Shown piece by piece: positions 1 through 64,000 of a stretch of DNA of 64,000 nt. The translations under genes and the position numbers were made by a program. The DNA comes from Methylobacter sp. (lineage in GTDB: Bacteria > Pseudomonadota > Gammaproteobacteria > Methylococcales > Methylomonadaceae). The stretch is from the NCBI RefSeq assembly GCF_030680395.1, contig NZ_JAUXVR010000006.1, forward strand, positions 186,001-250,000, written 5' to 3'. A model generated the notes under the pieces. That model was not told the DNA's origin and ran no database searches. It was given only the letters and a program-made list of their open reading frames with translations. The number at the start of each line of letters is the position of its first letter. Position 1 is the first letter of the stretch.

Positions 1-2
1 GC

Positions 3-1121
3 TACAGCGTCAAAATCTTTGCCGAAATCGTCGATGCGCCCAATGTCAGCGTTGAAGAGGTGGTCAAACGCGCCTACTACTACAAACGAAACGGCGCGGA
101 TGTGATCGACATAGGCTGTCTGCCGAGCACCGATTTTCCGCACATGGAAGACATCATCCGCACCTTGAAGCAGGAAGGTTTCACCGTCAGCATCGATTCG
201 CTGGAAGCGGACGATTTGCTCAGGGGCGGCAAGGCGGGCGCCGATTACATGCTCAGCCTGCACGAAAGCACCTTGTGGGTTGCCGATGAAGTCGCCGCAA
301 CACCTATCCTGATCCCGGAAAAACATGAAGATTTGGCTTCGCTTGATAGGGCCATCAACATCATGCAGGCAAAAAACCGCGATTTTATCGTCGACCCGAT
401 TTTAGATCCGCTGCATTTTGGCTTCACACAATCCATCGTGCGTTATCATGAAGTCAGAAAGAATCATCCCGATATTGAAATGATGCTGGGAGTCGGCAAC
501 ATCACCGAACTGACCCACGCCGACACGCTGGGTATGAATGCCTTGCTGCTGGGCATCTGCTCGGAACTTAACATCAACAGTATTTTGGCAACCGAAGTCA
601 GCAAACATGCCTGCCGTGCGGTCAAAGAAGCGGATCTGGCGCGCCGCATCATGTTTGCGGCCAAAGAGCATGGCATGCTGCCCAAGCATATCGATCCGGG
701 TTTAATGGCTTTGCATGAGACTTCACCCTTTCCTTATAATTTGGAAGAAATCAAGGAACTGGCCGGGCAAATCAAAGACCCCAGTTTTCGGGTTCAAATC
801 AGTGCCGAAGGCGTGCATATTTTTAACCGTGACGGCATGCACAGCGCCACCGACCCGTTCGACCTGTTTCCAAAGCTGCATGTTGAATCCGATGGCGGCC
901 ATGCTTTTTATCTGGGCGTTGAATTGGCGCGCGCTGAAATAGCCTGGCAATTGGGCAAACGCTATACCCAGGATCAAGCATTGCAATGGGGCTGTGCAAC
1001 CGATAGCACAGAACCCACCGTTGACCTGCATACCTTTAAACCGGCCGGAACCACTTTCGCCGCGCCCGCTCCCGGCGGGCCTGCGGCATACACACCATCC
1101 CTGGCGATAAAAAAACACTAA
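3..1121 (+). CDS. DUF6513 / dihydropteroate synthase-related protein (5' end cut by window edge)
   Basis: The reading frame is open from the first bases of the window, so the N-terminus lies outside; an internal GTG at 60 is not a convincing start. The visible part contains a TIM-barrel-like segment (NGADVIDIGCLPS, then VSIDSLEADDLL) resembling pterin-binding dihydropteroate synthase domains, followed by a C-terminal half (GVHIFNRDG, LGVELARAEIAWQLGKRY) typical of the DUF6513 proteins found with tetrahydromethanopterin genes in methanogens and methylotrophs. Inferred role: biosynthesis of the H4MPT cofactor for formaldehyde oxidation; the exact reaction is not shown by sequence. It is followed by DUF447 and MfnB genes on the same strand, which supports the C1-cofactor context. 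The last 17 or so residues (ending AYTPSLAIKKH) are encoded by a palindromic repeat element and are probably not ancestral. Confidence 0.8.
   Translation, partial: YSVKIFAEIVDAPNVSVEEVVKRAYYYKRNGADVIDIGCLPSTDFPHMEDIIRTLKQEGFTVSIDSLEADDLLRGGKAGADYMLSLHESTLWVADEVAATPILIPEKHEDLASLDRAINIMQAKNRDFIVDPILDPLHFGFTQSIVRYHEVRKNHPDIEMMLGVGNITELTHADTLGMNALLLGICSELNINSILATEVSKHACRAVKEADLARRIMFAAKEHGMLPKHIDPGLMALHETSPFPYNLEEIKELAGQIKDPSFRVQISAEGVHIFNRDGMHSATDPFDLFPKLHVESDGGHAFYLGVELARAEIAWQLGKRYTQDQALQWGCATDSTEPTVDLHTFKPAGTTFAAPAPGGPAAYTPSLAIKKH
1058..1108 (+). repeat. Palindromic coding element, family 1, copy 1
   Basis: A hairpin GCCCGC-TCCCG-GCGGGC (1064-1080) is followed by the constant core ACACACCATCCCTGGCGA (ends 1107). 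It forms the 3' end of the DUF6513 gene and supplies its last residues. The same core recurs at 1855-1905 (inverted), 40007-40103 (two copies) and 58690-58791 (two copies). Confidence 0.85.
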
Positions 1122-1190
1122 TGATTACATCCTTTCATTACCCACAGGCGGAACCAACTGCTGCTAAACAGGTGATTAAAAGCTTTTTAT

Positions 1191-1253
1191 TCACCACGAA
1201 GACACGAAGACACGAAGAAATAAAACTTCGTGTTCTTCGTGTCTTCGTGGTGA
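1191..1253. repeat. Long inverted repeat of the CACGAAG type
   Basis: Arms built from iterations of CACGAAGA (left, 1191-1217) and their complement (right, 1225-1253) can form a stem of more than 25 bp with a short A/T loop, followed by a T-run. Related inverted repeats with the same outer arm TTCACCACGAA lie at 7538-7583, 50704-50842 and 62011-62082. It may end transcription between the DUF6513 and DUF447 genes. Confidence 0.8.
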
Positions 1254-1302
1254 TACTTTTTTAATCATTTTTTGATTTACCTGGTTTAATAAGAAATTAC
1301 TA

Positions 1303-1926
1303 ATGATTCAAGAAACCATCGTCATCACTCAAAACAGCTCGGGCGTGGCGCATATTGCGCCTATGGGCATACACATACCCTATGAATCGCAAGACGAATT
1401 TATCATCCTGCCGTTCCGCCCATCAACCACGCTCAATAACTTGCTGGAAAGCAAAACCGCAGTCATTAATTATTGCGATGATGTGCGGGTTTTTGCCGGC
1501 TGCCTGACCGGACGGCGCGACTGGCCGCTAAAACCGGTAGAAAAAATCAACGGTCAAGTACTCAGCTGCGCGTTGGCCCATACCGAAGTCGAACTGGTTC
1601 GCGTTGAAGACGACGAGACCCGGCCCAAGTTATTCTGCAAAGCCGTACACACCGCCAATCATGCGCCCTTTAAAGGCTTTAACCGCGCCCAATATTCGGT
1701 GCTCGAAGCGGCGATTTTAATCAGCCGGTTAAACATGATTCCGCTGGAAAAAATACAAGCCGAAATCGACTATCTGCGCATCGGCCTGGAGAAAACAGCC
1801 GGAGACCGGGAACTGGAAGCCTGGGGTTGGTTGATGACCGTCATTGAAAACTTTATCGCCAAGGATGGTGTGTATGCCGAGAACCTGCCGGGAGCAGGTT
1901 CGGCAAAAGCCGGGATCAACTCATGA
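1303..1926 (+). CDS. DUF447 family protein, C1-cofactor linked
   Basis: A 207-residue protein beginning MIQETIVITQNSSGVAHIAP. The N-terminal half looks like the FMN-binding split-barrel fold of DUF447 proteins: a short beta-rich start, PMGIHIPY, then IILPFRPSTT and a conserved VFAGCLTGRRDWP. DUF447 members are found in methanogens and in methylotrophs that use tetrahydromethanopterin; biochemical function is not established. It overlaps the following mfnB gene by 4 bp (ATGA), indicating translational coupling. The last ~22 residues (IAKDGVYAENLPGAGSAKAG and beyond) are encoded by an inverted copy of the palindromic repeat, so the native C-terminus was probably shorter. Confidence 0.8.
   Translation: MIQETIVITQNSSGVAHIAPMGIHIPYESQDEFIILPFRPSTTLNNLLESKTAVINYCDDVRVFAGCLTGRRDWPLKPVEKINGQVLSCALAHTEVELVRVEDDETRPKLFCKAVHTANHAPFKGFNRAQYSVLEAAILISRLNMIPLEKIQAEIDYLRIGLEKTAGDRELEAWGWLMTVIENFIAKDGVYAENLPGAGSAKAGINS
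1855..1905 (-). repeat. Palindromic coding element, family 1, copy 2 (inverted)
   Basis: In minus orientation the element has the stem AACCTGC-TCCCG-GCAGGTT (complement of 1882-1900) and the core at 1855-1878, with one change in the core (CCTTGGCG for CCCTGGCG). It is read in the antisense direction by the DUF447 gene as IAKDGVYAENLPGAGSA without a stop codon. Confidence 0.85.
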
Positions 1927-2978
1927 CCGGAATGCTTGCCAGCGTTAACAGCGTAGAAGAAGCCTTGCAGGCGTTGACTGCGAATGTCGATATTATCGAC
2001 CTGAAACAACCGGCTTTAGGCGCTTTGGGCGCGCTGGAAATTGATCTTGTCAAAAACATTGTTAATGCAATTGGCGGCCGTTGTCCCGTCAGCGCAACCG
2101 TTGGCGACCTGCCCATGGAGCCGGAGATTGTTTACTCGGCAGTTAAAGCCATGGCCGAAACCGGCGTCGATTATATAAAAATCGGCTTTTTTCCCGGTGG
2201 CGACTGGCAAGGAACCCTAGAAAAATTAGCCGCCTTGGCACAACAAAATCTTGCCTTGATTGCGGTATTATTTGCCGATACCCCCCCTGATTTTGCCGTC
2301 ATAGATTTACTAAAAAATGCCGGTTTCGAAGGTGTAATGCTCGACACCATGAACAAAAGTAACGGCTCCTTGACTCAGGTCATGACAAAGACCGATATAG
2401 CGCAATTTGTCAGGCTGGCAAAAGATCGCTCTATGCTCTGCGGACTGGCCGGTTCGCTCAGACTGGACGACATAGACGAACTGATGCCTTATCAGCCTGA
2501 TTACCTGGGCTTTAGAGGCGCATTATGTCTGGATCACAACAGAACAGCGCAATTGAGTAAGTCATCAATTATGCGGATAAAACAGGCTATAGAACACCAT
2601 CAGAACCTGCTCCAGTCAGAAAATGCTGAAAACCGCATTTTGATTGCCGATGACAGCGAAATAAATCGATTGATACTGGCCAACATGCTTGAACTGAACG
2701 GCTACACCGTTGACGCAGCCGTTGACGGTGCGGAAGCCCTGCAATTCATCAGCAAAAATCACTATAAATTCGCGCTTATCGATCTCAGCATGCCGGTCAT
2801 GTCGGGACTGGAGATGGTGAGAATCCTGAGAAAACAGCATAACCCCTTAAAAACTGCCGCTATCAGCACTTTTGCTGTCGACAATCAAAAAACCGGAGCG
2901 CTGGATGCCGGATTTGATTACTGCTTAACCCGACCGGTTGATGAAGAACAATTGATGGCGCTGCTAAATCTGCATTAG
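1923..2978 (+). CDS. mfnB: (5-formylfuran-3-yl)methyl phosphate synthase fused to a response-regulator receiver domain
   Basis: Residues 1-230 match MfnB (formerly DUF556), which condenses two glyceraldehyde-3-phosphates to the furan precursor of methanofuran/methylofuran. Residues corresponding to the known catalytic set are present: K28 (IIDLKQP), K86 (DYIKIGFF), D141 and K145 (LDTMNK). After a linker, residues ~239-351 form a CheY-like receiver domain: acidic pair D243-D244 (IADDSEIN), phosphoacceptor D287 (ALIDLSMPVMSG), S315/T316, but the conserved lysine before proline is arginine (R337 in TRPVD). The stop is followed by a terminator, so this closes the operon. MfnB proteins are usually single-domain of about 235 residues; the fusion is the odd feature. 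Phosphorylation control of furan-cofactor synthesis is inference only. Confidence 0.88.
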   Translation: MTGMLASVNSVEEALQALTANVDIIDLKQPALGALGALEIDLVKNIVNAIGGRCPVSATVGDLPMEPEIVYSAVKAMAETGVDYIKIGFFPGGDWQGTLEKLAALAQQNLALIAVLFADTPPDFAVIDLLKNAGFEGVMLDTMNKSNGSLTQVMTKTDIAQFVRLAKDRSMLCGLAGSLRLDDIDELMPYQPDYLGFRGALCLDHNRTAQLSKSSIMRIKQAIEHHQNLLQSENAENRILIADDSEINRLILANMLELNGYTVDAAVDGAEALQFISKNHYKFALIDLSMPVMSGLEMVRILRKQHNPLKTAAISTFAVDNQKTGALDAGFDYCLTRPVDEEQLMALLNLH

Positions 2979-3039
2979 ACGATATTTAACTTCGTTTTCA
3001 CTCAAAATACCGCCAACTCCCCTTATCGCTCAAAGCTAT

Positions 3040-3088
3040 GCAAACCAAAAACCCTTACTCGAACTCTCCGGATAAGGGTTTAGTTTGC
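3040..3088. terminator. Hairpin terminator between convergent genes
   Basis: Nested stem GCAAAC/GTTTGC (3040-3045, 3083-3088) and AACCCTTA/TAAGGGTT (3050-3057, 3073-3080), with T-rich sequence after it, between mfnB (+) and the small periplasmic protein gene (-). Probably bidirectional. Confidence 0.6.
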
Positions 3089-3133
3089 AGATTCTTTTAA
3101 AGTGGATGGCCTGACGGCGCATCCACCTTTTGC

Positions 3134-3511
3134 TTAGTGATTAGACGCGTAGAGCTGTTTTATTTCTTTATACCGGTTTAAAGCATCCGTTAAGGACTCT
3201 TTAGCCGATTGCGGCTCATTGCTCTGAAGAGCCGAACGCGCTTGCTTTAACACGTTGCTGGCTTGATTGCGTTTCAGGTCAAGTACGTTATTGGCAATAT
3301 CTTTTTGCAATTGACGGGCATCGGTAACCAGGTCTATGACCGCTTCGTTGTTCGCGCCATTGTCCAGCGCCGTCTTGGCCTCTTCCACTTTCGCCAGCGT
3401 ATTGTCGATAGCTGCTTTAACGTCTTCATACGACGGATTCGCTATCGCAAAAGCGCTTGATGTCATTGCAGCCATAACAACAGTAGCCAGGATTTTTTTG
3501 AATGTGTTCAT
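3134..3511 (-). CDS. Small helical periplasmic protein, unknown function
   Basis: A 125-residue protein with a clear Sec signal peptide (MNTFKKILATVVMAAMTSSA, cleavage near AFA-IA). The mature part is predicted helical, rich in Ala, Asn, Gln and Lys/Asp, with heptad-like spacing and no cysteine. I do not recognise a named family; the general shape (about 100 residues, all-helical, exported) resembles cytochrome-b562-like or small metal-binding helical-bundle proteins, but the His/Met clusters those need are not obvious. It is a single gene, flanked by a terminator on one side and a long intergenic stretch on the other. Confidence 0.7.
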   Translation of the reverse strand: MNTFKKILATVVMAAMTSSAFAIANPSYEDVKAAIDNTLAKVEEAKTALDNGANNEAVIDLVTDARQLQKDIANNVLDLKRNQASNVLKQARSALQSNEPQSAKESLTDALNRYKEIKQLYASNH

Positions 3512-4039
3512 GGGGTAAACCTCGTAGTTGATAAATAAAGTATTTCTACGTAACGATTAATGAGCTTTGGGGTAAGAAAGATTCAAGTTCATCGCTAGGT
3601 ATGGGTATAGTCTAGCAGGACTTTGTCCTGATTAGTACTATTATTTGTTCTAATGAGAACTATTTTTTTACCGCCATGCTTTTTACGAAAAAAGCCCTAC
3701 CCGTACTTGTAAAAACAAGTGTTATTTATCAAGGTATTATTTCTATATTGCTGCAAGATTGCTTGGCTATTACTTCCGCTCGACGAAGCCTCATGGTCGG
3801 CAAGTCTTACCGAAACCACCCAAAATCACCCCATGTATGAACCAATAGCGTTGTTATTTGTTAAAGCCTGTGGGGCTGATGTGTAGCCGTTCATTCGTTG
3901 ACGGCCATTTCCGACGATTGATCGGAGCGTTGGCAATATTCCAATAACGCAGCAAGCGTTTTTAATCATTAAAAATCTTGAGGTTAATTTTAGTTAGGGT
4001 TATCATCTGGTACTAATTAAAACAATTACCATCAAAAAT
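3512..4039. other. Intergenic region between the periplasmic protein and MarR genes
   Basis: About 530 bases, divergent promoters expected on both sides. Apart from a likely promoter for the MarR gene (3978-4006) no gene or strong repeat is visible. Confidence 0.5.
3978..4006 (+). promoter_or_regulatory. Sigma-70-like promoter of the MarR gene
   Basis: TTGAGG and TATCAT separated by 17 bases, about 35 bases before the start codon. Just downstream, an imperfect dyad (GGTACTAATT ... AATTACC, ~4009-4031) overlaps the expected transcript start and could be an autoregulatory MarR site; this is inference. Confidence 0.45.
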
Positions 4040-4516
4040 ATGAATTCCACTTCAACCTTTCCAACGGTACTGCGCGAACTATTAAGAACACATCAAGCTT
4101 TTTTGGCCTATGCGGCGAGTCATGTTCACACGCTAGATCTGACGCTGCCGCAATACGATATTATTATCACCTTAGGCGACACGCCCGGCATGACCTTCAA
4201 GAAGCTGGGCGAGAAGACATTAATTACCAAAGGAACCTTAACCGGCGTAATTAGCCGTCTGGAGGATAAAGGACTGGTGCAACGGGTGGCTTCGGAAACG
4301 GACGGCCGCAGTCAGATTGTGCAGCTGACAGCGGCGGGTGAGGATGTGTACAAACGTACTTTTCCCGAGCATCTGGTATTCATTAACCGGATATTTGATG
4401 ATTATTCCCCGGAGGATATAGTCAACCTTGGAGACACTCTGCGGCGGTTACACGATGCTGTAACCGCATTGCGTAGCAGCGGGAGCGGAACGCCCACTGA
4501 TGAAACCGCTGAATAG
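4040..4516 (+). CDS. MarR family transcriptional regulator
   Basis: 158 residues, the usual MarR length. The winged helix-turn-helix spans roughly residues 30-100: LTLPQYDIIITLGDTPGMTF, then the recognition helix segment LITKGTLTGVISRLEDKGLV and the wing with the conserved DGRSQIVQLTAAG (DxRxxxxxLT). Members bind palindromes as dimers and are released by phenolic or oxidant ligands. It is convergent with the nitroreductase-pirin-DoxX operon, so it may control that stress operon or itself; target not shown. Confidence 0.88.
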   Translation: MNSTSTFPTVLRELLRTHQAFLAYAASHVHTLDLTLPQYDIIITLGDTPGMTFKKLGEKTLITKGTLTGVISRLEDKGLVQRVASETDGRSQIVQLTAAGEDVYKRTFPEHLVFINRIFDDYSPEDIVNLGDTLRRLHDAVTALRSSGSGTPTDETAE

Positions 4517-4534
4517 ACCGGGATCATCAACCCA

Positions 4535-5143
4535 TCATTCAATTCCCCTGCCCCATTGACCTGCATAAAACTGTTCAATCAATGCGGCGCGGGAACGTGC
4601 GCCTAATTCAGCTTCCTTAAAATCGTCGTCAAGCACACCCACATCAGTTTGATAGCCGACGGCCATCATTGCCATCGGCTTGCAATCGCCCGGAAGATTA
4701 AAAACCTCGCGGGCTTTTTCGGCATCAAAGCCGCCCATTTGATGCACGATCAATCCCATTGCAGTCGCCTGCAAGCATAAGCTGAGGCTGGCGGCGCCGG
4801 TGTCATACATCGACCAGCGATTAGGCTGGCCGTTATGACTGAAATTATCCATAGCGACGGCCAATATCAGAACAGGCGCGTTCTTGGCCCAGCGCCTGTT
4901 TTTTTCAGCCAGTGTTGCAAACGCATGTTGCCAGCCGGTTTCATCGGTGGCTCTATCGCAGACCACATAACGCCACGGCTGGCCGTTAAAACAGGACGGC
5001 GCCCAGCGCGCAGCTTCCAGCAGCGCCAGCAAATCATCATGACTCACCGGCTTGCCAGGATCAAACGCTCTCGGGCTCCAACGATTCTGGATAATATCGT
5101 GAAGTTTTACTCGGGTTGGTGCCGGTTTTTGCTGCATATTCAC
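4535..5143 (-). CDS. Nitroreductase family protein
   Basis: 202 residues with the FMN-dependent nitroreductase fold: N-terminal NRWSPRAFDPGKPVS (RRS-type FMN-binding segment), APSCFNGQPWRYVVC (the conserved APSxxNxQPW motif), and a C-terminal MMAVGYQTD. Such enzymes reduce nitroaromatics or quinones with NAD(P)H as cytoplasmic dimers. It is the last gene of a three-gene minus-strand operon DoxX-pirin-nitroreductase (29-bp gap to pirin), a combination commonly seen in electrophile or quinone stress responses. Ends 18 bp from the convergent MarR gene. Confidence 0.87.
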   Translation of the reverse strand: MNMQQKPAPTRVKLHDIIQNRWSPRAFDPGKPVSHDDLLALLEAARWAPSCFNGQPWRYVVCDRATDETGWQHAFATLAEKNRRWAKNAPVLILAVAMDNFSHNGQPNRWSMYDTGAASLSLCLQATAMGLIVHQMGGFDAEKAREVFNLPGDCKPMAMMAVGYQTDVGVLDDDFKEAELGARSRAALIEQFYAGQWGRGIE

Positions 5144-5172
5144 ATCCTTTATTTGATTAGATAAAAACTTAT

Positions 5173-6033
5173 TTACAGCGTCAACACGCCGTCACGGTAA
5201 TCACGAAACGCCTGTTCAATTTCTTCGCTGCTGTTCATCACAAACGGGCCGGACTGCACAACCGGCTCGTTCAACGGCAGCGCGGCTAATACCAGAAATT
5301 GCGCCGACCGGTCTTGCGTTGCCAGTTGTATGTTCTCGCCGTTAATTAACTGCCCCAGCTGCCCGGCTATTAATAGCCGGTCCGATGCGCCGACAGCCAG
5401 CTCGCCTTTGTAAACATAGACCAAAACCGTATGCTGTGCAGCTACCGGTATATCGAGCTGTTGCTGCGGGCTTAACAATACATCGAAATACAACGGCTGT
5501 GTCGTTACGCCTGTTACCGGGCCGGATATTTTTTGGGTTTCGGTCGCATATTCACCGGCGATAACCTTGATGTAGCCGCCATTAGGCAATGCAACGCGAG
5601 GGATTTTTTCGGCGGCAAATTCCTGATAATGCGGCGCTTTCATTTTTTCTTTAGCGGGCAGGTTAATCCATAACTGAAAGCCGTGTAACAAACCATTTTC
5701 CTGTTCCGGCATTTCCGAATGAATAATGCCGTGTGCGGCGGTCATCCATTGCACATCGCCCGCCCGCAAATGCCCTTCATTACCCAGATGATCGCGGTGC
5801 AACATGGCGCCTTCCAGCATATAGGTCACGGTTTCAAAACCGCGATGCGGATGATCGGGAAAACCGCCGATGTAATCGACCGCTTCATCCGAGCCAAACT
5901 CATCCAATAAAATAAAAGGATCGAAGCTGTTTTTTTGCCGCTGACTGACAACACGTTTCAGTTTAACACCAGCCCCATCCGAAGTATTTTGCCCGCTTAT
6001 TACAGCCGCAAGTTGACGTGCTTGCTTATTCAT
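5173..6033 (-). CDS. Pirin family protein (cupin)
   Basis: 286 residues, standard pirin length. The N-terminal cupin has the metal-ligand signature HPHRGFETVTYMLEG followed by HRDHLG and MTAAHGIIHSEMP; the C-terminal half is the second, degenerate cupin with LVYVYKGEL. Bacterial pirins include quercetin-2,3-dioxygenases and regulators of pyruvate metabolism; substrate here unknown. The gene overlaps DoxX by 8 bp, so the two are translationally coupled. Confidence 0.9.
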   Translation of the reverse strand: MNKQARQLAAVISGQNTSDGAGVKLKRVVSQRQKNSFDPFILLDEFGSDEAVDYIGGFPDHPHRGFETVTYMLEGAMLHRDHLGNEGHLRAGDVQWMTAAHGIIHSEMPEQENGLLHGFQLWINLPAKEKMKAPHYQEFAAEKIPRVALPNGGYIKVIAGEYATETQKISGPVTGVTTQPLYFDVLLSPQQQLDIPVAAQHTVLVYVYKGELAVGASDRLLIAGQLGQLINGENIQLATQDRSAQFLVLAALPLNEPVVQSGPFVMNSSEEIEQAFRDYRDGVLTL

Positions 6034-6484
6034 CTTTACTCTCCAATAGTTTTGTCTCGATCAGAGCATCAAGCGAGTACTGCCCACCGCCGATAACTAT
6101 CAGTGCCGTGGTTGCCGATAATAAAGCCAGCGCATATTCAATACCATGCGTATCCAGAAAAAAGCCGTGTCCCCAATGCACCCAAAACAATGCAACCAGC
6201 ATTGTTATCGCATTAATCATCGCCGCCGGACGCGTCAGCAAGCCCAGAATCAACGCGACACCGCCAAAAAACTCAGCGCTGCCCGCCAATAACGCCATCG
6301 CAAATCCCGGATTCAAACCTACCGATGCCATCCATTGCCCGGTTCCGTCCAATCCGTAACCGCCAAACCAGGCGAATAATTTTTGGCTGCCATGCGCCGC
6401 CAGGATTAAACCGATAGGAACGCGCAGTATGACGGCTTCCAAACCCGCGTCGGAAACCAGTGTTTTATTAATTAAGTTTTTCAT
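6026..6484 (-). CDS. DoxX family membrane protein
   Basis: 152 residues with four predicted membrane segments (LRVPIGLILAAHGSQKLFAW; FAMALLAGSAEFFGGVALIL; AAMINAITMLVALFWVHW; ALALLSATTALIVIG). The motif AHGSQKLFAWFGG at the end of helix 1 is typical of DoxX/YphA proteins linked to thiosulfate:quinone or oxidative stress functions. First gene of the operon with pirin and nitroreductase, transcribed away from a LysR regulator whose intergenic region carries two palindromes. Confidence 0.9.
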   Translation of the reverse strand: MKNLINKTLVSDAGLEAVILRVPIGLILAAHGSQKLFAWFGGYGLDGTGQWMASVGLNPGFAMALLAGSAEFFGGVALILGLLTRPAAMINAITMLVALFWVHWGHGFFLDTHGIEYALALLSATTALIVIGGGQYSLDALIETKLLESKDE

Positions 6485-6509
6485 AATGACCTCATAAATG
6501 TTTAATAAA

Positions 6510-6590
6510 TTGAAACTTCAAGTTCATTATAGGTTTGCCTTAAAGAATAAAAAGCGATAGATTTTGCTTAATAGGTTCAAAATATTTGAA
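6510..6590. promoter_or_regulatory. Two candidate LysR operators in the doxX-lysR intergenic region
   Basis: Two dyads sit between the divergent genes: TTGAAACTTCAA (6510-6521) and TTCAAAATATTTGAA (6576-6590). The second contains T-N11-A (TCAAAATATTTGA), the classical LysR-type binding core, 21 bases before the lysR start, and shares the TTGAA/TTCAA half-site with the first. This layout fits a LysR protein that activates the DoxX operon and represses itself. Confidence 0.55.
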
Positions 6591-6611
6591 CAATAAACAT
6601 AAACAGAAAAC

Positions 6612-7505
6612 ATGAAATATCCTATCACCCTCGATGCGCTGGAAGTTCTGGATGCAATCGACCGAAAAGGCAGTTTTGCCGCCGCGGCTAATGAACTGTT
6701 CCGGGTTCCTTCGGCAATCTCTTATGCCGTACAGAAACTGGAACAGGATTTGGATGTGGTCCTGTTCCGCAAGGAAGGCAGAAAAGCCGTCTTAACGCCG
6801 GCCGGAAAAGTATTGCTTGAACAAGGCAGGGAGATTCTGCAGGCAACGGAACGCCTGGCTATGGCCACCAAAAAGACCCATAGCGGCTGGGAGCCTGTTT
6901 TCAATATCGCGATAGATTCAATTTTGGATTTTGATTTCATCTATCCGTTAATAGCCAGGTTTTACGAGGTGCTGCCTGATATTGAAATCAATATTTATGA
7001 GGAAGTATTAGGCGGCGCGCAAGAAGCCATAACCAGCAACCGAGCTGACTTGGTCATAGGCGCAGGCACTGAACCGACACCGAACCAGGGCATTAAATAT
7101 CAAAAAATCCGGCAGATTGAATGGATTTTTACCGTTGCTCCAGGCCATCAGCTGACCCAAGCAGCGCTGCCGCTATCCCGGCAGCTTATTGAGCAGCACC
7201 GTTTTATCGTAGTCAGGGATTCATCCAGAAACCAAGCGCCACAAAGCCATCGGGTATTCAGCAAACGTCCGCTATTAAGCGTGCCGTCGGTGGCAGAAAA
7301 AATTAATGCACTGCGCTCGGGTTTAGGCATCGGTTTTTTACCCGCCCACCGGATTCAGCATCTGCTTGAACAAGGGCTGCTGATTGCACTGCCGGTAGAA
7401 AACGCGATACCGATGGAGACTTGCCACATGGCCTGGAAAACAACCAATAAAGGCAAAGTCTTGTGCTGGTTTATCGAGCAGTTATCCCGGCATGATTTCA
7501 TTTAA
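6612..7505 (+). CDS. LysR family transcriptional regulator
   Basis: 297 residues. The N-terminal HTH (residues 4-62) has the LysR signature SFAAAANELFRVPSAISYAV and QKLEQDLDVVLF; a PBP2-type effector domain follows (residues ~92-295; IALDSILDFDF-like start, GIGFLPAHRI near the end). It is divergent from doxX and most likely regulates the doxX-pirin-nitroreductase operon through the paired palindromes upstream. The effector is not predictable. Confidence 0.9.
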   Translation: MKYPITLDALEVLDAIDRKGSFAAAANELFRVPSAISYAVQKLEQDLDVVLFRKEGRKAVLTPAGKVLLEQGREILQATERLAMATKKTHSGWEPVFNIAIDSILDFDFIYPLIARFYEVLPDIEINIYEEVLGGAQEAITSNRADLVIGAGTEPTPNQGIKYQKIRQIEWIFTVAPGHQLTQAALPLSRQLIEQHRFIVVRDSSRNQAPQSHRVFSKRPLLSVPSVAEKINALRSGLGIGFLPAHRIQHLLEQGLLIALPVENAIPMETCHMAWKTTNKGKVLCWFIEQLSRHDFI

Positions 7506-7537
7506 ACAGTCGATCAAAAGTCTCTTAATATTTTTAC

Positions 7538-7583
7538 TCACCACGAACGGCTGCATGAACGGATCTTCATGCCTTCGTGGTGA
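7538..7583. repeat. Inverted repeat of the CACGAA type between convergent genes
   Basis: Arms CTCACCACGAACGG and the partly complementary GCCTTCGTGGTGAA close a hairpin with a short internal ATGAA/TTCAT pair. It is followed by AT-rich sequence and lies between lysR (+) and the emrA-like gene (-), so it may serve as a shared terminator. Confidence 0.6.
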
Positions 7584-7592
7584 ATTAATTAA

Positions 7593-8789
7593 CTACTTCC
7601 CCTGCTTTTTTGACTGCCTGTTCCCTTCAATAATCTTCTGAATCAACGCATCGGCACCGTCCAGCTGATGATCGTAAACTTCGGTTTTATACGCCGCAGC
7701 GGGCGTCGTGGTTAAAGGTTCCAGAACCGGTCGGCCGGTGCTGCCTGTATCGATACGCACCACCGCTGACAGTCCGGGACGCAACGGATTGAGCTTTAGT
7801 TCCTCGGCACGCAAGCCAATCCTGACCGGCACCCGCTCGACGATGTGAATATAGTTGCCGGTGGCGTTATCCGGCGGCAACAGGCCGAACACGCTGCCGG
7901 TACCGGCAGCCAATCCCTGCACTTCGCCATGATAAACCACGTCGGAACCGTACAGGTCGACAGTAATTTCGACCCGTTGGCCGGGTTGCACTTCAGCCAG
8001 CTCGTTTTCCAGAAAATTGGCTTCTACCCATAAATAATCCAGCGGCACGATTGCCAGCAGCGGCGTTTCCGGGCGAACCTGTTCACCGGGCTGGATAGTG
8101 CGTTTGGCGACGAAACCCGACACCGGCGCGACAATCTGCTGTCTGGCATTATCCAGATAAGCCTGTTTCAGCGCGGCGACCGCCTGTAACACCTTCGGGT
8201 TATCGGCCGGACTGGTGTTCTGGATCAAAGCCTCGGCGCCGCCCAATTCGGCGCGAACCTGACGAACGTCGGCCTCCTGCTCGCGAACCTGAAACTCGCT
8301 GTCCTCAATCTGCTGTGCCGATACCGCCCCATCGCCCGCCACACTGCGATAACGAACCAAATCGCGTTGACTGCGATTCAGGATTGCCTCCTTGGCAGCC
8401 AGTTTATGGCGCAGTATGTCGGCCTGACTGAATACTGTTTCGATCTGTCGCACGCTATCCGCCAGATTGGCTTCGGCCCGCTCCAGCGCCACCTGCGCCT
8501 GCAATCCGTCCAGACGCACCAGCACATCGCCCTGCTTCACGTACTGGGTATTATCGACCCGCACATCCACTACCGTGCCGCTGGTTTGCGCCTTGAGCGG
8601 AGCCACGTTGCCGGTGATATAGGCATCGTTGGTAACCACGAAACGGCTGGCAAAATTCCACCAATAAAACAGATAAATCAGCCCGGCCAGCAACGCGATC
8701 GCAGTCACCAGCAACAGCCGGAACCCGCGGTGCTGCCGGCGCTGATGAAAGCCAAGGTGACGCTGGGGTTTGGTTTGGGTATTAGTCAT
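7593..8789 (-). CDS. HlyD/EmrA family periplasmic adaptor of an efflux pump
   Basis: 398 residues. A cytoplasmic N-tail rich in His/Arg, one membrane anchor (LLLVTAIALLAGLIYLFYWW), then the barrel-sandwich/lipoyl half motifs FVVTNDAYITGNVAPLKAQ and VRVDNTQYVKQGDVLVRLD, an alpha-helical hairpin (residues ~105-215), and the second lipoyl half APVSGFVAKRTIQPGEQV. This is the EmrA arrangement: it links an MFS pump to an outer-membrane channel. Third gene of the minus-strand operon MFS - outer-membrane factor - adaptor. A degraded copy of its 5' end lies directly upstream (8796-8900). Confidence 0.9.
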   Translation of the reverse strand: MTNTQTKPQRHLGFHQRRQHRGFRLLLVTAIALLAGLIYLFYWWNFASRFVVTNDAYITGNVAPLKAQTSGTVVDVRVDNTQYVKQGDVLVRLDGLQAQVALERAEANLADSVRQIETVFSQADILRHKLAAKEAILNRSQRDLVRYRSVAGDGAVSAQQIEDSEFQVREQEADVRQVRAELGGAEALIQNTSPADNPKVLQAVAALKQAYLDNARQQIVAPVSGFVAKRTIQPGEQVRPETPLLAIVPLDYLWVEANFLENELAEVQPGQRVEITVDLYGSDVVYHGEVQGLAAGTGSVFGLLPPDNATGNYIHIVERVPVRIGLRAEELKLNPLRPGLSAVVRIDTGSTGRPVLEPLTTTPAAAYKTEVYDHQLDGADALIQKIIEGNRQSKKQGK

Positions 8790-8795
8790 CGTTGC

Positions 8796-8900
8796 CTACC
8801 TTATTGGGCAATACTGTTGATTTGCTCTCGTTCCCACGCGGCGCGTGGGAACGAGGAAAAATCCGAAATGACGCTGGGATTTGGTTTGTATATCAGTCAT
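8796..8900 (-). pseudogene. Duplicated 5' end of the emrA-like gene, interrupted by a hairpin
   Basis: A 34-codon reading frame starts MTDIQTKSQRHFGFF, nearly the same as the real adaptor start MTNTQTKPQRHLGFH, and the bases before its ATG also match. After codon 14 it runs into the palindrome CTCGTTCCCACGC/GCGTGGGAACGAG and stops just before the real gene. It looks like a local duplication of the initiation region with a repeat hairpin inserted between the copies. Confidence 0.65.
8826..8854. repeat. GTTCCCACGC palindromic repeat
   Basis: Perfect 13-bp arms CTCGTTCCCACGC and GCGTGGGAACGAG around a 3-base loop. A related motif (ATTCCCACGCGCTGC / GCAGCGCGTGGGAAT) bounds the repeat at 23984-24078. 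Confidence 0.75.
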
Positions 8901-10362
8901 TGTGTCCTACCTTGCTCGACACTCTCATCGTTGTATTTTCATACCCGCCGCCCAACGCTTCAATCAGGCCGACCGCAGCCAGCAGATGGGCGCTATGCAA
9001 TTCGCTGGCGGTCAGGCGCTGCTGAATCAACCCCGCTTCTGCGTCGATAATGCCGTCACGAGTACTAAGCCCAGCCCGGTAACGTTTTCCGGCCAGCGTT
9101 GATGCGGCTCCTGCGGCTTGCAGCGCACGTTCCTGGGCGGCATCATGTTCCAGCGTAAGCCTCCATTCGGCCAGACTGTCGGCGACCTGCTGCACCGCAG
9201 CCAGTAACGTCCCGTTGTAGCTTTCGGCGGCGGCATCGTAAACCGCCTGCTGATTCTTCAATTCCGCCTCCAGCCGCCCGCCTTCAAAAATCGGCAGGGT
9301 AATGGTCGGTCCCATTCCATAAGCCACACTGGCACCCTGAGACAGGAACAAATCCTTCAGATTGAGGCTACGCAAACCGGCAAAACCGACCAAATTAATG
9401 TCCGGATAAAAACGGGTCTTCGCCACTTTAACCGACTGCGCGGCCGACTCCACCTGCCACAGTGCCGCCGCCACGTCCGGTCGATGCGCCAGCAGTCCCA
9501 GCGATATCGCTTCCGGCTGCGGCAAATGTCCGGCAACCTCGGTCGCCTCAACATGAATATTTCTCCCCCAATCCGACCCCTGCCCGACCAGTGCCGCCAG
9601 CTTGTTACGCAACACTTGCGCCTGGCTGCGCACGCTGGCTTCGCGCTGCCTCGCCGCTTCCAGCTGCTGTTTGCCGACGTAAACCAAATCCTGACTGGTC
9701 AGTCCGTGTTGCCCGCGCAGCTCGGCCAACTGCACTTTTTCTTCCGCTTTTTCGCTCAGGGTATGGGCAAGCTCGATGTCTTCTTCGGCCGAACACAGCC
9801 GGATGTAACTACGAGCGATGGCGGTGCTCAACACTAGTCGCGCCATCGCTAACTCCGAAGCTTGAGCCCGTTCCTTACCCAATGCCGCCTCCAGTGCTGC
9901 CTTATCCTTGCCCCACAGATCGAGATGATAGCGAAATACTACCGGGTCAATGTACGCGCCGGTAAAAGTCTGGCCGCCGGCAGGTCCGTAAAAATCGGTT
10001 GCGGAAAAGCGGCGATGATGAAATTCGGCGCTGGCACTGATACTGGGCAGCATCTCGGCGGCCTGATAATCGGCTACTGCTTCAGCCTGAGTCAATCGCG
10101 CCGCTGCGGCGTGCAGGCTTGGGCTGTCTTTCAGCGCGGTTTCTATTACCCGGTTCAGTTCGACGTTATGAAAATCATGCCACCACTGCGCCTTCGGCCA
10201 TTCCCGGACGATTTTTTCGGCTTGGGCATTACCGCTCAGTGTTTGACTTAAGTTAGGCATTTCCAGTAGTTTGGCTCGCGTTCCGTCTTCAGGCATTAAT
10301 GCGCAGCCATTCAGCAGCGACAGGCCCGCTGCCAGCACGGTTGTTTTATTGAACCGGAACAT
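8893..10362 (-). CDS. Outer-membrane factor lipoprotein, NodT family
   Basis: 489 residues with a lipoprotein signal (LAAGLSLLNGC, acylated Cys at ~19) and two OEP repeats of the TolC superfamily: VIETALKDSPSLHAAAARLT and EAISLGLLAHRPDVAAALWQ. NodT-type channels are trimeric beta barrels with long periplasmic helices that dock on HlyD adaptors. The start codon lies 3 bp from the stop of the MFS gene upstream, and the adaptor follows, so all parts of a tripartite pump are encoded together. Confidence 0.92.
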   Translation of the reverse strand: MFRFNKTTVLAAGLSLLNGCALMPEDGTRAKLLEMPNLSQTLSGNAQAEKIVREWPKAQWWHDFHNVELNRVIETALKDSPSLHAAAARLTQAEAVADYQAAEMLPSISASAEFHHRRFSATDFYGPAGGQTFTGAYIDPVVFRYHLDLWGKDKAALEAALGKERAQASELAMARLVLSTAIARSYIRLCSAEEDIELAHTLSEKAEEKVQLAELRGQHGLTSQDLVYVGKQQLEAARQREASVRSQAQVLRNKLAALVGQGSDWGRNIHVEATEVAGHLPQPEAISLGLLAHRPDVAAALWQVESAAQSVKVAKTRFYPDINLVGFAGLRSLNLKDLFLSQGASVAYGMGPTITLPIFEGGRLEAELKNQQAVYDAAAESYNGTLLAAVQQVADSLAEWRLTLEHDAAQERALQAAGAASTLAGKRYRAGLSTRDGIIDAEAGLIQQRLTASELHSAHLLAAVGLIEALGGGYENTTMRVSSKVGHND

Positions 10363-10364
10363 GA

Positions 10365-12014
10365 CTACGACTCCTCCATCAGATTTTCCAAAACGGCGTG
10401 CCGTTGGTCTTCCTTAACCGTAACCGACGCTTTAGGCCCGACCGGATCGGCAATCCAGACCACCGCCGCCAAGCCCAAAAACAACCAGGCCGCCAGCTGG
10501 AAAGTGTCGTCCAGACCTAGAACCGCAGCATGTTGACCCGCCACTGCCGCCAGCTTGGCGGTAGCCAATTGACCATACAGACCGGCGGCATGCAAGCGGG
10601 CGAAAATATCGCCAGCCCAGCCGTCGTGCAACGAAAAACTTTCGGTCAATCGGCTTTGATGGAAGGCAGCACGCCGCTCCCAAAATATCCCTAATAACGG
10701 CGAAGCGACACTGCCGCCCAACACCCGCAGCATGCCGCCCAATTCCACCGCCTGGGTTTGCCGTCTCGGCGTCAGACCGGAAAGAAACAGCGTGGTCAAC
10801 GGCACGAACAAGGCACCCAGACAAAAACCCTCCAACACCTGCGACCACAACGGCTGGGTAAACCAACCGCCGCGCCCGAAAAAGTCGTAGCGACTGATCC
10901 AGCCGCAATACACCGCAAACAGCAGCATGTTTAAACTGACCAGCACGCGGGCATCAAAACGATGCACAACCCGATGCATCACACTGGCCATCGGCTTGGC
11001 CAGAAACACCAGCGGCAACAACACGCTACCGGCCAGAAACGAGGTATAACCGGCCACCACCTGCAAACGCACCAACAGCACCGACAACAGGCCGTACATC
11101 AACATGAAGCTGACGCTGAGCATGATGCTGCCGATCGCGAAGTTGCGCCGCGCGAACAGCCGCAAATCCAGCAACGGCGAACGCTCCGCCAGTTCCCAGA
11201 CGATGAAATAGGCCAGCATCAGAAAACCGACAATCGCTACGACAATCAACCGGCTCGAGTTGAACCAGTCCGCATCCTGGCCTTGATTCAGCACAGTCTG
11301 CAAACAAACCAGTGCGGCGGCCAGCAACAAAAAGCCCACGCCATCGAACGGCATTTTCCGTTGCTGGGATTGCCTATCGAACAACAAAGCCCAAACCAAC
11401 GCCGCCGCCAGCAACGGTAAAGGCACGTTCAGGTAGAACAGCCAGCGCCAGCCCAAATGATCGGCAATCAAGCCGCCGGCGGCAGGACCCAACGTAAACG
11501 GACTCAGCGCGGCGATGCTCCACAACGACACTGCAAAGGATTTGGATGACTCCGGGTATTCGCGCATCAGCAGGGTTTGCGATAGCGGAATAGTCAAGCC
11601 GCCGAAAAATCCCTGCAACGCCCGGCCCGACAAAAACCAGAACAAATCGCCGGTTACTGCACATAATAGCGAAGCCAGCATCATCGCGATCATGGACCAC
11701 AGATACAGCCGGACTTCGCCAACAGTCGCTGCCAACCAGGAACTGACCGGCAACGACAAGGCCAGACTAATGAAATAGTAGGTCTGCATCCAGCTGGCGT
11801 GACTGGGGCTTACTCCCAGATCGCCGGTGGCGTGCAGGACGACGGAAGCAAACGCACCGGTATTGAACAACACCAGGATGTTGCCCAGCAACAAGCCGAA
11901 GTTGAGGAAGAAAAACTGTACAGCGGTCAGGGTGCGCTTACCGACTTGGGCGCTAAGGCTGTCGTGTGTCAATGATGCCCAGGCAGCACGATCATTTTTA
12001 TCGGTTGGTGTCAT
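10365..12014 (-). CDS. MFS drug efflux transporter, DHA2 (EmrB) family
   Basis: About 549 residues with 14 expected membrane segments. Start chosen at ATG 12014, preceded by AAGGAGA at good spacing; a longer frame to a TTG at 12041 would put that Shine-Dalgarno inside the gene. Motifs: SPSHASWMQTYYFISLALS (helix 2), GRALQGFFGGLTIPLSQTLL (DHA2 motif C region) and LGPAAGGLIADHLGWRWLFY. First gene of the pump operon; substrate unknown, no local regulator gene is adjacent. Confidence 0.9.
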   Translation of the reverse strand: MTPTDKNDRAAWASLTHDSLSAQVGKRTLTAVQFFFLNFGLLLGNILVLFNTGAFASVVLHATGDLGVSPSHASWMQTYYFISLALSLPVSSWLAATVGEVRLYLWSMIAMMLASLLCAVTGDLFWFLSGRALQGFFGGLTIPLSQTLLMREYPESSKSFAVSLWSIAALSPFTLGPAAGGLIADHLGWRWLFYLNVPLPLLAAALVWALLFDRQSQQRKMPFDGVGFLLLAAALVCLQTVLNQGQDADWFNSSRLIVVAIVGFLMLAYFIVWELAERSPLLDLRLFARRNFAIGSIMLSVSFMLMYGLLSVLLVRLQVVAGYTSFLAGSVLLPLVFLAKPMASVMHRVVHRFDARVLVSLNMLLFAVYCGWISRYDFFGRGGWFTQPLWSQVLEGFCLGALFVPLTTLFLSGLTPRRQTQAVELGGMLRVLGGSVASPLLGIFWERRAAFHQSRLTESFSLHDGWAGDIFARLHAAGLYGQLATAKLAAVAGQHAAVLGLDDTFQLAAWLFLGLAAVVWIADPVGPKASVTVKEDQRHAVLENLMEES

Positions 12015-12774
12015 GGCTTTAGAGTCTCCTTGGACCCGCAAGAACGGAATGTTACCGTATTAATTGCAAGTGCCGTGCCGGAGCTAATCAAAGCCGATTA
12101 AATATATTAAAATTAATGACTTAAGAAGTTAGATAACAGAGGATTGAAAGCTATGCAAACATAAAGTCACTAAATATAGTGAATTTTACGTAATGTCGTG
12201 AATTAAGCAGGTCGCCGGCATTGAAATTCATGATTAGCAAGCTGTTTCAGCCAGCAACAAAAGCTCGTCATTCCTGAGGAAGCCGGAGTCCGGAGCCAGG
12301 GAGCCTAGGTATCCATATAGCGTGTCATCCCCGGAATGACGGTGCTGGCTAAGGTTCCGGCTAACCATGGAATCAATGGTGTCTGCCCTGAGGTCAATAC
12401 CGGGGGCCATTACCAAGGAGCAAACATCTGTCCATGCCGTCGCCAGCCTAATCTACGGACTGCAGCGCAACATTCACCAAGGCAATTTCGATCCATTTAA
12501 AATGGTTACATACTTGCCAATTTAGGCAAAGTTGAGGAAAAATGTCTATACTTAACGATTTTCAGCCTATTGACGCTTCTGGGTAACCAGGGATAGATTT
12601 CCGAACAAATTCGGTAAGATCCTATAGAAACTTTTTCCGCGTCTTAATTTAAGTGCTGACTGCAACCTATTCAATCAAATTGAACAAGAAGCCATTGGCA
12701 AGGAACTAAAACTTAACACAGAGATACCTAACCGGATTTTTCAGCTCTAACCGGTTCCCGACAGTTTTACTTTA
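12015..12774. other. Intergenic region, 760 bases, with one inverted repeat
   Basis: Separates the efflux operon (leftward) from an outer-membrane protein gene (rightward). Contains the repeat at 12250-12350; otherwise AT-rich with no convincing reading frame or RNA gene. Confidence 0.5.
12250..12350. repeat. MITE-like inverted repeat
   Basis: Short complementary arms GCCAGCA / TGCTGGC enclose CGTCATTCC (12266-12274) and GGAATGACG (12333-12341). The interior has GAAGCCGGAGTCCGGAGCC-type sequence, common in dispersed intergenic repeats. No coding content. Confidence 0.6.
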
Positions 12775-12786
12775 ATGGAAGAGAAA

Positions 12787-13671
12787 ATGATGAAAACATT
12801 TAATATCATCAATAAGGTGCCGTTTTTCTTCAGCTTATTACTGACGTCAGTTACGTACAGCGTTTATGCCGAAGAGACTGTAAGCACTACGGGCTACAAA
12901 ACCGAAGATTTTGTATACAAAGCCCAAAACCCTTTGAGTCCAATTTACAGCATACCATTAAAATATACCTATCATGGCGGCGCTGACAATGGCGGCGTAT
13001 CGATCGGTAGTTTACAGCCTATCATTCCTGTCTCACTCGGCAACTGGAACATGATTAACCAGTTATCATTGAATTTTATTGGCACACCGGGCGTAGTCAA
13101 TGGTATCGCCGAATTGCCTGAACCGTTTCCCGGTTCAGGGATATCAGGTCTCGGCGACACGAATTTCACATCACTTTTTACACCGGTAAATTCCGGTATT
13201 TTTAGTTGGGGTTTCGGCCCTACTTTCGTTTTGCCAACCGATACCCTTTTCTTTGATACGGAGGATCGAAGATCGAGGGAGCTTGGCAGCGGAAAATTCA
13301 GCGTTGGCCCTGCAGTCATGTTGGTAACCCAACCTAAACCTTGGACACTGGGCCTTAACATCAAACAAATCTGGTCAGTATTCGGTAATGATAGTCGCCA
13401 TGAGGTCAGTCAAATGGTGTTGCAGCCTTTTGTAAATTACAACCTGTCCAATGGCTGGTATATGGTTTCTGATATGGATATGATCGCCAACTGGAATCAC
13501 GATAACAGTCAACAGTGGACGGTGCCGGTTGGCGGCGGAGTCGGCAAATTATTTACAATCGGCAAAAATGCTATCAATACTCGGCTGGAAGGCTATTATA
13601 ATCCGGTCAGACCGGATCAAAGCCCGGAATGGTCGGCCAACCTTAGCTTGCAATTTCTGTTTGCGGACTAA
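12787..13671 (+). CDS. Outer-membrane beta-barrel protein, transporter-like
   Basis: About 294 residues. GGAAGAG at 12777-12783 serves as ribosome-binding site for ATG 12787 or 12790; the earlier ATG at 12775 would overlap it. Signal peptide MMKTFNIINKVPFFFSLLLT ... VYAEE. The mature part is made of alternating aromatic/polar strands (PLKYTYHGGADNGG, INQLSLNFIGTPG, SWGFGPTFVLPT, GKFSVGPAVMLVTQPKPW) and ends in a C-terminal Phe-rich strand LSLQFLFAD, as in outer-membrane barrels of the PF13557 (phenol-degradation MetA-like) type. Its cargo is unknown. A hairpin terminator follows. Confidence 0.75.
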   Translation: MMKTFNIINKVPFFFSLLLTSVTYSVYAEETVSTTGYKTEDFVYKAQNPLSPIYSIPLKYTYHGGADNGGVSIGSLQPIIPVSLGNWNMINQLSLNFIGTPGVVNGIAELPEPFPGSGISGLGDTNFTSLFTPVNSGIFSWGFGPTFVLPTDTLFFDTEDRRSRELGSGKFSVGPAVMLVTQPKPWTLGLNIKQIWSVFGNDSRHEVSQMVLQPFVNYNLSNGWYMVSDMDMIANWNHDNSQQWTVPVGGGVGKLFTIGKNAINTRLEGYYNPVRPDQSPEWSANLSLQFLFAD

Positions 13672-13677
13672 TATCTT

Positions 13678-13706
13678 GCACGCCCCGGAATTATTTCAGG
13701 GCGTGC
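13678..13706 (+). terminator. Hairpin after the outer-membrane protein gene
   Basis: Stem GCACGCCC / GGGCGTGC a few bases after the stop codon; the following sequence is AT-rich but lacks a long T-run, so termination is probable rather than certain. Confidence 0.5.
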
Positions 13707-14132
13707 CTCATAATATTTGATCGAGAGCGTTTTAAGTACGATGTTTTCGACAACATTTTAGCTGGAGATAACCATAATACTTTAAAGCTTTCGCCTAAAT
13801 GCCGGTCCTCGCGGTGTCGTACTCTTCAGTCATAAAGTCGACGGCTTTTGCTTTCAGTTGAAGCCAGGTTTATGCAAAAATGGGTAACGTACTGAATAGT
13901 GTCGACACAAAACGAGCCGCACGATGACTAAAGACTCAAGAGCCAGATCCTATTGAGTCATTACTCTATGCAATATCTGCATTCACCACATCCATGTGGA
14001 GCAATAAGGTTGCGTTAGCGTTACCCAATACAACAAAGAGCTGTCGGGTTACGTTGCACTAACCCGACCTTGATTTTCCGTAATTTTGATCGTTCAAAGC
14101 ATGGCTGAGCATCCAACCGAGGAGATATTTTT
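13707..14132. other. Intergenic region upstream of the sulfite dehydrogenase operon
   Basis: About 425 bases. It holds a short dyad GTCGGGTTACG...AACCCGAC near 14041-14070 and a Shine-Dalgarno (GAGGAGA at 14118-14124) for the next gene. No reading frame supported. Confidence 0.45.
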
Positions 14133-15338
14133 ATGGTCGACAGAAGACACTTTATCAAGAAGTCCGCAAGCAGCCTGGCAGCGCTCGGCGGCTTGGCTTT
14201 GTTGCAACGATCAGGCCTGGCGGCGGCTATCGGTACCGGGAAATTAACAATTCTGGATGCTCTTCCCGGCAAAGAGACGCTGATCAAACAAACTTACCGC
14301 CCTCCCAATTACGAAACCCCCATCAATTATTTCGATGCGCCCTTTACGCCCAATAACCGCTTCTTTGTGCGTTACCATAACGCCGTCATTCCCGAGGTAA
14401 AAATCGGCGAATGGCGGCTGCGCATAGGCGGCGATGCCGTTCGCACACCATTGGAACTCAGCCTTGAACAATTGCGCAGTGATTTCGAACAAGTTGAAAT
14501 CGCCGCACTTTGTCTCTGTTCCGGTAATCGCCGGGAGGCGTTTCAACCGCCTGTCCCCGGATTACAGTGGGGGTCCGGTGCGATGGGCAATGCGCTCTGG
14601 CGCGGCGTTCGCCTGAAAGATGTGCTCGCGGGAGCCGGAATCGACAAATCAGCTCTGGAAGTAAGTCTGGCCGGTGCCGATTCCGGCATACTGCCAACCA
14701 CGCCGGACTTTGTCAAAAGCCTGCCGCTGGCGAAAGCGCTGGATGAGAATAGCCTGATCGCCTTTGAGATGAACGGCGAACCGTTGCCTCACTGGAACGG
14801 CTTTCCCGCCCGTCTGATCATTCCCGGCTGGACCGCCACCTATTGGATCAAGCATCTGACTGCGCTTAATGTCCTATCCAAACCCTTCGACGGCTTTTGG
14901 ATGAAGACCGCTTACCGTATACCCAAGGATCGCTTCCCAAACGGACAATTCAGCTCACAGGAAACCGGGACGGCTATGCCGATCACCGAAATAGTGGTCA
15001 ATTCGTTGATCACCAACCTGGAAGACGGACAGACCTTGTCTAGCGCCAAGCCCATTGAAATCAAAGGCGTAGCTTGGGATGGCGGCAATGGCATCGCACG
15101 CGTGGACGTTTCCACGGATGGCGGCAACAATTGGCATCAGGCCACACTGAAGCAGGATTACGGACGCTTTTCCTGGCGCCAATGGCACCTGGCCTTTGAA
15201 CCTAAACGTCCAGGAACATACCGAATCATGGCACGAGCCACCAGCCATTCCGGCGCCAGTCAACCGCTGGAGCCGATCCCGAATCCTTCCGGCTACCACC
15301 ACAACGCTGTGCAGAAAATCACCCTTCAGTTGGCTTGA
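14133..15338 (+). CDS. sorA: Sulfite dehydrogenase-like molybdenum oxidoreductase (SorA type)
   Basis: 401 residues. A Tat signal (DRRHFIKKSASSLAALGG) indicates export with bound molybdopterin. The sulfite-oxidase fold is marked by RYHNAVIPE, the molybdenum-ligand cysteine in LCLCSGNRR (C129), WGSGAMGNALWRGVRL and the C-terminal Mo-dimer domain (GVAWDGGNGIARVDVS, WRQWHLAFEP). Reaction expected: sulfite to sulfate with electrons to cytochrome c in the periplasm. The next gene, 7 bp downstream, encodes a monoheme cytochrome, which matches the SorAB arrangement. A different sulfoxide or thiol-derived substrate cannot be excluded. Confidence 0.85.
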   Translation: MVDRRHFIKKSASSLAALGGLALLQRSGLAAAIGTGKLTILDALPGKETLIKQTYRPPNYETPINYFDAPFTPNNRFFVRYHNAVIPEVKIGEWRLRIGGDAVRTPLELSLEQLRSDFEQVEIAALCLCSGNRREAFQPPVPGLQWGSGAMGNALWRGVRLKDVLAGAGIDKSALEVSLAGADSGILPTTPDFVKSLPLAKALDENSLIAFEMNGEPLPHWNGFPARLIIPGWTATYWIKHLTALNVLSKPFDGFWMKTAYRIPKDRFPNGQFSSQETGTAMPITEIVVNSLITNLEDGQTLSSAKPIEIKGVAWDGGNGIARVDVSTDGGNNWHQATLKQDYGRFSWRQWHLAFEPKRPGTYRIMARATSHSGASQPLEPIPNPSGYHHNAVQKITLQLA

Positions 15339-15345
15339 GGAGAAC

Positions 15346-15624
15346 ATGATGCGAACGCTGATTTTGTTGTTATCGTTTTTTGCGGCCACGGCTACAGCCG
15401 GGGAAAGCCAAATATTTCTAAAGGACAGGCCGGGTAAAGACCAGGTTGTTGCACAGTGCGCAATGTGTCACAGCTTGGACTATATCACCCAACACGCCAC
15501 GATTCCGGATCGGGCCGGCTGGGAGAAAACAGTCGGCAAGATGATCAATAGTATGGGTGCGCCGATCAATGAGGCCGACAAACAGATCATCATCGATTAT
15601 CTGACACAGAATTACGGGAACTAA
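15346..15624 (+). CDS. sorB: Monoheme cytochrome c, SorB-like electron acceptor
   Basis: 92 residues from ATG 15346, preceded by GAGGAGA; a longer in-frame extension would overlap sorA deeply and was rejected. Signal peptide MMRTLILLLSFFAATATA, then heme motif CAMCH (C38, C41, H42) and distal methionine candidates (MINSMGAP). Small cytochromes of this kind pair with sulfite dehydrogenases in the periplasm. Its operon position directly after sorA supports this partnership. Confidence 0.85.
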   Translation: MMRTLILLLSFFAATATAGESQIFLKDRPGKDQVVAQCAMCHSLDYITQHATIPDRAGWEKTVGKMINSMGAPINEADKQIIIDYLTQNYGN

Positions 15625-15716
15625 GGGTACACTTTTGTGTTTTCCAACTTATGTTGGGGTAGTAGTTTTGTAAAATAACTTTCAATTTTTTTACACTTTC
15701 AGGCGGGGTCCTATAC

Positions 15717-16469
15717 ATGATTACACTGCGCTCAATTTGTTTATTCAGCATGCTGCTTGTTGCGCTGTTGCCCTGTGCCGTAGCCGCGTCAAACACGCAT
15801 ATTTCTGTGATTGTGTCGCTGGTCGACAACGTATCGCAAGGCATCGTGCCGGTTCCTGCAAAAATCGGCAATGGCGATGATCCGCGCACCAATCTCTATT
15901 GGGGTGCGCTTTACGGCGTGAAAACCTTTTTGAGCAAGGCGGATGGTTGGCGAAAGTTGGGCTGCGAAAAAGATATTAGCGACACTATCTTAGAACGCTG
16001 CCAGTTTGCCTGGAAAGACCAGCTCACCGTTACCGCCGATGCTTATCGCGGCAGCCGGATTGACCGGGCGATGCTTGACTTTATGCAACAGGCAGCCACT
16101 CCGCCCAATGCGACAGAGCGTGAAATGGTGGTGTTCATCGGCCATGACGGCTTGATGGACGAACAAAACCTGCCAATCATAGAACGCTTTCCAAAACATG
16201 CCGGGCATAATAAACAAGCCGTTGTCCTGGCCTGCATGAGCGAGGAGTTTTTCTCTGAGCATTTGCAGGCCGCAGGTTCAAAGCCGGTGGTGACCACTTT
16301 TAGTTTCATGGCGCCGGAAGCCTATGTATTGGAAGCGATTGCACGTGGTTTTGCAAACCAGGCGAGTGAAGCGGAATTGCGCAGTTCTGCCGGCACCGCT
16401 TACGCCAAATACCAACATATCTCAGCCAAAGCGGGAAAGTCGGTTTTTGGTGCAACAAATTTTAACTAG
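15717..16469 (+). CDS. Secreted protein with caspase-like His/Cys motifs, unknown function
   Basis: 250 residues with a Sec signal peptide (ICLFSMLLVALLPCAVAAS). I do not recognise a named family. The mature part reads like a clan-CD (caspase/hemoglobinase) core: NLYWGALYGVKTFL, a strand ending in His-x-Gly (EMVVFIGHDGLMD), 37 residues later a strand ending in Ala-Cys (AVVLACMSEEFF), then TFSFMAPEAYVLEAIARGF, which corresponds in position to the post-Cys segment of caspase-fold enzymes. The His and Cys would be the catalytic dyad. Two cysteines (LGCEKD, LERCQF) could form a disulfide. The next gene has the same two-motif pattern. Peptidase activity is inference. Confidence 0.6.
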   Translation: MITLRSICLFSMLLVALLPCAVAASNTHISVIVSLVDNVSQGIVPVPAKIGNGDDPRTNLYWGALYGVKTFLSKADGWRKLGCEKDISDTILERCQFAWKDQLTVTADAYRGSRIDRAMLDFMQQAATPPNATEREMVVFIGHDGLMDEQNLPIIERFPKHAGHNKQAVVLACMSEEFFSEHLQAAGSKPVVTTFSFMAPEAYVLEAIARGFANQASEAELRSSAGTAYAKYQHISAKAGKSVFGATNFN

Positions 16470-16784
16470 GCCTATAACGCCACTCGGCCCGGTAGGGGCG
16501 CACCGCGCACTCTTTAAGAATGCCGGAATGATTGGACTATTTTAAACAGCATTGCAACGAACAATATCGGACTCTGAAAAAAGGCGCTATGCACCCATAC
16601 CTGACTTGTCGATATACCGGGGTAGCCGTGAATTAGCCGCTTATTAAATCAATATCCTGCAATATATTGAGCCGATAAATGTGTGTTGAAGGCTGGAATT
16701 GATTTACACCACGGGGCTTTCAACCCTTTAAAAACGTATTTTATGGAATATCTTGATTCCAGCCTTACTGAGGGGAGCTTTACT

Positions 16785-17873
16785 TTGAACAATATCGTGA
16801 GTATCCGTTTTTTGGTTTCTTTGTTGCTGCTGTGGATGAGTGCAGCCGATGTTTACAGTGATGAAAGTCACCTAATGTCGTGCAGATCTTCCTATAGAAG
16901 ATTGAGCGACTTGAAGTTGCAGCAACCACCGAGCCGGGTGCTGCTTGTGCCTTTATTGAGCAGGGAACCGCACACGACCGAGAGCCCAAGGTGGTCCGAG
17001 CAACCCGCCCGCACGCTGGAAGCCTTTTATCGCAACCGCTTCAATGCGACTGTTAAACAACTGCGGGATGTCTGGAGCTGGACGGATTATTACCGGCAGG
17101 TCGAACAAATGATGCAGCAATCGCCTCCTTACGACCGGGTTATTTTTATCAGTCATGGCGGTTTTGACGGACCGGTGCTGGAAAATGTCGTATTTTGGCA
17201 AGACTTTCAGATAACGGGGGGCAAAGGTGAATTGCTTCAGCTTTCCGAGGCGCAACCGGGACTTAAACATGTGCTGTCCATCATTTATGATACCGAAAAA
17301 AACCGTCTATTCAGCGACTATATGGCCTCGCGCTGGCCGGAGTTGGCGCCGATGAAATCGACCGATATCCGGCATCGGCTTAAGGGACTGGAAAAACAGC
17401 TACAGCCGCTGGATCATGCCTGCTTTCAACGTTACTGCTCACCGGATCAACTGGCTACAAGCCCCATACAGCAGCGCGGATACCGGCTCGACCTCTGCGA
17501 ACTTATTTGCCGCGAACCCCTATTTGAGCAAAAGACATCTGTTGAAATATCCCCGGAACGGTTCTTTCATTTCACAAAATCCCTGAGTTCGCTGGTAACG
17601 GCAGACGGCCTGATTTTCTTCGGCGCCTGCAATCCAGGCAGTGCGGCTCCGGTAAAAGTACTGGAGAAGGATGAAACCGAGCTGTTAATCAATTCAACTC
17701 TTGCCGACGGGCCGCACCAAAGCTACGTGCATCTGGTTAGCGCAGCAACCGGCCGCATTACCGCCGGTCCGATAGGGCAAAGCAGTGCCGAGGACATTGT
17801 AAATCGGGTTATCATGTTTGAGACCGGTCGTGCCCAATACAATTTATGCATTGTTGCGCCTGCGGCGAAGTGA
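16785..17873 (+). CDS. Second secreted protein with caspase-like His/Cys motifs
   Basis: About 363 residues from a TTG start at 16785, chosen because AGGGGAG (16771-16777) precedes it by 7 bases and because it begins a clean signal peptide (NNIVSIRFLVSLLLLWMSAA). Upstream GTG (16683) and ATG (16743) starts lack a ribosome site and would bury the signal. Motifs: VIFISHGGFDGPVLENVVFW (His-Gly) and GLIFFGACNPGSAAPV (Ala-Cys), separated by a long Cys-containing insertion, followed by VHLVSAATGRITAGPIGQSS. The order matches the caspase-like fold and parallels the preceding gene. No named family recognised. Confidence 0.6.
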   Translation: MNNIVSIRFLVSLLLLWMSAADVYSDESHLMSCRSSYRRLSDLKLQQPPSRVLLVPLLSREPHTTESPRWSEQPARTLEAFYRNRFNATVKQLRDVWSWTDYYRQVEQMMQQSPPYDRVIFISHGGFDGPVLENVVFWQDFQITGGKGELLQLSEAQPGLKHVLSIIYDTEKNRLFSDYMASRWPELAPMKSTDIRHRLKGLEKQLQPLDHACFQRYCSPDQLATSPIQQRGYRLDLCELICREPLFEQKTSVEISPERFFHFTKSLSSLVTADGLIFFGACNPGSAAPVKVLEKDETELLINSTLADGPHQSYVHLVSAATGRITAGPIGQSSAEDIVNRVIMFETGRAQYNLCIVAPAAK

Positions 17874-17877
17874 GCAT

Positions 17878-18654
17878 TTACGGCCTCGGTGCCGAGGGCG
17901 CATCCGTGCCGGAATAGAAATTATCAAAGGTTGGGGACACACCCTCCGCCTTATAACTCACAATGTGGACATAAGCAATCAAGCCACTCCTTCCGCTGGT
18001 ATAAGCACCGTCCTCCGCCGCAGAAATACGATCTGTGTAGGTGGCGCCATCCGACATCATTATCGCTGCTCCGGTGCTCTTATCAATGATCTGACCCCAG
18101 AGAAAGCCCCCGGATGACCAGAACTTCAGCCGGTAATCGCCGGATGGGTCAGGCGCGGGCACCATCAAACGGCCCTGGCCTTTAGTCAGAAAGACGGGTA
18201 AAGAGATTCCGCCCATGCTTTTAACAATCATCAGCCTGCGTGAGGCAGGATTTCCATCTTTATCGTTCCTTAGCAGCAAGGCGTAACCCTTGGGAAGAAA
18301 GTACGACGGGATAGGCTCCTGCATCCGTGCCAAGAGTCCAATGTCCTCCCCCCAGTTGTAGGTCCAATTCAGCAAATCTGCCTCCACATGGAATTTCGTA
18401 TGGGCCGGCTCATTCATATTTATACTGCCAATGCGGCCCGGACTGAGGAGACTGCCCCATGTACTCTCCATTTTATAAGCCACGCTACCCGACTCCATAG
18501 GGAATGAGAACTTCCCGGGTATCGGATTGTAACGCGTCCAACCATCGTCAATACCGTCGTTGAAATCGTCGAAGGTGGCTGCGTGCGCTGTGGAAATGCA
18601 CCAGGCTACCGCCACGCAGGTAAGGAGGAATCTAAAGTTCAGTTTCATAACCAT
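17878..18654 (-). CDS. Secreted beta-rich protein, lectin/LamG-like
   Basis: About 258 residues from ATG 18654, with GGGGTGG just upstream. Signal peptide ends near ISTAHA-ATF. The sequence DDFNDGIDDGWTRYNP at the mature N-terminus, followed by FHVEADLLNWTYNWGEDIGL and YRLKFWSSGGFLWGQIID, has the look of concanavalin-like jelly-roll domains used to bind or cleave polysaccharide; the C-terminal FDNFYSG closes such domains. No catalytic residues identifiable. It is convergent with the second caspase-like gene, 4 bp apart, and may share its terminator. Confidence 0.6.
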   Translation of the reverse strand: MVMKLNFRFLLTCVAVAWCISTAHAATFDDFNDGIDDGWTRYNPIPGKFSFPMESGSVAYKMESTWGSLLSPGRIGSINMNEPAHTKFHVEADLLNWTYNWGEDIGLLARMQEPIPSYFLPKGYALLLRNDKDGNPASRRLMIVKSMGGISLPVFLTKGQGRLMVPAPDPSGDYRLKFWSSGGFLWGQIIDKSTGAAIMMSDGATYTDRISAAEDGAYTSGRSGLIAYVHIVSYKAEGVSPTFDNFYSGTDAPSAPRP

Positions 18655-18837
18655 TTTAACCACCCCGATTTCTTTATTGTTTGTTCTGATCTCAGCTTTC
18701 CGTGGTTATTACTCTAGGGGCTGTAAGCCCAACGGCACGAAAAGTTGCGCTAATGTCTATCCTAATGCAATTTGTGGTCGCCTTCTTGGAGACTCCAGTT
18801 CCAACCACTAGCAGTGATTCTTATGTAACATTTTTCT

Positions 18838-19311
18838 CTAAACGTCTTCCTCCCCGATTTTATGATGTATTTCTTGAACAGCTGAAATTTCCTTTTCTGT
18901 TAGGTCTTCTACATTGATCAGTCGGTTATCGGCATGCTGCGTAACTGCTATCAGTTCGTTGAGCTTTACCTGCAATATGGAAAGCTCCTTATTCTGGCCG
19001 CGCTGTATTAGAAATACCATTAGAAAGGTAATGACGCCAATATAGATCGTTAATCCGCGTTCCCAGTCCTGAGAAAATTCATAGGCTAATCCTCCTACAA
19101 GCCAGACAAGAATAGAGAGCAGTGCAGCGACAAACCCGCCTGCGCTACCTGTCCATTTTGCGAAACGGTGAGTAAAAACCTCAAGTCGGTCAGATATTAT
19201 TTCCTTTTTGTCAAAATCATCTGAGAACAGTGCGGCGACAAAACTGCTTGCGCTACCCGCCCATTTTGAGATACGACTTATAAAAATTTCAAGCTGGTTT
19301 GATGTCATCAT
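18838..19311 (-). CDS. Low-affinity iron permease family membrane protein with duplicated N-terminus
   Basis: 157 residues. The C-terminal two thirds match PF04120-type small membrane proteins: ILVWLVGGLAYEF, YIGVITFLMVFLIQRGQNKE and KLNELI ... NRLINVEDLTEKEI. The N-terminal segment FISRISKWAGSASSFVAALF (residues ~10-29) is repeated as FTHRFAKWTGSAGGFVAALL (residues ~46-65), and the underlying DNA (about 19215-19305 versus 19110-19200) is also similar, so the extra copy arose by tandem duplication. Iron transport by this bacterial family is weakly supported; treat the name as a family label only. Confidence 0.75.
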   Translation of the reverse strand: MMTSNQLEIFISRISKWAGSASSFVAALFSDDFDKKEIISDRLEVFTHRFAKWTGSAGGFVAALLSILVWLVGGLAYEFSQDWERGLTIYIGVITFLMVFLIQRGQNKELSILQVKLNELIAVTQHADNRLINVEDLTEKEISAVQEIHHKIGEEDV

Positions 19312-19599
19312 TTTCTTATTTCCTTGTGGTCAAAACTATCTGGATTTAATGGGAAATTAAAGGGTTGCATGGAGCAATGGATATTGGTTTAGCTTTGCCT
19401 GGAATCCCCACAACAAGACATCGTTCAAGTCATCAAAAGGGCGTTTTCCCGCTAAGAATTGTACCCTCTTGAAATTCGTCACTTCGGGCGGTCATCGGAT
19501 TCGTACCCTTTACCGTCCAGCTAGATTAACATAGCAAGAAAGAGGAAAAAGGAAAAAATGCGCAGCACAAAGCCAGCGTCACAGCCCTTTGAACAGCCG
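19312..19599. other. Intergenic stretch, nothing recognised
   Basis: About 290 bases between the iron-permease-like gene and the repeat region; no reading frame, hairpin or RNA feature stands out. Confidence 0.4.
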
Positions 19600-19735
19600 G
19601 GTAGGCTTAACCGTTCTCCCTGCCCCTTCGACTACATTCGGGATTAAAGGCATTGTCGAAGCCTGCCATGAGCTTGTCGAATGGGATGGACGGTAGCCGG
19701 TCATGGTTCGACAAGCTAACCACGAACGGCTTATC
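19600..19735. repeat. Dispersed intergenic repeat (GTTCGACAAGCT type)
   Basis: Contains CCGTTC ... GAACGG outer arms and internal TGTCGAA / TTCGACA inverted motifs (around 19661-19712). This kind of repeat is widespread between genes of proteobacteria. It begins exactly where the adjacent transposase remnant loses homology. Confidence 0.6.
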
Positions 19736-20045
19736 CTTGCCTTAAACGGGGGAAGCCTTCGTTGCCGTCGGCGGCCGGATACGCCTTGGTGAATTCCTTT
19801 TTGATCCATTCCCGACGTGCCGAATAGCGGGAATCGCCTTCCGGCAGAGTCAAGATGGCATGAAAATGATTGCTCGGCAAAATCATCGCATCAATTCGAA
19901 ACGACCAGCGTTGGCGGCATTCATGAATGGCAGTCCGTAAGAAAGCTCGGGAGGTATCCGTACAAAGAATCGGAGCGCGTCGTTCCGCTACCACAGTGAA
20001 GAAGAAGGAACCGCTGAGAACATAAGCGGAACACCGAAATGTAAA
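19731..20045 (-). pseudogene. REP-associated tyrosine transposase (RAYT) remnant
   Basis: Open frame with no good start codon after the stop at 20046-20048. Translation carries the RAYT/Y1-transposase N-terminal pattern GSFFFTVVAERRAPIL, then FRIDAMILPSNHFHAILTLP with the metal-binding HxH (NHFHAI), and IKKEFTKAYP. It ends at RLRQG before the C-terminal HTIR-type segment, right at the boundary with the 19600-19735 repeat. Full-length RAYTs are longer, so this is a truncated copy and the likely former mobiliser of the neighbouring hairpin repeats. Confidence 0.7.
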
Positions 20046-20055
20046 TTAAAAAATG

Positions 20056-20072
20056 GGTACGATACGCGTACC
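20056..20072. repeat. Hairpin upstream of the reverse transcriptase gene
   Basis: GGTACG-ATACG-CGTACC: 6-bp stem and 5-base loop, about 160 bases before the RT-nitrilase start. Could be a REP relic of the adjacent RAYT or part of a leader; nothing distinguishes these. Confidence 0.4.
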
Positions 20073-20230
20073 GCATAGTAGATGAGATTGATTTGAGCAC
20101 GGCAAACCGGATATTTAAGACCGTGATATGATATGTTAGGCTTTTAAGGTATGTGTAGCGTACCCTACCGGGCTTCATTTGATAGACTGATTATGGACGG
20201 GTAGCCGTAGTATGAATTATAGGAAGCTCA

Positions 20231-23200
20231 ATGATGGAATTAAGTAAAGAGATAATACAACAGGCATACCTGCTTCTTAAGAGCTATACCTATCACGAAA
20301 ATCTGAATCTTTTTCTGAAGAATCGTGTTGCAGCATTTGAGTGTGGCGATTTTGATGATAGGATCAATGCTCTCCAACAAGTACTAAACAGTGACGATCC
20401 TTTCCATCATCCAAGTTTTAAAAAATGGATCGAACTTATCAATTTCCGTTTGCTTCCTAAGTCTATCGTCAGGCCAGAAGAGAGGAGACAGAATAAGTAC
20501 AACAAAGCCGAATCTAAAAATGGTTTCTTTCTGAGCAATGTTTCGGTATCTCAAAAATATGAAAGCCAGAAAATCAATTATTTCATTGACGCGCCTGTTG
20601 AACTTCACATTTTAGACGTACTCTGGTGTACGGTAGTAGGGCCTGCATTAGAAGAAAAACTAACTCAAGACTGTTATGGCAATAGACTGCATCAAACTGC
20701 GAAGCAGTTTTTACAAAATAGAAAGGGAGAGCAAGTTAACTACGGTTCTGGAGAAATATTCAAACTCTATATCGATCAATACAGTGCATGGCGCGATCAA
20801 GCGATTAATTGTGCTACTGGACTGTCCGAAGACGGGAATGATGTCGCCTTGCTGTCTATTGACCTCAAATCTTATTACTATCACATTGAAGTCAATTTTG
20901 AAGAAATCCAAAACTGTATTAATGATTATTTTGATGATAACGACAACCTTAGATTATTGGGGAGTGTCCTTACCAAACTACTTAAATCCATATTTAACGC
21001 TTACAAAAACATAACATATCCCAGTCTGTTAGTATCACATCCAGATTGCTGCGATAAATCTGGATTACCAATCGGGTTTGCGTCGTCCTCAATATTGTCA
21101 AATTGGTATCTGTCTGAATTTGACAAAAATATATCCGACTTAGTAAGGCCAGCATATTATGGACGTTATGTGGATGACATGCTAATGGTGTTCAAGCGTC
21201 CTAAAATTGATTCTAAAAAGCCAATTGAAACCTTTATCGACAATTATCTAGCCGGACAACTACATTACTCTGAGTCTAAAAAGGTTTATGAAATAGATGT
21301 TGGGCAGAATAAGCTACCGATTCAACCAGAGAAATTGATACTTCAGTTTTTCGATAAGCACCACAGTCGGGCTGGTTTAGAGGTGTTTAAGAAAGAGATT
21401 GAAGAGCGAAGTAGTGCGTTTAAATTCCTGCCAAGCGATGATTTTGATAAAGAACTAGATCAATTCGCCTATGATGTTCTTTATGATGGCTCTGCTAATA
21501 AACTACGTAGCATTGTAGGGCTAGCGGAGAATGAAACTGAGCTGGCCCGCTATCTATCTTCGCATATCACTGCCCATAGACTTTGCAAACTCAACAAGAG
21601 AGACATTGTTTTACCCCAATTAAAAGTATTCTTCCGTGGTGTAAATGCTTTAAATTTTAGTCGCCTATGGGAAAAGGTTTACCAGTACGCTGTAATATTA
21701 AATCGCCCTAAATTCGTCGTCGAGTTCTATGCGTCTATTAACGCAGAAATTTCTAAAACAGAATTTTTAGATCCTTCGTCCACAAAAATAGATCAAGTGA
21801 TTACTGCAAAAGTTCATCAGGACTTAGAGCTGTATAATAAGCTCTCGTTGAGTATCTGCATCGGTTTGTTAGATATAACGCCTTTTGAACGTATTACCCA
21901 GAAAGAGTATGCCGAACTAGGCATCACCGGCCTCCTTGATATATCAATGGATAGATGGCCAAGTGTTGATGGGTTAGAAGGATTACAGCTTTTTTCATAC
22001 CACGAAGATCTTAATCGATTTGTGCGGGATTTTCGCCATTCAAATTTGATCAGACACAATCTGGTTGCTTGGCCGCTAGCCAACTACACTGATTATTCTG
22101 GCGATCTGACAGATGAGGTATCTTTTAGATCATATGAATCGGCCAAACTTAATGAGAAAAAAGTTGGCCTTAGCCCAAGATTTATTCACTTCGACGAATG
22201 GCAAGTTTTCTCACTAAATACAGAACTAACCAAGGAGAAATCGTTGGATGAGTGGCAACGTTCATCTATCGAATACTATAAGTCTCTAAACTACTGGGAT
22301 AAATTTCCAGTTGAATATGTTGAATCGCCTGTGCAAAATGATACGTCCATAACCATTTCGACACTAACTGCTGGCAGCAAAATTAAGAAATCAATTTTGC
22401 GAATAGCACTAGCTAATTTGAAGGTAAAAGAAAAGGACATTGAAGCTGCTCTTAGAAAAGATTCAAAGCCAAACGTGTCTCTTGAGAGACAAGCTCACCT
22501 GTATCAGGTTCTAAATGATGCTGTTCGTGAAAAATCAGACCTGCTTGTAATGCCAGAGGTTGTGATCCCCGTTAGTTGGTTGCCATTTATGATCGCCCAT
22601 GCAAGAAGACACCAAATCGGACTAGTCTTTGGACTTGAACACTGGGTGGTGAATGGTAAAGCGTATAACCTGTTGATTGAAGCATTGCCTTTCAAGGTTT
22701 CTGGCAAATACAAATCTTGCGTGATGACAGCTAGACTTAAAAATCATTATGCCCCAGCGGAGTTAGAGATGCTGCAATCTTTTCGATTAACTCCGGCTAA
22801 TCAACAGCTTAAATCTCATAGCTATCACAAGATTTATTGGAATGGAGTATGTTTTGCAAGTTATAACTGCTTTGAGCTTTCCGACATAAAGCACCGTACA
22901 GTTTTCAAGTCAGATATCGATATACTTATTGCTTGTGTTTGGAACAAAGACACAAATTACTACCAACATATCTTGGAATCTGCTGTTAGGGATCTTCACT
23001 GTTACGTAGTCCAATCAAACACCTCTCAATATGGCGGCTCTTGTATCCTCAGACCAACAAATACCGAAAGTAAAACTATGCTATATGTTAAGGGTGGTAA
23101 TAACTCGTGTGTACTTACAACCGATATCGACATTGAGGCGCTGAGAGAATTTCATTTCAAATCAAAACCGGGTGAAAAGGACTATTTCAAACCGCTACCT

Positions 23201-23236
23201 CCTGGTTATGAGAGCGAAAGAGTTCTTGATAGGTGA
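20231..23236 (+). CDS. drt1: Reverse transcriptase-nitrilase fusion, defence-associated RT type 1 (UG1) architecture
   Basis: 1001 residues in one frame. N-terminal RT domain (~residues 90-400): motif A LLSIDLKSYYYHI (D211), motif B-like SGLPIGFASSSILSNWYL, and the catalytic motif YGRYVDDMLMVF (Y313 V D315 D316). A helical middle region follows (~400-700). The C-terminal ~280 residues form a carbon-nitrogen hydrolase with the Glu-Lys-Cys triad: E776 (LLVMPEVVIP), K837 (TARLKNHYAP) and C880 (ASYNCFELSD). This order is the DRT type 1 (UG1, RT-nitrilase) arrangement reported as anti-phage. Codon use is more AT-rich than in the flanking housekeeping genes, and it lies between a transposase remnant and hicBA, consistent with horizontal transfer. 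All catalytic residues look intact. Confidence 0.9.
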   Translation: MMELSKEIIQQAYLLLKSYTYHENLNLFLKNRVAAFECGDFDDRINALQQVLNSDDPFHHPSFKKWIELINFRLLPKSIVRPEERRQNKYNKAESKNGFFLSNVSVSQKYESQKINYFIDAPVELHILDVLWCTVVGPALEEKLTQDCYGNRLHQTAKQFLQNRKGEQVNYGSGEIFKLYIDQYSAWRDQAINCATGLSEDGNDVALLSIDLKSYYYHIEVNFEEIQNCINDYFDDNDNLRLLGSVLTKLLKSIFNAYKNITYPSLLVSHPDCCDKSGLPIGFASSSILSNWYLSEFDKNISDLVRPAYYGRYVDDMLMVFKRPKIDSKKPIETFIDNYLAGQLHYSESKKVYEIDVGQNKLPIQPEKLILQFFDKHHSRAGLEVFKKEIEERSSAFKFLPSDDFDKELDQFAYDVLYDGSANKLRSIVGLAENETELARYLSSHITAHRLCKLNKRDIVLPQLKVFFRGVNALNFSRLWEKVYQYAVILNRPKFVVEFYASINAEISKTEFLDPSSTKIDQVITAKVHQDLELYNKLSLSICIGLLDITPFERITQKEYAELGITGLLDISMDRWPSVDGLEGLQLFSYHEDLNRFVRDFRHSNLIRHNLVAWPLANYTDYSGDLTDEVSFRSYESAKLNEKKVGLSPRFIHFDEWQVFSLNTELTKEKSLDEWQRSSIEYYKSLNYWDKFPVEYVESPVQNDTSITISTLTAGSKIKKSILRIALANLKVKEKDIEAALRKDSKPNVSLERQAHLYQVLNDAVREKSDLLVMPEVVIPVSWLPFMIAHARRHQIGLVFGLEHWVVNGKAYNLLIEALPFKVSGKYKSCVMTARLKNHYAPAELEMLQSFRLTPANQQLKSHSYHKIYWNGVCFASYNCFELSDIKHRTVFKSDIDILIACVWNKDTNYYQHILESAVRDLHCYVVQSNTSQYGGSCILRPTNTESKTMLYVKGGNNSCVLTTDIDIEALREFHFKSKPGEKDYFKPLPPGYESERVLDR

Positions 23237-23549
23237 GTGCCAAACTTGGAGTGTTGATGTATAGCGCTGGTTCCCAAGCTTCGGCTTGGGAACCCAGTAA
23301 GCGAAGCTCTAGCTTCGCGACACGGGAAGCTAGAGCTTCCAGAACCGAACTCCGAAGCAGGAGCTTGGGAACTATCGCAAAAACCTGACATATTCCTTTT
23401 CTTGAATGCGGCATTTATGCCATGAAATTCCGAGAGACCAATCCCGCATTGCCAATATGGGCGACTGGGCAAAGCATAATGCCGGAATTGAGGTGTCAAA
23501 CTTTACCCAAATAACCTAAAATTGCATCGTTAATAATGCTGGAGGTTTT
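23237..23549. repeat. Composite palindromic repeat cluster downstream of the RT gene
   Basis: Successive hairpins: GGTTCCCAAG/CTTGGGAACC (~23269-23293), GCGAAGCT/AGCTTCGC (23301-23318), GAAGCT/AGCTTC (23326-23339), then another GAGCTTGGGAAC half. The remaining bases to hicB hold no gene. The stems may terminate the RT transcript. Confidence 0.65.
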
Positions 23550-23774
23550 ATGGCTACTATTTTTGTAATCGATGTATCTGTTTGTGATGGTGTTTGGACT
23601 GCTGAATGCGATGAACTGGGTTTAGTGACCGAGGCCGCCAGCTATGACGAACTGACTGAACGCGCCGGAGCAATCGCCCCTGAACTTGCCGAACTTAATC
23701 ATGTAGACCTGGATTCAGACAGCATTCGATTGCGCTTTTCTCATGAAAAATCGTTCAGCCGATTAACGGGATGA
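23550..23774 (+). CDS. hicB: HicB-like antitoxin (DUF1902)
   Basis: 74 residues, start supported by GGAGG at 23541-23545. The sequence FVIDVSVCDGVWTAECDELG and LVTEAASYDELTERA is the partial RNase-H-like HicB fold of the DUF1902 group. It neutralises the HicA mRNA interferase and usually represses its own operon. No separate C-terminal DNA-binding domain is present. Overlaps hicA by 4 bp (ATGA), antitoxin first. Confidence 0.85.
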   Translation: MATIFVIDVSVCDGVWTAECDELGLVTEAASYDELTERAGAIAPELAELNHVDLDSDSIRLRFSHEKSFSRLTG

Positions 23775-23971
23775 TGACATCAACGCTTTACCCTGAGTTA
23801 GTTATCATTCTGCGCGCCGCCGGCTGTGTTTTTATTCGACAGGGAAAAGGCAGTCATGAGATTTGGCAAAGTCCGGTTAACCGGAAAAACTTTAGCGTTC
23901 CATTTACGATCAAATCCAAGCCGACCGCTAATGCGATTCTTAAGCAAGCCGGATTGAATGTGAAAATTTAG
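23771..23971 (+). CDS. hicA: HicA toxin (mRNA interferase)
   Basis: 66 residues with the double-stranded-RNA-binding-like HicA fold: ELVIILRAAGCVFIRQGKGS followed by the catalytic histidine (GKGSHEIW) and PFTIKSKPTANAILKQAGL. HicA cleaves mRNA during stress when freed from HicB. The complete pair next to the RT-nitrilase gene suggests a small defence/plasmid-like islet. Confidence 0.88.
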   Translation: MMTSTLYPELVIILRAAGCVFIRQGKGSHEIWQSPVNRKNFSVPFTIKSKPTANAILKQAGLNVKI

Positions 23972-23983
23972 TGAGCATTCTCC

Positions 23984-24078
23984 CATTCCCACGCGCTGCG
24001 TCCCGTATACGCAAGACGTTGGTCGTGGCTAGCGGCGTAGCGCGCCGATACTGCATTCCCATGCAGCGCGTGGGAATG
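23984..24078. repeat. MITE-like inverted repeat, CATTCCCACGCGCTGC arms
   Basis: Left arm CATTCCCACGCGCTGC (23984-23999) and right arm GCAGCGCGTGGGAATG (24063-24078) are perfectly complementary around a ~63-base centre. It starts 13 bases after the hicA stop and its right arm abuts the possible start of the DUF1289 gene. Confidence 0.75.
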
Positions 24079-24342
24079 AGGAAACTACAAAGAGATTCTT
24101 CCTTGATAAATATTATCTCGCCATGTGTGAGGAACTGCTGCCTAAATGATGAAAATGTCTGTCTTGGTTGCTTTCGCAGCATTGATGAAATTATCCAGTG
24201 GAGCGATGCAACAGAACAGCAAAAGCAGAAAATAATAAATTTGGCAAATGCACGAAAAATTGATCATCGACTTAAATACCGATCATATATAGATTCTGGC
24301 CATGACAGTAATGAAGATCAACTCCTCCGTAAAGGGCCGTAG
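24076..24342 (+). CDS. DUF1289 family protein
   Basis: 88 residues if started at ATG 24076, whose first bases lie in the repeat arm; a TTG at 24103 would give a shorter, more typical protein. A longer frame from 23971 would run through the whole inverted repeat and is unlikely. The DUF1289 core is clear: ISPCVRNCCLNDENVCLGC followed by RSIDEIIQWSDATEQQK; the cysteines probably bind metal. Function unknown; members of about 60-90 residues are common in proteobacteria. Confidence 0.75.
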   Translation: MRKLQRDSSLINIISPCVRNCCLNDENVCLGCFRSIDEIIQWSDATEQQKQKIINLANARKIDHRLKYRSYIDSGHDSNEDQLLRKGP

Positions 24343-24397
24343 ATTGGGCTGAATGGCTGCGCTGGATCAATTCCCGCTATTGTCATTCAACACATCT

Positions 24398-26212
24398 TCA
24401 GCCTGCCCTGGAAATCCCCAACTTCAACATCCTGGATCGCAAGGTATTCGGATTCATGCCCAATATCGCCGCCGCGCCCTTGGCACCGGAAATCTGCCAA
24501 TTGGTTGCTTCAAGGGTGCGTATTATATGTTCGCGCTCCACAGCTTCCAGGGTCCGCAACTTGTCGGTAGCCGCTTCCGGATGGGCGCGACTGGGCTGCA
24601 ATGGCGCGATGTCCAACAACGAACTCTGGGACAGAATCACCGCCCGTTCGATGACGTTCTGCAATTCACGGACGTTGCCGGGCCACGAGTATTGCCGTAA
24701 ATGGTCCAGTCCGGCAGGATCAATATCATCAAAGCGCTTGCCGAATTTTTTGGCGTATTTAGTCAGGAAAAATCGCGCCAGCAACGGAATATCGGCCACT
24801 CGTTGCCGCAACGCCGGCACCTCGATCGGAAACACATTCAGCCGGTAATACAGGTCGGAACGGAACCGCCCCAAACTGACCTCCTCGGCCAAATTGCGAT
24901 TGGTTGCCGCAATCACCCGCACATCGACCCGGATGGTTTCGCTGCCCCCTACCCGTTCGAATTCCTGCTCCTGCAACACCCGCAACAGCTTGGACTGCGC
25001 CGACAGGGACAGTTCGCCGAGTTCGTCCAAAAACAGGCTGCCGCCGTCGGCCAGTTCGAAGCGGCCTTTGCGCTGCTGGGTCGCGCCGGTGAATGCGCCT
25101 TTTTCATGGCCGAACAATTCGCTCTCGATCAGTTCGGCGGGCAGCGCCGCGCAATTGACTTTAACCATAATCGCAGTGCTACGATCGCTGAACTCGTGGA
25201 TGGCGCGCGCCAGCAATTCCTTACCGGTGCCGGTTTCGCCCAGCAGCAATACCGGCGTATCGGTGCGCGCCACCATCCGCACTTGTTCCATGACCGTCCG
25301 CATCAGCTTGGAGCCGCTGACAAAATCGCCGGGATTGTGATCGTCGTTGAGTACTTCCTGCAAGTAGCCTTTTTCCTGTTGCAGCCGGTCCAGTTTCTGT
25401 TCGGCGAGGCGGCGGTCGTTCACATCGCGCAGGATGATGGTATAGAGTTTTTGGTCGTGGGCTTCCAGCGGCGAAAAGGTAGCTTCGATCGGGAATTCCT
25501 CGCCGTCGGCGCGCCGGGCGCTAAGGCCTTCCGGCGCCCAGGCCTGGGTTTTGGCGCTAGCGTTATCGAAAGCGATGAATTGCATGAACAGTTTGCTGCA
25601 ATGCGGCGCGATAAACAGCTCGACCGGCTGACCGATCGCAAAGTCGGCGGCGCAACGAAAGATTCTGGCTGCCGCCGCATTAAACAGCGTGATGCGGTGT
25701 TGCTGGTCGACGGTCACGATGGCGTCCATCGCCGAACCGAGGATCGAGGAAATACGTTGCTCGCTTTCGCTCAGCGCCTGCATCGTCAGTCTTTGCTCGG
25801 TGCGGTCGCGCTGGGTTTCGACGATTGCCACCACCTCGCCCTGCTCATTGCTGATGGTTCCGGCATCGATAACCAGATAAAGCCGACTGCCGTCCGGCAT
25901 CAGGCACCAGTTTTCGGTATGACAAATGTCGCTGTAGGACGTAAAGGCGCTGGCATGCTCATAAAGACTGGACACTTCACCGAGGGTGCTATCGAGCAGC
26001 AAGTCCGCCAGACACGGGCGTTTTTCGGTATAAAAGCCGCGCCAATGCTGATCGGTGCCGATCATCTCCCCGGCTTTCAGGCCGGTCAATAGCTCGCAGG
26101 CCTTGTTCCATATCACCACCTGATGCTTGGCATTTAATACGAATGTGGACACCGGCATATGCTGCAATAAATGCTCGGCGGATAGGTTTTGAATCAATGG
26201 GTTTACTTTCAT
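24398..26212 (-). CDS. PAS-domain sigma-54-dependent transcriptional activator
   Basis: About 604 residues from ATG 26212 (a GTG start at 26281 would add 23 residues and is less likely). Order: PAS 1 (~residues 10-120, TFVLNAKHQVVIWNKACELL), PAS 2 (~135-250, MDAIVTVDQQHRITLFNAAA), a linker helix, the AAA+ sigma-54 interaction domain (Walker A GETGTGKELLA; GAFTGA loop in GHEKGAFTGATQQ; Walker B GGSLFLDELGEL), and a Fis-type HTH (KGAAAILGMNPNTLRSRM). It would open sigma-54 promoters in response to a small ligand or redox signal sensed by PAS. It stands alone; its target is not visible nearby. Confidence 0.92.
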   Translation of the reverse strand: MKVNPLIQNLSAEHLLQHMPVSTFVLNAKHQVVIWNKACELLTGLKAGEMIGTDQHWRGFYTEKRPCLADLLLDSTLGEVSSLYEHASAFTSYSDICHTENWCLMPDGSRLYLVIDAGTISNEQGEVVAIVETQRDRTEQRLTMQALSESEQRISSILGSAMDAIVTVDQQHRITLFNAAAARIFRCAADFAIGQPVELFIAPHCSKLFMQFIAFDNASAKTQAWAPEGLSARRADGEEFPIEATFSPLEAHDQKLYTIILRDVNDRRLAEQKLDRLQQEKGYLQEVLNDDHNPGDFVSGSKLMRTVMEQVRMVARTDTPVLLLGETGTGKELLARAIHEFSDRSTAIMVKVNCAALPAELIESELFGHEKGAFTGATQQRKGRFELADGGSLFLDELGELSLSAQSKLLRVLQEQEFERVGGSETIRVDVRVIAATNRNLAEEVSLGRFRSDLYYRLNVFPIEVPALRQRVADIPLLARFFLTKYAKKFGKRFDDIDPAGLDHLRQYSWPGNVRELQNVIERAVILSQSSLLDIAPLQPSRAHPEAATDKLRTLEAVEREHIIRTLEATNWQISGAKGAAAILGMNPNTLRSRMLKLGISRAG

Positions 26213-26521
26213 ATCGGAGTTACAAATAAGATCGGTTCTGCCTGGCGGACACGCTACAACATTCATTTTAGAGCCGGTCACGGTATGAAGTACAGCGCAG
26301 AGCGCCCAAAGCGCCTGTTTTTGCCTGCGCTCTAACAGGCTTATTCCGGCTTAAAGGGCTACAAGACTGGAAAGCAGCACTGAACCGGTTTACCATTCAG
26401 CTCGAAGACAGGAGCCGAGGCGTTAATTTAAATCCTGTTTACACCAAATTAAGGATACCCTTCATGAACAACAGGATTATGTACCAAGACGTTAGACACG
26501 ATACACCGCCTCCAGAAACCT

Positions 26522-28490
26522 ATGGTAACTAATAAAAAACACAAACCAAGACTGCCCATATTTTCCACCGGCGGAAAAGTTGTTTTTATTATCTCCCTGT
26601 TCGTACTGATTTCGGTATTGCTGGGCGGAATGATTTTTTGGTATGGCAACATTTTCGACGGCGTTCGCTCCTATGTCAGGGGCGAAGGCTTGTGGGCCAA
26701 AGCGCAGAAGGATGCCGTATTTTATCTGGGCAGTTATTCCTATAATCATTCGGAAACCGATTACAACGCTTATCTGGACGCTCTAAAGGTCATCAGTGGC
26801 GATAAAAATGCCCGCTTGGCATTACTGGAATCTCCGCCGGACTACGAACAAGCAGGAAAAGGCTTTCTGCAGGGACAAAACCACCCGGACGATATCGATT
26901 CCATGATCGGCTTCTTTTTAACCTTCCAGCGCATTTCCTATATGCGCGATGCTATCTTTATCTGGCAATCTGCCGATCAAACAATCGACGAATTGAAGCA
27001 GGTAAGCGGGCAAATTCGAACTGAAATCAATGCCGCAAACCCAAATACCGGAAAAATGATCAAATTGAGAGAACGCTTGCAGCATCTCAATGATGAACTT
27101 CATCAACTGGAAAATCGCTTTTTCATTGGTGCTCAGTGAAGGGGCAAGATGGGTTAAGCAAACGACATGGCGCGTTACCGTGCTGGTACTGATTAGCTTT
27201 ACCGGTATCGGGCTATGGGTGAGCCGCCAGATCATCAAAGGGATCACCAAATCGGAACAGGAACTGATCATCAGCGAATCACGGTTTCGCAGGCTCAAGG
27301 AATCGAATACGATCGGTATTATTTCCTGGCGGATGGACGGCATGATCGAGGAAGCGAACGATCTATTTTTAACCATGATCGGCTATAACCGGTCGGATTT
27401 TTCGACCGGTGTCGTCAACTGGCGGGATATTACACCGATTGAATTTCAGCAGCGCGATCAACAAGCCATTAATGAGCTTTTAACACAGGGCCGATGCGAG
27501 CCTTTCGAAAAAGCTTTGATCCATAAACAGGGACACTGGGTACCGATCTATATTGGCGCAGCGATGCTGGTCGGCAATCAGGAACAAGGCATTGCCTATG
27601 TGATGGACCTGAGCGAACGCAAAAAAGCGGAGCAGCAATTAAAGTTGGCGGCAACGGTTTTTGCCGGCAGCAGCGATGGAATTTTGATTACGGATTCATC
27701 AACGCATATTGTTTCGGTCAATCAAGCGCTTTGCGCTATGACCGGATACAATGAAAGCGAATTATTGGGTCAGCCTCCGTCAATCTTACAATCGGGTTAT
27801 ACCACCGACGAAGAACATAAACGACTGTGGGAGTCGCTCAATAAAAGCGGCCAATGGCAAGGCGATATTATGGATCGTACGAAAAACGGTGCCTTAATAC
27901 CGATGAGAATCAGCATTAACCAGATAAAAAATGCCGACAACCAACTCACGCATTATGTCGCCATCCTGTCAGATATCTCCGAACGCAAGGCGGAAGAAGA
28001 GCATCTGCGTCATATTGCTCATCATGACCCTTTGACCGGATTGGCTAATCGGGTGCTGTTCAATGACCGGCTTGAGCAGGCAATTAAACTGGCGACGCGC
28101 AACAATACCCAATTTGCCGTGTTATTTATGGATTTAGATAAATTCAAACCGGTTAACGATCTTTTCGGACATAAGATCGGAGATAAACTATTGCAGAAAG
28201 TTGCGGACAGACTCACTCGAAGCGTCCGAGAAACCGACACTGTCACCCGCCTGGGCGGCGACGAATTCGTCATACTGCTTGAGAATATTGCCGATCAGGA
28301 AATGGTCGAAAAACTACTTAACCCTATTATCGCTACAATAGGTAACGTTTACCATATTGACGATTACGATATCGAAATTGGCGTAAGCGCTGGAATAAGC
28401 ATTTACCCAAACCATGGAACCGACGCTAAAACGCTGTTGCATCATGCCGATATAGCCATGTACGCAACAAAGGAATTAAAGCGGCCATAA
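26522..28490 (+). pseudogene. Membrane-anchored PAS-PAS-GGDEF diguanylate cyclase split by a one-base frameshift
   Basis: Frame 1 (26522-27139) encodes a short cytoplasmic tail, a membrane helix (VVFIISLFVLISVLLGGMIF) and a helical sensor region ending LHQLENRF; frame 2 (open from upstream of 27090 to 28490) continues SLVLSEGARWVKQ, second membrane helix (VTVLVLISFTGIGLWVS), PAS 1, PAS 2 (SDGILITDSSTHIVSVNQA) and a GGDEF domain with active site RLGGDEF and an inhibitory-site RETD five residues before it. The frames join in the T5 run at 27119-27123: removing one T gives an unbroken protein of about 655 residues. So this is either a recent null mutation, a phase-variable site, or a sequencing error. 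The catalytic half could still be made if translated from an internal start. Product if intact: c-di-GMP. Confidence 0.8.
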
Positions 28491-28695
28491 TCTATTACGT
28501 ATCCCTATAAATTTCGAAAACTCAGTTGTCACCGTCGCGTCAGATTATGACAACAAGGGTACGTTAAAGACCGCGTTCGTCGGTAGAGTCTTGGAATTAA
28601 CTCCAGTAATCTGAATTGATTACGATAACGGGATGACTAAACCGGCATTAAATCTGTAAAATAGCCGTTTTTATTGTCCAGCTCCTTAAATCATA

Positions 28696-30405
<1,710 letters not shown>

Positions 30406-30416
30406 TGAGTTTTTCC

Positions 30417-30467
30417 CTGTAGGAGCGGCTTTAGCCGCGACAATCGCGGCTAAAGCCGCTCCTACAG
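30417..30467. terminator. Perfect 24-bp hairpin between convergent genes
   Basis: CTGTAGGAGCGGCTTTAGCC-type left arm (30417-30440), 3-base loop, fully complementary right arm (30444-30467), with T-runs on both outer sides, so it can terminate both proS and the convergent gene. The core GTAGGAGCGGCTTTAGCCGC belongs to a repeat well known in gammaproteobacterial genomes. The stop codon of the minus-strand gene (30462-30464) lies inside the right arm. Confidence 0.75.
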
Positions 30468-31001
30468 GAATTTTTGCTGAATCAAATTCAACGTTCTTTC
30501 CGGCAAACTGTCCGTGGTCGCACCTTCCAGATGCAGGCGCGCATCTTCATGTACGGTCGTCATAAATCGGATCAACTGCATCTCGTGCTGCATTTTCTGT
30601 TCAAAATCTTCCGCTTCCCACATTTTATTCAGCAAATATTTTGCATGATGATGAATGGTGAAGGCGACTGCCTCGGGCAGATGGGTATAACTGGCCTGTA
30701 TTGAAGATTTAAGTTGATCCAGCGCGGCCAGATACTGTTTATAGTCTTTAACGTCCTGTTTGCACTTGGTTTTAAACATCGACAATTCAGCGTTGTGTTT
30801 AGTCTTCAGCAGACTAATATCATGCTCCAGCTGTACGCTTTTCTTTTTTAATTCGGCTTCCAGGGCTTTTTCGGCCAGGACGCCGGCATGCTTGAGCTTT
30901 GCCTGACTGTCCTGATTAGCCTGCTGCCATTTCAGGTTTTCATCCTTGACCGAATGGAACAGGTTAATCATATTAAAAACCCAGCTTTTTAAAATAGTCA
31001 T
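30462..31001 (-). CDS. Coiled-coil protein, unknown function
   Basis: 179 residues, cytoplasmic by composition. Residues ~20-95 are a long charged helix with heptad pattern (KKKSVQLEHDISLLKTKHN). The C-terminal half contains AVAFTIHHHAKYLLNKMWE and AEDFEQKMQHEMQLIRFMT. I do not recognise a family. It lies 3 bp from the end of the upstream gene for a membrane coiled-coil protein, so the two are likely partners. Its stop codon is embedded in a repeat hairpin. Confidence 0.6.
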   Translation of the reverse strand: MTILKSWVFNMINLFHSVKDENLKWQQANQDSQAKLKHAGVLAEKALEAELKKKSVQLEHDISLLKTKHNAELSMFKTKCKQDVKDYKQYLAALDQLKSSIQASYTHLPEAVAFTIHHHAKYLLNKMWEAEDFEQKMQHEMQLIRFMTTVHEDARLHLEGATTDSLPERTLNLIQQKFL

Positions 31002-31004
31002 GCG

Positions 31005-31529
31005 CTAAACAATAGTGGAAATTTTTTGCTGCAATGTTAACAACGCCTCAATGTCCTGCCGGTTTCGATAGCGGGCATTATCTTGTTGTAATTGCAGATA
31101 AGCGATTTCCGGTAGTTTTGTTTTAATCGACAGCAGGTCTTTATCGATCGATCTGGACAGAGACTGAATGTGCTTGCGATTATTAAGCGTTAACAGGCGT
31201 TTTCTGTTCAGCTCATTAAAATATCTTATTTGCATTGCTTTAAAATAAAACAAACGCTTAACTTGGTCTTGTCGGGCCTGAACAAACCATAACCGCCGCT
31301 GCGCACGTTGTTTAGCCGAAAAATAATCCAAAACAGTACGGGCGATTATTTTAAAAATACCCAATAATCCGGCGATTATTAACACAGCAAACGCGCTTAA
31401 CAGCATTGCCGTTCCCAACATAATTATCGCGCTCGGCAAACCGGGTATGGCTAACCACAATAACAGCTCCACCAATAAAAATACCGGCAATGAAGCCAAC
31501 ATCAACAACAGGGAAATTCTAATAATCAA
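31005..31529 (-). CDS. Membrane protein with C-terminal coiled coil, unknown function
   Basis: 174 residues. Two N-terminal membrane helices (ISLLLMLASLPVFLLVELLL; AIIMLGTAMLLSAFAVLIIA) are followed by a basic helical region (LDYFSAKQRAQRRLWFVQAR) and a coiled coil to the end. Family not recognised. It is the first gene of a two-gene unit with the cytoplasmic coiled-coil protein downstream; together they could form a membrane-tethered scaffold, which is inference from shape only. Confidence 0.6.
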   Translation of the reverse strand: MIIRISLLLMLASLPVFLLVELLLWLAIPGLPSAIIMLGTAMLLSAFAVLIIAGLLGIFKIIARTVLDYFSAKQRAQRRLWFVQARQDQVKRLFYFKAMQIRYFNELNRKRLLTLNNRKHIQSLSRSIDKDLLSIKTKLPEIAYLQLQQDNARYRNRQDIEALLTLQQKISTIV

Positions 31530-31615
31530 AATAAAGAGACCATGAAGCCCAATAAATTGCCTTGGCGCGCGCTGGATATTGTACTCAACTTTCTGCCAAA
31601 GGCTTAATCAGGTAC

Positions 31616-32776
31616 CTACAATTGACTGACAACTGAGGACAATTGTTCATCATAAAGTGCGGCAATTAAATTAGCCTGATAAACCATGCCCACCAGGCGA
31701 TTTTCTCTGTTCACTATCGGAATCTGCCGGTAGCCTTGAGTCGACATCAATGAAATAAGATCGGCGATATGCGCACTTTCAGGCAGCACATTAACCGAAG
31801 TAGTCATCATATGACCGACTGATTCCGGTTTATCGGTTGATACATTCGGCGTACGCCGTATAAATGCCCGAAACCTGTCCTGAAAACTTTCATAAGCACT
31901 CAGATTAATAAATTTAAAAAAATCATTCCAGGTAATAATGCCAATCACCCGTCTGGCTCTATCAATAACCGGCATGGCTTTGAGTTTTTGCTTATGCATG
32001 ATTTTCCAGGCTTCTTCAACTTCTGTCCCGTATTCAACAACCGGTACATCTCTGACCATAATATCCGCGCAGGTGACATTGCCTTTAAAGCGTTTAAAGC
32101 TTCGCGCCTCTGCATCGGTAAGCAGTTTGCGCAGATCTCCTGCCGAAACATCCATGAACATATCCATGTTTTCCAGCGCCTGCTTCAAATCCTGATCCGA
32201 AATACCGGTTTGCTGAGCAGGTTTAACCGCGGTATTTTTATTACCGGAAACTATTGGATAGTCATGTCGTAACAACCAGCGATTAATGACTATTGCCATA
32301 GCCAGCATGACCAGTACATTTAAACCCACCGGCATCAGCACAAAACCATAACCCACAGAATTAAAAGGATCACTGGCCAAAATAGGCGTAATTGCGGTCG
32401 CAGCACCGGGAGGATGCAGACAACGCAGCAACAGCATGGCAAAAATGCTGCCCCCAACGGCACATGCCGATGCCAAAGCAATATCGGTAAACCACTGGGC
32501 ACAAGCAACACCGATAATAGCTGATATCAACTGTCCGCCAAAAAATGACCAAGGCTGCGCTAACGGGCTGTTAGGAATAACAAATAAAATAACCGCAGAA
32601 GCGCCCATGGAAGCGACGATTATCGGATAAGCAGCGCCAATACTTAATTTCTGCGTGACCAACGCCATAATTAAAATGGCACTAAAACTGGAAACAACAG
32701 ACAGAATCTTGCCCTTAAGGCTTAAGTTTACCGGATCAACGGTTATGAAACGGATAAACTGACTGATATTCATCAT
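31616..32776 (-). CDS. HPP family membrane protein with CBS domain pair
   Basis: 386 residues. Residues ~1-175 carry the HPP membrane domain with four to five helices and its signature LRCLHPPGAATAITPIL. The C-terminal ~170 residues hold two CBS domains (DIMVRDVPVVEYGTEVEEAW; MMTSVNVLPESAHIADLISL), which bind adenosine nucleotides and often gate membrane partners. HPP proteins have been linked to nitrite transport in plastids and cyanobacteria; the bacterial cargo is not settled. Monocistronic, divergent from apt. Confidence 0.85.
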   Translation of the reverse strand: MMNISQFIRFITVDPVNLSLKGKILSVVSSFSAILIMALVTQKLSIGAAYPIIVASMGASAVILFVIPNSPLAQPWSFFGGQLISAIIGVACAQWFTDIALASACAVGGSIFAMLLLRCLHPPGAATAITPILASDPFNSVGYGFVLMPVGLNVLVMLAMAIVINRWLLRHDYPIVSGNKNTAVKPAQQTGISDQDLKQALENMDMFMDVSAGDLRKLLTDAEARSFKRFKGNVTCADIMVRDVPVVEYGTEVEEAWKIMHKQKLKAMPVIDRARRVIGIITWNDFFKFINLSAYESFQDRFRAFIRRTPNVSTDKPESVGHMMTTSVNVLPESAHIADLISLMSTQGYRQIPIVNRENRLVGMVYQANLIAALYDEQLSSVVSQL

Positions 32777-33039
32777 TAAATTAAATGTCCCTTTCTTACA
32801 TTAATAAGGCTGCCAGGCCCCGAAGCTGAGTCAAGTATAAAACAATCAATCTGATATTTCAGAACGCTGAGGCCGGACGAGCTATTTAAAAACTATCGAC
32901 TTTGCGAGGCCTTTATAGATTAAAACTAAAACAGCGGTTCCAATTATTCTGCTATGTTTTTAATGCTAAAATAAAACAACAATCGACAAAACCGTTTTAC
33001 CTAACCTGCAATACCTACATATTAAAATAATACAAAATA

Positions 33040-33555
33040 ATGAACAGATTAAGAGATAAAATCCGCGACATCCCTGACTTTCCAAAACCCGGCATTATCT
33101 TCAAGGATATTACACCACTGATTAAAGATCCCGCCACGTTGCGGCTTGCCGTCCACCAATTACTACAACCTTTTTTAGGCAGAAATATGACCGTAGTTGC
33201 CGGTATGGAAGCGCGCGGCTTTATCTTCGGCTCTTTGGTCGCCTGGGAATTAGGGCTTCCATTTGTACCATTGAGGAAACCGGGAAAACTGCCTTACGAT
33301 GTGCAAAGCGTATCGTATGACCTTGAATACGGCTCGGCCACACTGGAAGCGCATATCGATGCATTTGATGCAAACGATCATGTCTTATTAATTGACGACC
33401 TGCTGGCTACCGGCGGCACGGCAAAAGCAAGCTGCGAATTAGTTGAGCAACTGGGCGCAAAGGTAGAGGCATGTGCATTTGTAGTGGAGCTGGATTTTCT
33501 GGAAGGGAGAAAAAATCTGGGGAATTATGAAGTCCATTCTTTATTGCATTATTAA
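33040..33555 (+). CDS. apt: Adenine phosphoribosyltransferase
   Basis: 171 residues, the standard length. Motifs: IRDIPDFPKPGIIFKDITP at the N-terminus, VAGMEARGFIFG, and the PRPP-binding loop VLLIDDLLATGGTAKA. Salvages adenine to AMP. In the hopanoid context it may reuse the adenine released by HpnG, but it is a separate transcription unit, followed by an inverted repeat. Confidence 0.96.
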   Translation: MNRLRDKIRDIPDFPKPGIIFKDITPLIKDPATLRLAVHQLLQPFLGRNMTVVAGMEARGFIFGSLVAWELGLPFVPLRKPGKLPYDVQSVSYDLEYGSATLEAHIDAFDANDHVLLIDDLLATGGTAKASCELVEQLGAKVEACAFVVELDFLEGRKNLGNYEVHSLLHY

Positions 33556-33558
33556 ATA

Positions 33559-33632
33559 AGGCAAAGGGCGAAGGGCAAAAGACGAAAAAACCAGATTCAC
33601 GACTGCCTTTAGCCTTGCGCCCTTCGCCTTCT
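33559..33632. repeat. Inverted repeat with GGCAAAGGGCGAAGGGC arms
   Basis: Left arm AAGGCAAAGGGCGAAGGGC and right arm GCGCCCTTCGCCTT pair imperfectly around an A-rich loop, between convergent apt and mlaA. Similar repeats lie at 35281-35341 and 61072-61142; they may act as terminators. Confidence 0.6.
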
Positions 33633-34616
33633 TTATCTCAGTCTTTTTGATTTTTTAAATGCATCGACTTTAACACCGGCATCTTCAAACGATTTGGCGG
33701 TGTTATCAAATGATTGAGCGATACTGCTAAATGAAGGTGAGGCTTGTCCCAACTCTTTCGTCTCTGCATCCAGATGCAGAGCAAAATTTGCCTTGTTACT
33801 TGCATTGACATCTCCAGACGAACCTTGTCCTGAAGCCGCGCCTTTATCGCCATCAAGCGACTCATCGTCAAGACCATCAATATCCAAAGACGCCTCCGAC
33901 TTTCCATCCGTAGCCAAATTATTGCGCCATTGCAAAAAAGATTCACGCGTAAATACATAAGGATCTAACGCGGCTTCATCAATAAATTTCAATGCGCCTT
34001 CCGCGCTGGCTCGCGCATTCAGCATGGACACCAGTTGCACAGGCATCCCTACATAACTGGCCGGATTTGCAGCCGTATCAAATATCGCTCCCGGAATGCC
34101 ACGCGCAGTTGACGGGCCAAGAAGAGGCAGTACCAGATATGACCCCTGAGGCACACCCCATACCGCAAGAGTCTGGTCAAAATCTTCCTCATTTTGTTCC
34201 AGACCTACGTGCTTGGCCACATCAAACAGGCCACCCAATCCTACTGTTGAATTGATGGCAAGCCGCCCGGTATCTTCTGCACTTTGTGAAAATTTAGCCT
34301 GCAAAACATCATTAATAACCACATTTACGTTTTTCAGATTATTAAAGAAGTTAAAGATACCCGTTTGCATGAACTGCGGGGTTACCCATTTATAGGCATT
34401 TGAAATAGGTTCAGCGACATAATTATCAACGTGATCGTTAAAACCAAACATTTTCCTATTAAAGTTCTCATAAGGATCAACCTTATTTACTACAGCTTGC
34501 TGTTCAACAACGCCGGTTGTTGCACAGCCGCCTAAAGTGAGAGCTACTCCGATCAATATACCTGAGAATGTTTGTTGCATTTTATCGCTACGATTGCCGT
34601 TGTGTGGTCTGTTCAT
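33633..34616 (-). CDS. mlaA: MlaA (VacJ) family outer-membrane lipoprotein
   Basis: 327 residues; a start at ATG 34580 (MQQTFSGILIG) would give a more usual lipoprotein signal. Lipobox LTLGGC, then the MlaA domain: DPYENFNRKMFGFNDHVDNY, INSTVGLGGLFDVAKHVGL, EDFDQTLAVWGVPQGSYLVL and LGPSTARGIPG. The C-terminal ~90 residues are a low-complexity Asp/Ser/Gly and helical tail not needed by the family. MlaA removes phospholipids from the outer leaflet and passes them to MlaC. Placed directly after hpnM (an MlaC homologue), so a hopanoid-membrane lipid-traffic role is likely. Confidence 0.9.
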   Translation of the reverse strand: MNRPHNGNRSDKMQQTFSGILIGVALTLGGCATTGVVEQQAVVNKVDPYENFNRKMFGFNDHVDNYVAEPISNAYKWVTPQFMQTGIFNFFNNLKNVNVVINDVLQAKFSQSAEDTGRLAINSTVGLGGLFDVAKHVGLEQNEEDFDQTLAVWGVPQGSYLVLPLLGPSTARGIPGAIFDTAANPASYVGMPVQLVSMLNARASAEGALKFIDEAALDPYVFTRESFLQWRNNLATDGKSEASLDIDGLDDESLDGDKGAASGQGSSGDVNASNKANFALHLDAETKELGQASPSFSSIAQSFDNTAKSFEDAGVKVDAFKKSKRLR

Positions 34617-34627
34617 TGGCCTAAAAC

Positions 34628-35245
34628 CTATTGTTTTGAATAGTTGTCAATTTTTTCATTGATCTTGGTTATTAAGGCATCAAAGCCTTCGCGCTGTAGA
34701 ATAGTAGTGTATTCCGACCTTTTCAAGGCCAAATCACTTACACCATTGGCAATAATATTAATAATGCGCCAGCTATTGCCCTTTTCCTTCAGCATGTAAT
34801 CGAATTTAACGGGCTTATCGCCAGGAATAACAAAACGAGAATGCACAACAACACCACCTCTTGTGGTTTCTTCTTCTGAATCAAATACAAATGATTCTCC
34901 TGAATAATCTTTAAAGTTGTGCGCATAAGAAGCAATACTCAGTCGGCTGAATACATCAACCAGTTTTTGTTGCTGCTCTTCGGATAACTTCTCCCACTCC
35001 TTACCGACAACAATACGGGCGATTTTTGTCAGCTCGTGACTGTTGGAAACGGGATCCTTTAGTTTTTCATACCTTCCTGCATAGCCTAATTTCTTGCCAT
35101 CCTTCATCACAGCAATAAGGTCGGCTTGAAATTTTTCTACAACCTGTCTTGCTGTTGCCCCACCTTCCTCCACTGCAAAGGCATCTACTGTCCCCAACAA
35201 AATGAGCATAAAAACGACAGCTAACTTTATATTTTTTAAAACCAT
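34628..35245 (-). CDS. hpnM: HpnM / MlaC-like periplasmic lipid-binding protein
   Basis: About 205 residues from ATG 35245 (GAGG upstream); a 13-residue longer version from 35284 is less likely. Signal peptide LAVVFMLILLGTVDAFA. The Ttg2D/MlaC fold is seen in ARQVVEKFQADLIAVMK, VGKEWEKLSEEQQQKLVDVF and the C-terminal WRIINIIANGVSDLALKRSE. HpnM is the MlaC-like protein encoded in hopanoid clusters; expected to carry hopanoid or phospholipid across the periplasm. It lies between hpnH and mlaA on the minus strand with short gaps. Confidence 0.88.
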   Translation of the reverse strand: MVLKNIKLAVVFMLILLGTVDAFAVEEGGATARQVVEKFQADLIAVMKDGKKLGYAGRYEKLKDPVSNSHELTKIARIVVGKEWEKLSEEQQQKLVDVFSRLSIASYAHNFKDYSGESFVFDSEEETTRGGVVVHSRFVIPGDKPVKFDYMLKEKGNSWRIINIIANGVSDLALKRSEYTTILQREGFDALITKINEKIDNYSKQ

Positions 35246-35280
35246 AATCAAAAAACCTCGTAAAAACCAATTTAAATCAG

Positions 35281-35341
35281 GCAAAAGGCTAAGGGCGAAG
35301 GGCGAAAAAACCGGCCCTTAGCCCTTAGCCTTTCGTCTTCC
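35281..35341. repeat. Inverted repeat with GGCTAAGGGCGAAGGGC arms
   Basis: Left arm AAAGGCTAAGGGC and right arm GCCCTTAGCCTTT pair almost perfectly, located between hpnH and hpnM inside the operon. It could reduce expression of hpnM and mlaA relative to hpnH. Confidence 0.65.
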
Positions 35342-35354
35342 GCTTAAATAAATT

Positions 35355-36464
35355 TTAATCGACAATCTCTACTCTTACAGGAATTCCTGCAATGGTTGAT
35401 GACAACTTTTCTTTTGCATACTGAGGCGTAGCTTCTGGCACCATTGCACCCTCGGTCTTTGGGCCTCTAATCGATGTCCACAATGCTTTCAACGGGTGAC
35501 TTAACATATCCTCAACGGCAGTTGCTTCATAACCGCAATGCGCCATGCAGCTTGCACATTTAGGATTATTAACAGTACCGTATTTTTCCCAGGGAGTGGT
35601 ATCCAAAAGTTCCTGAAAACTTGAAACATAGCCCTCATCAGCCAGCAAGTAACAAGGTTTTTGCCAGCCAAACACGTTACGGGTCGGATTACCCCATGGC
35701 GTGCAATCGTAATTTTGGTTACCTGCCAGAAAATCAAGATATAGCGACGAATGGTTTAATTTCCAATTGCGTTTTTTACCAATTTTAAAAATACCCCGGA
35801 ACAAATCCTTAACATCACTGCCTTTAATAAATACGTCCTGTTGGGGCGCATGCTCATAACTGAAGCCGGGAGCAATGGTTATGCCTTCAACGCCAAGCTC
35901 CATGGCATAATCCAGGAAATCGGCAACTTCCTGAGAACTTTCACCTTGAAACAGAGTGCAGTTTACGGTGACCCTAAAGCCTTTTTCCAACGCCAATTTT
36001 ATCGCCTCAACGGCCCGTTCAAAAACACCTTCCTGACAAACGGACGTATCATGCCTTTCCTGCATGCCATCTAAATGAATTGAAAATGTCAGGTAAGGAG
36101 ATGGCTTGTAATCGTCAATTCTCTTTTTCAACAAGAGGGCATTGGTACACAGATAAACAAATTTCTTTCGTGCAATGATACCTTCAACAATTTGCGGCAT
36201 TTCTTTATGGATAAGCGGCTCTCCCCCTGGGATGGACACCATGGGTGCATCGCATTCATCTACAGCCTGCATGCATTCCTCAAATGAAAGACGCTTGTCG
36301 AGAATATCATCGGAGTAATCGATTTTACCGCAGCCTGCACAGGCCAAATTGCAACGAAACAAAGGCTCAAGCATTAGCACCAAAGGATATTTCTTAACCC
36401 CTTTCAACTTCTGCTTAATCAAATAACTACCTACAGTCAACTGCTGACGTAAAGGAACTCCCAC
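35355..36464 (-). CDS. hpnH: Adenosyl-hopene transferase HpnH (radical SAM)
   Basis: About 369 residues from a GTG at 36464, preceded by GGAGGG; this gives the usual HpnH start (GVPLRQQLTVGSYLIKQKLK). A TTG five codons upstream would sit on the ribosome site. The radical-SAM cluster CNLACAGC (C38, C42, C45) is followed by SIPGGEPLIH and a C-terminal cysteine set (CASCMAHCGYEA) for an auxiliary site. HpnH joins the 5'-deoxyadenosyl radical to diploptene, the first step in making extended hopanoids. Leads the minus-strand unit hpnH-hpnM-mlaA, divergent from the squalene synthase-shc unit. Confidence 0.95.
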   Translation of the reverse strand: MGVPLRQQLTVGSYLIKQKLKGVKKYPLVLMLEPLFRCNLACAGCGKIDYSDDILDKRLSFEECMQAVDECDAPMVSIPGGEPLIHKEMPQIVEGIIARKKFVYLCTNALLLKKRIDDYKPSPYLTFSIHLDGMQERHDTSVCQEGVFERAVEAIKLALEKGFRVTVNCTLFQGESSQEVADFLDYAMELGVEGITIAPGFSYEHAPQQDVFIKGSDVKDLFRGIFKIGKKRNWKLNHSSLYLDFLAGNQNYDCTPWGNPTRNVFGWQKPCYLLADEGYVSSFQELLDTTPWEKYGTVNNPKCASCMAHCGYEATAVEDMLSHPLKALWTSIRGPKTEGAMVPEATPQYAKEKLSSTIAGIPVRVEIVD

Positions 36465-36941
36465 AAGCAAACCCTCCAAAAAACTTTAATAAACTTAATG
36501 ACGTTCACATAAAATGACCGTCCTGAAAACTACGCATACCACGGAACGATAAAACCGTACCAATAAAACAACAAGCAATATTCATCAAAATACAACCGCC
36601 TACTGCTTTTTAACCATAGGAATTAAGGAATATCGACAAGCCTGTTATATAATACAAGCGCTTATCTATTGTTGGTTAGAATACTATCTTTTAACTGACG
36701 ACTCCAGTTTTATAGTGTACATATGTAAATAGCCTGCACAAATCACACCCTCATGCCTCCTGTAGAAATACGACACAAACGCCACTAACTGCTTATTTTT
36801 ACTACCAATAATCCCCTTATAAAAACTACCGAATTCGCATATTTGCAACAAAACAACATTGCTTTGCAAAATACCAACAAACAGTCTATTATTGCCACTT
36901 AGCAATTAATATTAACCGTGCAGGTCGACATCAAAAATACT
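36465..36941. promoter_or_regulatory. Divergent control region of the hopanoid locus
   Basis: About 475 bases between hpnH (-) and the squalene synthase gene (+). Strongly AT-rich. A TATAAT hexamer lies at 36648-36653 on the plus strand without a convincing -35 box. No gene or clear operator; both halves of the hopanoid pathway must be driven from here. Confidence 0.4.
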
Positions 36942-38042
36942 ATGAGTGAAACGCAAATATCCCTGGATAACCCAAAATCACTCAGCAAACTTTCTGATGA
37001 TCAATTTCAGGCTCTATTACTTGAAGGCGTCTCCAGAACATTTGCGTTGACTATTCCCCAACTGCCAGAAAAGTTATACGGCGCAGTAGCCAACGCTTAT
37101 TTGTTATGCCGGATTGTCGACACCATAGAAGATGAAGTTTCTCTATCTCCAGAACAAAAAAAATATTTTTGCTCAGAGTTTATTCATGTCGTAAAAACCG
37201 GCAACAACTCAGAGCCGTTTGCCGTAGAACTTGCGCCGTTGCTTTCCGAACAAACCATTCCCGCCGAGCACACTTTAATTCATGTATTGCCGAGGGTCAT
37301 TCAGATCACGCATAAATTCGATCCTGCTCAAATTGAGGCACTGGCTTCCTGCGTAGAAACCATGGCTGAAGGCATGCCGATTTTCCAGGCTCAGGATCTG
37401 CATGGCGGTCTTGCAACGCTCGCCGATATGGATAGATACTGCTATTACGTTGCAGGTTGCGTCGGGGAAATGCTGGCCAAGCTTTTTTGCCATTATTCAT
37501 CGGAAATCGCACAGCACAAAGACGAACTGCTTAGCCTGTCTGTGTCTTTCGGTCAGGGACTGCAGATGACCAACATATTAAAAGACATCTGGGATGATGC
37601 CGAGCGTGGCGTTTGCTGGTTACCGCAGGATATTTTCACGGAAACAGGGTTTGATCTTAAAAACCTGACGCCGGAAACTAATGACGAAAACTTTAGAAAA
37701 GGTCTGGAACACTTGATCAGCATTGCTCATGATCATTTGCATAACGCGTTAAAATATACGCAGTTGCTTCCTGCTCATGAAACAGGTATTCGTAACTTCT
37801 GCCTTTGGGCCTTAGGGATGGCCGTTTTGACTTTAAAAAAGATCAAACAAAATCCGAATTTCACCAATTCCAATCAAGTCAAAATCACTCGTAACAGCGT
37901 TAAAGCGACTATTCTTGCAACCCGATTAACCGGACGCAGCAACACCATGCTTAGCTTGCTTTTCAACTTAACAAGTCGTGAACTCAAAACGCCCGACTGG
38001 ACATATTCAACACCATCCTCAAAAGCCAACATAAAACTTTAA
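36942..38042 (+). CDS. Squalene synthase (squalene/phytoene synthase family)
   Basis: About 366 residues from ATG 36942 (a GTG at 36918 is possible). Two aspartate-rich motifs of head-to-head prenyl synthases: CRIVDTIEDE near residue 70 and ILKDIWDDAERGVCWLP near residue 215; also GVSRTFALTIPQLP and YCYYVAGCVGEML. At this length it resembles the single-enzyme squalene synthases more than the ~280-residue HpnC/HpnD pair, and no hpnC, hpnD or hpnE is present here. Product expected: squalene from two farnesyl diphosphates, handed to Shc encoded 11 bp downstream. Confidence 0.88.
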   Translation: MSETQISLDNPKSLSKLSDDQFQALLLEGVSRTFALTIPQLPEKLYGAVANAYLLCRIVDTIEDEVSLSPEQKKYFCSEFIHVVKTGNNSEPFAVELAPLLSEQTIPAEHTLIHVLPRVIQITHKFDPAQIEALASCVETMAEGMPIFQAQDLHGGLATLADMDRYCYYVAGCVGEMLAKLFCHYSSEIAQHKDELLSLSVSFGQGLQMTNILKDIWDDAERGVCWLPQDIFTETGFDLKNLTPETNDENFRKGLEHLISIAHDHLHNALKYTQLLPAHETGIRNFCLWALGMAVLTLKKIKQNPNFTNSNQVKITRNSVKATILATRLTGRSNTMLSLLFNLTSRELKTPDWTYSTPSSKANIKL

Positions 38043-38053
38043 GGACGTAACTT

Positions 38054-40111
38054 ATGTTTAACGAAACAAATTCAGAGATAAATACCGGTAATATTTCGAG
38101 CTCATCGAATACCGTTAATAACTATGCATTTGATCTCAATCGAGCCATCAGCAAAGCACAGGATAAATTATTAAGCCTGCAGGACAAAGACGGCTATTGG
38201 GTATTCGAACTCGAAGCAGACTGCTCGATCCCGTCAGAATACATCATGATGATGCACTACCTGGGGGAAATTGATGAGCCGCTACAGGCCAAAATCGCTA
38301 ATTACTTAAGATCTCGTCAATCTGAAGACGGCAGCTACCCATTATTTACCGGCGGTGCGGGCGATCTTAGTTGCAGCGTTAAAGTCTATTTTGCCTTGAA
38401 AATGACCGGAGATGCTATCGACGCACCGCACATGACCCGGTTAAGAAATTACATCCTCAGCCGGGGCGGCGCGGCAAAAGCCAACGTGTTTACACGCATT
38501 GCACTGGCAACCTTTGAGCAGTTACCCTGGCGCGGCGTACCGTATATTCCTGTCGAAATCATGCTGTTTCCCAGCTGGTTTCCGTTCCATTTGGACAAAG
38601 TATCGTACTGGTCAAGAACCGTTATGGTGCCGCTGTTTATTCTTTGCACCTTAAAGGCGACGGCAAAGAATCCTAACAACATCAACATACTGGAACTTTT
38701 CGTCACTCATCCTGATGAAGAAAAACACTATTTCCCTGAAAGAACCACTTTAAATAGAATCTTTCTGGGCCTGGATAAACTGGGCCGGGTAACACGTCCG
38801 TTAATTCCGAAAAAAGCGCACAGATTGGCTGTCGAAAAAGCCAAAGACTGGTTTGTTGAACGACTGAACGGCGAAGACGGCCTGGGCGGAATTTTTCCTG
38901 CAATGGTCGGTTCTTATGAAGCCATGCTATTACTGGGCATGCCCAAAGATCATCCGCATGTCGTCACCGCACGTAAAGCCATAGACAAGTTGCTGGTTAT
39001 CAATGAACATGACGCCTACTGTCAACCCTGTTTGTCCCCGGTCTGGGATACAGCGCTTGCCGCGCTGGCTTTACAAGAAGCCGACAAAACCGGTAATAGC
39101 CAAAGCCTGACTCGCGCCTACGACTGGCTTAAAAGCAAACAACTATCAGATGAGCCTGGTGACTGGCGAATTTCCAAGCCTGACTTAGAAGGTGGCGGCT
39201 GGGCATTTCAATTTGAAAATCCGCATTATCCCGATGTCGACGACACGGCGGTTGTTGCCTTTGCGATGGCGGAATCGAACGTACCCAATCTGGATGAATC
39301 GATACATCGGGCAACCCGTTGGATAGTCGGTATGCAATCTAAAAACGGCGGTTACGGTGCGTTTGATGTCGATAATACTAACTACTACTTGAATGAAATT
39401 CCTTTTGCCGATCACGGGGCGTTATTAGACCCGCCTACTTCCGATGTCAGCGCGCGTTGCGCGATGCTGATGGCCAGAGTGGCTCAAGATCATGCCGAAT
39501 ACTTACCTGCGTTAGAGCGCACTATCGACTACATTCGTAGTGAGCAGGAACAAGACGGCTCATGGTTTGGCCGTTGGGGAACCAACTACATCTATGGTAC
39601 TTGGTCGGTATTACTTGGACTGGAGCAAACCAGCCTGCCTAAAAACGACCCGCTTTACACCAAAGCCGCTCACTGGCTAAAAAGCGTACAACGTGGCGAT
39701 GGCGGCTGGGGTGAAGACAATTACAGCTATCACGATTTAAGCCAGAGCGGAAAATATCGTTTCAGTACTGCATTCCAAACAGCCTGGGCCGTGTTGGCGC
39801 TGATGGCTGCGGGCGAGGCTCACAGCCACGAAGTAAAAGCAGGTATTGATTTCATCCTGCGTAACCAGAAAGCTGACGGCGTTTGGAATGACGAATGCTT
39901 TACCGCACCCGGTTTTCCGAAAGTTTTTTACCTTAAATATCACGGCTACGACAAGTTCTTCCCGCTATGGGCCTTGGCTCGATATCGTAATGAACTTAAC
40001 CGCCACACCGATTCCCGTCTGGCTAGCGGCATGCACACCATCCCTGGCGATCGTCACGCCAGTTCCGGACTGGCTTGTGACATACACACCATCCCTGGCG
40101 ATAAAAATTGA
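38054..40111 (+). CDS. shc: Squalene-hopene cyclase
   Basis: 685 residues, longer than the usual ~630-660. The catalytic acid motif is DVDDTA (D394-A399), with QW repeats such as DGSWFGRWGTNYIYG, RGDGGWGED and NQKADGVWND, and a two-barrel all-helical fold expected on the inner membrane. Forms hopene/diplopterol from squalene. The normal C-terminus is near LWALARYRNEL; beyond it ~30 residues (HTIPGDRHASSGLACDIHTI and on) are encoded by two tandem copies of the palindromic repeat. GGACG upstream is a plausible ribosome site. Overlaps the hpnG start. Confidence 0.96.
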   Translation: MFNETNSEINTGNISSSSNTVNNYAFDLNRAISKAQDKLLSLQDKDGYWVFELEADCSIPSEYIMMMHYLGEIDEPLQAKIANYLRSRQSEDGSYPLFTGGAGDLSCSVKVYFALKMTGDAIDAPHMTRLRNYILSRGGAAKANVFTRIALATFEQLPWRGVPYIPVEIMLFPSWFPFHLDKVSYWSRTVMVPLFILCTLKATAKNPNNINILELFVTHPDEEKHYFPERTTLNRIFLGLDKLGRVTRPLIPKKAHRLAVEKAKDWFVERLNGEDGLGGIFPAMVGSYEAMLLLGMPKDHPHVVTARKAIDKLLVINEHDAYCQPCLSPVWDTALAALALQEADKTGNSQSLTRAYDWLKSKQLSDEPGDWRISKPDLEGGGWAFQFENPHYPDVDDTAVVAFAMAESNVPNLDESIHRATRWIVGMQSKNGGYGAFDVDNTNYYLNEIPFADHGALLDPPTSDVSARCAMLMARVAQDHAEYLPALERTIDYIRSEQEQDGSWFGRWGTNYIYGTWSVLLGLEQTSLPKNDPLYTKAAHWLKSVQRGDGGWGEDNYSYHDLSQSGKYRFSTAFQTAWAVLALMAAGEAHSHEVKAGIDFILRNQKADGVWNDECFTAPGFPKVFYLKYHGYDKFFPLWALARYRNELNRHTDSRLASGMHTIPGDRHASSGLACDIHTIPGDKN
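40007..40103 (+). repeat. Palindromic coding element, family 1, copies 3 and 4 in tandem
   Basis: Copy 3 (~40002-40051) has the core at 40030-40051 but a decayed stem. Copy 4 (~40052-40103) has a perfect stem GCCAGT-TCCGG-ACTGGC (40058-40074), different in sequence from the stems elsewhere, and the core ending 40102. They encode the shc C-terminal tail in a third reading frame (HTIPGD) and run to within 5 bases of the hpnG start codon. Confidence 0.85.
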
Positions 40112-40827
40112 TCACCGGTATTATCGTTGCTTTACCGGAAGAACTCAGCACCCTGACCTCAAAAAAAATTGATAAAGGGTGCTGTGTTTTTATTAGCGAT
40201 ACGATCGTACTCACCTATTTCGGCGCAGGCGCGGACAATGCACGAACTGCATCCGAGTTATTAATTGCGCAAGGCGCCACTCGGCTGATCAGCTGGGGTT
40301 GCGCAGCCGCCCTCAGTGAATCATTAAGACCTGGCGATCTGATCTTGGCCGACACCCTGATAGATGCCGAAGGCACCCAAATCAGCATTGCCTCCAACTG
40401 GCATGACTACACTAAAGGCCTGCTCTCAACCCATCTAAAAGCCCACACCGGGAGTTTAGCTGAAAGCAAAACTATCGTAGCTACCGGCAAGGACAAAAAA
40501 CACCTGCACAGACAAACCGGCGCAATTGCATTGGACATGGAAAGCGCCGCCATCGCCAAAGTTGCTCAGCAAAACGATCTGCCTTTTCTGGCTATCCGAA
40601 CCATTGCCGACCCGGTTAACATGGATCTACCCAAAGCCATCAATCATTCTCTTAATGATAAGGGCGACATCGTTTTAGCCAAATTATTATTATTTATCGT
40701 GCTACATCCTGCTGAATTACCGGGACTTATAAAACTGGGCCTGCATTTCAATGCCGCAAAAAACACGCTAAAATCGGTCGCCAAACAGCTCGATCATCTG
40801 ACCGCACTACCAAGCCAAGACCAATAA
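40108..40827 (+). CDS. hpnG: Adenosylhopane nucleosidase HpnG (phosphorylase family)
   Basis: 239 residues from a TTG overlapping the shc stop codon (TTGA). The start gives ITGIIVALPEELSTL, the usual HpnG/MTA-nucleosidase beginning; family motifs ISWGCAAALSESLRPGDLIL and the nucleoside-binding ALDMESAAIAKVA follow. It removes adenine from adenosylhopane to give ribosylhopane or its phosphate. No Shine-Dalgarno is visible because the upstream bases are the palindromic repeat; translation probably depends on coupling to shc. Confidence 0.9.
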   Translation: MITGIIVALPEELSTLTSKKIDKGCCVFISDTIVLTYFGAGADNARTASELLIAQGATRLISWGCAAALSESLRPGDLILADTLIDAEGTQISIASNWHDYTKGLLSTHLKAHTGSLAESKTIVATGKDKKHLHRQTGAIALDMESAAIAKVAQQNDLPFLAIRTIADPVNMDLPKAINHSLNDKGDIVLAKLLLFIVLHPAELPGLIKLGLHFNAAKNTLKSVAKQLDHLTALPSQDQ

Positions 40828-40832
40828 GCCGC

Positions 40833-43451
40833 ATGCCATCTTTTTTTAACACCCTTATCGGCTGGTGCGAACGACAAATCATGCGTTGCCCGTGGACGCT
40901 ATTATTTTTATCGCTGTTGCTGTGCGGCACTACTCTGTACTACACCATCAACAATCTGGAGATCAACACCAACACCGCTGAAATGCTGTCGCCCGACTTG
41001 CCTTTTCAGCAAAACCAGGCGCATTTTAATCAGGCATTTCCCGAGGATGCCACTACCATTATTTTTGTAGTTGAAGCCGAAACGCCGGAAGAATCCTCTC
41101 AAGCTGCAGGAAAGCTTGTCGAACAGTTAGACAAAGCAGATGAGCGCTTTGATTCTGCCTACATACCCACAGATAATGCTTTTTTCAGACAACAGGCATT
41201 ACTCTATCTCGATCAAAATGATCTGGATAATTTCGCCCAAAAACTCACTGACGCCCAGCCTTTTATAGGCCATTTGGCTCAGAACTATCATCTTGAAGGC
41301 CTATTCGGCATTATCGGCCAAGCGCTTAACCGCCACGATCACGCCTTGCCTATGGATTTGAATCCGATACTTCTTGCCATCGATGACGTCCTAAAAAATC
41401 AGTTAATTGGCCAATCGCATTATTTATCTTGGCAAAACATACTGTCCACCGACAACTATAAGGATGCAACCGCACAAACCCAATTTAACCGGACTATTGT
41501 CATAGCCAAACCTAGAATGCATTTTAATGAAATGCTACCGGCTGATGTCGCGCTTTCGGCAGCGCGCGAAATCAGTCATGCACTCATGGTGGAAAATCCC
41601 TCACTCAGCATTCGCATCACCGGCGAGACCGCACTGGAACATGAAGAACTTGAGAGCGTTACCAAAGGCGCCACATTCTCCGGCTTGTTGTCGCTGGTTT
41701 TAGTGTTTGCAATCCAATGGATAGGTCTGCGTTCAATAAGGTTGCTGATTACAACCTATATCGTTCTGGTTATGGGATTGATATTGACAGCCGGGTTCGC
41801 CGCTATCACCGTTGGGCATTTAAATGTCATTTCTATTGCTTTTGCCAGTTTATATATCGGACTGGGAGTCGATTACGCGATCCATATTTGCCTGCATTAT
41901 CGCGAAGGCAAGGCAGACGGCCTATCGAATAGCGAAGCTATCCTGATCAGCATCCGCGATGTAGGCTCTTCATTATTTTTATGTGCTTTGGCCACTGCGA
42001 TTGGTTTTTTTGCCTTTATACCCACAGATTATGCAGGCGTATCTGAATTGGGTATTATTTCAGGCGGCGGCATCTTTATCGGCCTGATTATTTCGCTAAC
42101 CGTATTACCTGCCCTGTTCTGCGTTTTTCCTGTCAATAATGTAAAGCCGATACGTTCACCGTTAACCCCGGCGTTTATTATCACTTTCCCGTTTCGCTTT
42201 TCAACCGGCATCAAAATCGTTTCCATATTGCTGGGTATCGGTGCCTGTTTTGTATTGACCGACCTTACCTTTGATTACAACCCTATCAACCTCAGAGATC
42301 CAAATAGCGAATCGGTCTTAGCCATTAAAGAACTGTTAAAATCCAAAACCGACTCCCCGTTTGCCTTGACCGCCCTGGCAAACAATCTTGAAGCAGCCAA
42401 CAAAATCACTACCCAACTTAAGCCCCACTCATCTGTACACGAAACTATCACCTTGGCGAGTTTTGTAGCTAAAGATCAGGACGAAAAACTGGAGACGATT
42501 GAAGACTTGAATCTGATGCTGGGCGGACAACTTAAAAACTTTGACAGCGTACTCGATACTACCAACCAGCAGGCGGCATTGATTAAGTTCAATGAAGCAT
42601 TGAAAAAGGCCATTGCCGAAAAATCCCCTAATGTGCCGCAACAAACCTTGCAGCAATTACAACAGCGCATCGAAGCGCTCATGCAACAGGCAGATGCTAC
42701 TCAAAATCCGGAAATAGGTTACATACAGCTGGAAAAAAACATTTTAGGCTTGCTACCGTTTACCATAGAACGTCTACGCACCAGTCTGACAGCAATACCC
42801 TTTGAACTGGACGATTTACCGTCGGACATAAGATCGCACTGGATCAGCGCCACCGGTCTCTATAGAGTACTGATCATGCCTGAAAAAGACCAAAATAGTC
42901 CTGAGAATTTAAAAGAATTTGTGACTCAGGTACAAGCCGTTGACAACACAGTTTCCGGCCTGCCGATTATCAATCAGGCGGGAGGCGATGCTATTGTCAA
43001 GGCATTTATTAACGCCTTTGGCGGTGCTTTTATTGCCATTGTGGTGTTATTATTGCTAATGTACAGAAGCGTCAGAAAGACCTTACTGGTTGTCATGCCA
43101 TTATTGCTGGCTGCTTTGCTAACCGGTGCGACTAACGTGTTACTGGATAACCCTTTCAATTTCGCCAATATCATCGCCCTGCCCTTACTGCTGGGCATGG
43201 GTATCGACAGCAGTATCCTGATCATGCACAGACACCATTCCAGTTCGGGTGAAGATGAAAATTTGCTGCAAAGCAGCACCACCCGAGGCATTATTTTCAG
43301 CTCCGTAACGACCTTGTGCAGCTTTTCCAGCTTGGCCTTCACCGCTCATCAGGGGATGGCAAGCATGGGTTTAGTATTGGCCATAGGCCTTACTTTCACA
43401 GTGATGTGTTCTTTAATAGTCCTGCCTGCTTTCAGCGGCAAAAGAATTTAA
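40833..43451 (+). CDS. hpnN: Hopanoid RND transporter HpnN
   Basis: 872 residues, RND superfamily with two copies of a membrane module. First periplasmic loop residues ~40-265; the first helix set includes ATFSGLLSLVLVFAIQWIG and ISIAFASLYIGLGVDYAIHI, the second IALPLLLGMGIDSSILIMH (GxxxD motif). MMPL-like architecture. HpnN homologues shuttle hopanoids from the inner to the outer membrane. Starts 5 bp after hpnG. Expected to take bacteriohopanetriol-type lipids made by its neighbours. Confidence 0.93.
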   Translation: MPSFFNTLIGWCERQIMRCPWTLLFLSLLLCGTTLYYTINNLEINTNTAEMLSPDLPFQQNQAHFNQAFPEDATTIIFVVEAETPEESSQAAGKLVEQLDKADERFDSAYIPTDNAFFRQQALLYLDQNDLDNFAQKLTDAQPFIGHLAQNYHLEGLFGIIGQALNRHDHALPMDLNPILLAIDDVLKNQLIGQSHYLSWQNILSTDNYKDATAQTQFNRTIVIAKPRMHFNEMLPADVALSAAREISHALMVENPSLSIRITGETALEHEELESVTKGATFSGLLSLVLVFAIQWIGLRSIRLLITTYIVLVMGLILTAGFAAITVGHLNVISIAFASLYIGLGVDYAIHICLHYREGKADGLSNSEAILISIRDVGSSLFLCALATAIGFFAFIPTDYAGVSELGIISGGGIFIGLIISLTVLPALFCVFPVNNVKPIRSPLTPAFIITFPFRFSTGIKIVSILLGIGACFVLTDLTFDYNPINLRDPNSESVLAIKELLKSKTDSPFALTALANNLEAANKITTQLKPHSSVHETITLASFVAKDQDEKLETIEDLNLMLGGQLKNFDSVLDTTNQQAALIKFNEALKKAIAEKSPNVPQQTLQQLQQRIEALMQQADATQNPEIGYIQLEKNILGLLPFTIERLRTSLTAIPFELDDLPSDIRSHWISATGLYRVLIMPEKDQNSPENLKEFVTQVQAVDNTVSGLPIINQAGGDAIVKAFINAFGGAFIAIVVLLLLMYRSVRKTLLVVMPLLLAALLTGATNVLLDNPFNFANIIALPLLLGMGIDSSILIMHRHHSSSGEDENLLQSSTTRGIIFSSVTTLCSFSSLAFTAHQGMASMGLVLAIGLTFTVMCSLIVLPAFSGKRI

Positions 43452-43467
43452 TTTTTTGAGGTATCTA

Positions 43468-44853
43468 ATGTCATTCAGCATCGCCGAACTTTTTTCTCAA
43501 CACAGTACTGATAAATTTGATCTGCACGAACAACATTTAAACAATCAAATGGTCAGAGTGTTAAAGACCATAGGCTACGATCGCCATTACCAAAAAGCAG
43601 TAGGACAATATCTTTATGACCAGGAAGGTACGGAATACCTGGACTTGCTCAGCGGTTTCGGCGTATTTGCGATTGGTCGCAATCATCCAACCGTTATAAG
43701 CGCATTGACCGAGACCTTAACACTGGAATTGCCCAATCTGGTACAAATGGATGTGTCGGTACTGAGCGGATTACTGGCACAAGAAATCCTAAAAACCACA
43801 CCGAACAATCTGAACAAGATGTTCTTTTGCAACTCCGGAACCGAATCCGTAGAAGCGGCGATCAAATTTGCCCGCTATACCACCAAGCGTGAAAAAATCG
43901 TCTTTTGTGAACATGGCTATCATGGATTGACCATGGGTTCGCTGTCGTTAAACGGCGAAGAAATCTTCCGCGAGGGTTTTGGCCCACTGCTGCCCGGTTG
44001 CAGTGCAGTTCCTTTCAACGACCTTGCCGCACTGGAACAAGCCTTAAGCAACAAAGACGTTGCCGCTTTCGTCGTCGAACCGATTCAAGGCAAAGGCGTC
44101 AATGTACCGGATGATAATTATTTGCCGGAAGTGGAACGCTTATGCAAAAAATACGGCACCTTGTTTGTTGCCGATGAAGTTCAAACGGGCTTGGGACGCA
44201 CCGGAAAGTTCTGGGCAATCGATCACTGGAACGTTAAACCGGATATGATTTGCATGGCCAAAGCCCTATCAGGTGGCTTTGTTCCAATCGGTGCGGTGGC
44301 CATGACTCAAAAAATCATGGATACTGTTTATAATCGTATGGATCGCGCTGTCGTGCATGGCTCGACCTTCTCCAAAAACAACATGGCGATGGCTGCGGGC
44401 CTCGCCACGCTACATGTTATGGAAGATGAAAAACTGGTGGAAAACAGCATGAAAGTCGGTACCGACATTATCGACAGCCTGAACGCCATGGCCGGTAAAT
44501 ATGAGTTCCTGAAAGAAGCGCGCGGCAAAGGCATGATGATTGCGATTGAATTCCAATCCCCCAAAAGCCTAAAACTGAAAGCGGCCTGGGCGATGCTGGA
44601 AGCCGCCAATAAAGGTTTGTTCTGTCAGATGATCACCATTCCTTTATTTAAAGAACACCACATATTAACGCAAGTTGCAGGTCACGGCATGAACGTGGTT
44701 AAACTATTGCCCCCGCTAAATTTAACGCAAAAAGACCGCGACACTATAGTCAACTCATTTGATAAAGCTATAGCCGATACCCATCAAATTCCCGGTTCCA
44801 TCTGGGATTTAGGTAAAAATCTGGCGGGACATGCCTTGAAGGGCAAAAAATAG
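43468..44853 (+). CDS. hpnO: Aminobacteriohopanetriol synthase HpnO (class III aminotransferase)
   Basis: 461 residues from ATG 43468, with TGAGG a few bases upstream; a TTG four codons earlier is the alternative. Class III PLP aminotransferase: GTEYLDLLSGFGVFAIGRNH, FFCNSGTESVEAAIKFAR, LFVADEVQTGLGRTGKFWA and the Schiff-base lysine in MICMAKALSGGFVPIGAVA. In hopanoid clusters this family adds the C-35 amino group to make aminobacteriohopanetriol, a common product in methanotrophs. Orthology is inferred from position after hpnN and from the N-terminal extension. Confidence 0.88.
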   Translation: MSFSIAELFSQHSTDKFDLHEQHLNNQMVRVLKTIGYDRHYQKAVGQYLYDQEGTEYLDLLSGFGVFAIGRNHPTVISALTETLTLELPNLVQMDVSVLSGLLAQEILKTTPNNLNKMFFCNSGTESVEAAIKFARYTTKREKIVFCEHGYHGLTMGSLSLNGEEIFREGFGPLLPGCSAVPFNDLAALEQALSNKDVAAFVVEPIQGKGVNVPDDNYLPEVERLCKKYGTLFVADEVQTGLGRTGKFWAIDHWNVKPDMICMAKALSGGFVPIGAVAMTQKIMDTVYNRMDRAVVHGSTFSKNNMAMAAGLATLHVMEDEKLVENSMKVGTDIIDSLNAMAGKYEFLKEARGKGMMIAIEFQSPKSLKLKAAWAMLEAANKGLFCQMITIPLFKEHHILTQVAGHGMNVVKLLPPLNLTQKDRDTIVNSFDKAIADTHQIPGSIWDLGKNLAGHALKGKK

Positions 44854-44866
44854 TAAACGTTAGATA

Positions 44867-44975
44867 AATAGAACGCGAATGCTAAAAATAGGCATCATTT
44901 AGGCCACGCAGATGAATATGATAAGCACGGATAATTAAAAAAATCTTATTCAATCATAGTTATTAGCGTTCTATT
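44867..44975. repeat. MITE-like inverted repeat between hpnO and copC
   Basis: Perfect arms AATAGAACGC (44867-44876) and GCGTTCTATT (44966-44975), centre ~90 bases, AT-rich. It separates the hopanoid genes from copC-copD and may carry its own promoter or terminator. Confidence 0.6.
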
Positions 44976-45018
44976 ATTGATAGTCTGCATCTGCAAATAG
45001 TTAGAAACTGGAAAAGCA

Positions 45019-45375
45019 ATGAAAAAAATCATTCCAATATGTTTATTTTTTATAACTTTGTGCCATGCACATTGGGCCGCCGCTCATGCGGTGATAACTG
45101 AGTATTCGCTAAAAATCACGCCCATTTATGCCAATAGCCCGGCAAACGTCGAACTATCGTTTAATTCCCATATAGAACTGGGTTTGTCGCAAATTTTCCT
45201 GGTCAGCAAAGGCGACAAACATCAACTATTAACAGCCGTCAATGGCAGCAAACAAGGTCAAGTTATTATCCGCGTTCCGCCATTGGAGTCCGGCGATTAT
45301 GCCCTTAGATTTAAAGTCTTCGCTGCTGACGGTCATTTAACCGAAGACGTTATTCATTTTTCCGTTTCCAAATAG
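45019..45375 (+). CDS. copC: CopC-like periplasmic copper-binding protein
   Basis: 118 residues with a signal peptide (ICLFFITLCHAHWAAA). Cleavage before HAVITEYS places a histidine at the mature N-terminus, a copper ligand in CopC; the second conserved site AADGHLTED is present near the end. Methionine-rich Cu(I) loop is absent, so it is the Cu(II)-only type. Delivers copper to the periplasmic face of CopD, encoded 9 bp downstream. Copper supply matters to particulate methane monooxygenase in these organisms. Confidence 0.88.
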   Translation: MKKIIPICLFFITLCHAHWAAAHAVITEYSLKITPIYANSPANVELSFNSHIELGLSQIFLVSKGDKHQLLTAVNGSKQGQVIIRVPPLESGDYALRFKVFAADGHLTEDVIHFSVSK

Positions 45376-45384
45376 GAGTTAGCA

Positions 45385-47022
45385 ATGGCCGGCATAGCTG
45401 ATTTTCTTGATTCTCTTATTGGCGGGTTTGACCTGATTTGTTATTCATTAACAATCGGCGGCCTGTTCTGGGGGCTTTTTGTGTTACGTCCATGGCATCA
45501 TCAAGACGGATACTCGGCAGTATTACTGCAAAAAACCATTTCCCTTCTTTATAAAGGCGGTTTTTGGCTGGCTGCGGCCCAGCTTTTCAAAATCATACTT
45601 AAAGTTTGGTTAATGACCGCCGTACTTGAGCGCTGGCCTTTTCCCGAGTTCGCCGGTACGACCCAATTCATAGGCGGCATCATACGTACGATACTGACTG
45701 TGGTTTTGGCGGGTTACTGCTATCAATACCTCAGCAAAAATCCTTTTTCAAAACAGCACTGGATCACCGCCGGCATTGTCGCCTTGCCGATGATTATTTC
45801 AGGCGCTTGGCTGGTACATGGCGCCGGACGTTTTGAAAATCAGTTTATATTAATGTCGCTGACGGTTATCCATCAACTGGCAGCAGCCGCCTGGATCGGA
45901 GGCGTTTTTCAGCTGGTTAATCTTTGGCTGTTACGCAGCAACAAGCAGATTTCTGCCGGATTATGGCCTTTATTGCTTAAGCGTTTCTCTACGTTCGGCA
46001 TAGCCTCAGTTGCGATGATCCTGGTCTCGGGCTTGCCCATTGCGCTGCAATATATTGATACCTGGAACGGCCTGATCGGTACCGGTTACGGCAATTTATT
46101 GATGGTAAAAATCACTTTACTGGCTATCGCTCTGGGATTTGCCTGGTTAAATAAATCCGCCGTTGCGGAATTCGGATTTTCCGGCAACAATCACGCCTTA
46201 AATAACCGAGTCCCTTATTACGTTGAAGCGGAAACTTTTGTCCTGATCACCCTCTTATTTACCGCCGCCAGCCTGGCTTCCCAGCCTCCGGCTATCGATA
46301 TTCCGGGCCTGACGGCAAGCTGGCAGGAAGTTCTAAACACCTTTAGCCCTCAGATCCCAAGAACCAGCTCGCCCACGCATACCGATTTAATCGCAGGGGA
46401 AGCGGGCCGCGTTGCCATCGTCGGCCAAGTGCCTTCCCTGGCGGCAACCGAATGGTCGAACTACAACCATAACATTGCCGGCATTTTCCTGACCGTGATG
46501 AGCTTCTTTGCGATGCTATCCTATATACAAAAACCTGGCTTTGAGAAATTCAAATACTGGCCGTTGGGCTTTGTCGGACTGGGTATCTTTCTGTTTTTCC
46601 GTAGCGATGCAGAAACCTGGCCTTTGGGACCGATAGGCTTCTGGGAAAGCACTTTTAATAACGGCGAAGTGTTGCAGCACCGGATTGCAACTTTACTGGT
46701 GTTTGTTCTTGGCGTTATGGAGCTCAGCGCCAGAATAACCAAAAATCCGAACAGCAAACTCCCTTTTGTTTTTCCGTTGCTGGCAGCTTTTGGCGGTTTA
46801 ATGCTGCTTACCCATTCACATGTCGGCTTTCAAGCCAAAAGTGCTTTTCTTATCCAGGTCGGCCACACCACAATGGGGATTTTCTCTCTCATTCTGGCAT
46901 GCGGTCGCTGGCTGGAATTGAAATTAGACAGACCGGGTAAAGATATTGCCGGTTTTATTTCTGTTGCCGCCCTGTTTCAGATTGGCATCATCCTGATGTT
47001 CTATCGAGAACCCCTTTACTAA
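45385..47022 (+). CDS. copD: CopD family copper-import membrane protein
   Basis: 545 residues and a dozen or so membrane helices. The CopD core occupies residues ~1-300 ([20 protein letters not shown], conserved His in TVIHQ and [21 protein letters not shown]). Residues ~355-545 add further helices with histidines ([33 protein letters not shown]) that could bind heme or copper. Copper import to the cytoplasm is the family role. In operon between hpnO and dxs, 1 bp from dxs. Confidence 0.85.
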
Positions 47023-47023
47023 T

Positions 47024-48886
47024 ATGAATACAATACATAACTACCCACTGCTCAAAGATATCAACACACCGGCTGATGTGCGCAAACTGTCGAAAAACCA
47101 GCTTAAACCTTTAGCACAAGAACTACGCGATTTTTTAACTCATACCGTTAGCATTTCCGGCGGTCACTTTTCCGCAGGATTAGGCACGGTTGAGTTAACG
47201 GTAGCCTTGCATTACGTGTTCGACACGCCATCCGACCAGCTGGTTTGGGATGTGGGTCATCAGGCTTATCCGCACAAGATCCTGACCGGACGCAAAGACC
47301 GGATGACTACTATTCGCACCAAGGACGGCGTATCGGCGTTTCCTAATCGGGCCGAGAGCGAATACGATGCTTTCGGCGTCGGCCATTCCAGCACTTCGAT
47401 CAGCGCAGCCTTAGGCATGGCAATTGCCTCGGAGTTAAAAGGCGAAGACAAAAAAATGGTCGCGATTATCGGCGACGGCAGTATCACCGGCGGCATGGCG
47501 TTTGAAGCAATGAATCATGCGGGCGCCCTGGATGCCAATCTGCTGGTGATTCTGAACGATAACGATATGTCGATCTCGCCGCCAGTCGGCGCGATGAATA
47601 ATTACCTGACCAAGATTTTATCCAGCAAATTTTATTCCTCAATGCGCGAAGGCAGTAAAAAAGCCTTAAGCAGCATGCCCAGCGTCTGGGAACTGGCTCG
47701 CCGCACCGAAGAACATATGAAAGGCATGGTAGTACCGGGCACCCTGTTTGAGGAACTAGGCTTTAATTATATCGGCCCGATTGACGGGCATGACATAGAC
47801 ATGCTGGTATCGACTCTGGAAAACCTGAAGCATATTACCGGACCGCGCTTTTTGCATATCGTTACCCAAAAAGGCAAAGGTTACCCGCCTGCCGAAAAAG
47901 ATCCGTTAGCTTATCATGGCGTGCCGGCTTTCGATCCCAGCAAAGACTGCCTGCCCAAATCCGCGCCCTCCCCACATCCGACTTACACGGAAGTGTTTGG
48001 CGAATGGCTCTGCGACATGGCGGCAAAAGACGAGCGCTTATTGGGCATTACTCCCGCGATGCGCGAGGGTTCCGGACTGGTCAAGTTTTCGGAATGTTAC
48101 CCAAGACGTTATTTCGATGTTGCCATTGCCGAACAACACGCAGTGACGTTAGCCGCAGGACAGGCTTGCCAAGGCGCAAAACCCGTAGTGGCTATTTATT
48201 CCACGTTCTTGCAACGGGCTTACGACCAGATGATTCATGACGTCGCCATCCAGAATCTGGATGTGTTGTTTGCGCTGGATCGTGCCGGTTTAGTCGGCCC
48301 TGACGGCCCGACCCATGCCGGCAGTTTTGATTACAGCTACATGCGTTGCATTCCCAACATGCTGGTAATGGCACCTGCCGATGAAAACGAATGCAGACAA
48401 ATGCTCTATACCGGCTTTATGCATGAAGGCCCGGCGTCCGTGCGTTATCCGCGCGGCAAAGGCCCCGGTGTTGCGGTCAATAAAACCATGGCCTTATTGC
48501 CGCTAGGCAAAGCCGAAGTTCGTCATCAAGGTAGCCGTATTGCTATTCTGGCTTGGGGCAGCATGGTAACTCCGTCTATGGAAGTGGGCAAACAGCTGGG
48601 CGCAACCGTAGTCAACATGCGTTTCGTCAAACCTATCGATACCGAACTGGTGCTTGAATTAGCCAAGAGTCATGAAGTACTGATCACCGTCGAAGAAAAC
48701 GTACTCGCAGGTGGCGCAGGCAGCGCTGTCAACGACTTCCTGCAAGCGCAACAAATCCTGATGCCGGTGCTAAATATCGGCCTGCCGGACAGTTTTGTCG
48801 AGCAAGGTACAAGAGAAGAATTGCTGGCACTGTGCGGCCTGGATATACAGGGGATTCTTGCTAAGGTTGAAAAATTTTGCGCGTAG
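47024..48886 (+). CDS. dxs: 1-deoxy-D-xylulose-5-phosphate synthase
   Basis: 620 residues. Thiamine-diphosphate site [19 protein letters not shown] ... [12 protein letters not shown], transketolase pyrimidine domain [18 protein letters not shown] with catalytic glutamate, and the C-terminal domain [20 protein letters not shown]. First enzyme of the MEP isoprenoid pathway (pyruvate + glyceraldehyde-3-phosphate). Position at the end of the hopanoid operon, 1 bp after copD, ties precursor supply to hopanoid synthesis. Confidence 0.97.
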
Positions 48887-49068
48887 AGATGTTGCAAGAG
48901 TAACTATAATTTTTCATCACGAAGAACACGAATAAAAAAATCTGTAGATTGGGCATGCTTTTTATGCCCAACATTTCCAATGTTTCAATGTGACAGCTAA
49001 TCTAGAGCATTTCTCCGTTAGTCAAAAGCATCGCCTGAGCTGTTAAAATAATTCAGGCACTCGTCAGA
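48887..49068. other. Intergenic stretch after dxs
   Basis: Contains a half-copy of the CACGAAG repeat (CATCACGAAGAACACGAA, ~48915-48932) and otherwise no feature I can support. Confidence 0.4.
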
Positions 49069-49332
49069 GTGAAACTGATCCCTAATTTGGCCGATAGGAC
49101 AGATCAAGAATGGTGCCAACAGCATTATGTCAGGGGCGAGTTGTGTCGACGGCAGCGGAGTGCCGTGTTTTGCTGTTTGTCGGCGTTGAAAATGAGGAAA
49201 AACCAAGGTCAGGTTTTTCAACTTGCAAAAAATGGAAAAGAGGTGGGGCTGCACAATGCAAGACCTAACACCTTTTTTCCAATCTTTTCGATAATCCAAA
49301 ACAAACCTTTCGAAGGCGAGGTTCTTAAATGA
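49069..49332 (+). CDS. Possible small protein upstream of the PD-(D/E)XK-like gene
   Basis: An 87-residue frame from GTG with no clear ribosome site; sequence includes TDQEWCQQHYVRGELCRR and FQLAKNGKEVGLHNARPN. It ends ATGA-overlapping the next gene, which would fit translational coupling, but the composition (four Cys in 30 residues, weak start) is not convincing. Could be a remnant of a longer gene. Confidence 0.25.
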   Translation: MKLIPNLADRTDQEWCQQHYVRGELCRRQRSAVFCCLSALKMRKNQGQVFQLAKNGKEVGLHNARPNTFFPIFSIIQNKPFEGEVLK

Positions 49333-49802
49333 ATAGAATAATTGACGGCATCGACGCCATCTCAACAGCAAGCCATCTAAATGGTCATGTTGAGTGTCAG
49401 ACGCCGGGCGGATGGGAGGGCTGGCTTCAAGTGGAACTTCACCGTTGGCTATTGCAGCAGCCTTCGCCCGTAAACATCGGTCGAGAGGTTCATTGTTATA
49501 CAGCACCTAACGCCGCTCAAAAGTGCGACCTAACCTTGGGAAATATGGTTGTTGAGCTCAAGGCAATGGGACTCAGTCGGCCATCGGCTGCTTTTGTGAC
49601 ACTGGTAATCAATGATAAAGCAAAAATCCTCCAAGGACGTGTGATGCCTTATACCACCGCCGGACTAGCTGTAGTAATTCCGAATATCCCGAACAACATT
49701 GGGCTGGGCATCCAGTGTGCGACAGCTAGGAATAACGTGAACATTGCAAGCGGAATTTCGGTGCCGACGACCTGCGGATGTTATCAGATCTACATATTTT
49801 GA
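49329..49802 (+). CDS. Predicted PD-(D/E)XK nuclease-like protein, unknown function
   Basis: 157 residues; GGCGAGG eight bases before ATG 49329 supports the start. It shows the nuclease-like pattern GWEGWLQVELHRWLLQ (E36), then QKCDLTLGN (D67) and, nine residues on, VVELKAM (E76-x-K78), i.e. E...D-X8-E-x-K of restriction-endonuclease-like folds. The C-terminal part (AGLAVVIPNIPNNIG) is beta-rich. Family not recognised; a role in restriction, toxin or repair is inference. No methyltransferase is adjacent. Confidence 0.5.
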   Translation: MNRIIDGIDAISTASHLNGHVECQTPGGWEGWLQVELHRWLLQQPSPVNIGREVHCYTAPNAAQKCDLTLGNMVVELKAMGLSRPSAAFVTLVINDKAKILQGRVMPYTTAGLAVVIPNIPNNIGLGIQCATARNNVNIASGISVPTTCGCYQIYIF

Positions 49803-49841
49803 TTATTGAACAATTTATATCTGGAATAGAGAAAACTATAA

Positions 49842-49919
49842 ATGAATATGATGAAATTCTATTTTAATCAAATATGGAACGCATTGCATATCTTATTTGG
49901 CTCACGAGGACTTAAATAA
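49842..49919 (+). CDS. Possible 25-residue leader ORF before gloB
   Basis: Frame MNMMKFYFNQIWNALHILFG ending at the TAA just before the gloB start. No strong ribosome site; listed only because it fills the gap with an open frame and an overlapping-operon layout. Confidence 0.2.
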   Translation: MNMMKFYFNQIWNALHILFGSRGLK

Positions 49920-49921
49920 TT

Positions 49922-50686
49922 ATGCTAACCCCCCTGACACTCCCCGTCTTAAACGATAATTACATTTATCTGATTCACGACCCTGTATCGGGTGAAACTG
50001 CCGCTGTAGATCCCGCTGTTGCAGGGACAGTTCTGGATGCTTTGGATCAAAAAGGCTGGCAGTTAACCACCATCTTGAATACCCATCACCATTCGGATCA
50101 TGTTGGCGGCAATCTGGAGCTGAAACAAAAAACCGGCTGCACCATTATTGCGCCCCTTTCAGATCAAAATCGAATTCCCGGCATTGATCGCGGCATTGTT
50201 GACGGCGATGTGATAACGCTCGGCAAGCATACCGCCAAGGTCATCTCGACTCCGGGACATACCAGCGGCCATGTTGTTTATCATTTTGCCGACGACAATA
50301 CGCTGTTTTGCGGGGACACGTTGTTTGTCATGGGCTGCGGTCGGTTGTTTGAAGGCACTGCGGAACAGATGTGGCATTCGTTACAAAAATTGAAAGCATT
50401 GCCTGCATCGACTCGAATCTATTGCGCCCATGAATACACACAAGCTAATGGCCGGTTTGCTTTAACGGTAGAGCCTGATAACCGGCAGTTACAGCAAAGA
50501 ATGGATGTCATCAATCAGCTGAGGGCAAACCACTTGCCGACGGTGCCGTCGACGATAGAGCAGGAACTGGCGACTAACCCGTTTTTCAGGGAAGATAGTT
50601 TGGCCTTGCAGGAAACTATTAAGATGGTGAACAAAAAACCGGTGGAGGTTTTTGCGGAAATCAGGCGGTTGAAAGACAATTTTTAA
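49922..50686 (+). CDS. gloB: Hydroxyacylglutathione hydrolase (glyoxalase II)
   Basis: 254 residues, metallo-beta-lactamase fold with metal ligands THHHSDHVGG, STPGHTSGHVVYHFAD, FCGDTLF and CAHEYTQANGRFA, and the C-terminal substrate-binding tail (AEIRRLKD). Hydrolyses S-lactoylglutathione to lactate and glutathione. Single gene in this context; a long CACGAAG inverted repeat lies between it and lysS. Confidence 0.95.
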   Translation: MLTPLTLPVLNDNYIYLIHDPVSGETAAVDPAVAGTVLDALDQKGWQLTTILNTHHHSDHVGGNLELKQKTGCTIIAPLSDQNRIPGIDRGIVDGDVITLGKHTAKVISTPGHTSGHVVYHFADDNTLFCGDTLFVMGCGRLFEGTAEQMWHSLQKLKALPASTRIYCAHEYTQANGRFALTVEPDNRQLQQRMDVINQLRANHLPTVPSTIEQELATNPFFREDSLALQETIKMVNKKPVEVFAEIRRLKDNF

Positions 50687-50703
50687 CCGAAATCATAAAG
50701 ATG

Positions 50704-50842
50704 CACCACGAACAACTGCATGGATGCAGAAGGTAGAGCACCAACAGTAGGCGCTTTAGGCGACGCAGGAGCGGTTGCCGAGGCACGAAGAACACGAAGC
50801 TTATATTTTTCCTTCGTGCTCTTCGTGCCTTCGTGGTGAATT
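50704..50842. repeat. Long CACGAAG-type inverted repeat between gloB and lysS
   Basis: Right half GAGGCACGAAGAACACGAAG / CTTCGTGCTCTTCGTGCCTTC forms a strong stem; the left half carries CACCACGAAC, complementary to the far end. Convergent genes on either side suggest use as a terminator. Confidence 0.7.
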
Positions 50843-50852
50843 AATCAGTTCA

Positions 50853-52352
50853 TTAACCCTTAGGCCGCATATGCGGAAACAACAGCACATCGCGTATTGA
50901 AGGCGCATCGGCGAACAGCATGACCAGACGGTCGATGCCTATGCCCTCGCCTGCCGTTGGCGGCATGCCGTGCTCCAGCGCGACGATATAGTCCGCGTCA
51001 AAGTGCATGGCTTCATCATCACCGGCCTCTTTTTCTTCGACCTGTTTTTGGAAACGCGCCGCCTGATCTTCGGCATCATTCAACTCGGTAAAGCCGTTGG
51101 CAATTTCCCGTCCGCCGACAAAAAACTCAAAGCGATCCGTGACATGCGGATTATCATCATTGCGTCTCGCCAGCGGTGAAACTTCAACCGGGTAAGCTGT
51201 GATAAAAGTCGGATTCATCAACCGGCTTTCCACGGTTTTTTCGAATATCTCGATCTGTATCTTGCCCAAACCGTAACCGTCCTTGACCGGAAGATTCAGC
51301 TTTTTAGCCACTTCAACAGCAGCTTCACGCGTGGCGATATTTTCCGCCGTTAAATCCGGATTAAAATGCAGAATCGAATCGAACACGGTCATACGGTCAA
51401 ACGGCTTGCCGAAATCGTATTGCTCGCCTTGATAGGTAATCTCTGTTTGCCCTAACACTTCAACCGCGACACCGCGCAACATGGCTTCGGTTAAATCCAT
51501 TAAATCATGATATTCCGCGTAAGCCTGATAAAACTCCAGCATGGTGAATTCGGGGTTATGACGCGTCGATAAACCTTCATTGCGGAAGTTACGGTTGATT
51601 TCAAACACCCGCTCAAAACCGCCCACTACCAGACGCTTTAAATACAACTCCGGTGCGATACGCAGATAGAGTTCCATGTCTAACGCATTATGAAAGGTGG
51701 TAAAAGGACGCGCCGTTGCCCCGCCTGGAATCATCTGCATCATCGGCGTTTCAACTTCAAGGAAATCGCGCTCGATCAGGAACTGGCGGATATAAGCCAC
51801 CACCTTGGAACGGATCAAAAAGGTATTGCGCGATTGCTCGCTCATAATCAAATCCAGATAACGCTGACGGTATTTGATTTCCTGATCGGCAATGCCGTGA
51901 AATTTTTCAGGTAATGGCCGCAAGGCTTTGGTAAGCAAACGAATATCGTCAATTTTGACGCTGAGTTCGCCGGTCTGGGTTTTAAATAGTACGCCTTCCG
52001 CGCCGACGATATCGCCAATATCCCACTTTTTAAACTGCTCGTTGTAAAAGCTTTCGGGTAGCGCATCGCGAGTCACATAAAGCTGTATTTGGCCGGACAT
52101 GTCTTGAATATGCGCAAAACTCGCTTTACCCATTACCCGGCGGGTCATCATCCGCCCAGCCAGTTTTACCCGCAACGGTTCCGCTTCAAGCTCTTCCTTG
52201 GATTTTTCTCCGTATTCGGCCAACAGTTCACCTGCAACCACATTACGGCGAAAATCGGTAGGGAAAGCAATGCCGCCATTTTCGCGCAACTCATTCAATT
52301 TGCTGCGGCGTTGCCTGATTTGTTCTTGTTCGTCGTGCTCGATTTCTGACAT
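50853..52352 (-). CDS. lysS: Lysyl-tRNA synthetase (class II)
   Basis: 499 residues. OB-fold anticodon domain (residues ~60-160, [20 protein letters not shown]), class II motif 2 ([20 protein letters not shown]) and motif 3 ([20 protein letters not shown]). Charges tRNA-Lys. It follows prfB by 32 bp, the same prfB-lysS order as in E. coli. Confidence 0.97.
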
Positions 52353-52384
52353 TTTATTTGTTAACTCTTTAGTTTTAATAATTT

Positions 52385-53483
52385 TTATAAGCCACTCTTC
52401 AAGCTGGCTTCAATAAACTGATCCAGATCGCCATCCAGAACCGCTTGGGTGTTGCCTGTTTCTACATTGGTGCGCAAATCCTTAATCCGCGACTGATCCA
52501 ACACATAGGAACGAATCTGGCTGCCCCAGCCTATATCCGACTTGGTATCTTCCAGTGCCTGAGCCGTTTCACTACGCTTGCGCATTTCCAGCTCGTACAA
52601 TTTGGCTTTCAATTGCTTCATCGCGGTATCGCGGTTCTTATGCTGCGAACGGTCGCTCTGGCATTGCACGACAATTCCGGTCGGGTTGTGGGTCATACGC
52701 ACGGCCGACTCGGTTTTGTTGATATGCTGACCACCCGCGCCGCTGGCTCGGTAAACATCGACCCGTATATCGGCGGGATTGATGTCTATGTCTATATCGT
52801 CGTCAATTTCCGGCGATACGAACACCGACGCAAACGAGGTATGGCGGCGATTGCCCGAATCGAACGGCGATTTTCTGACCAAGCGATGTACGCCGGTTTC
52901 GGTGCGCAGCCAGCCGAACGCATATTCGCCTTCAAATTTGATCGTGGCGCTTTTGATCCCGGCCACGTCGCCTTGCGACTCTTCAATCAACTCGGTTTTA
53001 AAGCCTTTACGCTCGCCCCAGCGCAAGTACATGCGCTCGATGATCGATGCCCAATCCTGAGCCTCGGTGCCGCCGGAGCCTGACTGTATATCCAAAAAGG
53101 CATTATTGGCATCCATTTGCCCGGAGAACATGCGTCGAAATTCCAGATCTGCGACTCTTTTTTCAAAGTGCGCCAGATCATCGACGACGGTTTCAACCGT
53201 TTCTTCATCATCTTCTTCGACCGCCATCAGCAGCAGTTCTTCCGCATCGGCAAGGCCGCGTTCCAGATCATTAATGGTGTTAACGATGACTTCCAGCTGG
53301 CCGCGCTCTTTACCCAAGGCCTGCGCTTCTTCAGGCTTATCCCAGATTTTCGGGTTTTCCAGCTCTCTTAAAACTTCGACTAAACGTTCGCTCTTGACGT
53401 CGAAGTCAAAGATACCTCCTAAGGGCATCGCCACGGCTTTTTAAGTCAGCTATTTTGTTTTTGATCGGATTTATTTCTTGCAT
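52385..53483 (-). CDS. prfB: Peptide chain release factor 2 with programmed +1 frameshift
   Basis: Two frames: codons 1-25 from ATG 53483 ([20 protein letters not shown]...) end at an in-frame UGA (53406-53408); the remaining 340 codons, from GAC 53407-53405 to the stop at 52385, lie in the +1 frame. Joined length is 365 residues, identical to E. coli RF2. The shift site reads AGGAGGTATCTTTGAC: internal Shine-Dalgarno AGGAGG, then CUU UGA C. RF2 recognises UGA, so low RF2 favours the shift (autoregulation). Domain marks: codon-reading SPF (VRKSPFDSG) and the peptidyl-tRNA GGQ ([13 protein letters not shown]). A naive start at 53434 would miss the N-terminus. Confidence 0.95.
53405..53420 (-). 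promoter_or_regulatory. RF2 recoding site
   Basis: AGGAGGTATCTTTGAC on the minus strand: SD-like AGGAGG, three-base spacer, slippery CTT and stop TGA followed by C, the canonical arrangement for +1 frameshifting in prfB. Confidence 0.93.
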
Positions 53484-53628
53484 GGGGTGTATTTAACCAA
53501 TGACAGTCGAGACCTAACGCAGGTAAAGCGCCGGTCGATGAAAACTTTAAACAACGGGTGATTATAAACTATAAGCGGGAAGCTGTTCATCCCAAGTTGC
53601 CGGCTTAAGACCATTGGGACAGCAACTT

Positions 53629-54369
53629 TTAGCTATCACTCGACTGAAAACTGATCTCCATTCCCAATGTCAGGCCCAGTTGCTGTTGTGCATGGCCTTT
53701 ATTGACCGCAATTTCGACCAGACCGCTGGAATTTTTATACCAGAAAGCCTGTTGTTCTTCGACATCGCCGAAAGTATCGGCCTGTTTAATCGCAATACCG
53801 TGAATATTTAAAATCTTGCCTGCTAATTTTTCGTGATACCGCAAGCCGGTCATTGCATTGCCGTAATAATCGAAATAGATCACTGCCTCCAAGTCTTGAG
53901 GCCAATCGCTTAAATCATTTCGGTCAAAGGGTTGCAATAAATCACCGGCTGAATTGATGGCCAGCCTTGCGGCAACGGGGGCGAATATATCCCTGCCGTG
54001 AAAGCTCATTGAGCAATGTTCAGACTTCCAGATAATTTCCGACCATTGCGTATCTTGAGCCTGAACGGCGACAGTATTCAACAAGCCGTTATCCGGCCCG
54101 ACAAACCTTTGTCCGTCAGCTTGTAAAACAACGGCTCTGCGCTCACCGCCAACGCCTGGATCAACCACGGCCAGAAAAATACCGTTTACAGGAAAGCTGT
54201 ACCGCAATGCGGCCAATAAATAGGAACTTAAACGGGGATTAGCTGTCGGGGCGTTACTCAGCAGATTAATAACAGGGACATTGGGCGCTGCAAGCCGCAA
54301 CACCGATTCCATTTGCCCGATGTAAGGACCTGACGGCCCAAAATCGGTAAAAAGAACGATGCTTGTCAT
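53629..54369 (-). CDS. SAM hydroxide adenosyltransferase (DUF62 / chlorinase-fluorinase family)
   Basis: 246 residues. Motifs of the family: IVLFTDFGPSGPYIGQMESV, FLAVVDPGVGGERRAVVLQA, FVGPDNGLL and the Asp/Arg/His set (SFHGRDIFAPVAARLA). Members without halogen-binding residues hydrolyse S-adenosylmethionine to adenosine and methionine; halogenation is not implied. Last gene of fabA-fabB-ttcA-this unit, 6 bp after ttcA. Confidence 0.9.
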   Translation of the reverse strand: MTSIVLFTDFGPSGPYIGQMESVLRLAAPNVPVINLLSNAPTANPRLSSYLLAALRYSFPVNGIFLAVVDPGVGGERRAVVLQADGQRFVGPDNGLLNTVAVQAQDTQWSEIIWKSEHCSMSFHGRDIFAPVAARLAINSAGDLLQPFDRNDLSDWPQDLEAVIYFDYYGNAMTGLRYHEKLAGKILNIHGIAIKQADTFGDVEEQQAFWYKNSSGLVEIAVNKGHAQQQLGLTLGMEISFQSSDS

Positions 54370-54375
54370 CGCCTG

Positions 54376-55230
54376 TTATTGCGCCAACACATCCAAACCG
54401 GCATTAAATGTCATAACCTGCTCTTCGGCTTGTTGACTCCGCATTAATCCGGCAAAATCGAATAACTGCGTATCGGCCAACTGCGAAGGCGCGACATTTT
54501 TCAAGCTGGTAAAAATGGTTTCCAAGCGGCCCGGAAACTGTTTATCCCATGTTTTTAACATGACTTTCATGGCTTGGCGCTGCAGATTTTCCTGGGAACC
54601 GCACAAGTTGCACGGAATAATCGGGTAATTTTTAAATACGGCCAAGCGCTCTATGTCTTTTTCACGGGTGTACGCTAAGGGTCTGATGATAATATTTTTC
54701 TTATCGTCGCTTAACAACTTGGGCGGCATGGCTTTTAATTTACCCCCGTAAAAAATATTCAGGAAAAAGGTTTCAAGAATATCGTCGCGATGATGGCCCA
54801 AGGCTATTTTGGTAACATTATTGGCTTCGGCATAACCGTATAAAGTACCGCGCCGCAAACGCGAACACAATCCGCAAGTGGTGTTGCCTTCCGGAATAAC
54901 CCGCTTTACCACGCTGTAGGTATCTTTTTCGATAATATGGTATGGCACATCCAACGATGCCAGATACTCCGGCAAGACATGTTCTGGAAAGCCGGGTTGC
55001 TTCTGATCCAGATTGACCGCGATCAGTTCAAACTCAACCGGTGCGGTTTTTTGCAAGTGCATCAGGATGTCCAGCAGGGTGAAGGAATCCTTGCCGCCGG
55101 ATAAGCACACCATGACCTTGTCGCCGTTTTCGATCATGTTGTAGTCGGCAATCGCATCGCCGACCGTGTGCCGCAAATGTTTTTGTAGTTTGTTAAACTG
55201 GATTCTGGATTTTTGGTTTGGATCTGACAT
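54376..55230 (-). CDS. ttcA: tRNA 2-thiocytidine synthetase
   Basis: 284 residues. PP-loop [15 protein letters not shown], the CxxC pair [18 protein letters not shown] and a second [14 protein letters not shown], which bind a [4Fe-4S] cluster. Thiolates C32 of several tRNAs with ATP. Family length and order are standard. Confidence 0.95.
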
Positions 55231-55302
55231 GGTCAGAGATATGAAGTATTTGAGAGAAAAGAAATGCGGGGTTCGTATGTCCGAACCCCGATGAGAATCG
55301 CG

Positions 55303-56526
55303 TTAGCCGTTGTAACGCTGAAAGATCAGTGTAGCGTTGGTGCCGCCGAAGCCGAAGCTGTTCGACATAATGGTGTTTAACGTAATGTTGTCTTTACGTT
55401 CACGCACGATGGGAATACCTTCCGCCCCCGGATCAAGCTGGGCGATATTGGCTGAAGCGCTGAGGAAGTTTTCTTCCATCATTAGCAACGAATAAATCGC
55501 CTCATTAACACCCGCCGCGCCCAGTGCGTGACCTGTCAGCGATTTTGTGGAACTGACTAACGGCACCTTATCCTGACCGAACACGTTGCGCAAGGCTTCA
55601 AGTTCTTTGGTATCGCCGACCGGCGTACTGGTGCCGTGAGCATTGATATAATCGATTTTGCTGCTGCCGATCGTCGCCATCGCTTGCTGCATGCAACGCA
55701 CTGCGCCTTCACCGGATGGTTGAACCATATCGTAACCGTCGGAAGTTGCGCCGTAACCGGTCAGTTCTGCGTAGATTTTCGCACCGCGCGCTTTGGCATG
55801 TTCCAGTTCTTCAATGACTAAAACACCGCCGCCGCCGGAGATAACAAAACCGTCACGGGTTTCATCATAAGGCCTTGATGCTGTGGTCGGCGCATCATTG
55901 TATTTTGAAGACAAAGCGCCCATCGCATCGAACAACATCGACATCGTCCAATGCACTTCTTCGCCGCCACCGGCAAATACGACATCCTGTTTGCCCATCT
56001 GGATCAATTCCATCGCATGACCGATACAGTGAGCACTGGTCGCACACGCCGAGCTTATCGTGTAATTAACGCCTTTAATTTTATAAGGTGTCGCAAGACA
56101 TGCGGTATTGGTGCTGGACATGCTTCTGGGTACCATATAAGGACCCACTTTTTTGATGCCTTTTTCGCGTAAAATGTCAGCCGCTTCAACAATATTTGAG
56201 GTTGAAGGACCGCCGGAACCCATCACCAGTCCGGTTCTGAAATTCGAAACTTCTGATTCACCCAGACCGGAATCATCAATGGCCTGTTGCATCGCAATAT
56301 AGTTAAATGCAGCGCCATCACCCATAAAGCGTTTTATTTTACGGTCGATGAATGCGTCTAAATCTATATTGATAGGCCCGTGGATATGACTGCGGAAACC
56401 CATTTCTTTATAAACGTCTGCAAAAGCGATTCCTGAACGGCCTTCCTTTAGGGAATCGACAACCTCTGTTCGATTATTTCCTATGCTGGAAACAATACCT
56501 AACCCGGTAACTACGACTCTTTTCAT
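55303..56526 (-). CDS. fabB: 3-oxoacyl-ACP synthase I
   Basis: 407 residues. Thiolase-fold condensing enzyme with Cys in [14 protein letters not shown], the two histidines in [15 protein letters not shown] and [12 protein letters not shown], and the C-terminal [15 protein letters not shown]. Elongates unsaturated acyl-ACP after FabA; together they make cis-vaccenate-type fatty acids. Follows fabA by 11 bp, the usual fabAB pair. Confidence 0.96.
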
Positions 56527-56537
56527 TGTTAACGCCT

Positions 56538-57053
56538 CTAAAAATCTTCTGTCGAAGTGAATAAACCAACCCGTAAATCGGTAGCCTCATAAATCACTTT
56601 ACCATCGACTTCCATGGTGGCATCAGCGATACCCATAACCAGCTTCCGCATTATTACTCTTTTTAAATTGACCCGATAAATCACTTTCTTGGCAGTGGGC
56701 AGCACTTGTCCGGTAAATTTGACTTCACCCACACCCAAAGCGCGACCTTTGCCGGGACCGCCCATCCAGCACAAAAAGAAGCCGACCAACTGCCACATCG
56801 CGTCCAGTCCCAAACAACCGGGCATCACAGGATCGCCCTGAAAATGGCAGTCAAAAAACCATAAATCAGGCGTTATATCCAGCTCAGCAATGATCTCGCC
56901 CTTTCCGTAGGTACCGCCTTCATCCGTAATAAGGGTAATACGATCCATCATTAACATATTCGGTAGAGGCAATTGCGCATTTTTCGGCCCATACAGTTCA
57001 CCCCTGCCGGACTTCAACAATTCTTCGCGCGTAAAACTGTGCTGTTTCCCCAT
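56538..57053 (-). CDS. fabA: 3-hydroxydecanoyl-ACP dehydratase/isomerase
   Basis: 171 residues, hot-dog fold. Catalytic His-70-type segment [20 protein letters not shown], with the second acid in the same motif (GLD). Introduces the cis double bond at C10 for unsaturated fatty acids. First gene of the minus-strand lipid operon. Confidence 0.96.
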
Positions 57054-57135
57054 ACTCTTTATATACCTTAACGTAATTATTATTATTATAAACTGTGCAT
57101 TATCTAACAGACACCAAAAAAAATCAGCTCAAATT

Positions 57136-59133
57136 TTAGCCGGGCAATACATCAAGCATCAATTCTTTCATCTTCAAGCCCTCTCTTTGTATGAGTTGCT
57201 GATAAATAATGGCGTAAGAAAGCACCGAAGTTACATACTTTCTGGTTTCTTTAAATGGGATGGTTTCTATCCAGATATCTGCAGGCATGGACGTAACATT
57301 CGGCAACCATTTTGCTACCCGTCCGGATCCCGCATTATAAGCGGCAATTGCCAAGGCAAAGTGCCCATGAAACTGTTTTAGCAGTTGTTTATAATAAAAA
57401 GCGCCGTACCGGACATTAACATCAGGATTAAACAGACTGTTGTCCGACTGCCATTTTTCCTTCAAATCGCGGGCTATCTGCATCCCTGTTCGGGGCATAA
57501 CCTGCATTAAGCCGCGCGCACCAACGGATGACTCGGCATTTTTATTGAAGATGCTTTCCTGCCGGATCAGACCAAAAACAATGGCCGGATCAAGATCCTG
57601 CAAATGGGCATTATTATGCACCTGATTCGAATAATAAATAGGGAATCGCAACCCCAGATCATCCCAATAATCGGCTTTAACCAATGTAGTAATGGCAATT
57701 TGATCTTTGTGCCATTGCTGAGCCAATTTGGCAGCGATCATGCGCCGCTCCTTACTCAGTTTTTTTACCGCATACCACCATTGCCGTTCGGCCTCCGCGT
57801 CCCTGTTCAGTAAATTAAGCTCCCGAACCACTTTAAAATCGGTTTCATTGGCCAAGCTTTCGAGTTCATTTTCCGCCAGAAAAACCGGTTTATTGGAAAA
57901 CTGATAAGGCTTATGAACATTATCGGCGGCCAGGAACCCGTAAAAGCTCCGGTCTTCGGCAAGTTTAGTGTAGACATCCTGCGCCTGCAAAGAGTTTCCG
58001 GTTTTATCCAGCGACCTGGCCAGCCAGTATTGCCATTTAGGCTCCTGCCGTTCCTGAGCCGTCAAACCCGCCAGCGCCTCGGCAACATGCTGCCAGTTTT
58101 GTTCAAGCAAAGCCGCCCTGACTTTCCATTCATTGATTTCCGCATCAACAACCGGCAATTGATTAAGTCGGTAATACGCACCTGGGTTTCGACTGTGCGC
58201 CAAGCCCATCGCGAGCTTGCGCTCCAGTTGCTGGGCAGCCTGATTATCTATCCGGAAAGCGTGTTTTTTATCATCCCAAAGTTGAATGGCCCTATTCAAA
58301 TCAGATTTTGCCAATCGTCCTATGCCATGAGCGAAAAGCCTCCCCATTTGCGGACTCAAAAAGCCGTTATTTTCGATCAGAGTCGGCTGTTGATGAATCC
58401 GCAACCATACATCGGCAACATCCTGATCTTCGCTGCTCATCGAACGGCGCACGTATTCGGCCACCGATACATTATCTTTGCTCAAAGCAAGCTCAAATCG
58501 CTGCCAAATAAGTTCCGGCGTAAAGCCGGGCGACATCATTAATACCGACAATAGCGGATCGCATTCCTGCGGTAGCGAATCTCCGGTCACCCATAGTTGT
58601 TTGGCTGCATTTAATGCCTGCTGCTGATTGCCTGTTTTATAGATTGCCAGATTGTACTGGCATTCAAGAGGCGTATTTTCGGTTGCTCTCGCCGCGCCTG
58701 TTCCCGGCAGGTTTGCGGCATACACACCATCCCTGGCGATCGCCGAACCTGCTCCCGGCAGGTTTACGGCATACACACCATCCCTGGCGATATAATGCTG
58801 GAGAAAATCGTTCCAGCGCTCATTTTTAGCCAGGTAATCCAGCCATTTTGTTCTCAATAATCCGGCATAACGGGTCGATTTATAGGCCGCTAAAAAAGAC
58901 AGAACTTGATCGGTTTGCTGTAAATTATCTTTCAGCCACTGGTATTGCAAATAAGGATATAAAGGGTAATCGATCAAAGCAGCACTGGTGTACATAAATG
59001 CCGCATTATTGCCTTGAGCAAGCAATTTTTCCGCCAGCAAAAAATCATTTCTTTGCTGGTCGAGCGTATTGCAAAGTACTACATCGGAAAAAAGAAGCGG
59101 ATACAACAACACAATCCACGCCAGACATTTCAT
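57136..59133 (-). CDS. slt: Soluble lytic murein transglycosylase with in-frame repeat insertion
   Basis: 665 residues: signal peptide (WIVLLYPLLFSDVVLC), an all-helical U-shaped domain (residues ~25-480) and a C-terminal SLT catalytic domain (IVFGLIRQESIFNKNAESSV, with catalytic Glu in RQES; GARGLMQVMPRTG; AIAAYNAGSGRVAKWLP). Cleaves peptidoglycan to 1,6-anhydro muropeptides in the periplasm. Residues ~115-148 (IARDGVYAVNLPGAGSAIAR and on) are two tandem palindromic-repeat copies placed in the superhelical domain between an N-terminal HYIA-type turn and TPLECQYNLAIYKTG. The frame is kept, so the enzyme may still be made. Confidence 0.93.
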   Translation of the reverse strand: MKCLAWIVLLYPLLFSDVVLCNTLDQQRNDFLLAEKLLAQGNNAAFMYTSAALIDYPLYPYLQYQWLKDNLQQTDQVLSFLAAYKSTRYAGLLRTKWLDYLAKNERWNDFLQHYIARDGVYAVNLPGAGSAIARDGVYAANLPGTGAARATENTPLECQYNLAIYKTGNQQQALNAAKQLWVTGDSLPQECDPLLSVLMMSPGFTPELIWQRFELALSKDNVSVAEYVRRSMSSEDQDVADVWLRIHQQPTLIENNGFLSPQMGRLFAHGIGRLAKSDLNRAIQLWDDKKHAFRIDNQAAQQLERKLAMGLAHSRNPGAYYRLNQLPVVDAEINEWKVRAALLEQNWQHVAEALAGLTAQERQEPKWQYWLARSLDKTGNSLQAQDVYTKLAEDRSFYGFLAADNVHKPYQFSNKPVFLAENELESLANETDFKVVRELNLLNRDAEAERQWWYAVKKLSKERRMIAAKLAQQWHKDQIAITTLVKADYWDDLGLRFPIYYSNQVHNNAHLQDLDPAIVFGLIRQESIFNKNAESSVGARGLMQVMPRTGMQIARDLKEKWQSDNSLFNPDVNVRYGAFYYKQLLKQFHGHFALAIAAYNAGSGRVAKWLPNVTSMPADIWIETIPFKETRKYVTSVLSYAIIYQQLIQREGLKMKELMLDVLPG
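58690..58791 (-). repeat. Palindromic coding element, family 1, copies 5 and 6 in tandem, inside slt
   Basis: Copy 5 (58690-58740) has the stem CCTGT-TCCCG-GCAGG with one wobble pair; copy 6 (58741-58791) has AACCTGC-TCCCG-GCAGGTT. Both end in the same core (58717-58740 and 58768-58791). They add 34 residues to the Slt protein without a stop in either strand's used frame. Confidence 0.87.
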
Positions 59134-59191
59134 ATTTCACTCACAGTAATATATTCCTAAAGATGTTTCAGACAGATATAATCAAGCGCTA

Positions 59192-61069
59192 ATGAAAACA
59201 TCCCTATCAAATCCCGTGCAATCAAAACAAGCGATCCAACCATATAGTTGGAGCACTATCTACCAAATTGCCTTAGAACACAAAAAAGAACTGATCATTT
59301 CTCATTTTATCGCTATTCTGGCAACCATTGCCAGCGTTCCGGTACCGTTGCTGATGCCGTTGCTGGTCGATGAAGTGCTATTGCATAAACCCGGCATTAT
59401 CATTCAAACCGTCAATCTGCTGTTCCCTGTCGCTTGGCAAATCCCGATTCTGTATATCGGCATTATTTTACTGATCAGCGTCGTCCTGCGCATTATTGCG
59501 ATCATTTTCAACATCATTCAGTCCCGGCAATTTTCCTGCATTGCCAAGGATATTGTGTTCCGCATCCGTGCCAATCTGATTGGGCATTTGCAAAACATTT
59601 CAATGTCTGAATACGAGAGCCTCGGCACCGGCACCGTAGTGACTCATCTGGTCAAAGACCTTGACACGATCGACACATTTATCGGCACTACCGTCAGCAA
59701 ATTACTGGTATCCGGCCTGACTATTATCGGCACTGCGGTCATTTTATTATGGATGCACTGGCAACTGGGTTTATTTATCCTGTTGCTAAATCCCGTGGTT
59801 ATTTATTTCACCCGCGTGATCGGCTCTCGCGTTAAAGACCTAAAATCTCGGGAAAACTCCGCTTACGAAGTTTTCCAGCAATCCCTGACAGAAACCCTGG
59901 AAGCCATCCATCAAATACGCGCCAGCAATCGCGAAAAACATTATTGCCAGCAGCTGATTGAATCGGCCCGATCCGTTAAGGATTTTTCGACCGCTTTCGC
60001 CTGGAAAAGCGATGCAGCAACGCGCTTGAGTTTTCTGGTATTCCTGTTCGGCTTTGACGTATTCCGCGCCTGCGCGATGCTGATGGTGTTTTACTCAGAT
60101 CTCAGCATCGGGCAAATGTTGGCGGTGTTCGGCTACCTCTGGTTTATGATGGCGCCGGTGCAGGAAATTCTGAGCATTCAATATGCCTTTTATGCCGCCA
60201 AAGCCGCATTAATCCGCATCAACCGGCTTAACGCCCTGAAACAGGAACCGCACTACCCTCACCTTGAAAACCCGTTTTTAAACAAAAAAACCGTTTCTTT
60301 ACGCGTGGAAAACCTGCATTTCAGCTACAGCGATGACCAATTCGCCGGAAGCGAATTGGCATTTACCCGCAGGGTGCCGGGCAGGACAGACCGGCATGAA
60401 AAAATACTCGACGGCATCCAGCTAAAAATCAAGGCTGGCGAAAAAGTTGCGCTGGTTGGCGCCAGCGGCGGCGGCAAATCGACCTTGATCCAAACATTGA
60501 TCGGCCTTTATCCGCCCGACCACGGCCAGATTTATTTCGACGATGTCCCCATCGACCGCATCGGTCTCGAAGTAGTCAGGGAAAACGTCGTCACCGTGCT
60601 GCAACATCCCGTCCTCTTTAACGACACCATCCGCGCCAACCTGACTTTGGGCAAACCGGCTACCGATGCCGTATTATGGAATGCACTGGCTATCGCGCAA
60701 TTAAACGATGTCGTGCAGGATCTGGACAAAGGATTGGACACCATCATCGGTCGGCTGGGCATGAGGCTTTCAGGCGGTCAGCGGCAACGCATGGCCATTG
60801 CCAGAATGATCGTCGCCGATCCCAAAGTGGTCATATTGGACGAAGCCACCTCGGCGCTGGACAGCGAAACAGAGCACAAACTGCATCAAGCGATGGCCGA
60901 ATTTTTAAAAGGCCGCACCACTATCATTATCGCCCATCGCCTGAGTGCCGTTAAACAGGCCGATCATGTTTATGTTTTTGAACAAGGTCAAATCTGCGAA
61001 CATGGACAACATGAAACCCTACTCAGCCAAAACGGCCTTTATGCAAAACTTTATGGCGAGTATCAATAA
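59192..61069 (+). CDS. ABC transporter, fused permease and ATPase (exporter type)
   Basis: 625 residues. Residues 1-330 form six membrane helices (SVPVPLLMPLLVDEVLL, ILYIGIILLISVVLRIIAII and others); the ATPase has Walker A GASGGGKST, Q-loop TVLQHPVLFND, signature LSGGQRQRMA and Walker B VVILDEATSALD. Type IV (MsbA-like) exporter; substrate unknown, possibly lipid or peptide. Residues ~383-402 (FAGSELAFTRRVPGRTDRHE) interrupt the usual link between the first ATPase strand and KILDGIQL; the DNA there begins with a 9-bp perfect hairpin and looks like an inserted repeat. Confidence 0.9.
   Translation: MKTSLSNPVQSKQAIQPYSWSTIYQIALEHKKELIISHFIAILATIASVPVPLLMPLLVDEVLLHKPGIIIQTVNLLFPVAWQIPILYIGIILLISVVLRIIAIIFNIIQSRQFSCIAKDIVFRIRANLIGHLQNISMSEYESLGTGTVVTHLVKDLDTIDTFIGTTVSKLLVSGLTIIGTAVILLWMHWQLGLFILLLNPVVIYFTRVIGSRVKDLKSRENSAYEVFQQSLTETLEAIHQIRASNREKHYCQQLIESARSVKDFSTAFAWKSDAATRLSFLVFLFGFDVFRACAMLMVFYSDLSIGQMLAVFGYLWFMMAPVQEILSIQYAFYAAKAALIRINRLNALKQEPHYPHLENPFLNKKTVSLRVENLHFSYSDDQFAGSELAFTRRVPGRTDRHEKILDGIQLKIKAGEKVALVGASGGGKSTLIQTLIGLYPPDHGQIYFDDVPIDRIGLEVVRENVVTVLQHPVLFNDTIRANLTLGKPATDAVLWNALAIAQLNDVVQDLDKGLDTIIGRLGMRLSGGQRQRMAIARMIVADPKVVILDEATSALDSETEHKLHQAMAEFLKGRTTIIIAHRLSAVKQADHVYVFEQGQICEHGQHETLLSQNGLYAKLYGEYQ
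60337..60400 (+). repeat. Second palindromic coding element (family 2), inside the ABC exporter gene
   Basis: CCAATTCGC-CGGAA-GCGAATTGG (60337-60359), a 9-bp stem with a 5-base loop, followed by a tail (CATTTACCCGCAGGGTGCCG and on) encoding residues absent from typical ATPase domains. Same plan as family 1 (hairpin, 5-base loop, ~25-base tail) but unrelated sequence. Confidence 0.6.
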
Positions 61070-61071
61070 GA

Positions 61072-61142
61072 CAGGTGAAAGGCACAAGGCGGAAGGCAAA
61101 AACACGTTGCTCCGGCCTTGCGTCTTGTGCCTTTCACCTTTA
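61072..61142. repeat. Inverted repeat AGGTGAAAGGCACAAGGC
   Basis: Left arm AGGTGAAAGGCACAAGGC and right arm GCCTTTCACCTT-containing sequence pair strongly, centre A-rich, between the ABC exporter and the PHP phosphatase gene on the same strand. May attenuate transcription. Confidence 0.65.
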
Positions 61143-61153
61143 ACCTAATATCT

Positions 61154-61990
61154 ATGACTGAAAATTACGACCTACACTGCCATTCTACCGCCTCCGACGG
61201 CGCATTATCGCCCACGGCAGTAGTGCAACGCGCCCATGCACACGGCGTTACTTCGCTGGCTTTAACCGATCATGATACGGTCGCAGGACTCAACGAAGCT
61301 CAAGCTGCCGCAGACACAGCAGGCATTAAATTAATCCCCGGCATAGAGCTGTCAACCAGCTGGCAAAATAAATGTTTTCACATTGTCGGACTGGGTATTG
61401 ATCCCGCCTATCCGCCGCTTGCCGAGGCCACCCGCAACCTGCAAACCATGCGCATCGAACGGGCCGAAAAAATCGCCGATAAGCTGGAGAAAAAACGCAT
61501 TCCCGGCGCGCTGGAAGCCGTCAAAAAAGCCGCCGGAGAAGGCATGATCACCCGCACCCATTTCGCCGACTTCCTGCTTTCGCAATTTCATGTATCCACC
61601 CAACAGGAAGCTTTCGACCGCTATCTTGGCGCCGGAAAAGCCGCTTTTGTTGCTACAACCTGGTCTGACATGGAACTGGCGGTAAACTGGATTACGGGGT
61701 CCGGCGGCGTTGCAGTATTGGCGCATCCTTTGCGCTACAAACTGACCGCCAGTTGGATAAAACGCCTGTTAGCCGCATTCAAGGAAGCCGGAGGCCAAGG
61801 CATAGAAGTCGTAACGGGCCGATATAATAGCGATGAAATAAAAACGGTTGCCGGTTACGCAACACGCTTTGAGCTGGCCGGTTCAGTTGGTTCCGACTTT
61901 CACAATCCGGCCAATCAATGGGTGGAATTAGGCAAGCTTGCGCCCTTGCCTGAGAGCATCAAGCCGGTATGGGAGCTGCTTGACAACTGA
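61154..61990 (+). CDS. PHP-domain 3',5'-nucleoside bisphosphate phosphatase (RNase AM family)
   Basis: 278 residues from ATG 61154 (a longer frame to 61118 runs into the inverted repeat). PHP metal motifs: YDLHCHSTASDG, LALTDHDTVAGL, GIELSTSW, and AVLAHPLRYK, GSDFHN. E. coli TrpH/YciV homologues hydrolyse 3',5'-nucleotide bisphosphates and trim RNA 5' ends. Single gene between repeats. Confidence 0.9.
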   Translation: MTENYDLHCHSTASDGALSPTAVVQRAHAHGVTSLALTDHDTVAGLNEAQAAADTAGIKLIPGIELSTSWQNKCFHIVGLGIDPAYPPLAEATRNLQTMRIERAEKIADKLEKKRIPGALEAVKKAAGEGMITRTHFADFLLSQFHVSTQQEAFDRYLGAGKAAFVATTWSDMELAVNWITGSGGVAVLAHPLRYKLTASWIKRLLAAFKEAGGQGIEVVTGRYNSDEIKTVAGYATRFELAGSVGSDFHNPANQWVELGKLAPLPESIKPVWELLDN

Positions 61991-62010
61991 TGTGAGTAGT
62001 AATCTAAGAA

Positions 62011-62082
62011 TTCACCACGAAGGCACGAAGAGCACGAAGTTTTGCCGGATTTTCTTCGTGAACTTCGTGCCTTCGTGGTGAA
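62011..62082. repeat. CACGAAG-type inverted repeat
   Basis: TTCACCACGAAGGCACGAAG (left) and CTTCGTGCCTTCGTGGTGAA (right) are nearly perfect complements around GTTTTGCCGG. Longest clean example of this repeat in the window; between two plus-strand genes. Confidence 0.8.
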
Positions 62083-62111
62083 TTAATCAATCTTTTAACG
62101 AGCAATACCCT

Positions 62112-62540
62112 ATGAACTTTTGGGAAACTAAAAAACTATCTGAAATGACCACCGAAGAATGGGAGTCATTATGCGATAACTGCGGCAAATGCTGCCTGCA
62201 CAAACTGGAAGACGAAGACACCGGCGACATCTATTTTACCAGCGTCGTCTGCAACCTGATCGATCTGGATACATGCCGCTGCACCCGTTATACCGAACGC
62301 ACTAAGTTAGTTCCCGAATGTCTGGACTTAAAACAACACGACTTTGCCGAATACAACTGGCTACCGGCAACCTGCGCTTACCGGTTATTAAGCGATGGAG
62401 AAGAACTTCCATCCTGGCATCCCCTGTTGTCAAAAAACCCAGAAAGCATCCAGGATGTAGGCGTTTCAATCAGCAGTTATGCAATGAAAGAGTCTGAAAT
62501 CGATGATCTGGAAGACCACATTATCGAATGGCTGGAATAG
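62112..62540 (+). CDS. YcgN family cysteine-cluster protein (UPF0260)
   Basis: 142 residues with the family cysteine set CDNCGKCCLHKLED, VVCNLIDLDTCRCTRY and LVPECLDL, then ATCAYRLLSDGEELPSWHPL. The cysteines probably bind a metal or Fe-S centre; function not defined. Convergent with the flavin reductase gene by 1 bp. Confidence 0.92.
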   Translation: MNFWETKKLSEMTTEEWESLCDNCGKCCLHKLEDEDTGDIYFTSVVCNLIDLDTCRCTRYTERTKLVPECLDLKQHDFAEYNWLPATCAYRLLSDGEELPSWHPLLSKNPESIQDVGVSISSYAMKESEIDDLEDHIIEWLE

Positions 62541-63077
62541 TTATTTCATCTTGGAAGGCAGATGGATCGTCTCGCCGGCAACCATGAATGCGCCTTCCCC
62601 CAGATGATGAATCGTCTGCGGATGTTCCTTCCGTGGGTCAATCCAGGCTTTAACAACCTCAAGGATAAAGAGGTTGTATTTGGCGACCATCTTCTCATCG
62701 ACGACCCTGCATTCAAGATTGGCATAGCATTCATCAATAAGCGGCGCATTGATGCACAAGGCGGCCACTGGCGTTAGTCCAAACTCCTTGAATTTATCAA
62801 CCGTTCGTCCTGAGCTGTTCCCGCAGTCCACTACCTTTTTCGACAGCTCCACCGTTGGAATGTTGATTACGCATTGCCTGGTTACTTTCAAACTATCGAA
62901 TGTGAAGTTCCTGTTGCTGATTACACAACCTACCAGCGGCGGCTCAAACTCCAGCATGGTATGCCACGATAGGGTCATGATATTCGCCCGCCCCTCTCTG
63001 GCAGTAGTGACCAATACAACCGGCCCCGGCTCAAGCAGACCGTAGACCTTGGACAGGGGAAAGGATTCTTTCGACAT
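62541..63077 (-). CDS. Flavin reductase family protein
   Basis: 178 residues, FMN-binding split barrel: PGPVVLVTTAREGRANIMTL, the conserved PPLVGCVISNRNFTFDSL, RQCVINIPTVELSKKVVDCG and the C-terminal GEGAFMVAGETIHLP. Related proteins reduce FMN with NAD(P)H or bind it as oxygen-sensing modules. Monocistronic; a 270-base region upstream has no gene. Confidence 0.85.
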   Translation of the reverse strand: MSKESFPLSKVYGLLEPGPVVLVTTAREGRANIMTLSWHTMLEFEPPLVGCVISNRNFTFDSLKVTRQCVINIPTVELSKKVVDCGNSSGRTVDKFKEFGLTPVAALCINAPLIDECYANLECRVVDEKMVAKYNLFILEVVKAWIDPRKEHPQTIHHLGEGAFMVAGETIHLPSKMK

Positions 63078-63351
63078 ATCGGCACCTCTTATTTAGTGGT
63101 AAACGCTTTTTAAAGTGTTTGATTTGACGAAAGCCTTCGTTCGCGATTGATGGGTCCCATACCTCATCAGCTCATCTTATCGCTGTTAATTTAAAATTAT
63201 TCTAATTCCAACAGCAGTATAATTGGTACAAATACCTAGTGTTTAGGCGGGGATGAATGAGAGTTACAAAGTCTATCCTATCCAGCTCTATTTTCCATTG
63301 TTGATAAGCTAACACCTGGTTAGTTGAAATAGCGAGCCAGCGTTGTTGCAT

Positions 63352-64000
63352 TTAGATAGCTTCATTGATAAGCCTCAGCACAACGTCAATGTCCGTGGCT
63401 ACTATCGCATGGTGGTTTTTATGATGCTCAATAACAATGCCGACAATTGAGGTTTGAGCTGGATCATTCGCTCCGTTCTCATCATGTAGCAACCACAATG
63501 GGGAGCCACTGATTCCTTTTGGCTCTGGGAACGCACGAATTTGACTATCCGGCCCAATGGTACGCTTTCGGTCAAAGCCTAGAACAATGTGGCTTTGCGG
63601 GCTGACATCAAGGTCAGCATACTTTGAGGATGGAACCGAGATGTTTCTATAGCTATAAACTTCGGTTACTACTTCTCTTGCAACTCGTTTAACGCAGCTC
63701 TTTGACTCGGGAAATCCGACGAGGAGATATTGTTTGCCTTCGCGCGGCAACGCGTTTGGCAGAAGCACACCAATCGCCAAAGGATACTTCTCAACCTTTG
63801 GATAAGGAGGAAGACCTGGACCTTCGAGTTTGAGAACACCGACATCCAGACGGTCACCTTTCCTGTTTTTCCCTTCTGGTAATTTCGTAAGACGGAGACT
63901 GCCCGAAAGCTTTCGCTTGATGCACGGCTCAACGTAATAGAAGAGTTCATGACCTGCACTCAATTCATCGAAAACGTGAGCAGCCGATACAAGATATGAA
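63352..64000 (-). CDS. Trypsin-like serine protease domain protein (N-terminus outside window)
   Basis: The frame is open to the right edge, so the N-terminus is missing. Visible catalytic triad: His in YLVSAAHVFDELS (just upstream of 63963), Asp in KGDRLDVGVLKL and Ser in PKGISGSPLWLL (GxSGSP). C-terminal DIDVVLRLINEAI ends the domain. S1-family chymotrypsin fold; no signal or transmembrane part is visible here. Cytoplasmic stand-alone trypsin-like proteins also occur in bacterial defence systems, but no partner is seen in this window. Confidence 0.8.
   Translation of the reverse strand, partial: SYLVSAAHVFDELSAGHELFYYVEPCIKRKLSGSLRLTKLPEGKNRKGDRLDVGVLKLEGPGLPPYPKVEKYPLAIGVLLPNALPREGKQYLLVGFPESKSCVKRVAREVVTEVYSYRNISVPSSKYADLDVSPQSHIVLGFDRKRTIGPDSQIRAFPEPKGISGSPLWLLHDENGANDPAQTSIVGIVIEHHKNHHAIVATDIDVVLRLINEAI

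Follow-up and report, generated by a model that had tools for sequence, protein, structure and literature searches.

Introduction

In-frame palindromic insertion into genes is best known from Rickettsia. As characterized in part of the literature on them, the Rickettsia palindromic elements (RPEs) are small repeats, 105–146 bp long and carrying a 12-bp terminal inverted repeat, that lie in frame within protein genes, including those of conserved enzymes, and whose peptide is translated; almost half of the first reported set was genic (PMC2229807, PMC10969869, PMC1950309). In one passage, a 2024 review treats a similar mechanism in other prokaryotes as merely conceivable (PMC10969869). REP elements are described, in the relevant section of one source, as short dispersed hairpins that are predominantly intergenic, some of them lying within genes (PMC3733652). 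Bacterial MITEs (Correia/NEMIS, ERIC, and RUP) are portrayed as short, non-autonomous elements of about 100–200 bp that sometimes give rise to in-frame fusions; most have terminal inverted repeats and duplicate their target (PMC2229807).

We analyzed a repeat found in a 64,000-nt stretch of Methylobacter DNA (the window), and our data indicate that it is very probably a 51-bp non-autonomous mobile element of this genus. Like the RPEs, it is a palindromic repeat that lies in frame in conserved protein genes, and its empty sites, translated-looking frame, and covarying hairpin all support the choice of the RPE as the nearest parallel, which an earlier note on this DNA had made. It differs from the RPEs in its length of 51 bp, its occurrence in free-living gammaproteobacteria, its lack of a long terminal repeat (the ends, CGCC and GGCGAT, have only 4 complementary bases in common), its defined, unduplicated target, its exact 51-bp arrays, and its genic position at 70 of 83 sites. 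Unlike REP elements, it is not biased toward intergenic DNA, these 70 sites lying in native open reading frames (ORFs); its arrays run head to tail, whereas REP pairs are opposed; and no linked RAYT gene was found among the 30 loci searched. Unlike bacterial MITEs, it shows neither terminal inverted repeats nor target duplication. Members of the IS200/IS605 family also insert beside a short fixed target without duplicating it, as the Methylobacter element does, but they show a lagging-strand orientation bias that is absent among 18 scorable Methylobacter copies. The element brings in-frame palindromic insertion to a free-living lineage at scale: filled and empty sites are spread over 23 genomes, length and target are exact, and the frame filter is measurable. 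This suggests a free-living bacterium in which selfish DNA lengthens proteins, and element movement, protein tolerance, and the seeding of new loops become directly testable in cultured methanotrophs.

Anatomy of the element and its copies in the window

The earlier note had reported six copies of a repeat of about 50 bp at four loci. A search with the core ACACACCATCCCTGGCGA, allowing up to 3 mismatches, bore this out: it gave 6 matches in the window, against a mean of 0.01 expected from shuffled sequences, and the unit length could be refined to exactly 51 bp in all six copies. The element has the layout CGCC-hairpin-ATACACACCATCCCTGGCGAT, in which the hairpin consists of 12 pairs, is bulged, and carries a TCC(C) loop. 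The tail ATACACACCATCCCTGGCGAT, 21 nt long, lies 3′ of the hairpin; its conservation is inflated by the sampling, as 80 loci were retrieved by an exact tail pattern and others were top scorers.

All six copies lie inside open frames, as previously proposed, in four host ORFs. Copy 1 (1058–1108, plus strand) forms the C-terminal tail of an ORF that ends at 1121 (60–1121, open from position 3); the name DUF6513 given to this ORF was not confirmed, because Pfam returned PterinBD-DUF4346 alone, just under the cut-off. Copy 2 (1855–1905, minus strand) is antisense to the DUF447 ORF at 1303–1926, near its C-terminus, and reads IAKDGVYAENLPGAGSA in the host frame. Copies 3 (40001–40051) and 4 (40052–40102), both on the plus strand, are the first and second members of a tandem pair that sits C-terminally in squalene-hopene cyclase (38054–40111). 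This pair had been placed at 40002–40103, one base off. Copies 5 (58690–58740) and 6 (58741–58791), also on the plus strand, form a second tandem pair within an SLT-domain gene carried on the minus strand (57136–59133). Rfam gave no match at the gathering threshold in the window; in five further loci it returned rRNA alone at E ≤ 0.1, the element being without a match.

Empty sites, target, and arrays

A comparison with orthologues lacking the insert, which had been suggested as a check, yielded empty sites with net differences of 51 or 102 bp. At 13 sites of the same genome, the net insertion relative to empty orthologues is 51 bp, and 34 of the 40 fetched empty orthologues have a net length of 0 once 51 bp are left out. 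The two tandem sites (shc and slt) show 102 bp net, with five clean empty orthologues each; an orthologue of the shc site (L245) deviates near the junction. The alignment for these two sites covered the plus strand, and the comparison draws on the clean empties alone, leaving aside misaligned reversed loci (L199, L205, L207, and L226). Empty orthologues of the copy 1 site were found in L382 and L416, and those of the copy 2 site in L385 (net 0), L402, and L417 (net −6 in both). No target duplication was detected at the empty and filled sites compared.

The same 51-bp sequence occurs in unrelated genes, in both orientations, and in several frames; orthologues of the 13 sites are without the insert, as is a solved AroA homologue, against which (5buf) the AroA copy leaves a 17-residue gap. 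For the sites examined, these observations refute the idea that the segments are ancestral protein parts that were lost elsewhere. Some sites are indeed common to several species (the pheS-pheT spacer in ten genomes and valS in two), but no examined site had copies in all orthologues across distant genera, and we give ancestry almost no probability.

The compared sites also revealed an attachment rule that the earlier note had not contained, with the target consensus C-NNN^A-[A/T]. At 78 of the 83 independent sites, which were collected by a regular expression and include some probable hairpin-less chance matches (the plus-strand site of L094, one in L184, L232, and probably L316), position −4 is C in 59, +1 is A in 69, and +2 is A or T in 67. 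The element inserts precisely at this motif without target duplication, as the comparison shows. Its end regenerates the motif (CGAT^A), which explains the head-to-tail arrays: the terminal four bases, CGAT, and the target's A form a new site for additional tandem copies. Not deduplicated by site, the arrays comprise 190 single, 29 double, and 5 triple occurrences and 3 of four copies.

Position relative to genes and reading frame

The element enters genes about as often as background density predicts: loci are 86% coding, and 1430 of 1660 control CNNNAW sites fall in ORFs. The claim that copies are all coding holds in the window but not genome-wide, where the coding share is close to the background rate. 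Host genes include valS, aroA, rapA, and sufD-like genes.

Once inside a gene, the element appears to be translated along with its host and to add 17 amino acids, because host-frame stops are rare, the frame is biased, and in-gene lengths are mostly multiples of three. A host-frame stop is present in 1 of 120 internal copies, whereas the other frames average 13.4 each, and among fetched in-gene orthologues with lengths other than 0 or 51, 14 of 15 lengths are multiples of three, although neither the copies nor the orthologues in these counts are independent. One in-gene orthologue (L337) has a net length of −1. Of 16 such lengths from the pheS-pheT spacer and a single 5′ site, 1 is a multiple of three. 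The 5′ site, on the plus strand of L326, was counted as lying 5′ of its gene because an ATG follows just after the element, though the ORF as called would contain the element, 39 nt from its edge; when this site is left out, the non-genic count falls to 0 of 9. The frames observed in sense orientation (18/3/11) depart from the CNNNAW expectation (14.0/11.6/6.4, p = 0.004), as do those in antisense orientation (30/0/4 against 17.7/4.3/12.0, p = 0.0001), and the bias persists for internal sites only (p = 0.03 and p = 0.0006, respectively). Under-representation affects three of the six possible frames, in one case because the frame ends in a stop. Since two Cys can be encoded even in the favored sense frame, peptide quality is not a full explanation of the bias. 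Copies from 47 of 69 independent sites are stop-free in every frame, compared to 6.4% of pairing-preserving shuffles, but the copies share one consensus, and this amounts to about one observation (p about 0.06) that we do not use as proof.

An insert that is cut from the RNA or skipped by the ribosome would easily account for small hairpins within conserved enzymes; the bypass elements of yeast mitochondria are a precedent for skipped inserts, and one internal copy (L018) does carry a host-frame stop. However, stops about 13 times rarer in the host frame than in other frames, a biased frame, and in-gene length changes that are mostly multiples of three are unexpected if the insert is untranslated, which makes such removal very unlikely. 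With its 17 mostly stop-free codons, the element keeps the host gene open, and we favor read-through, in which the peptide would be translated and filtered according to how it affects the host protein.

Covariation in the hairpin

The compensatory stem changes noticed in the window were confirmed in larger samples. In 24 copies, 90.3% of stem cells are paired (80.4% in shuffles), and both sides have changed in 34 cells (11.9 in shuffles); the number of further pair types, one of five measures, is not above shuffles (17 against 15.9; 174 of 500 shuffles). Pairing is likewise kept across the 69 independent sites (92.6% versus 81.9% shuffled), with 94 both-side changes versus 26.

The pairing that had been read as selection on the folded hairpin is thus upheld, while the data do not separate selection during mobilization from repair by template switching. 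In the latter case, imperfect palindromes would be corrected at replication forks and produce paired changes without selection. Orthologous copies at one site do carry paired changes (81 cells both changed and paired in 91 copy pairs), so pairing seems to be kept after insertion. But in the same 91 pairs, 139 cells are broken and 39 are changed on one side only, and tandem insertion followed by loss could swap a copy at one site. We consider template switching the less likely source of the paired changes. We infer that the hairpin and tail would be recognized by an enzyme acting in trans, which would preserve stem pairing as the sequence drifts, and that the element may be selfish and near-neutral for most hosts.

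Candidate mobilizing enzymes

A hairpin near one end, a bulged stem, fixed flanking bases, and the absence of target duplication could also mark a REP-type element that is moved by a RAYT (Y1) or IS200/IS605 transposase and is genic by happenstance, and each of the 23 genomes of the genus carries Y1_Tnp genes (PF01797). Yet the GTAG or CGTC tag at the hairpin foot is absent from the alignment and from 69 sites, and the element lacks the intergenic bias ascribed to REPs in the section consulted (PMC3733652). As a mobilizer, Y1_Tnp was rejected because the number of its genes does not follow that of element copies (Spearman 0.28, p = 0.20); the genome with 85 matches (G011) has one Y1 match, in a truncated-looking 123-aa ORF. 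The 30 loci fetched out of 141 Y1 matches held no good element copy, only three weak matches, the best with 15.8 bits (L273). Nor was a replication-strand bias seen in 18 scorable copies (9 leading, 9 lagging, and 2 unclear, from 20 of 37 matches in genome G019), a small sample assigned from local GC skew; this absence of bias argues against a lagging-strand route of the IS200/IS605 kind. Such an origin is accordingly improbable. The IS91-type Y2_Tnp (PF04986) was also rejected, being present in only 8 of 23 genomes and not tracking copy number.

An autonomous parent was not found in the same genome: all 21 tail matches are preceded by a hairpin, and inspection of about 100–160 bases at each of eight weak or partial matches revealed truncated or diverged copies.

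Distribution

No description of the core was found in the open-licence literature. Viral contigs gave no exact match to a 24-base degenerate tail pattern, and phage records gave no match to a 111-base query.

A search beyond the genome, proposed earlier for other Methylococcales, showed the element to be widespread in Methylobacter; related elements also occur outside that order, and relatives, most of them weak, turned up in 15 gammaproteobacterial genera sampled from beyond the family. Tentatively, the Methylobacter element may represent one branch within a superfamily of gammaproteobacterial hairpin elements of codon length, defined by a hairpin and a second palindrome (CCATCCnTGG), moved by an enzyme with a self-renewing attachment site, and adapted to cross coding sequence; if so, such elements would be a natural standing supply of 17-residue insertions in essential proteins. 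Within the genus, matches were present in 23 of 23 genomes searched, with 3 to 85 per genome, and the genome of the window has 62 at E ≤ 1, of which 33 score at least 49 bits.

Unit, copies and insertion site of the element

The earlier note had counted six copies of the conserved core in the window, and our search recovered the same six, against a mean of 0.01 expected from shuffled sequences. Each copy (n = 6) is exactly 51 bp long, comprises a hairpin followed by a 21-nt tail, starts with CGCC, TGCC or CGTC and ends with GGCGAT. At two window loci, slt (an SLT-domain gene) and shc (squalene-hopene cyclase), the copies form tandem pairs with 0 bases separating them. Across the genome containing the window (GCF_030680395.1), a 16-base piece of the tail occurs with at most one mismatch in 21 places, and its reversed control in 0. 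A covariance model built from 24 copies returned 62 matches in this genome at E-values up to 1; 43 score at least 31 bits, and 33 of these at least 49 bits. The low-scoring end of the list includes sister families too (e.g., ...GGCATTTCCTCCATCCATGGAGGTCA). The window also contains a large inverted repeat, TTCACCACGAAGACACGAAG ... CTTCGTGTCTTCGTGGTGA (1190–1254), between an ORF that stops at 1121 and the DUF447 ORF (1303–1926).

Empty sites were sought across the genus with the joined flanks of 16 of the 18 single sites prepared from this genome. Matches of roughly unchanged span gave 40 orthologues falling on 13 sites, and 34 of these 40 have a net length of 0 when the 51 bp are not counted. 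No target duplication was seen when the 13 sites were compared with empty orthologues. At slt and shc, 102 bp are absent from five clean orthologues each. The target reads C-NNN^A-[A/T] (^, entry point), with C(−4), A(+1) and A/T(+2) present at 59, 69 and 67 of 78 sites, respectively; these are our 83 independent sites (five of the type found in G032, a genome from another genus of the family) without those having an upstream remnant. At its right end the element has the sequence C GAT^A, so each insertion recreates a target site; 51-bp arrays are therefore predicted, and such arrays are observed. Some insertions are also shared between species: the pheS-pheT spacer (gene identities from Pfam) is filled in nine further genomes and the valS site in one, all located via flanks rather than via the element.

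Pairing of the hairpin and possible mobilization

The claim that stem changes keep pairing held up in 24 copies: over 12 pairs, 90.3% of cells are paired vs. 80.4% in shuffles, and both-side changes affect 8 pairs and 34 cells vs. 4.1 and 11.9. Slid structures pair in just 22–42% of cells, and further pair types show no excess (17 vs. 15.9). In 69 independent sites (78 non-G032 sites minus nine with an unrecognizable loop), 92.6% of cells are paired vs. 81.9%, with 94 both-side changes vs. 26. When copies at the same orthologous site were compared with each other, 91 copy pairs yielded 81 paired-change cells, 139 broken and 39 one-sided. The paired changes could reflect selection at mobilization; copy replacement through tandem turnover or template-switch correction could likewise produce them.

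The covarying hairpin and the conserved tail, whose conservation is partly due to how loci were found, suggest that a folded strand may be recognized. Y1 transposases occur in genus genomes; of their 141 loci, 30 were searched and showed no linkage to the element. Y2 transposases were not found in 15 of the 23 genus genomes. No replication-strand bias was seen among 18 scorable copies of one related genome (G019).

Host genes and reading frame

Gene context was assigned with a simple custom codon-score gene caller on the native sequence, element removed. ORFs contain 70 of the 83 sites (33 sense, 37 antisense); 13 lie outside, including all five scored G032 sites. As this approximates the coding background (86% of the same loci; 1,430 of 1,660 control CNNNAW sites), genes are neither clearly avoided nor preferred. 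A Pfam match was obtained for 19 of 20 host proteins scanned, including RapA, ValRS, RNase R, EPSP synthase, cation ATPase, LeuRS, M3 peptidase, SufB/D core protein, UDP-GlcNAc epimerase, CobW, SpoU methylase, Competence (ComEC-type) and T2SSE. RapA has three different insertion sites in three Methylobacter genomes (L017, L120, L142), and the LeuRS insert is close to the N-terminus. Aligned with the solved AroA sequence 5buf, EPSP synthase shows the insert as a clean gap of 17 residues; in the SufD-like protein the gap is 15 residues, and the ValRS region aligns loosely.

A host-frame stop occurs in 1 of 120 internal copies vs. an average of 13.4 per other frame, the copies not being independent. 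Across 66 independent in-gene sites, the three frames are used 18/3/11 times in sense (14.0/11.6/6.4 expected from in-gene CNNNAW sites) and 30/0/4 times in antisense (17.7/4.3/12.0 expected). The under-represented sense frame ends in TAA if AA comes next, and the under-represented antisense frames encode the consensus peptides LSPGMVCMPQACREQARR and YRQGWCVCRKPVGNRRGG. Favored frames encode IARDGVYAASLSGTGAA (antisense) and RRACSRQACGIHTIPGDK and AAPVPDRLAAYTPSLAI (sense); since a favored sense-frame peptide can contain Cys, amino-acid content alone is insufficient to account for the bias. Among in-gene orthologues, 14 of 15 net lengths other than 0 or 51 are multiples of three (e.g., 54 in valS, 36, 30, 18, 6 and −6), as is 1 of 16 such lengths in the pheS-pheT spacer plus one 5′ site (52, 11, −2, 46, 41 and others); these cases share ancestry and hence are not independent. 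From the rare host-frame stops, frame bias and multiple-of-three lengths, all sequence-based, we argue that the encoded peptide would be made and screened.

At two in-gene sites (L430, L440, L451), 30-bp net remnants keep the hairpin part and have lost the 21-bp tail. Tail loss may be a route of element decay.

Distribution, relatives and known elements

Matches were found in 29 of 61 related genomes, comprising 23/23 in the genus and 6/14 from other genera of the family; in the rest of the order, 0/24 genomes match. The exact tail occurs in at least 114 stretches; among the 80 matches listed, the records are Methylobacter, Methylovulum, Methyloglobulus and further Methylococcaceae or Methylococcales. 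In a class-wide sample of 274 genomes from 222 genera, matches came from 19 genomes in 17 genera, or 15 genera without the element's own and that of G032; all 13 loci fetched from those 15 match on re-search (27.7 to 59.6 bits). These relatives have in common a hairpin and, after it, a second small palindrome (CTCCATCCATGGAG, GCCATCCATGGC, TCACCGTCCATGGTGA). At L473, from another gammaproteobacterium, hairpin repeats with 51-bp spacing lie within the isoleucyl-tRNA synthetase (ileS) ORF, and 38 residues separate two matched protein stretches; in the solved homologue, the spacing is 2 residues. The class-wide relatives and the Methylobacter element may form one superfamily. The entry-point protein motif at L473, ITMD, is similar to the end of the repeat unit.

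The element works in the manner of Rickettsia palindromic elements (RPE; PMC2229807, PMC10969869, PMC1950309) but departs from their described size and terminal repeats (PMC2229807), a distinction by described features rather than sequences. It also has neither the tag nor the location described for REPs, palindromic repeats associated with Y1 (RAYT) transposases (PMC3733652). With RPE-like working but without these RPE and REP features, we file it as a variant of the known kind 'in-frame mobile palindromic repeat' and not under a named family.

The genome containing the window also holds a sister family (L317, L320, L323, L463, L466) with the tail ATTTCCTCCATCCATGGAGG or near it, followed at L317 and L320 by a common GATCAGGAGGTAGAGC, and another (L464, L465, L467) with GTCGCA...TTGCGACACTTCCGCCATCCATGGCAGTCG or near it. 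G032 (loci L077, L284–L312) has 57 matches, many with longer flanks in common and typically of the form GCAGATTTTTGCTCC(AT)GCAAAATCTGC + ATTCACGCCATCCTTGGCG; the locus of one copy (L287) contains 23S and 5S rRNA.
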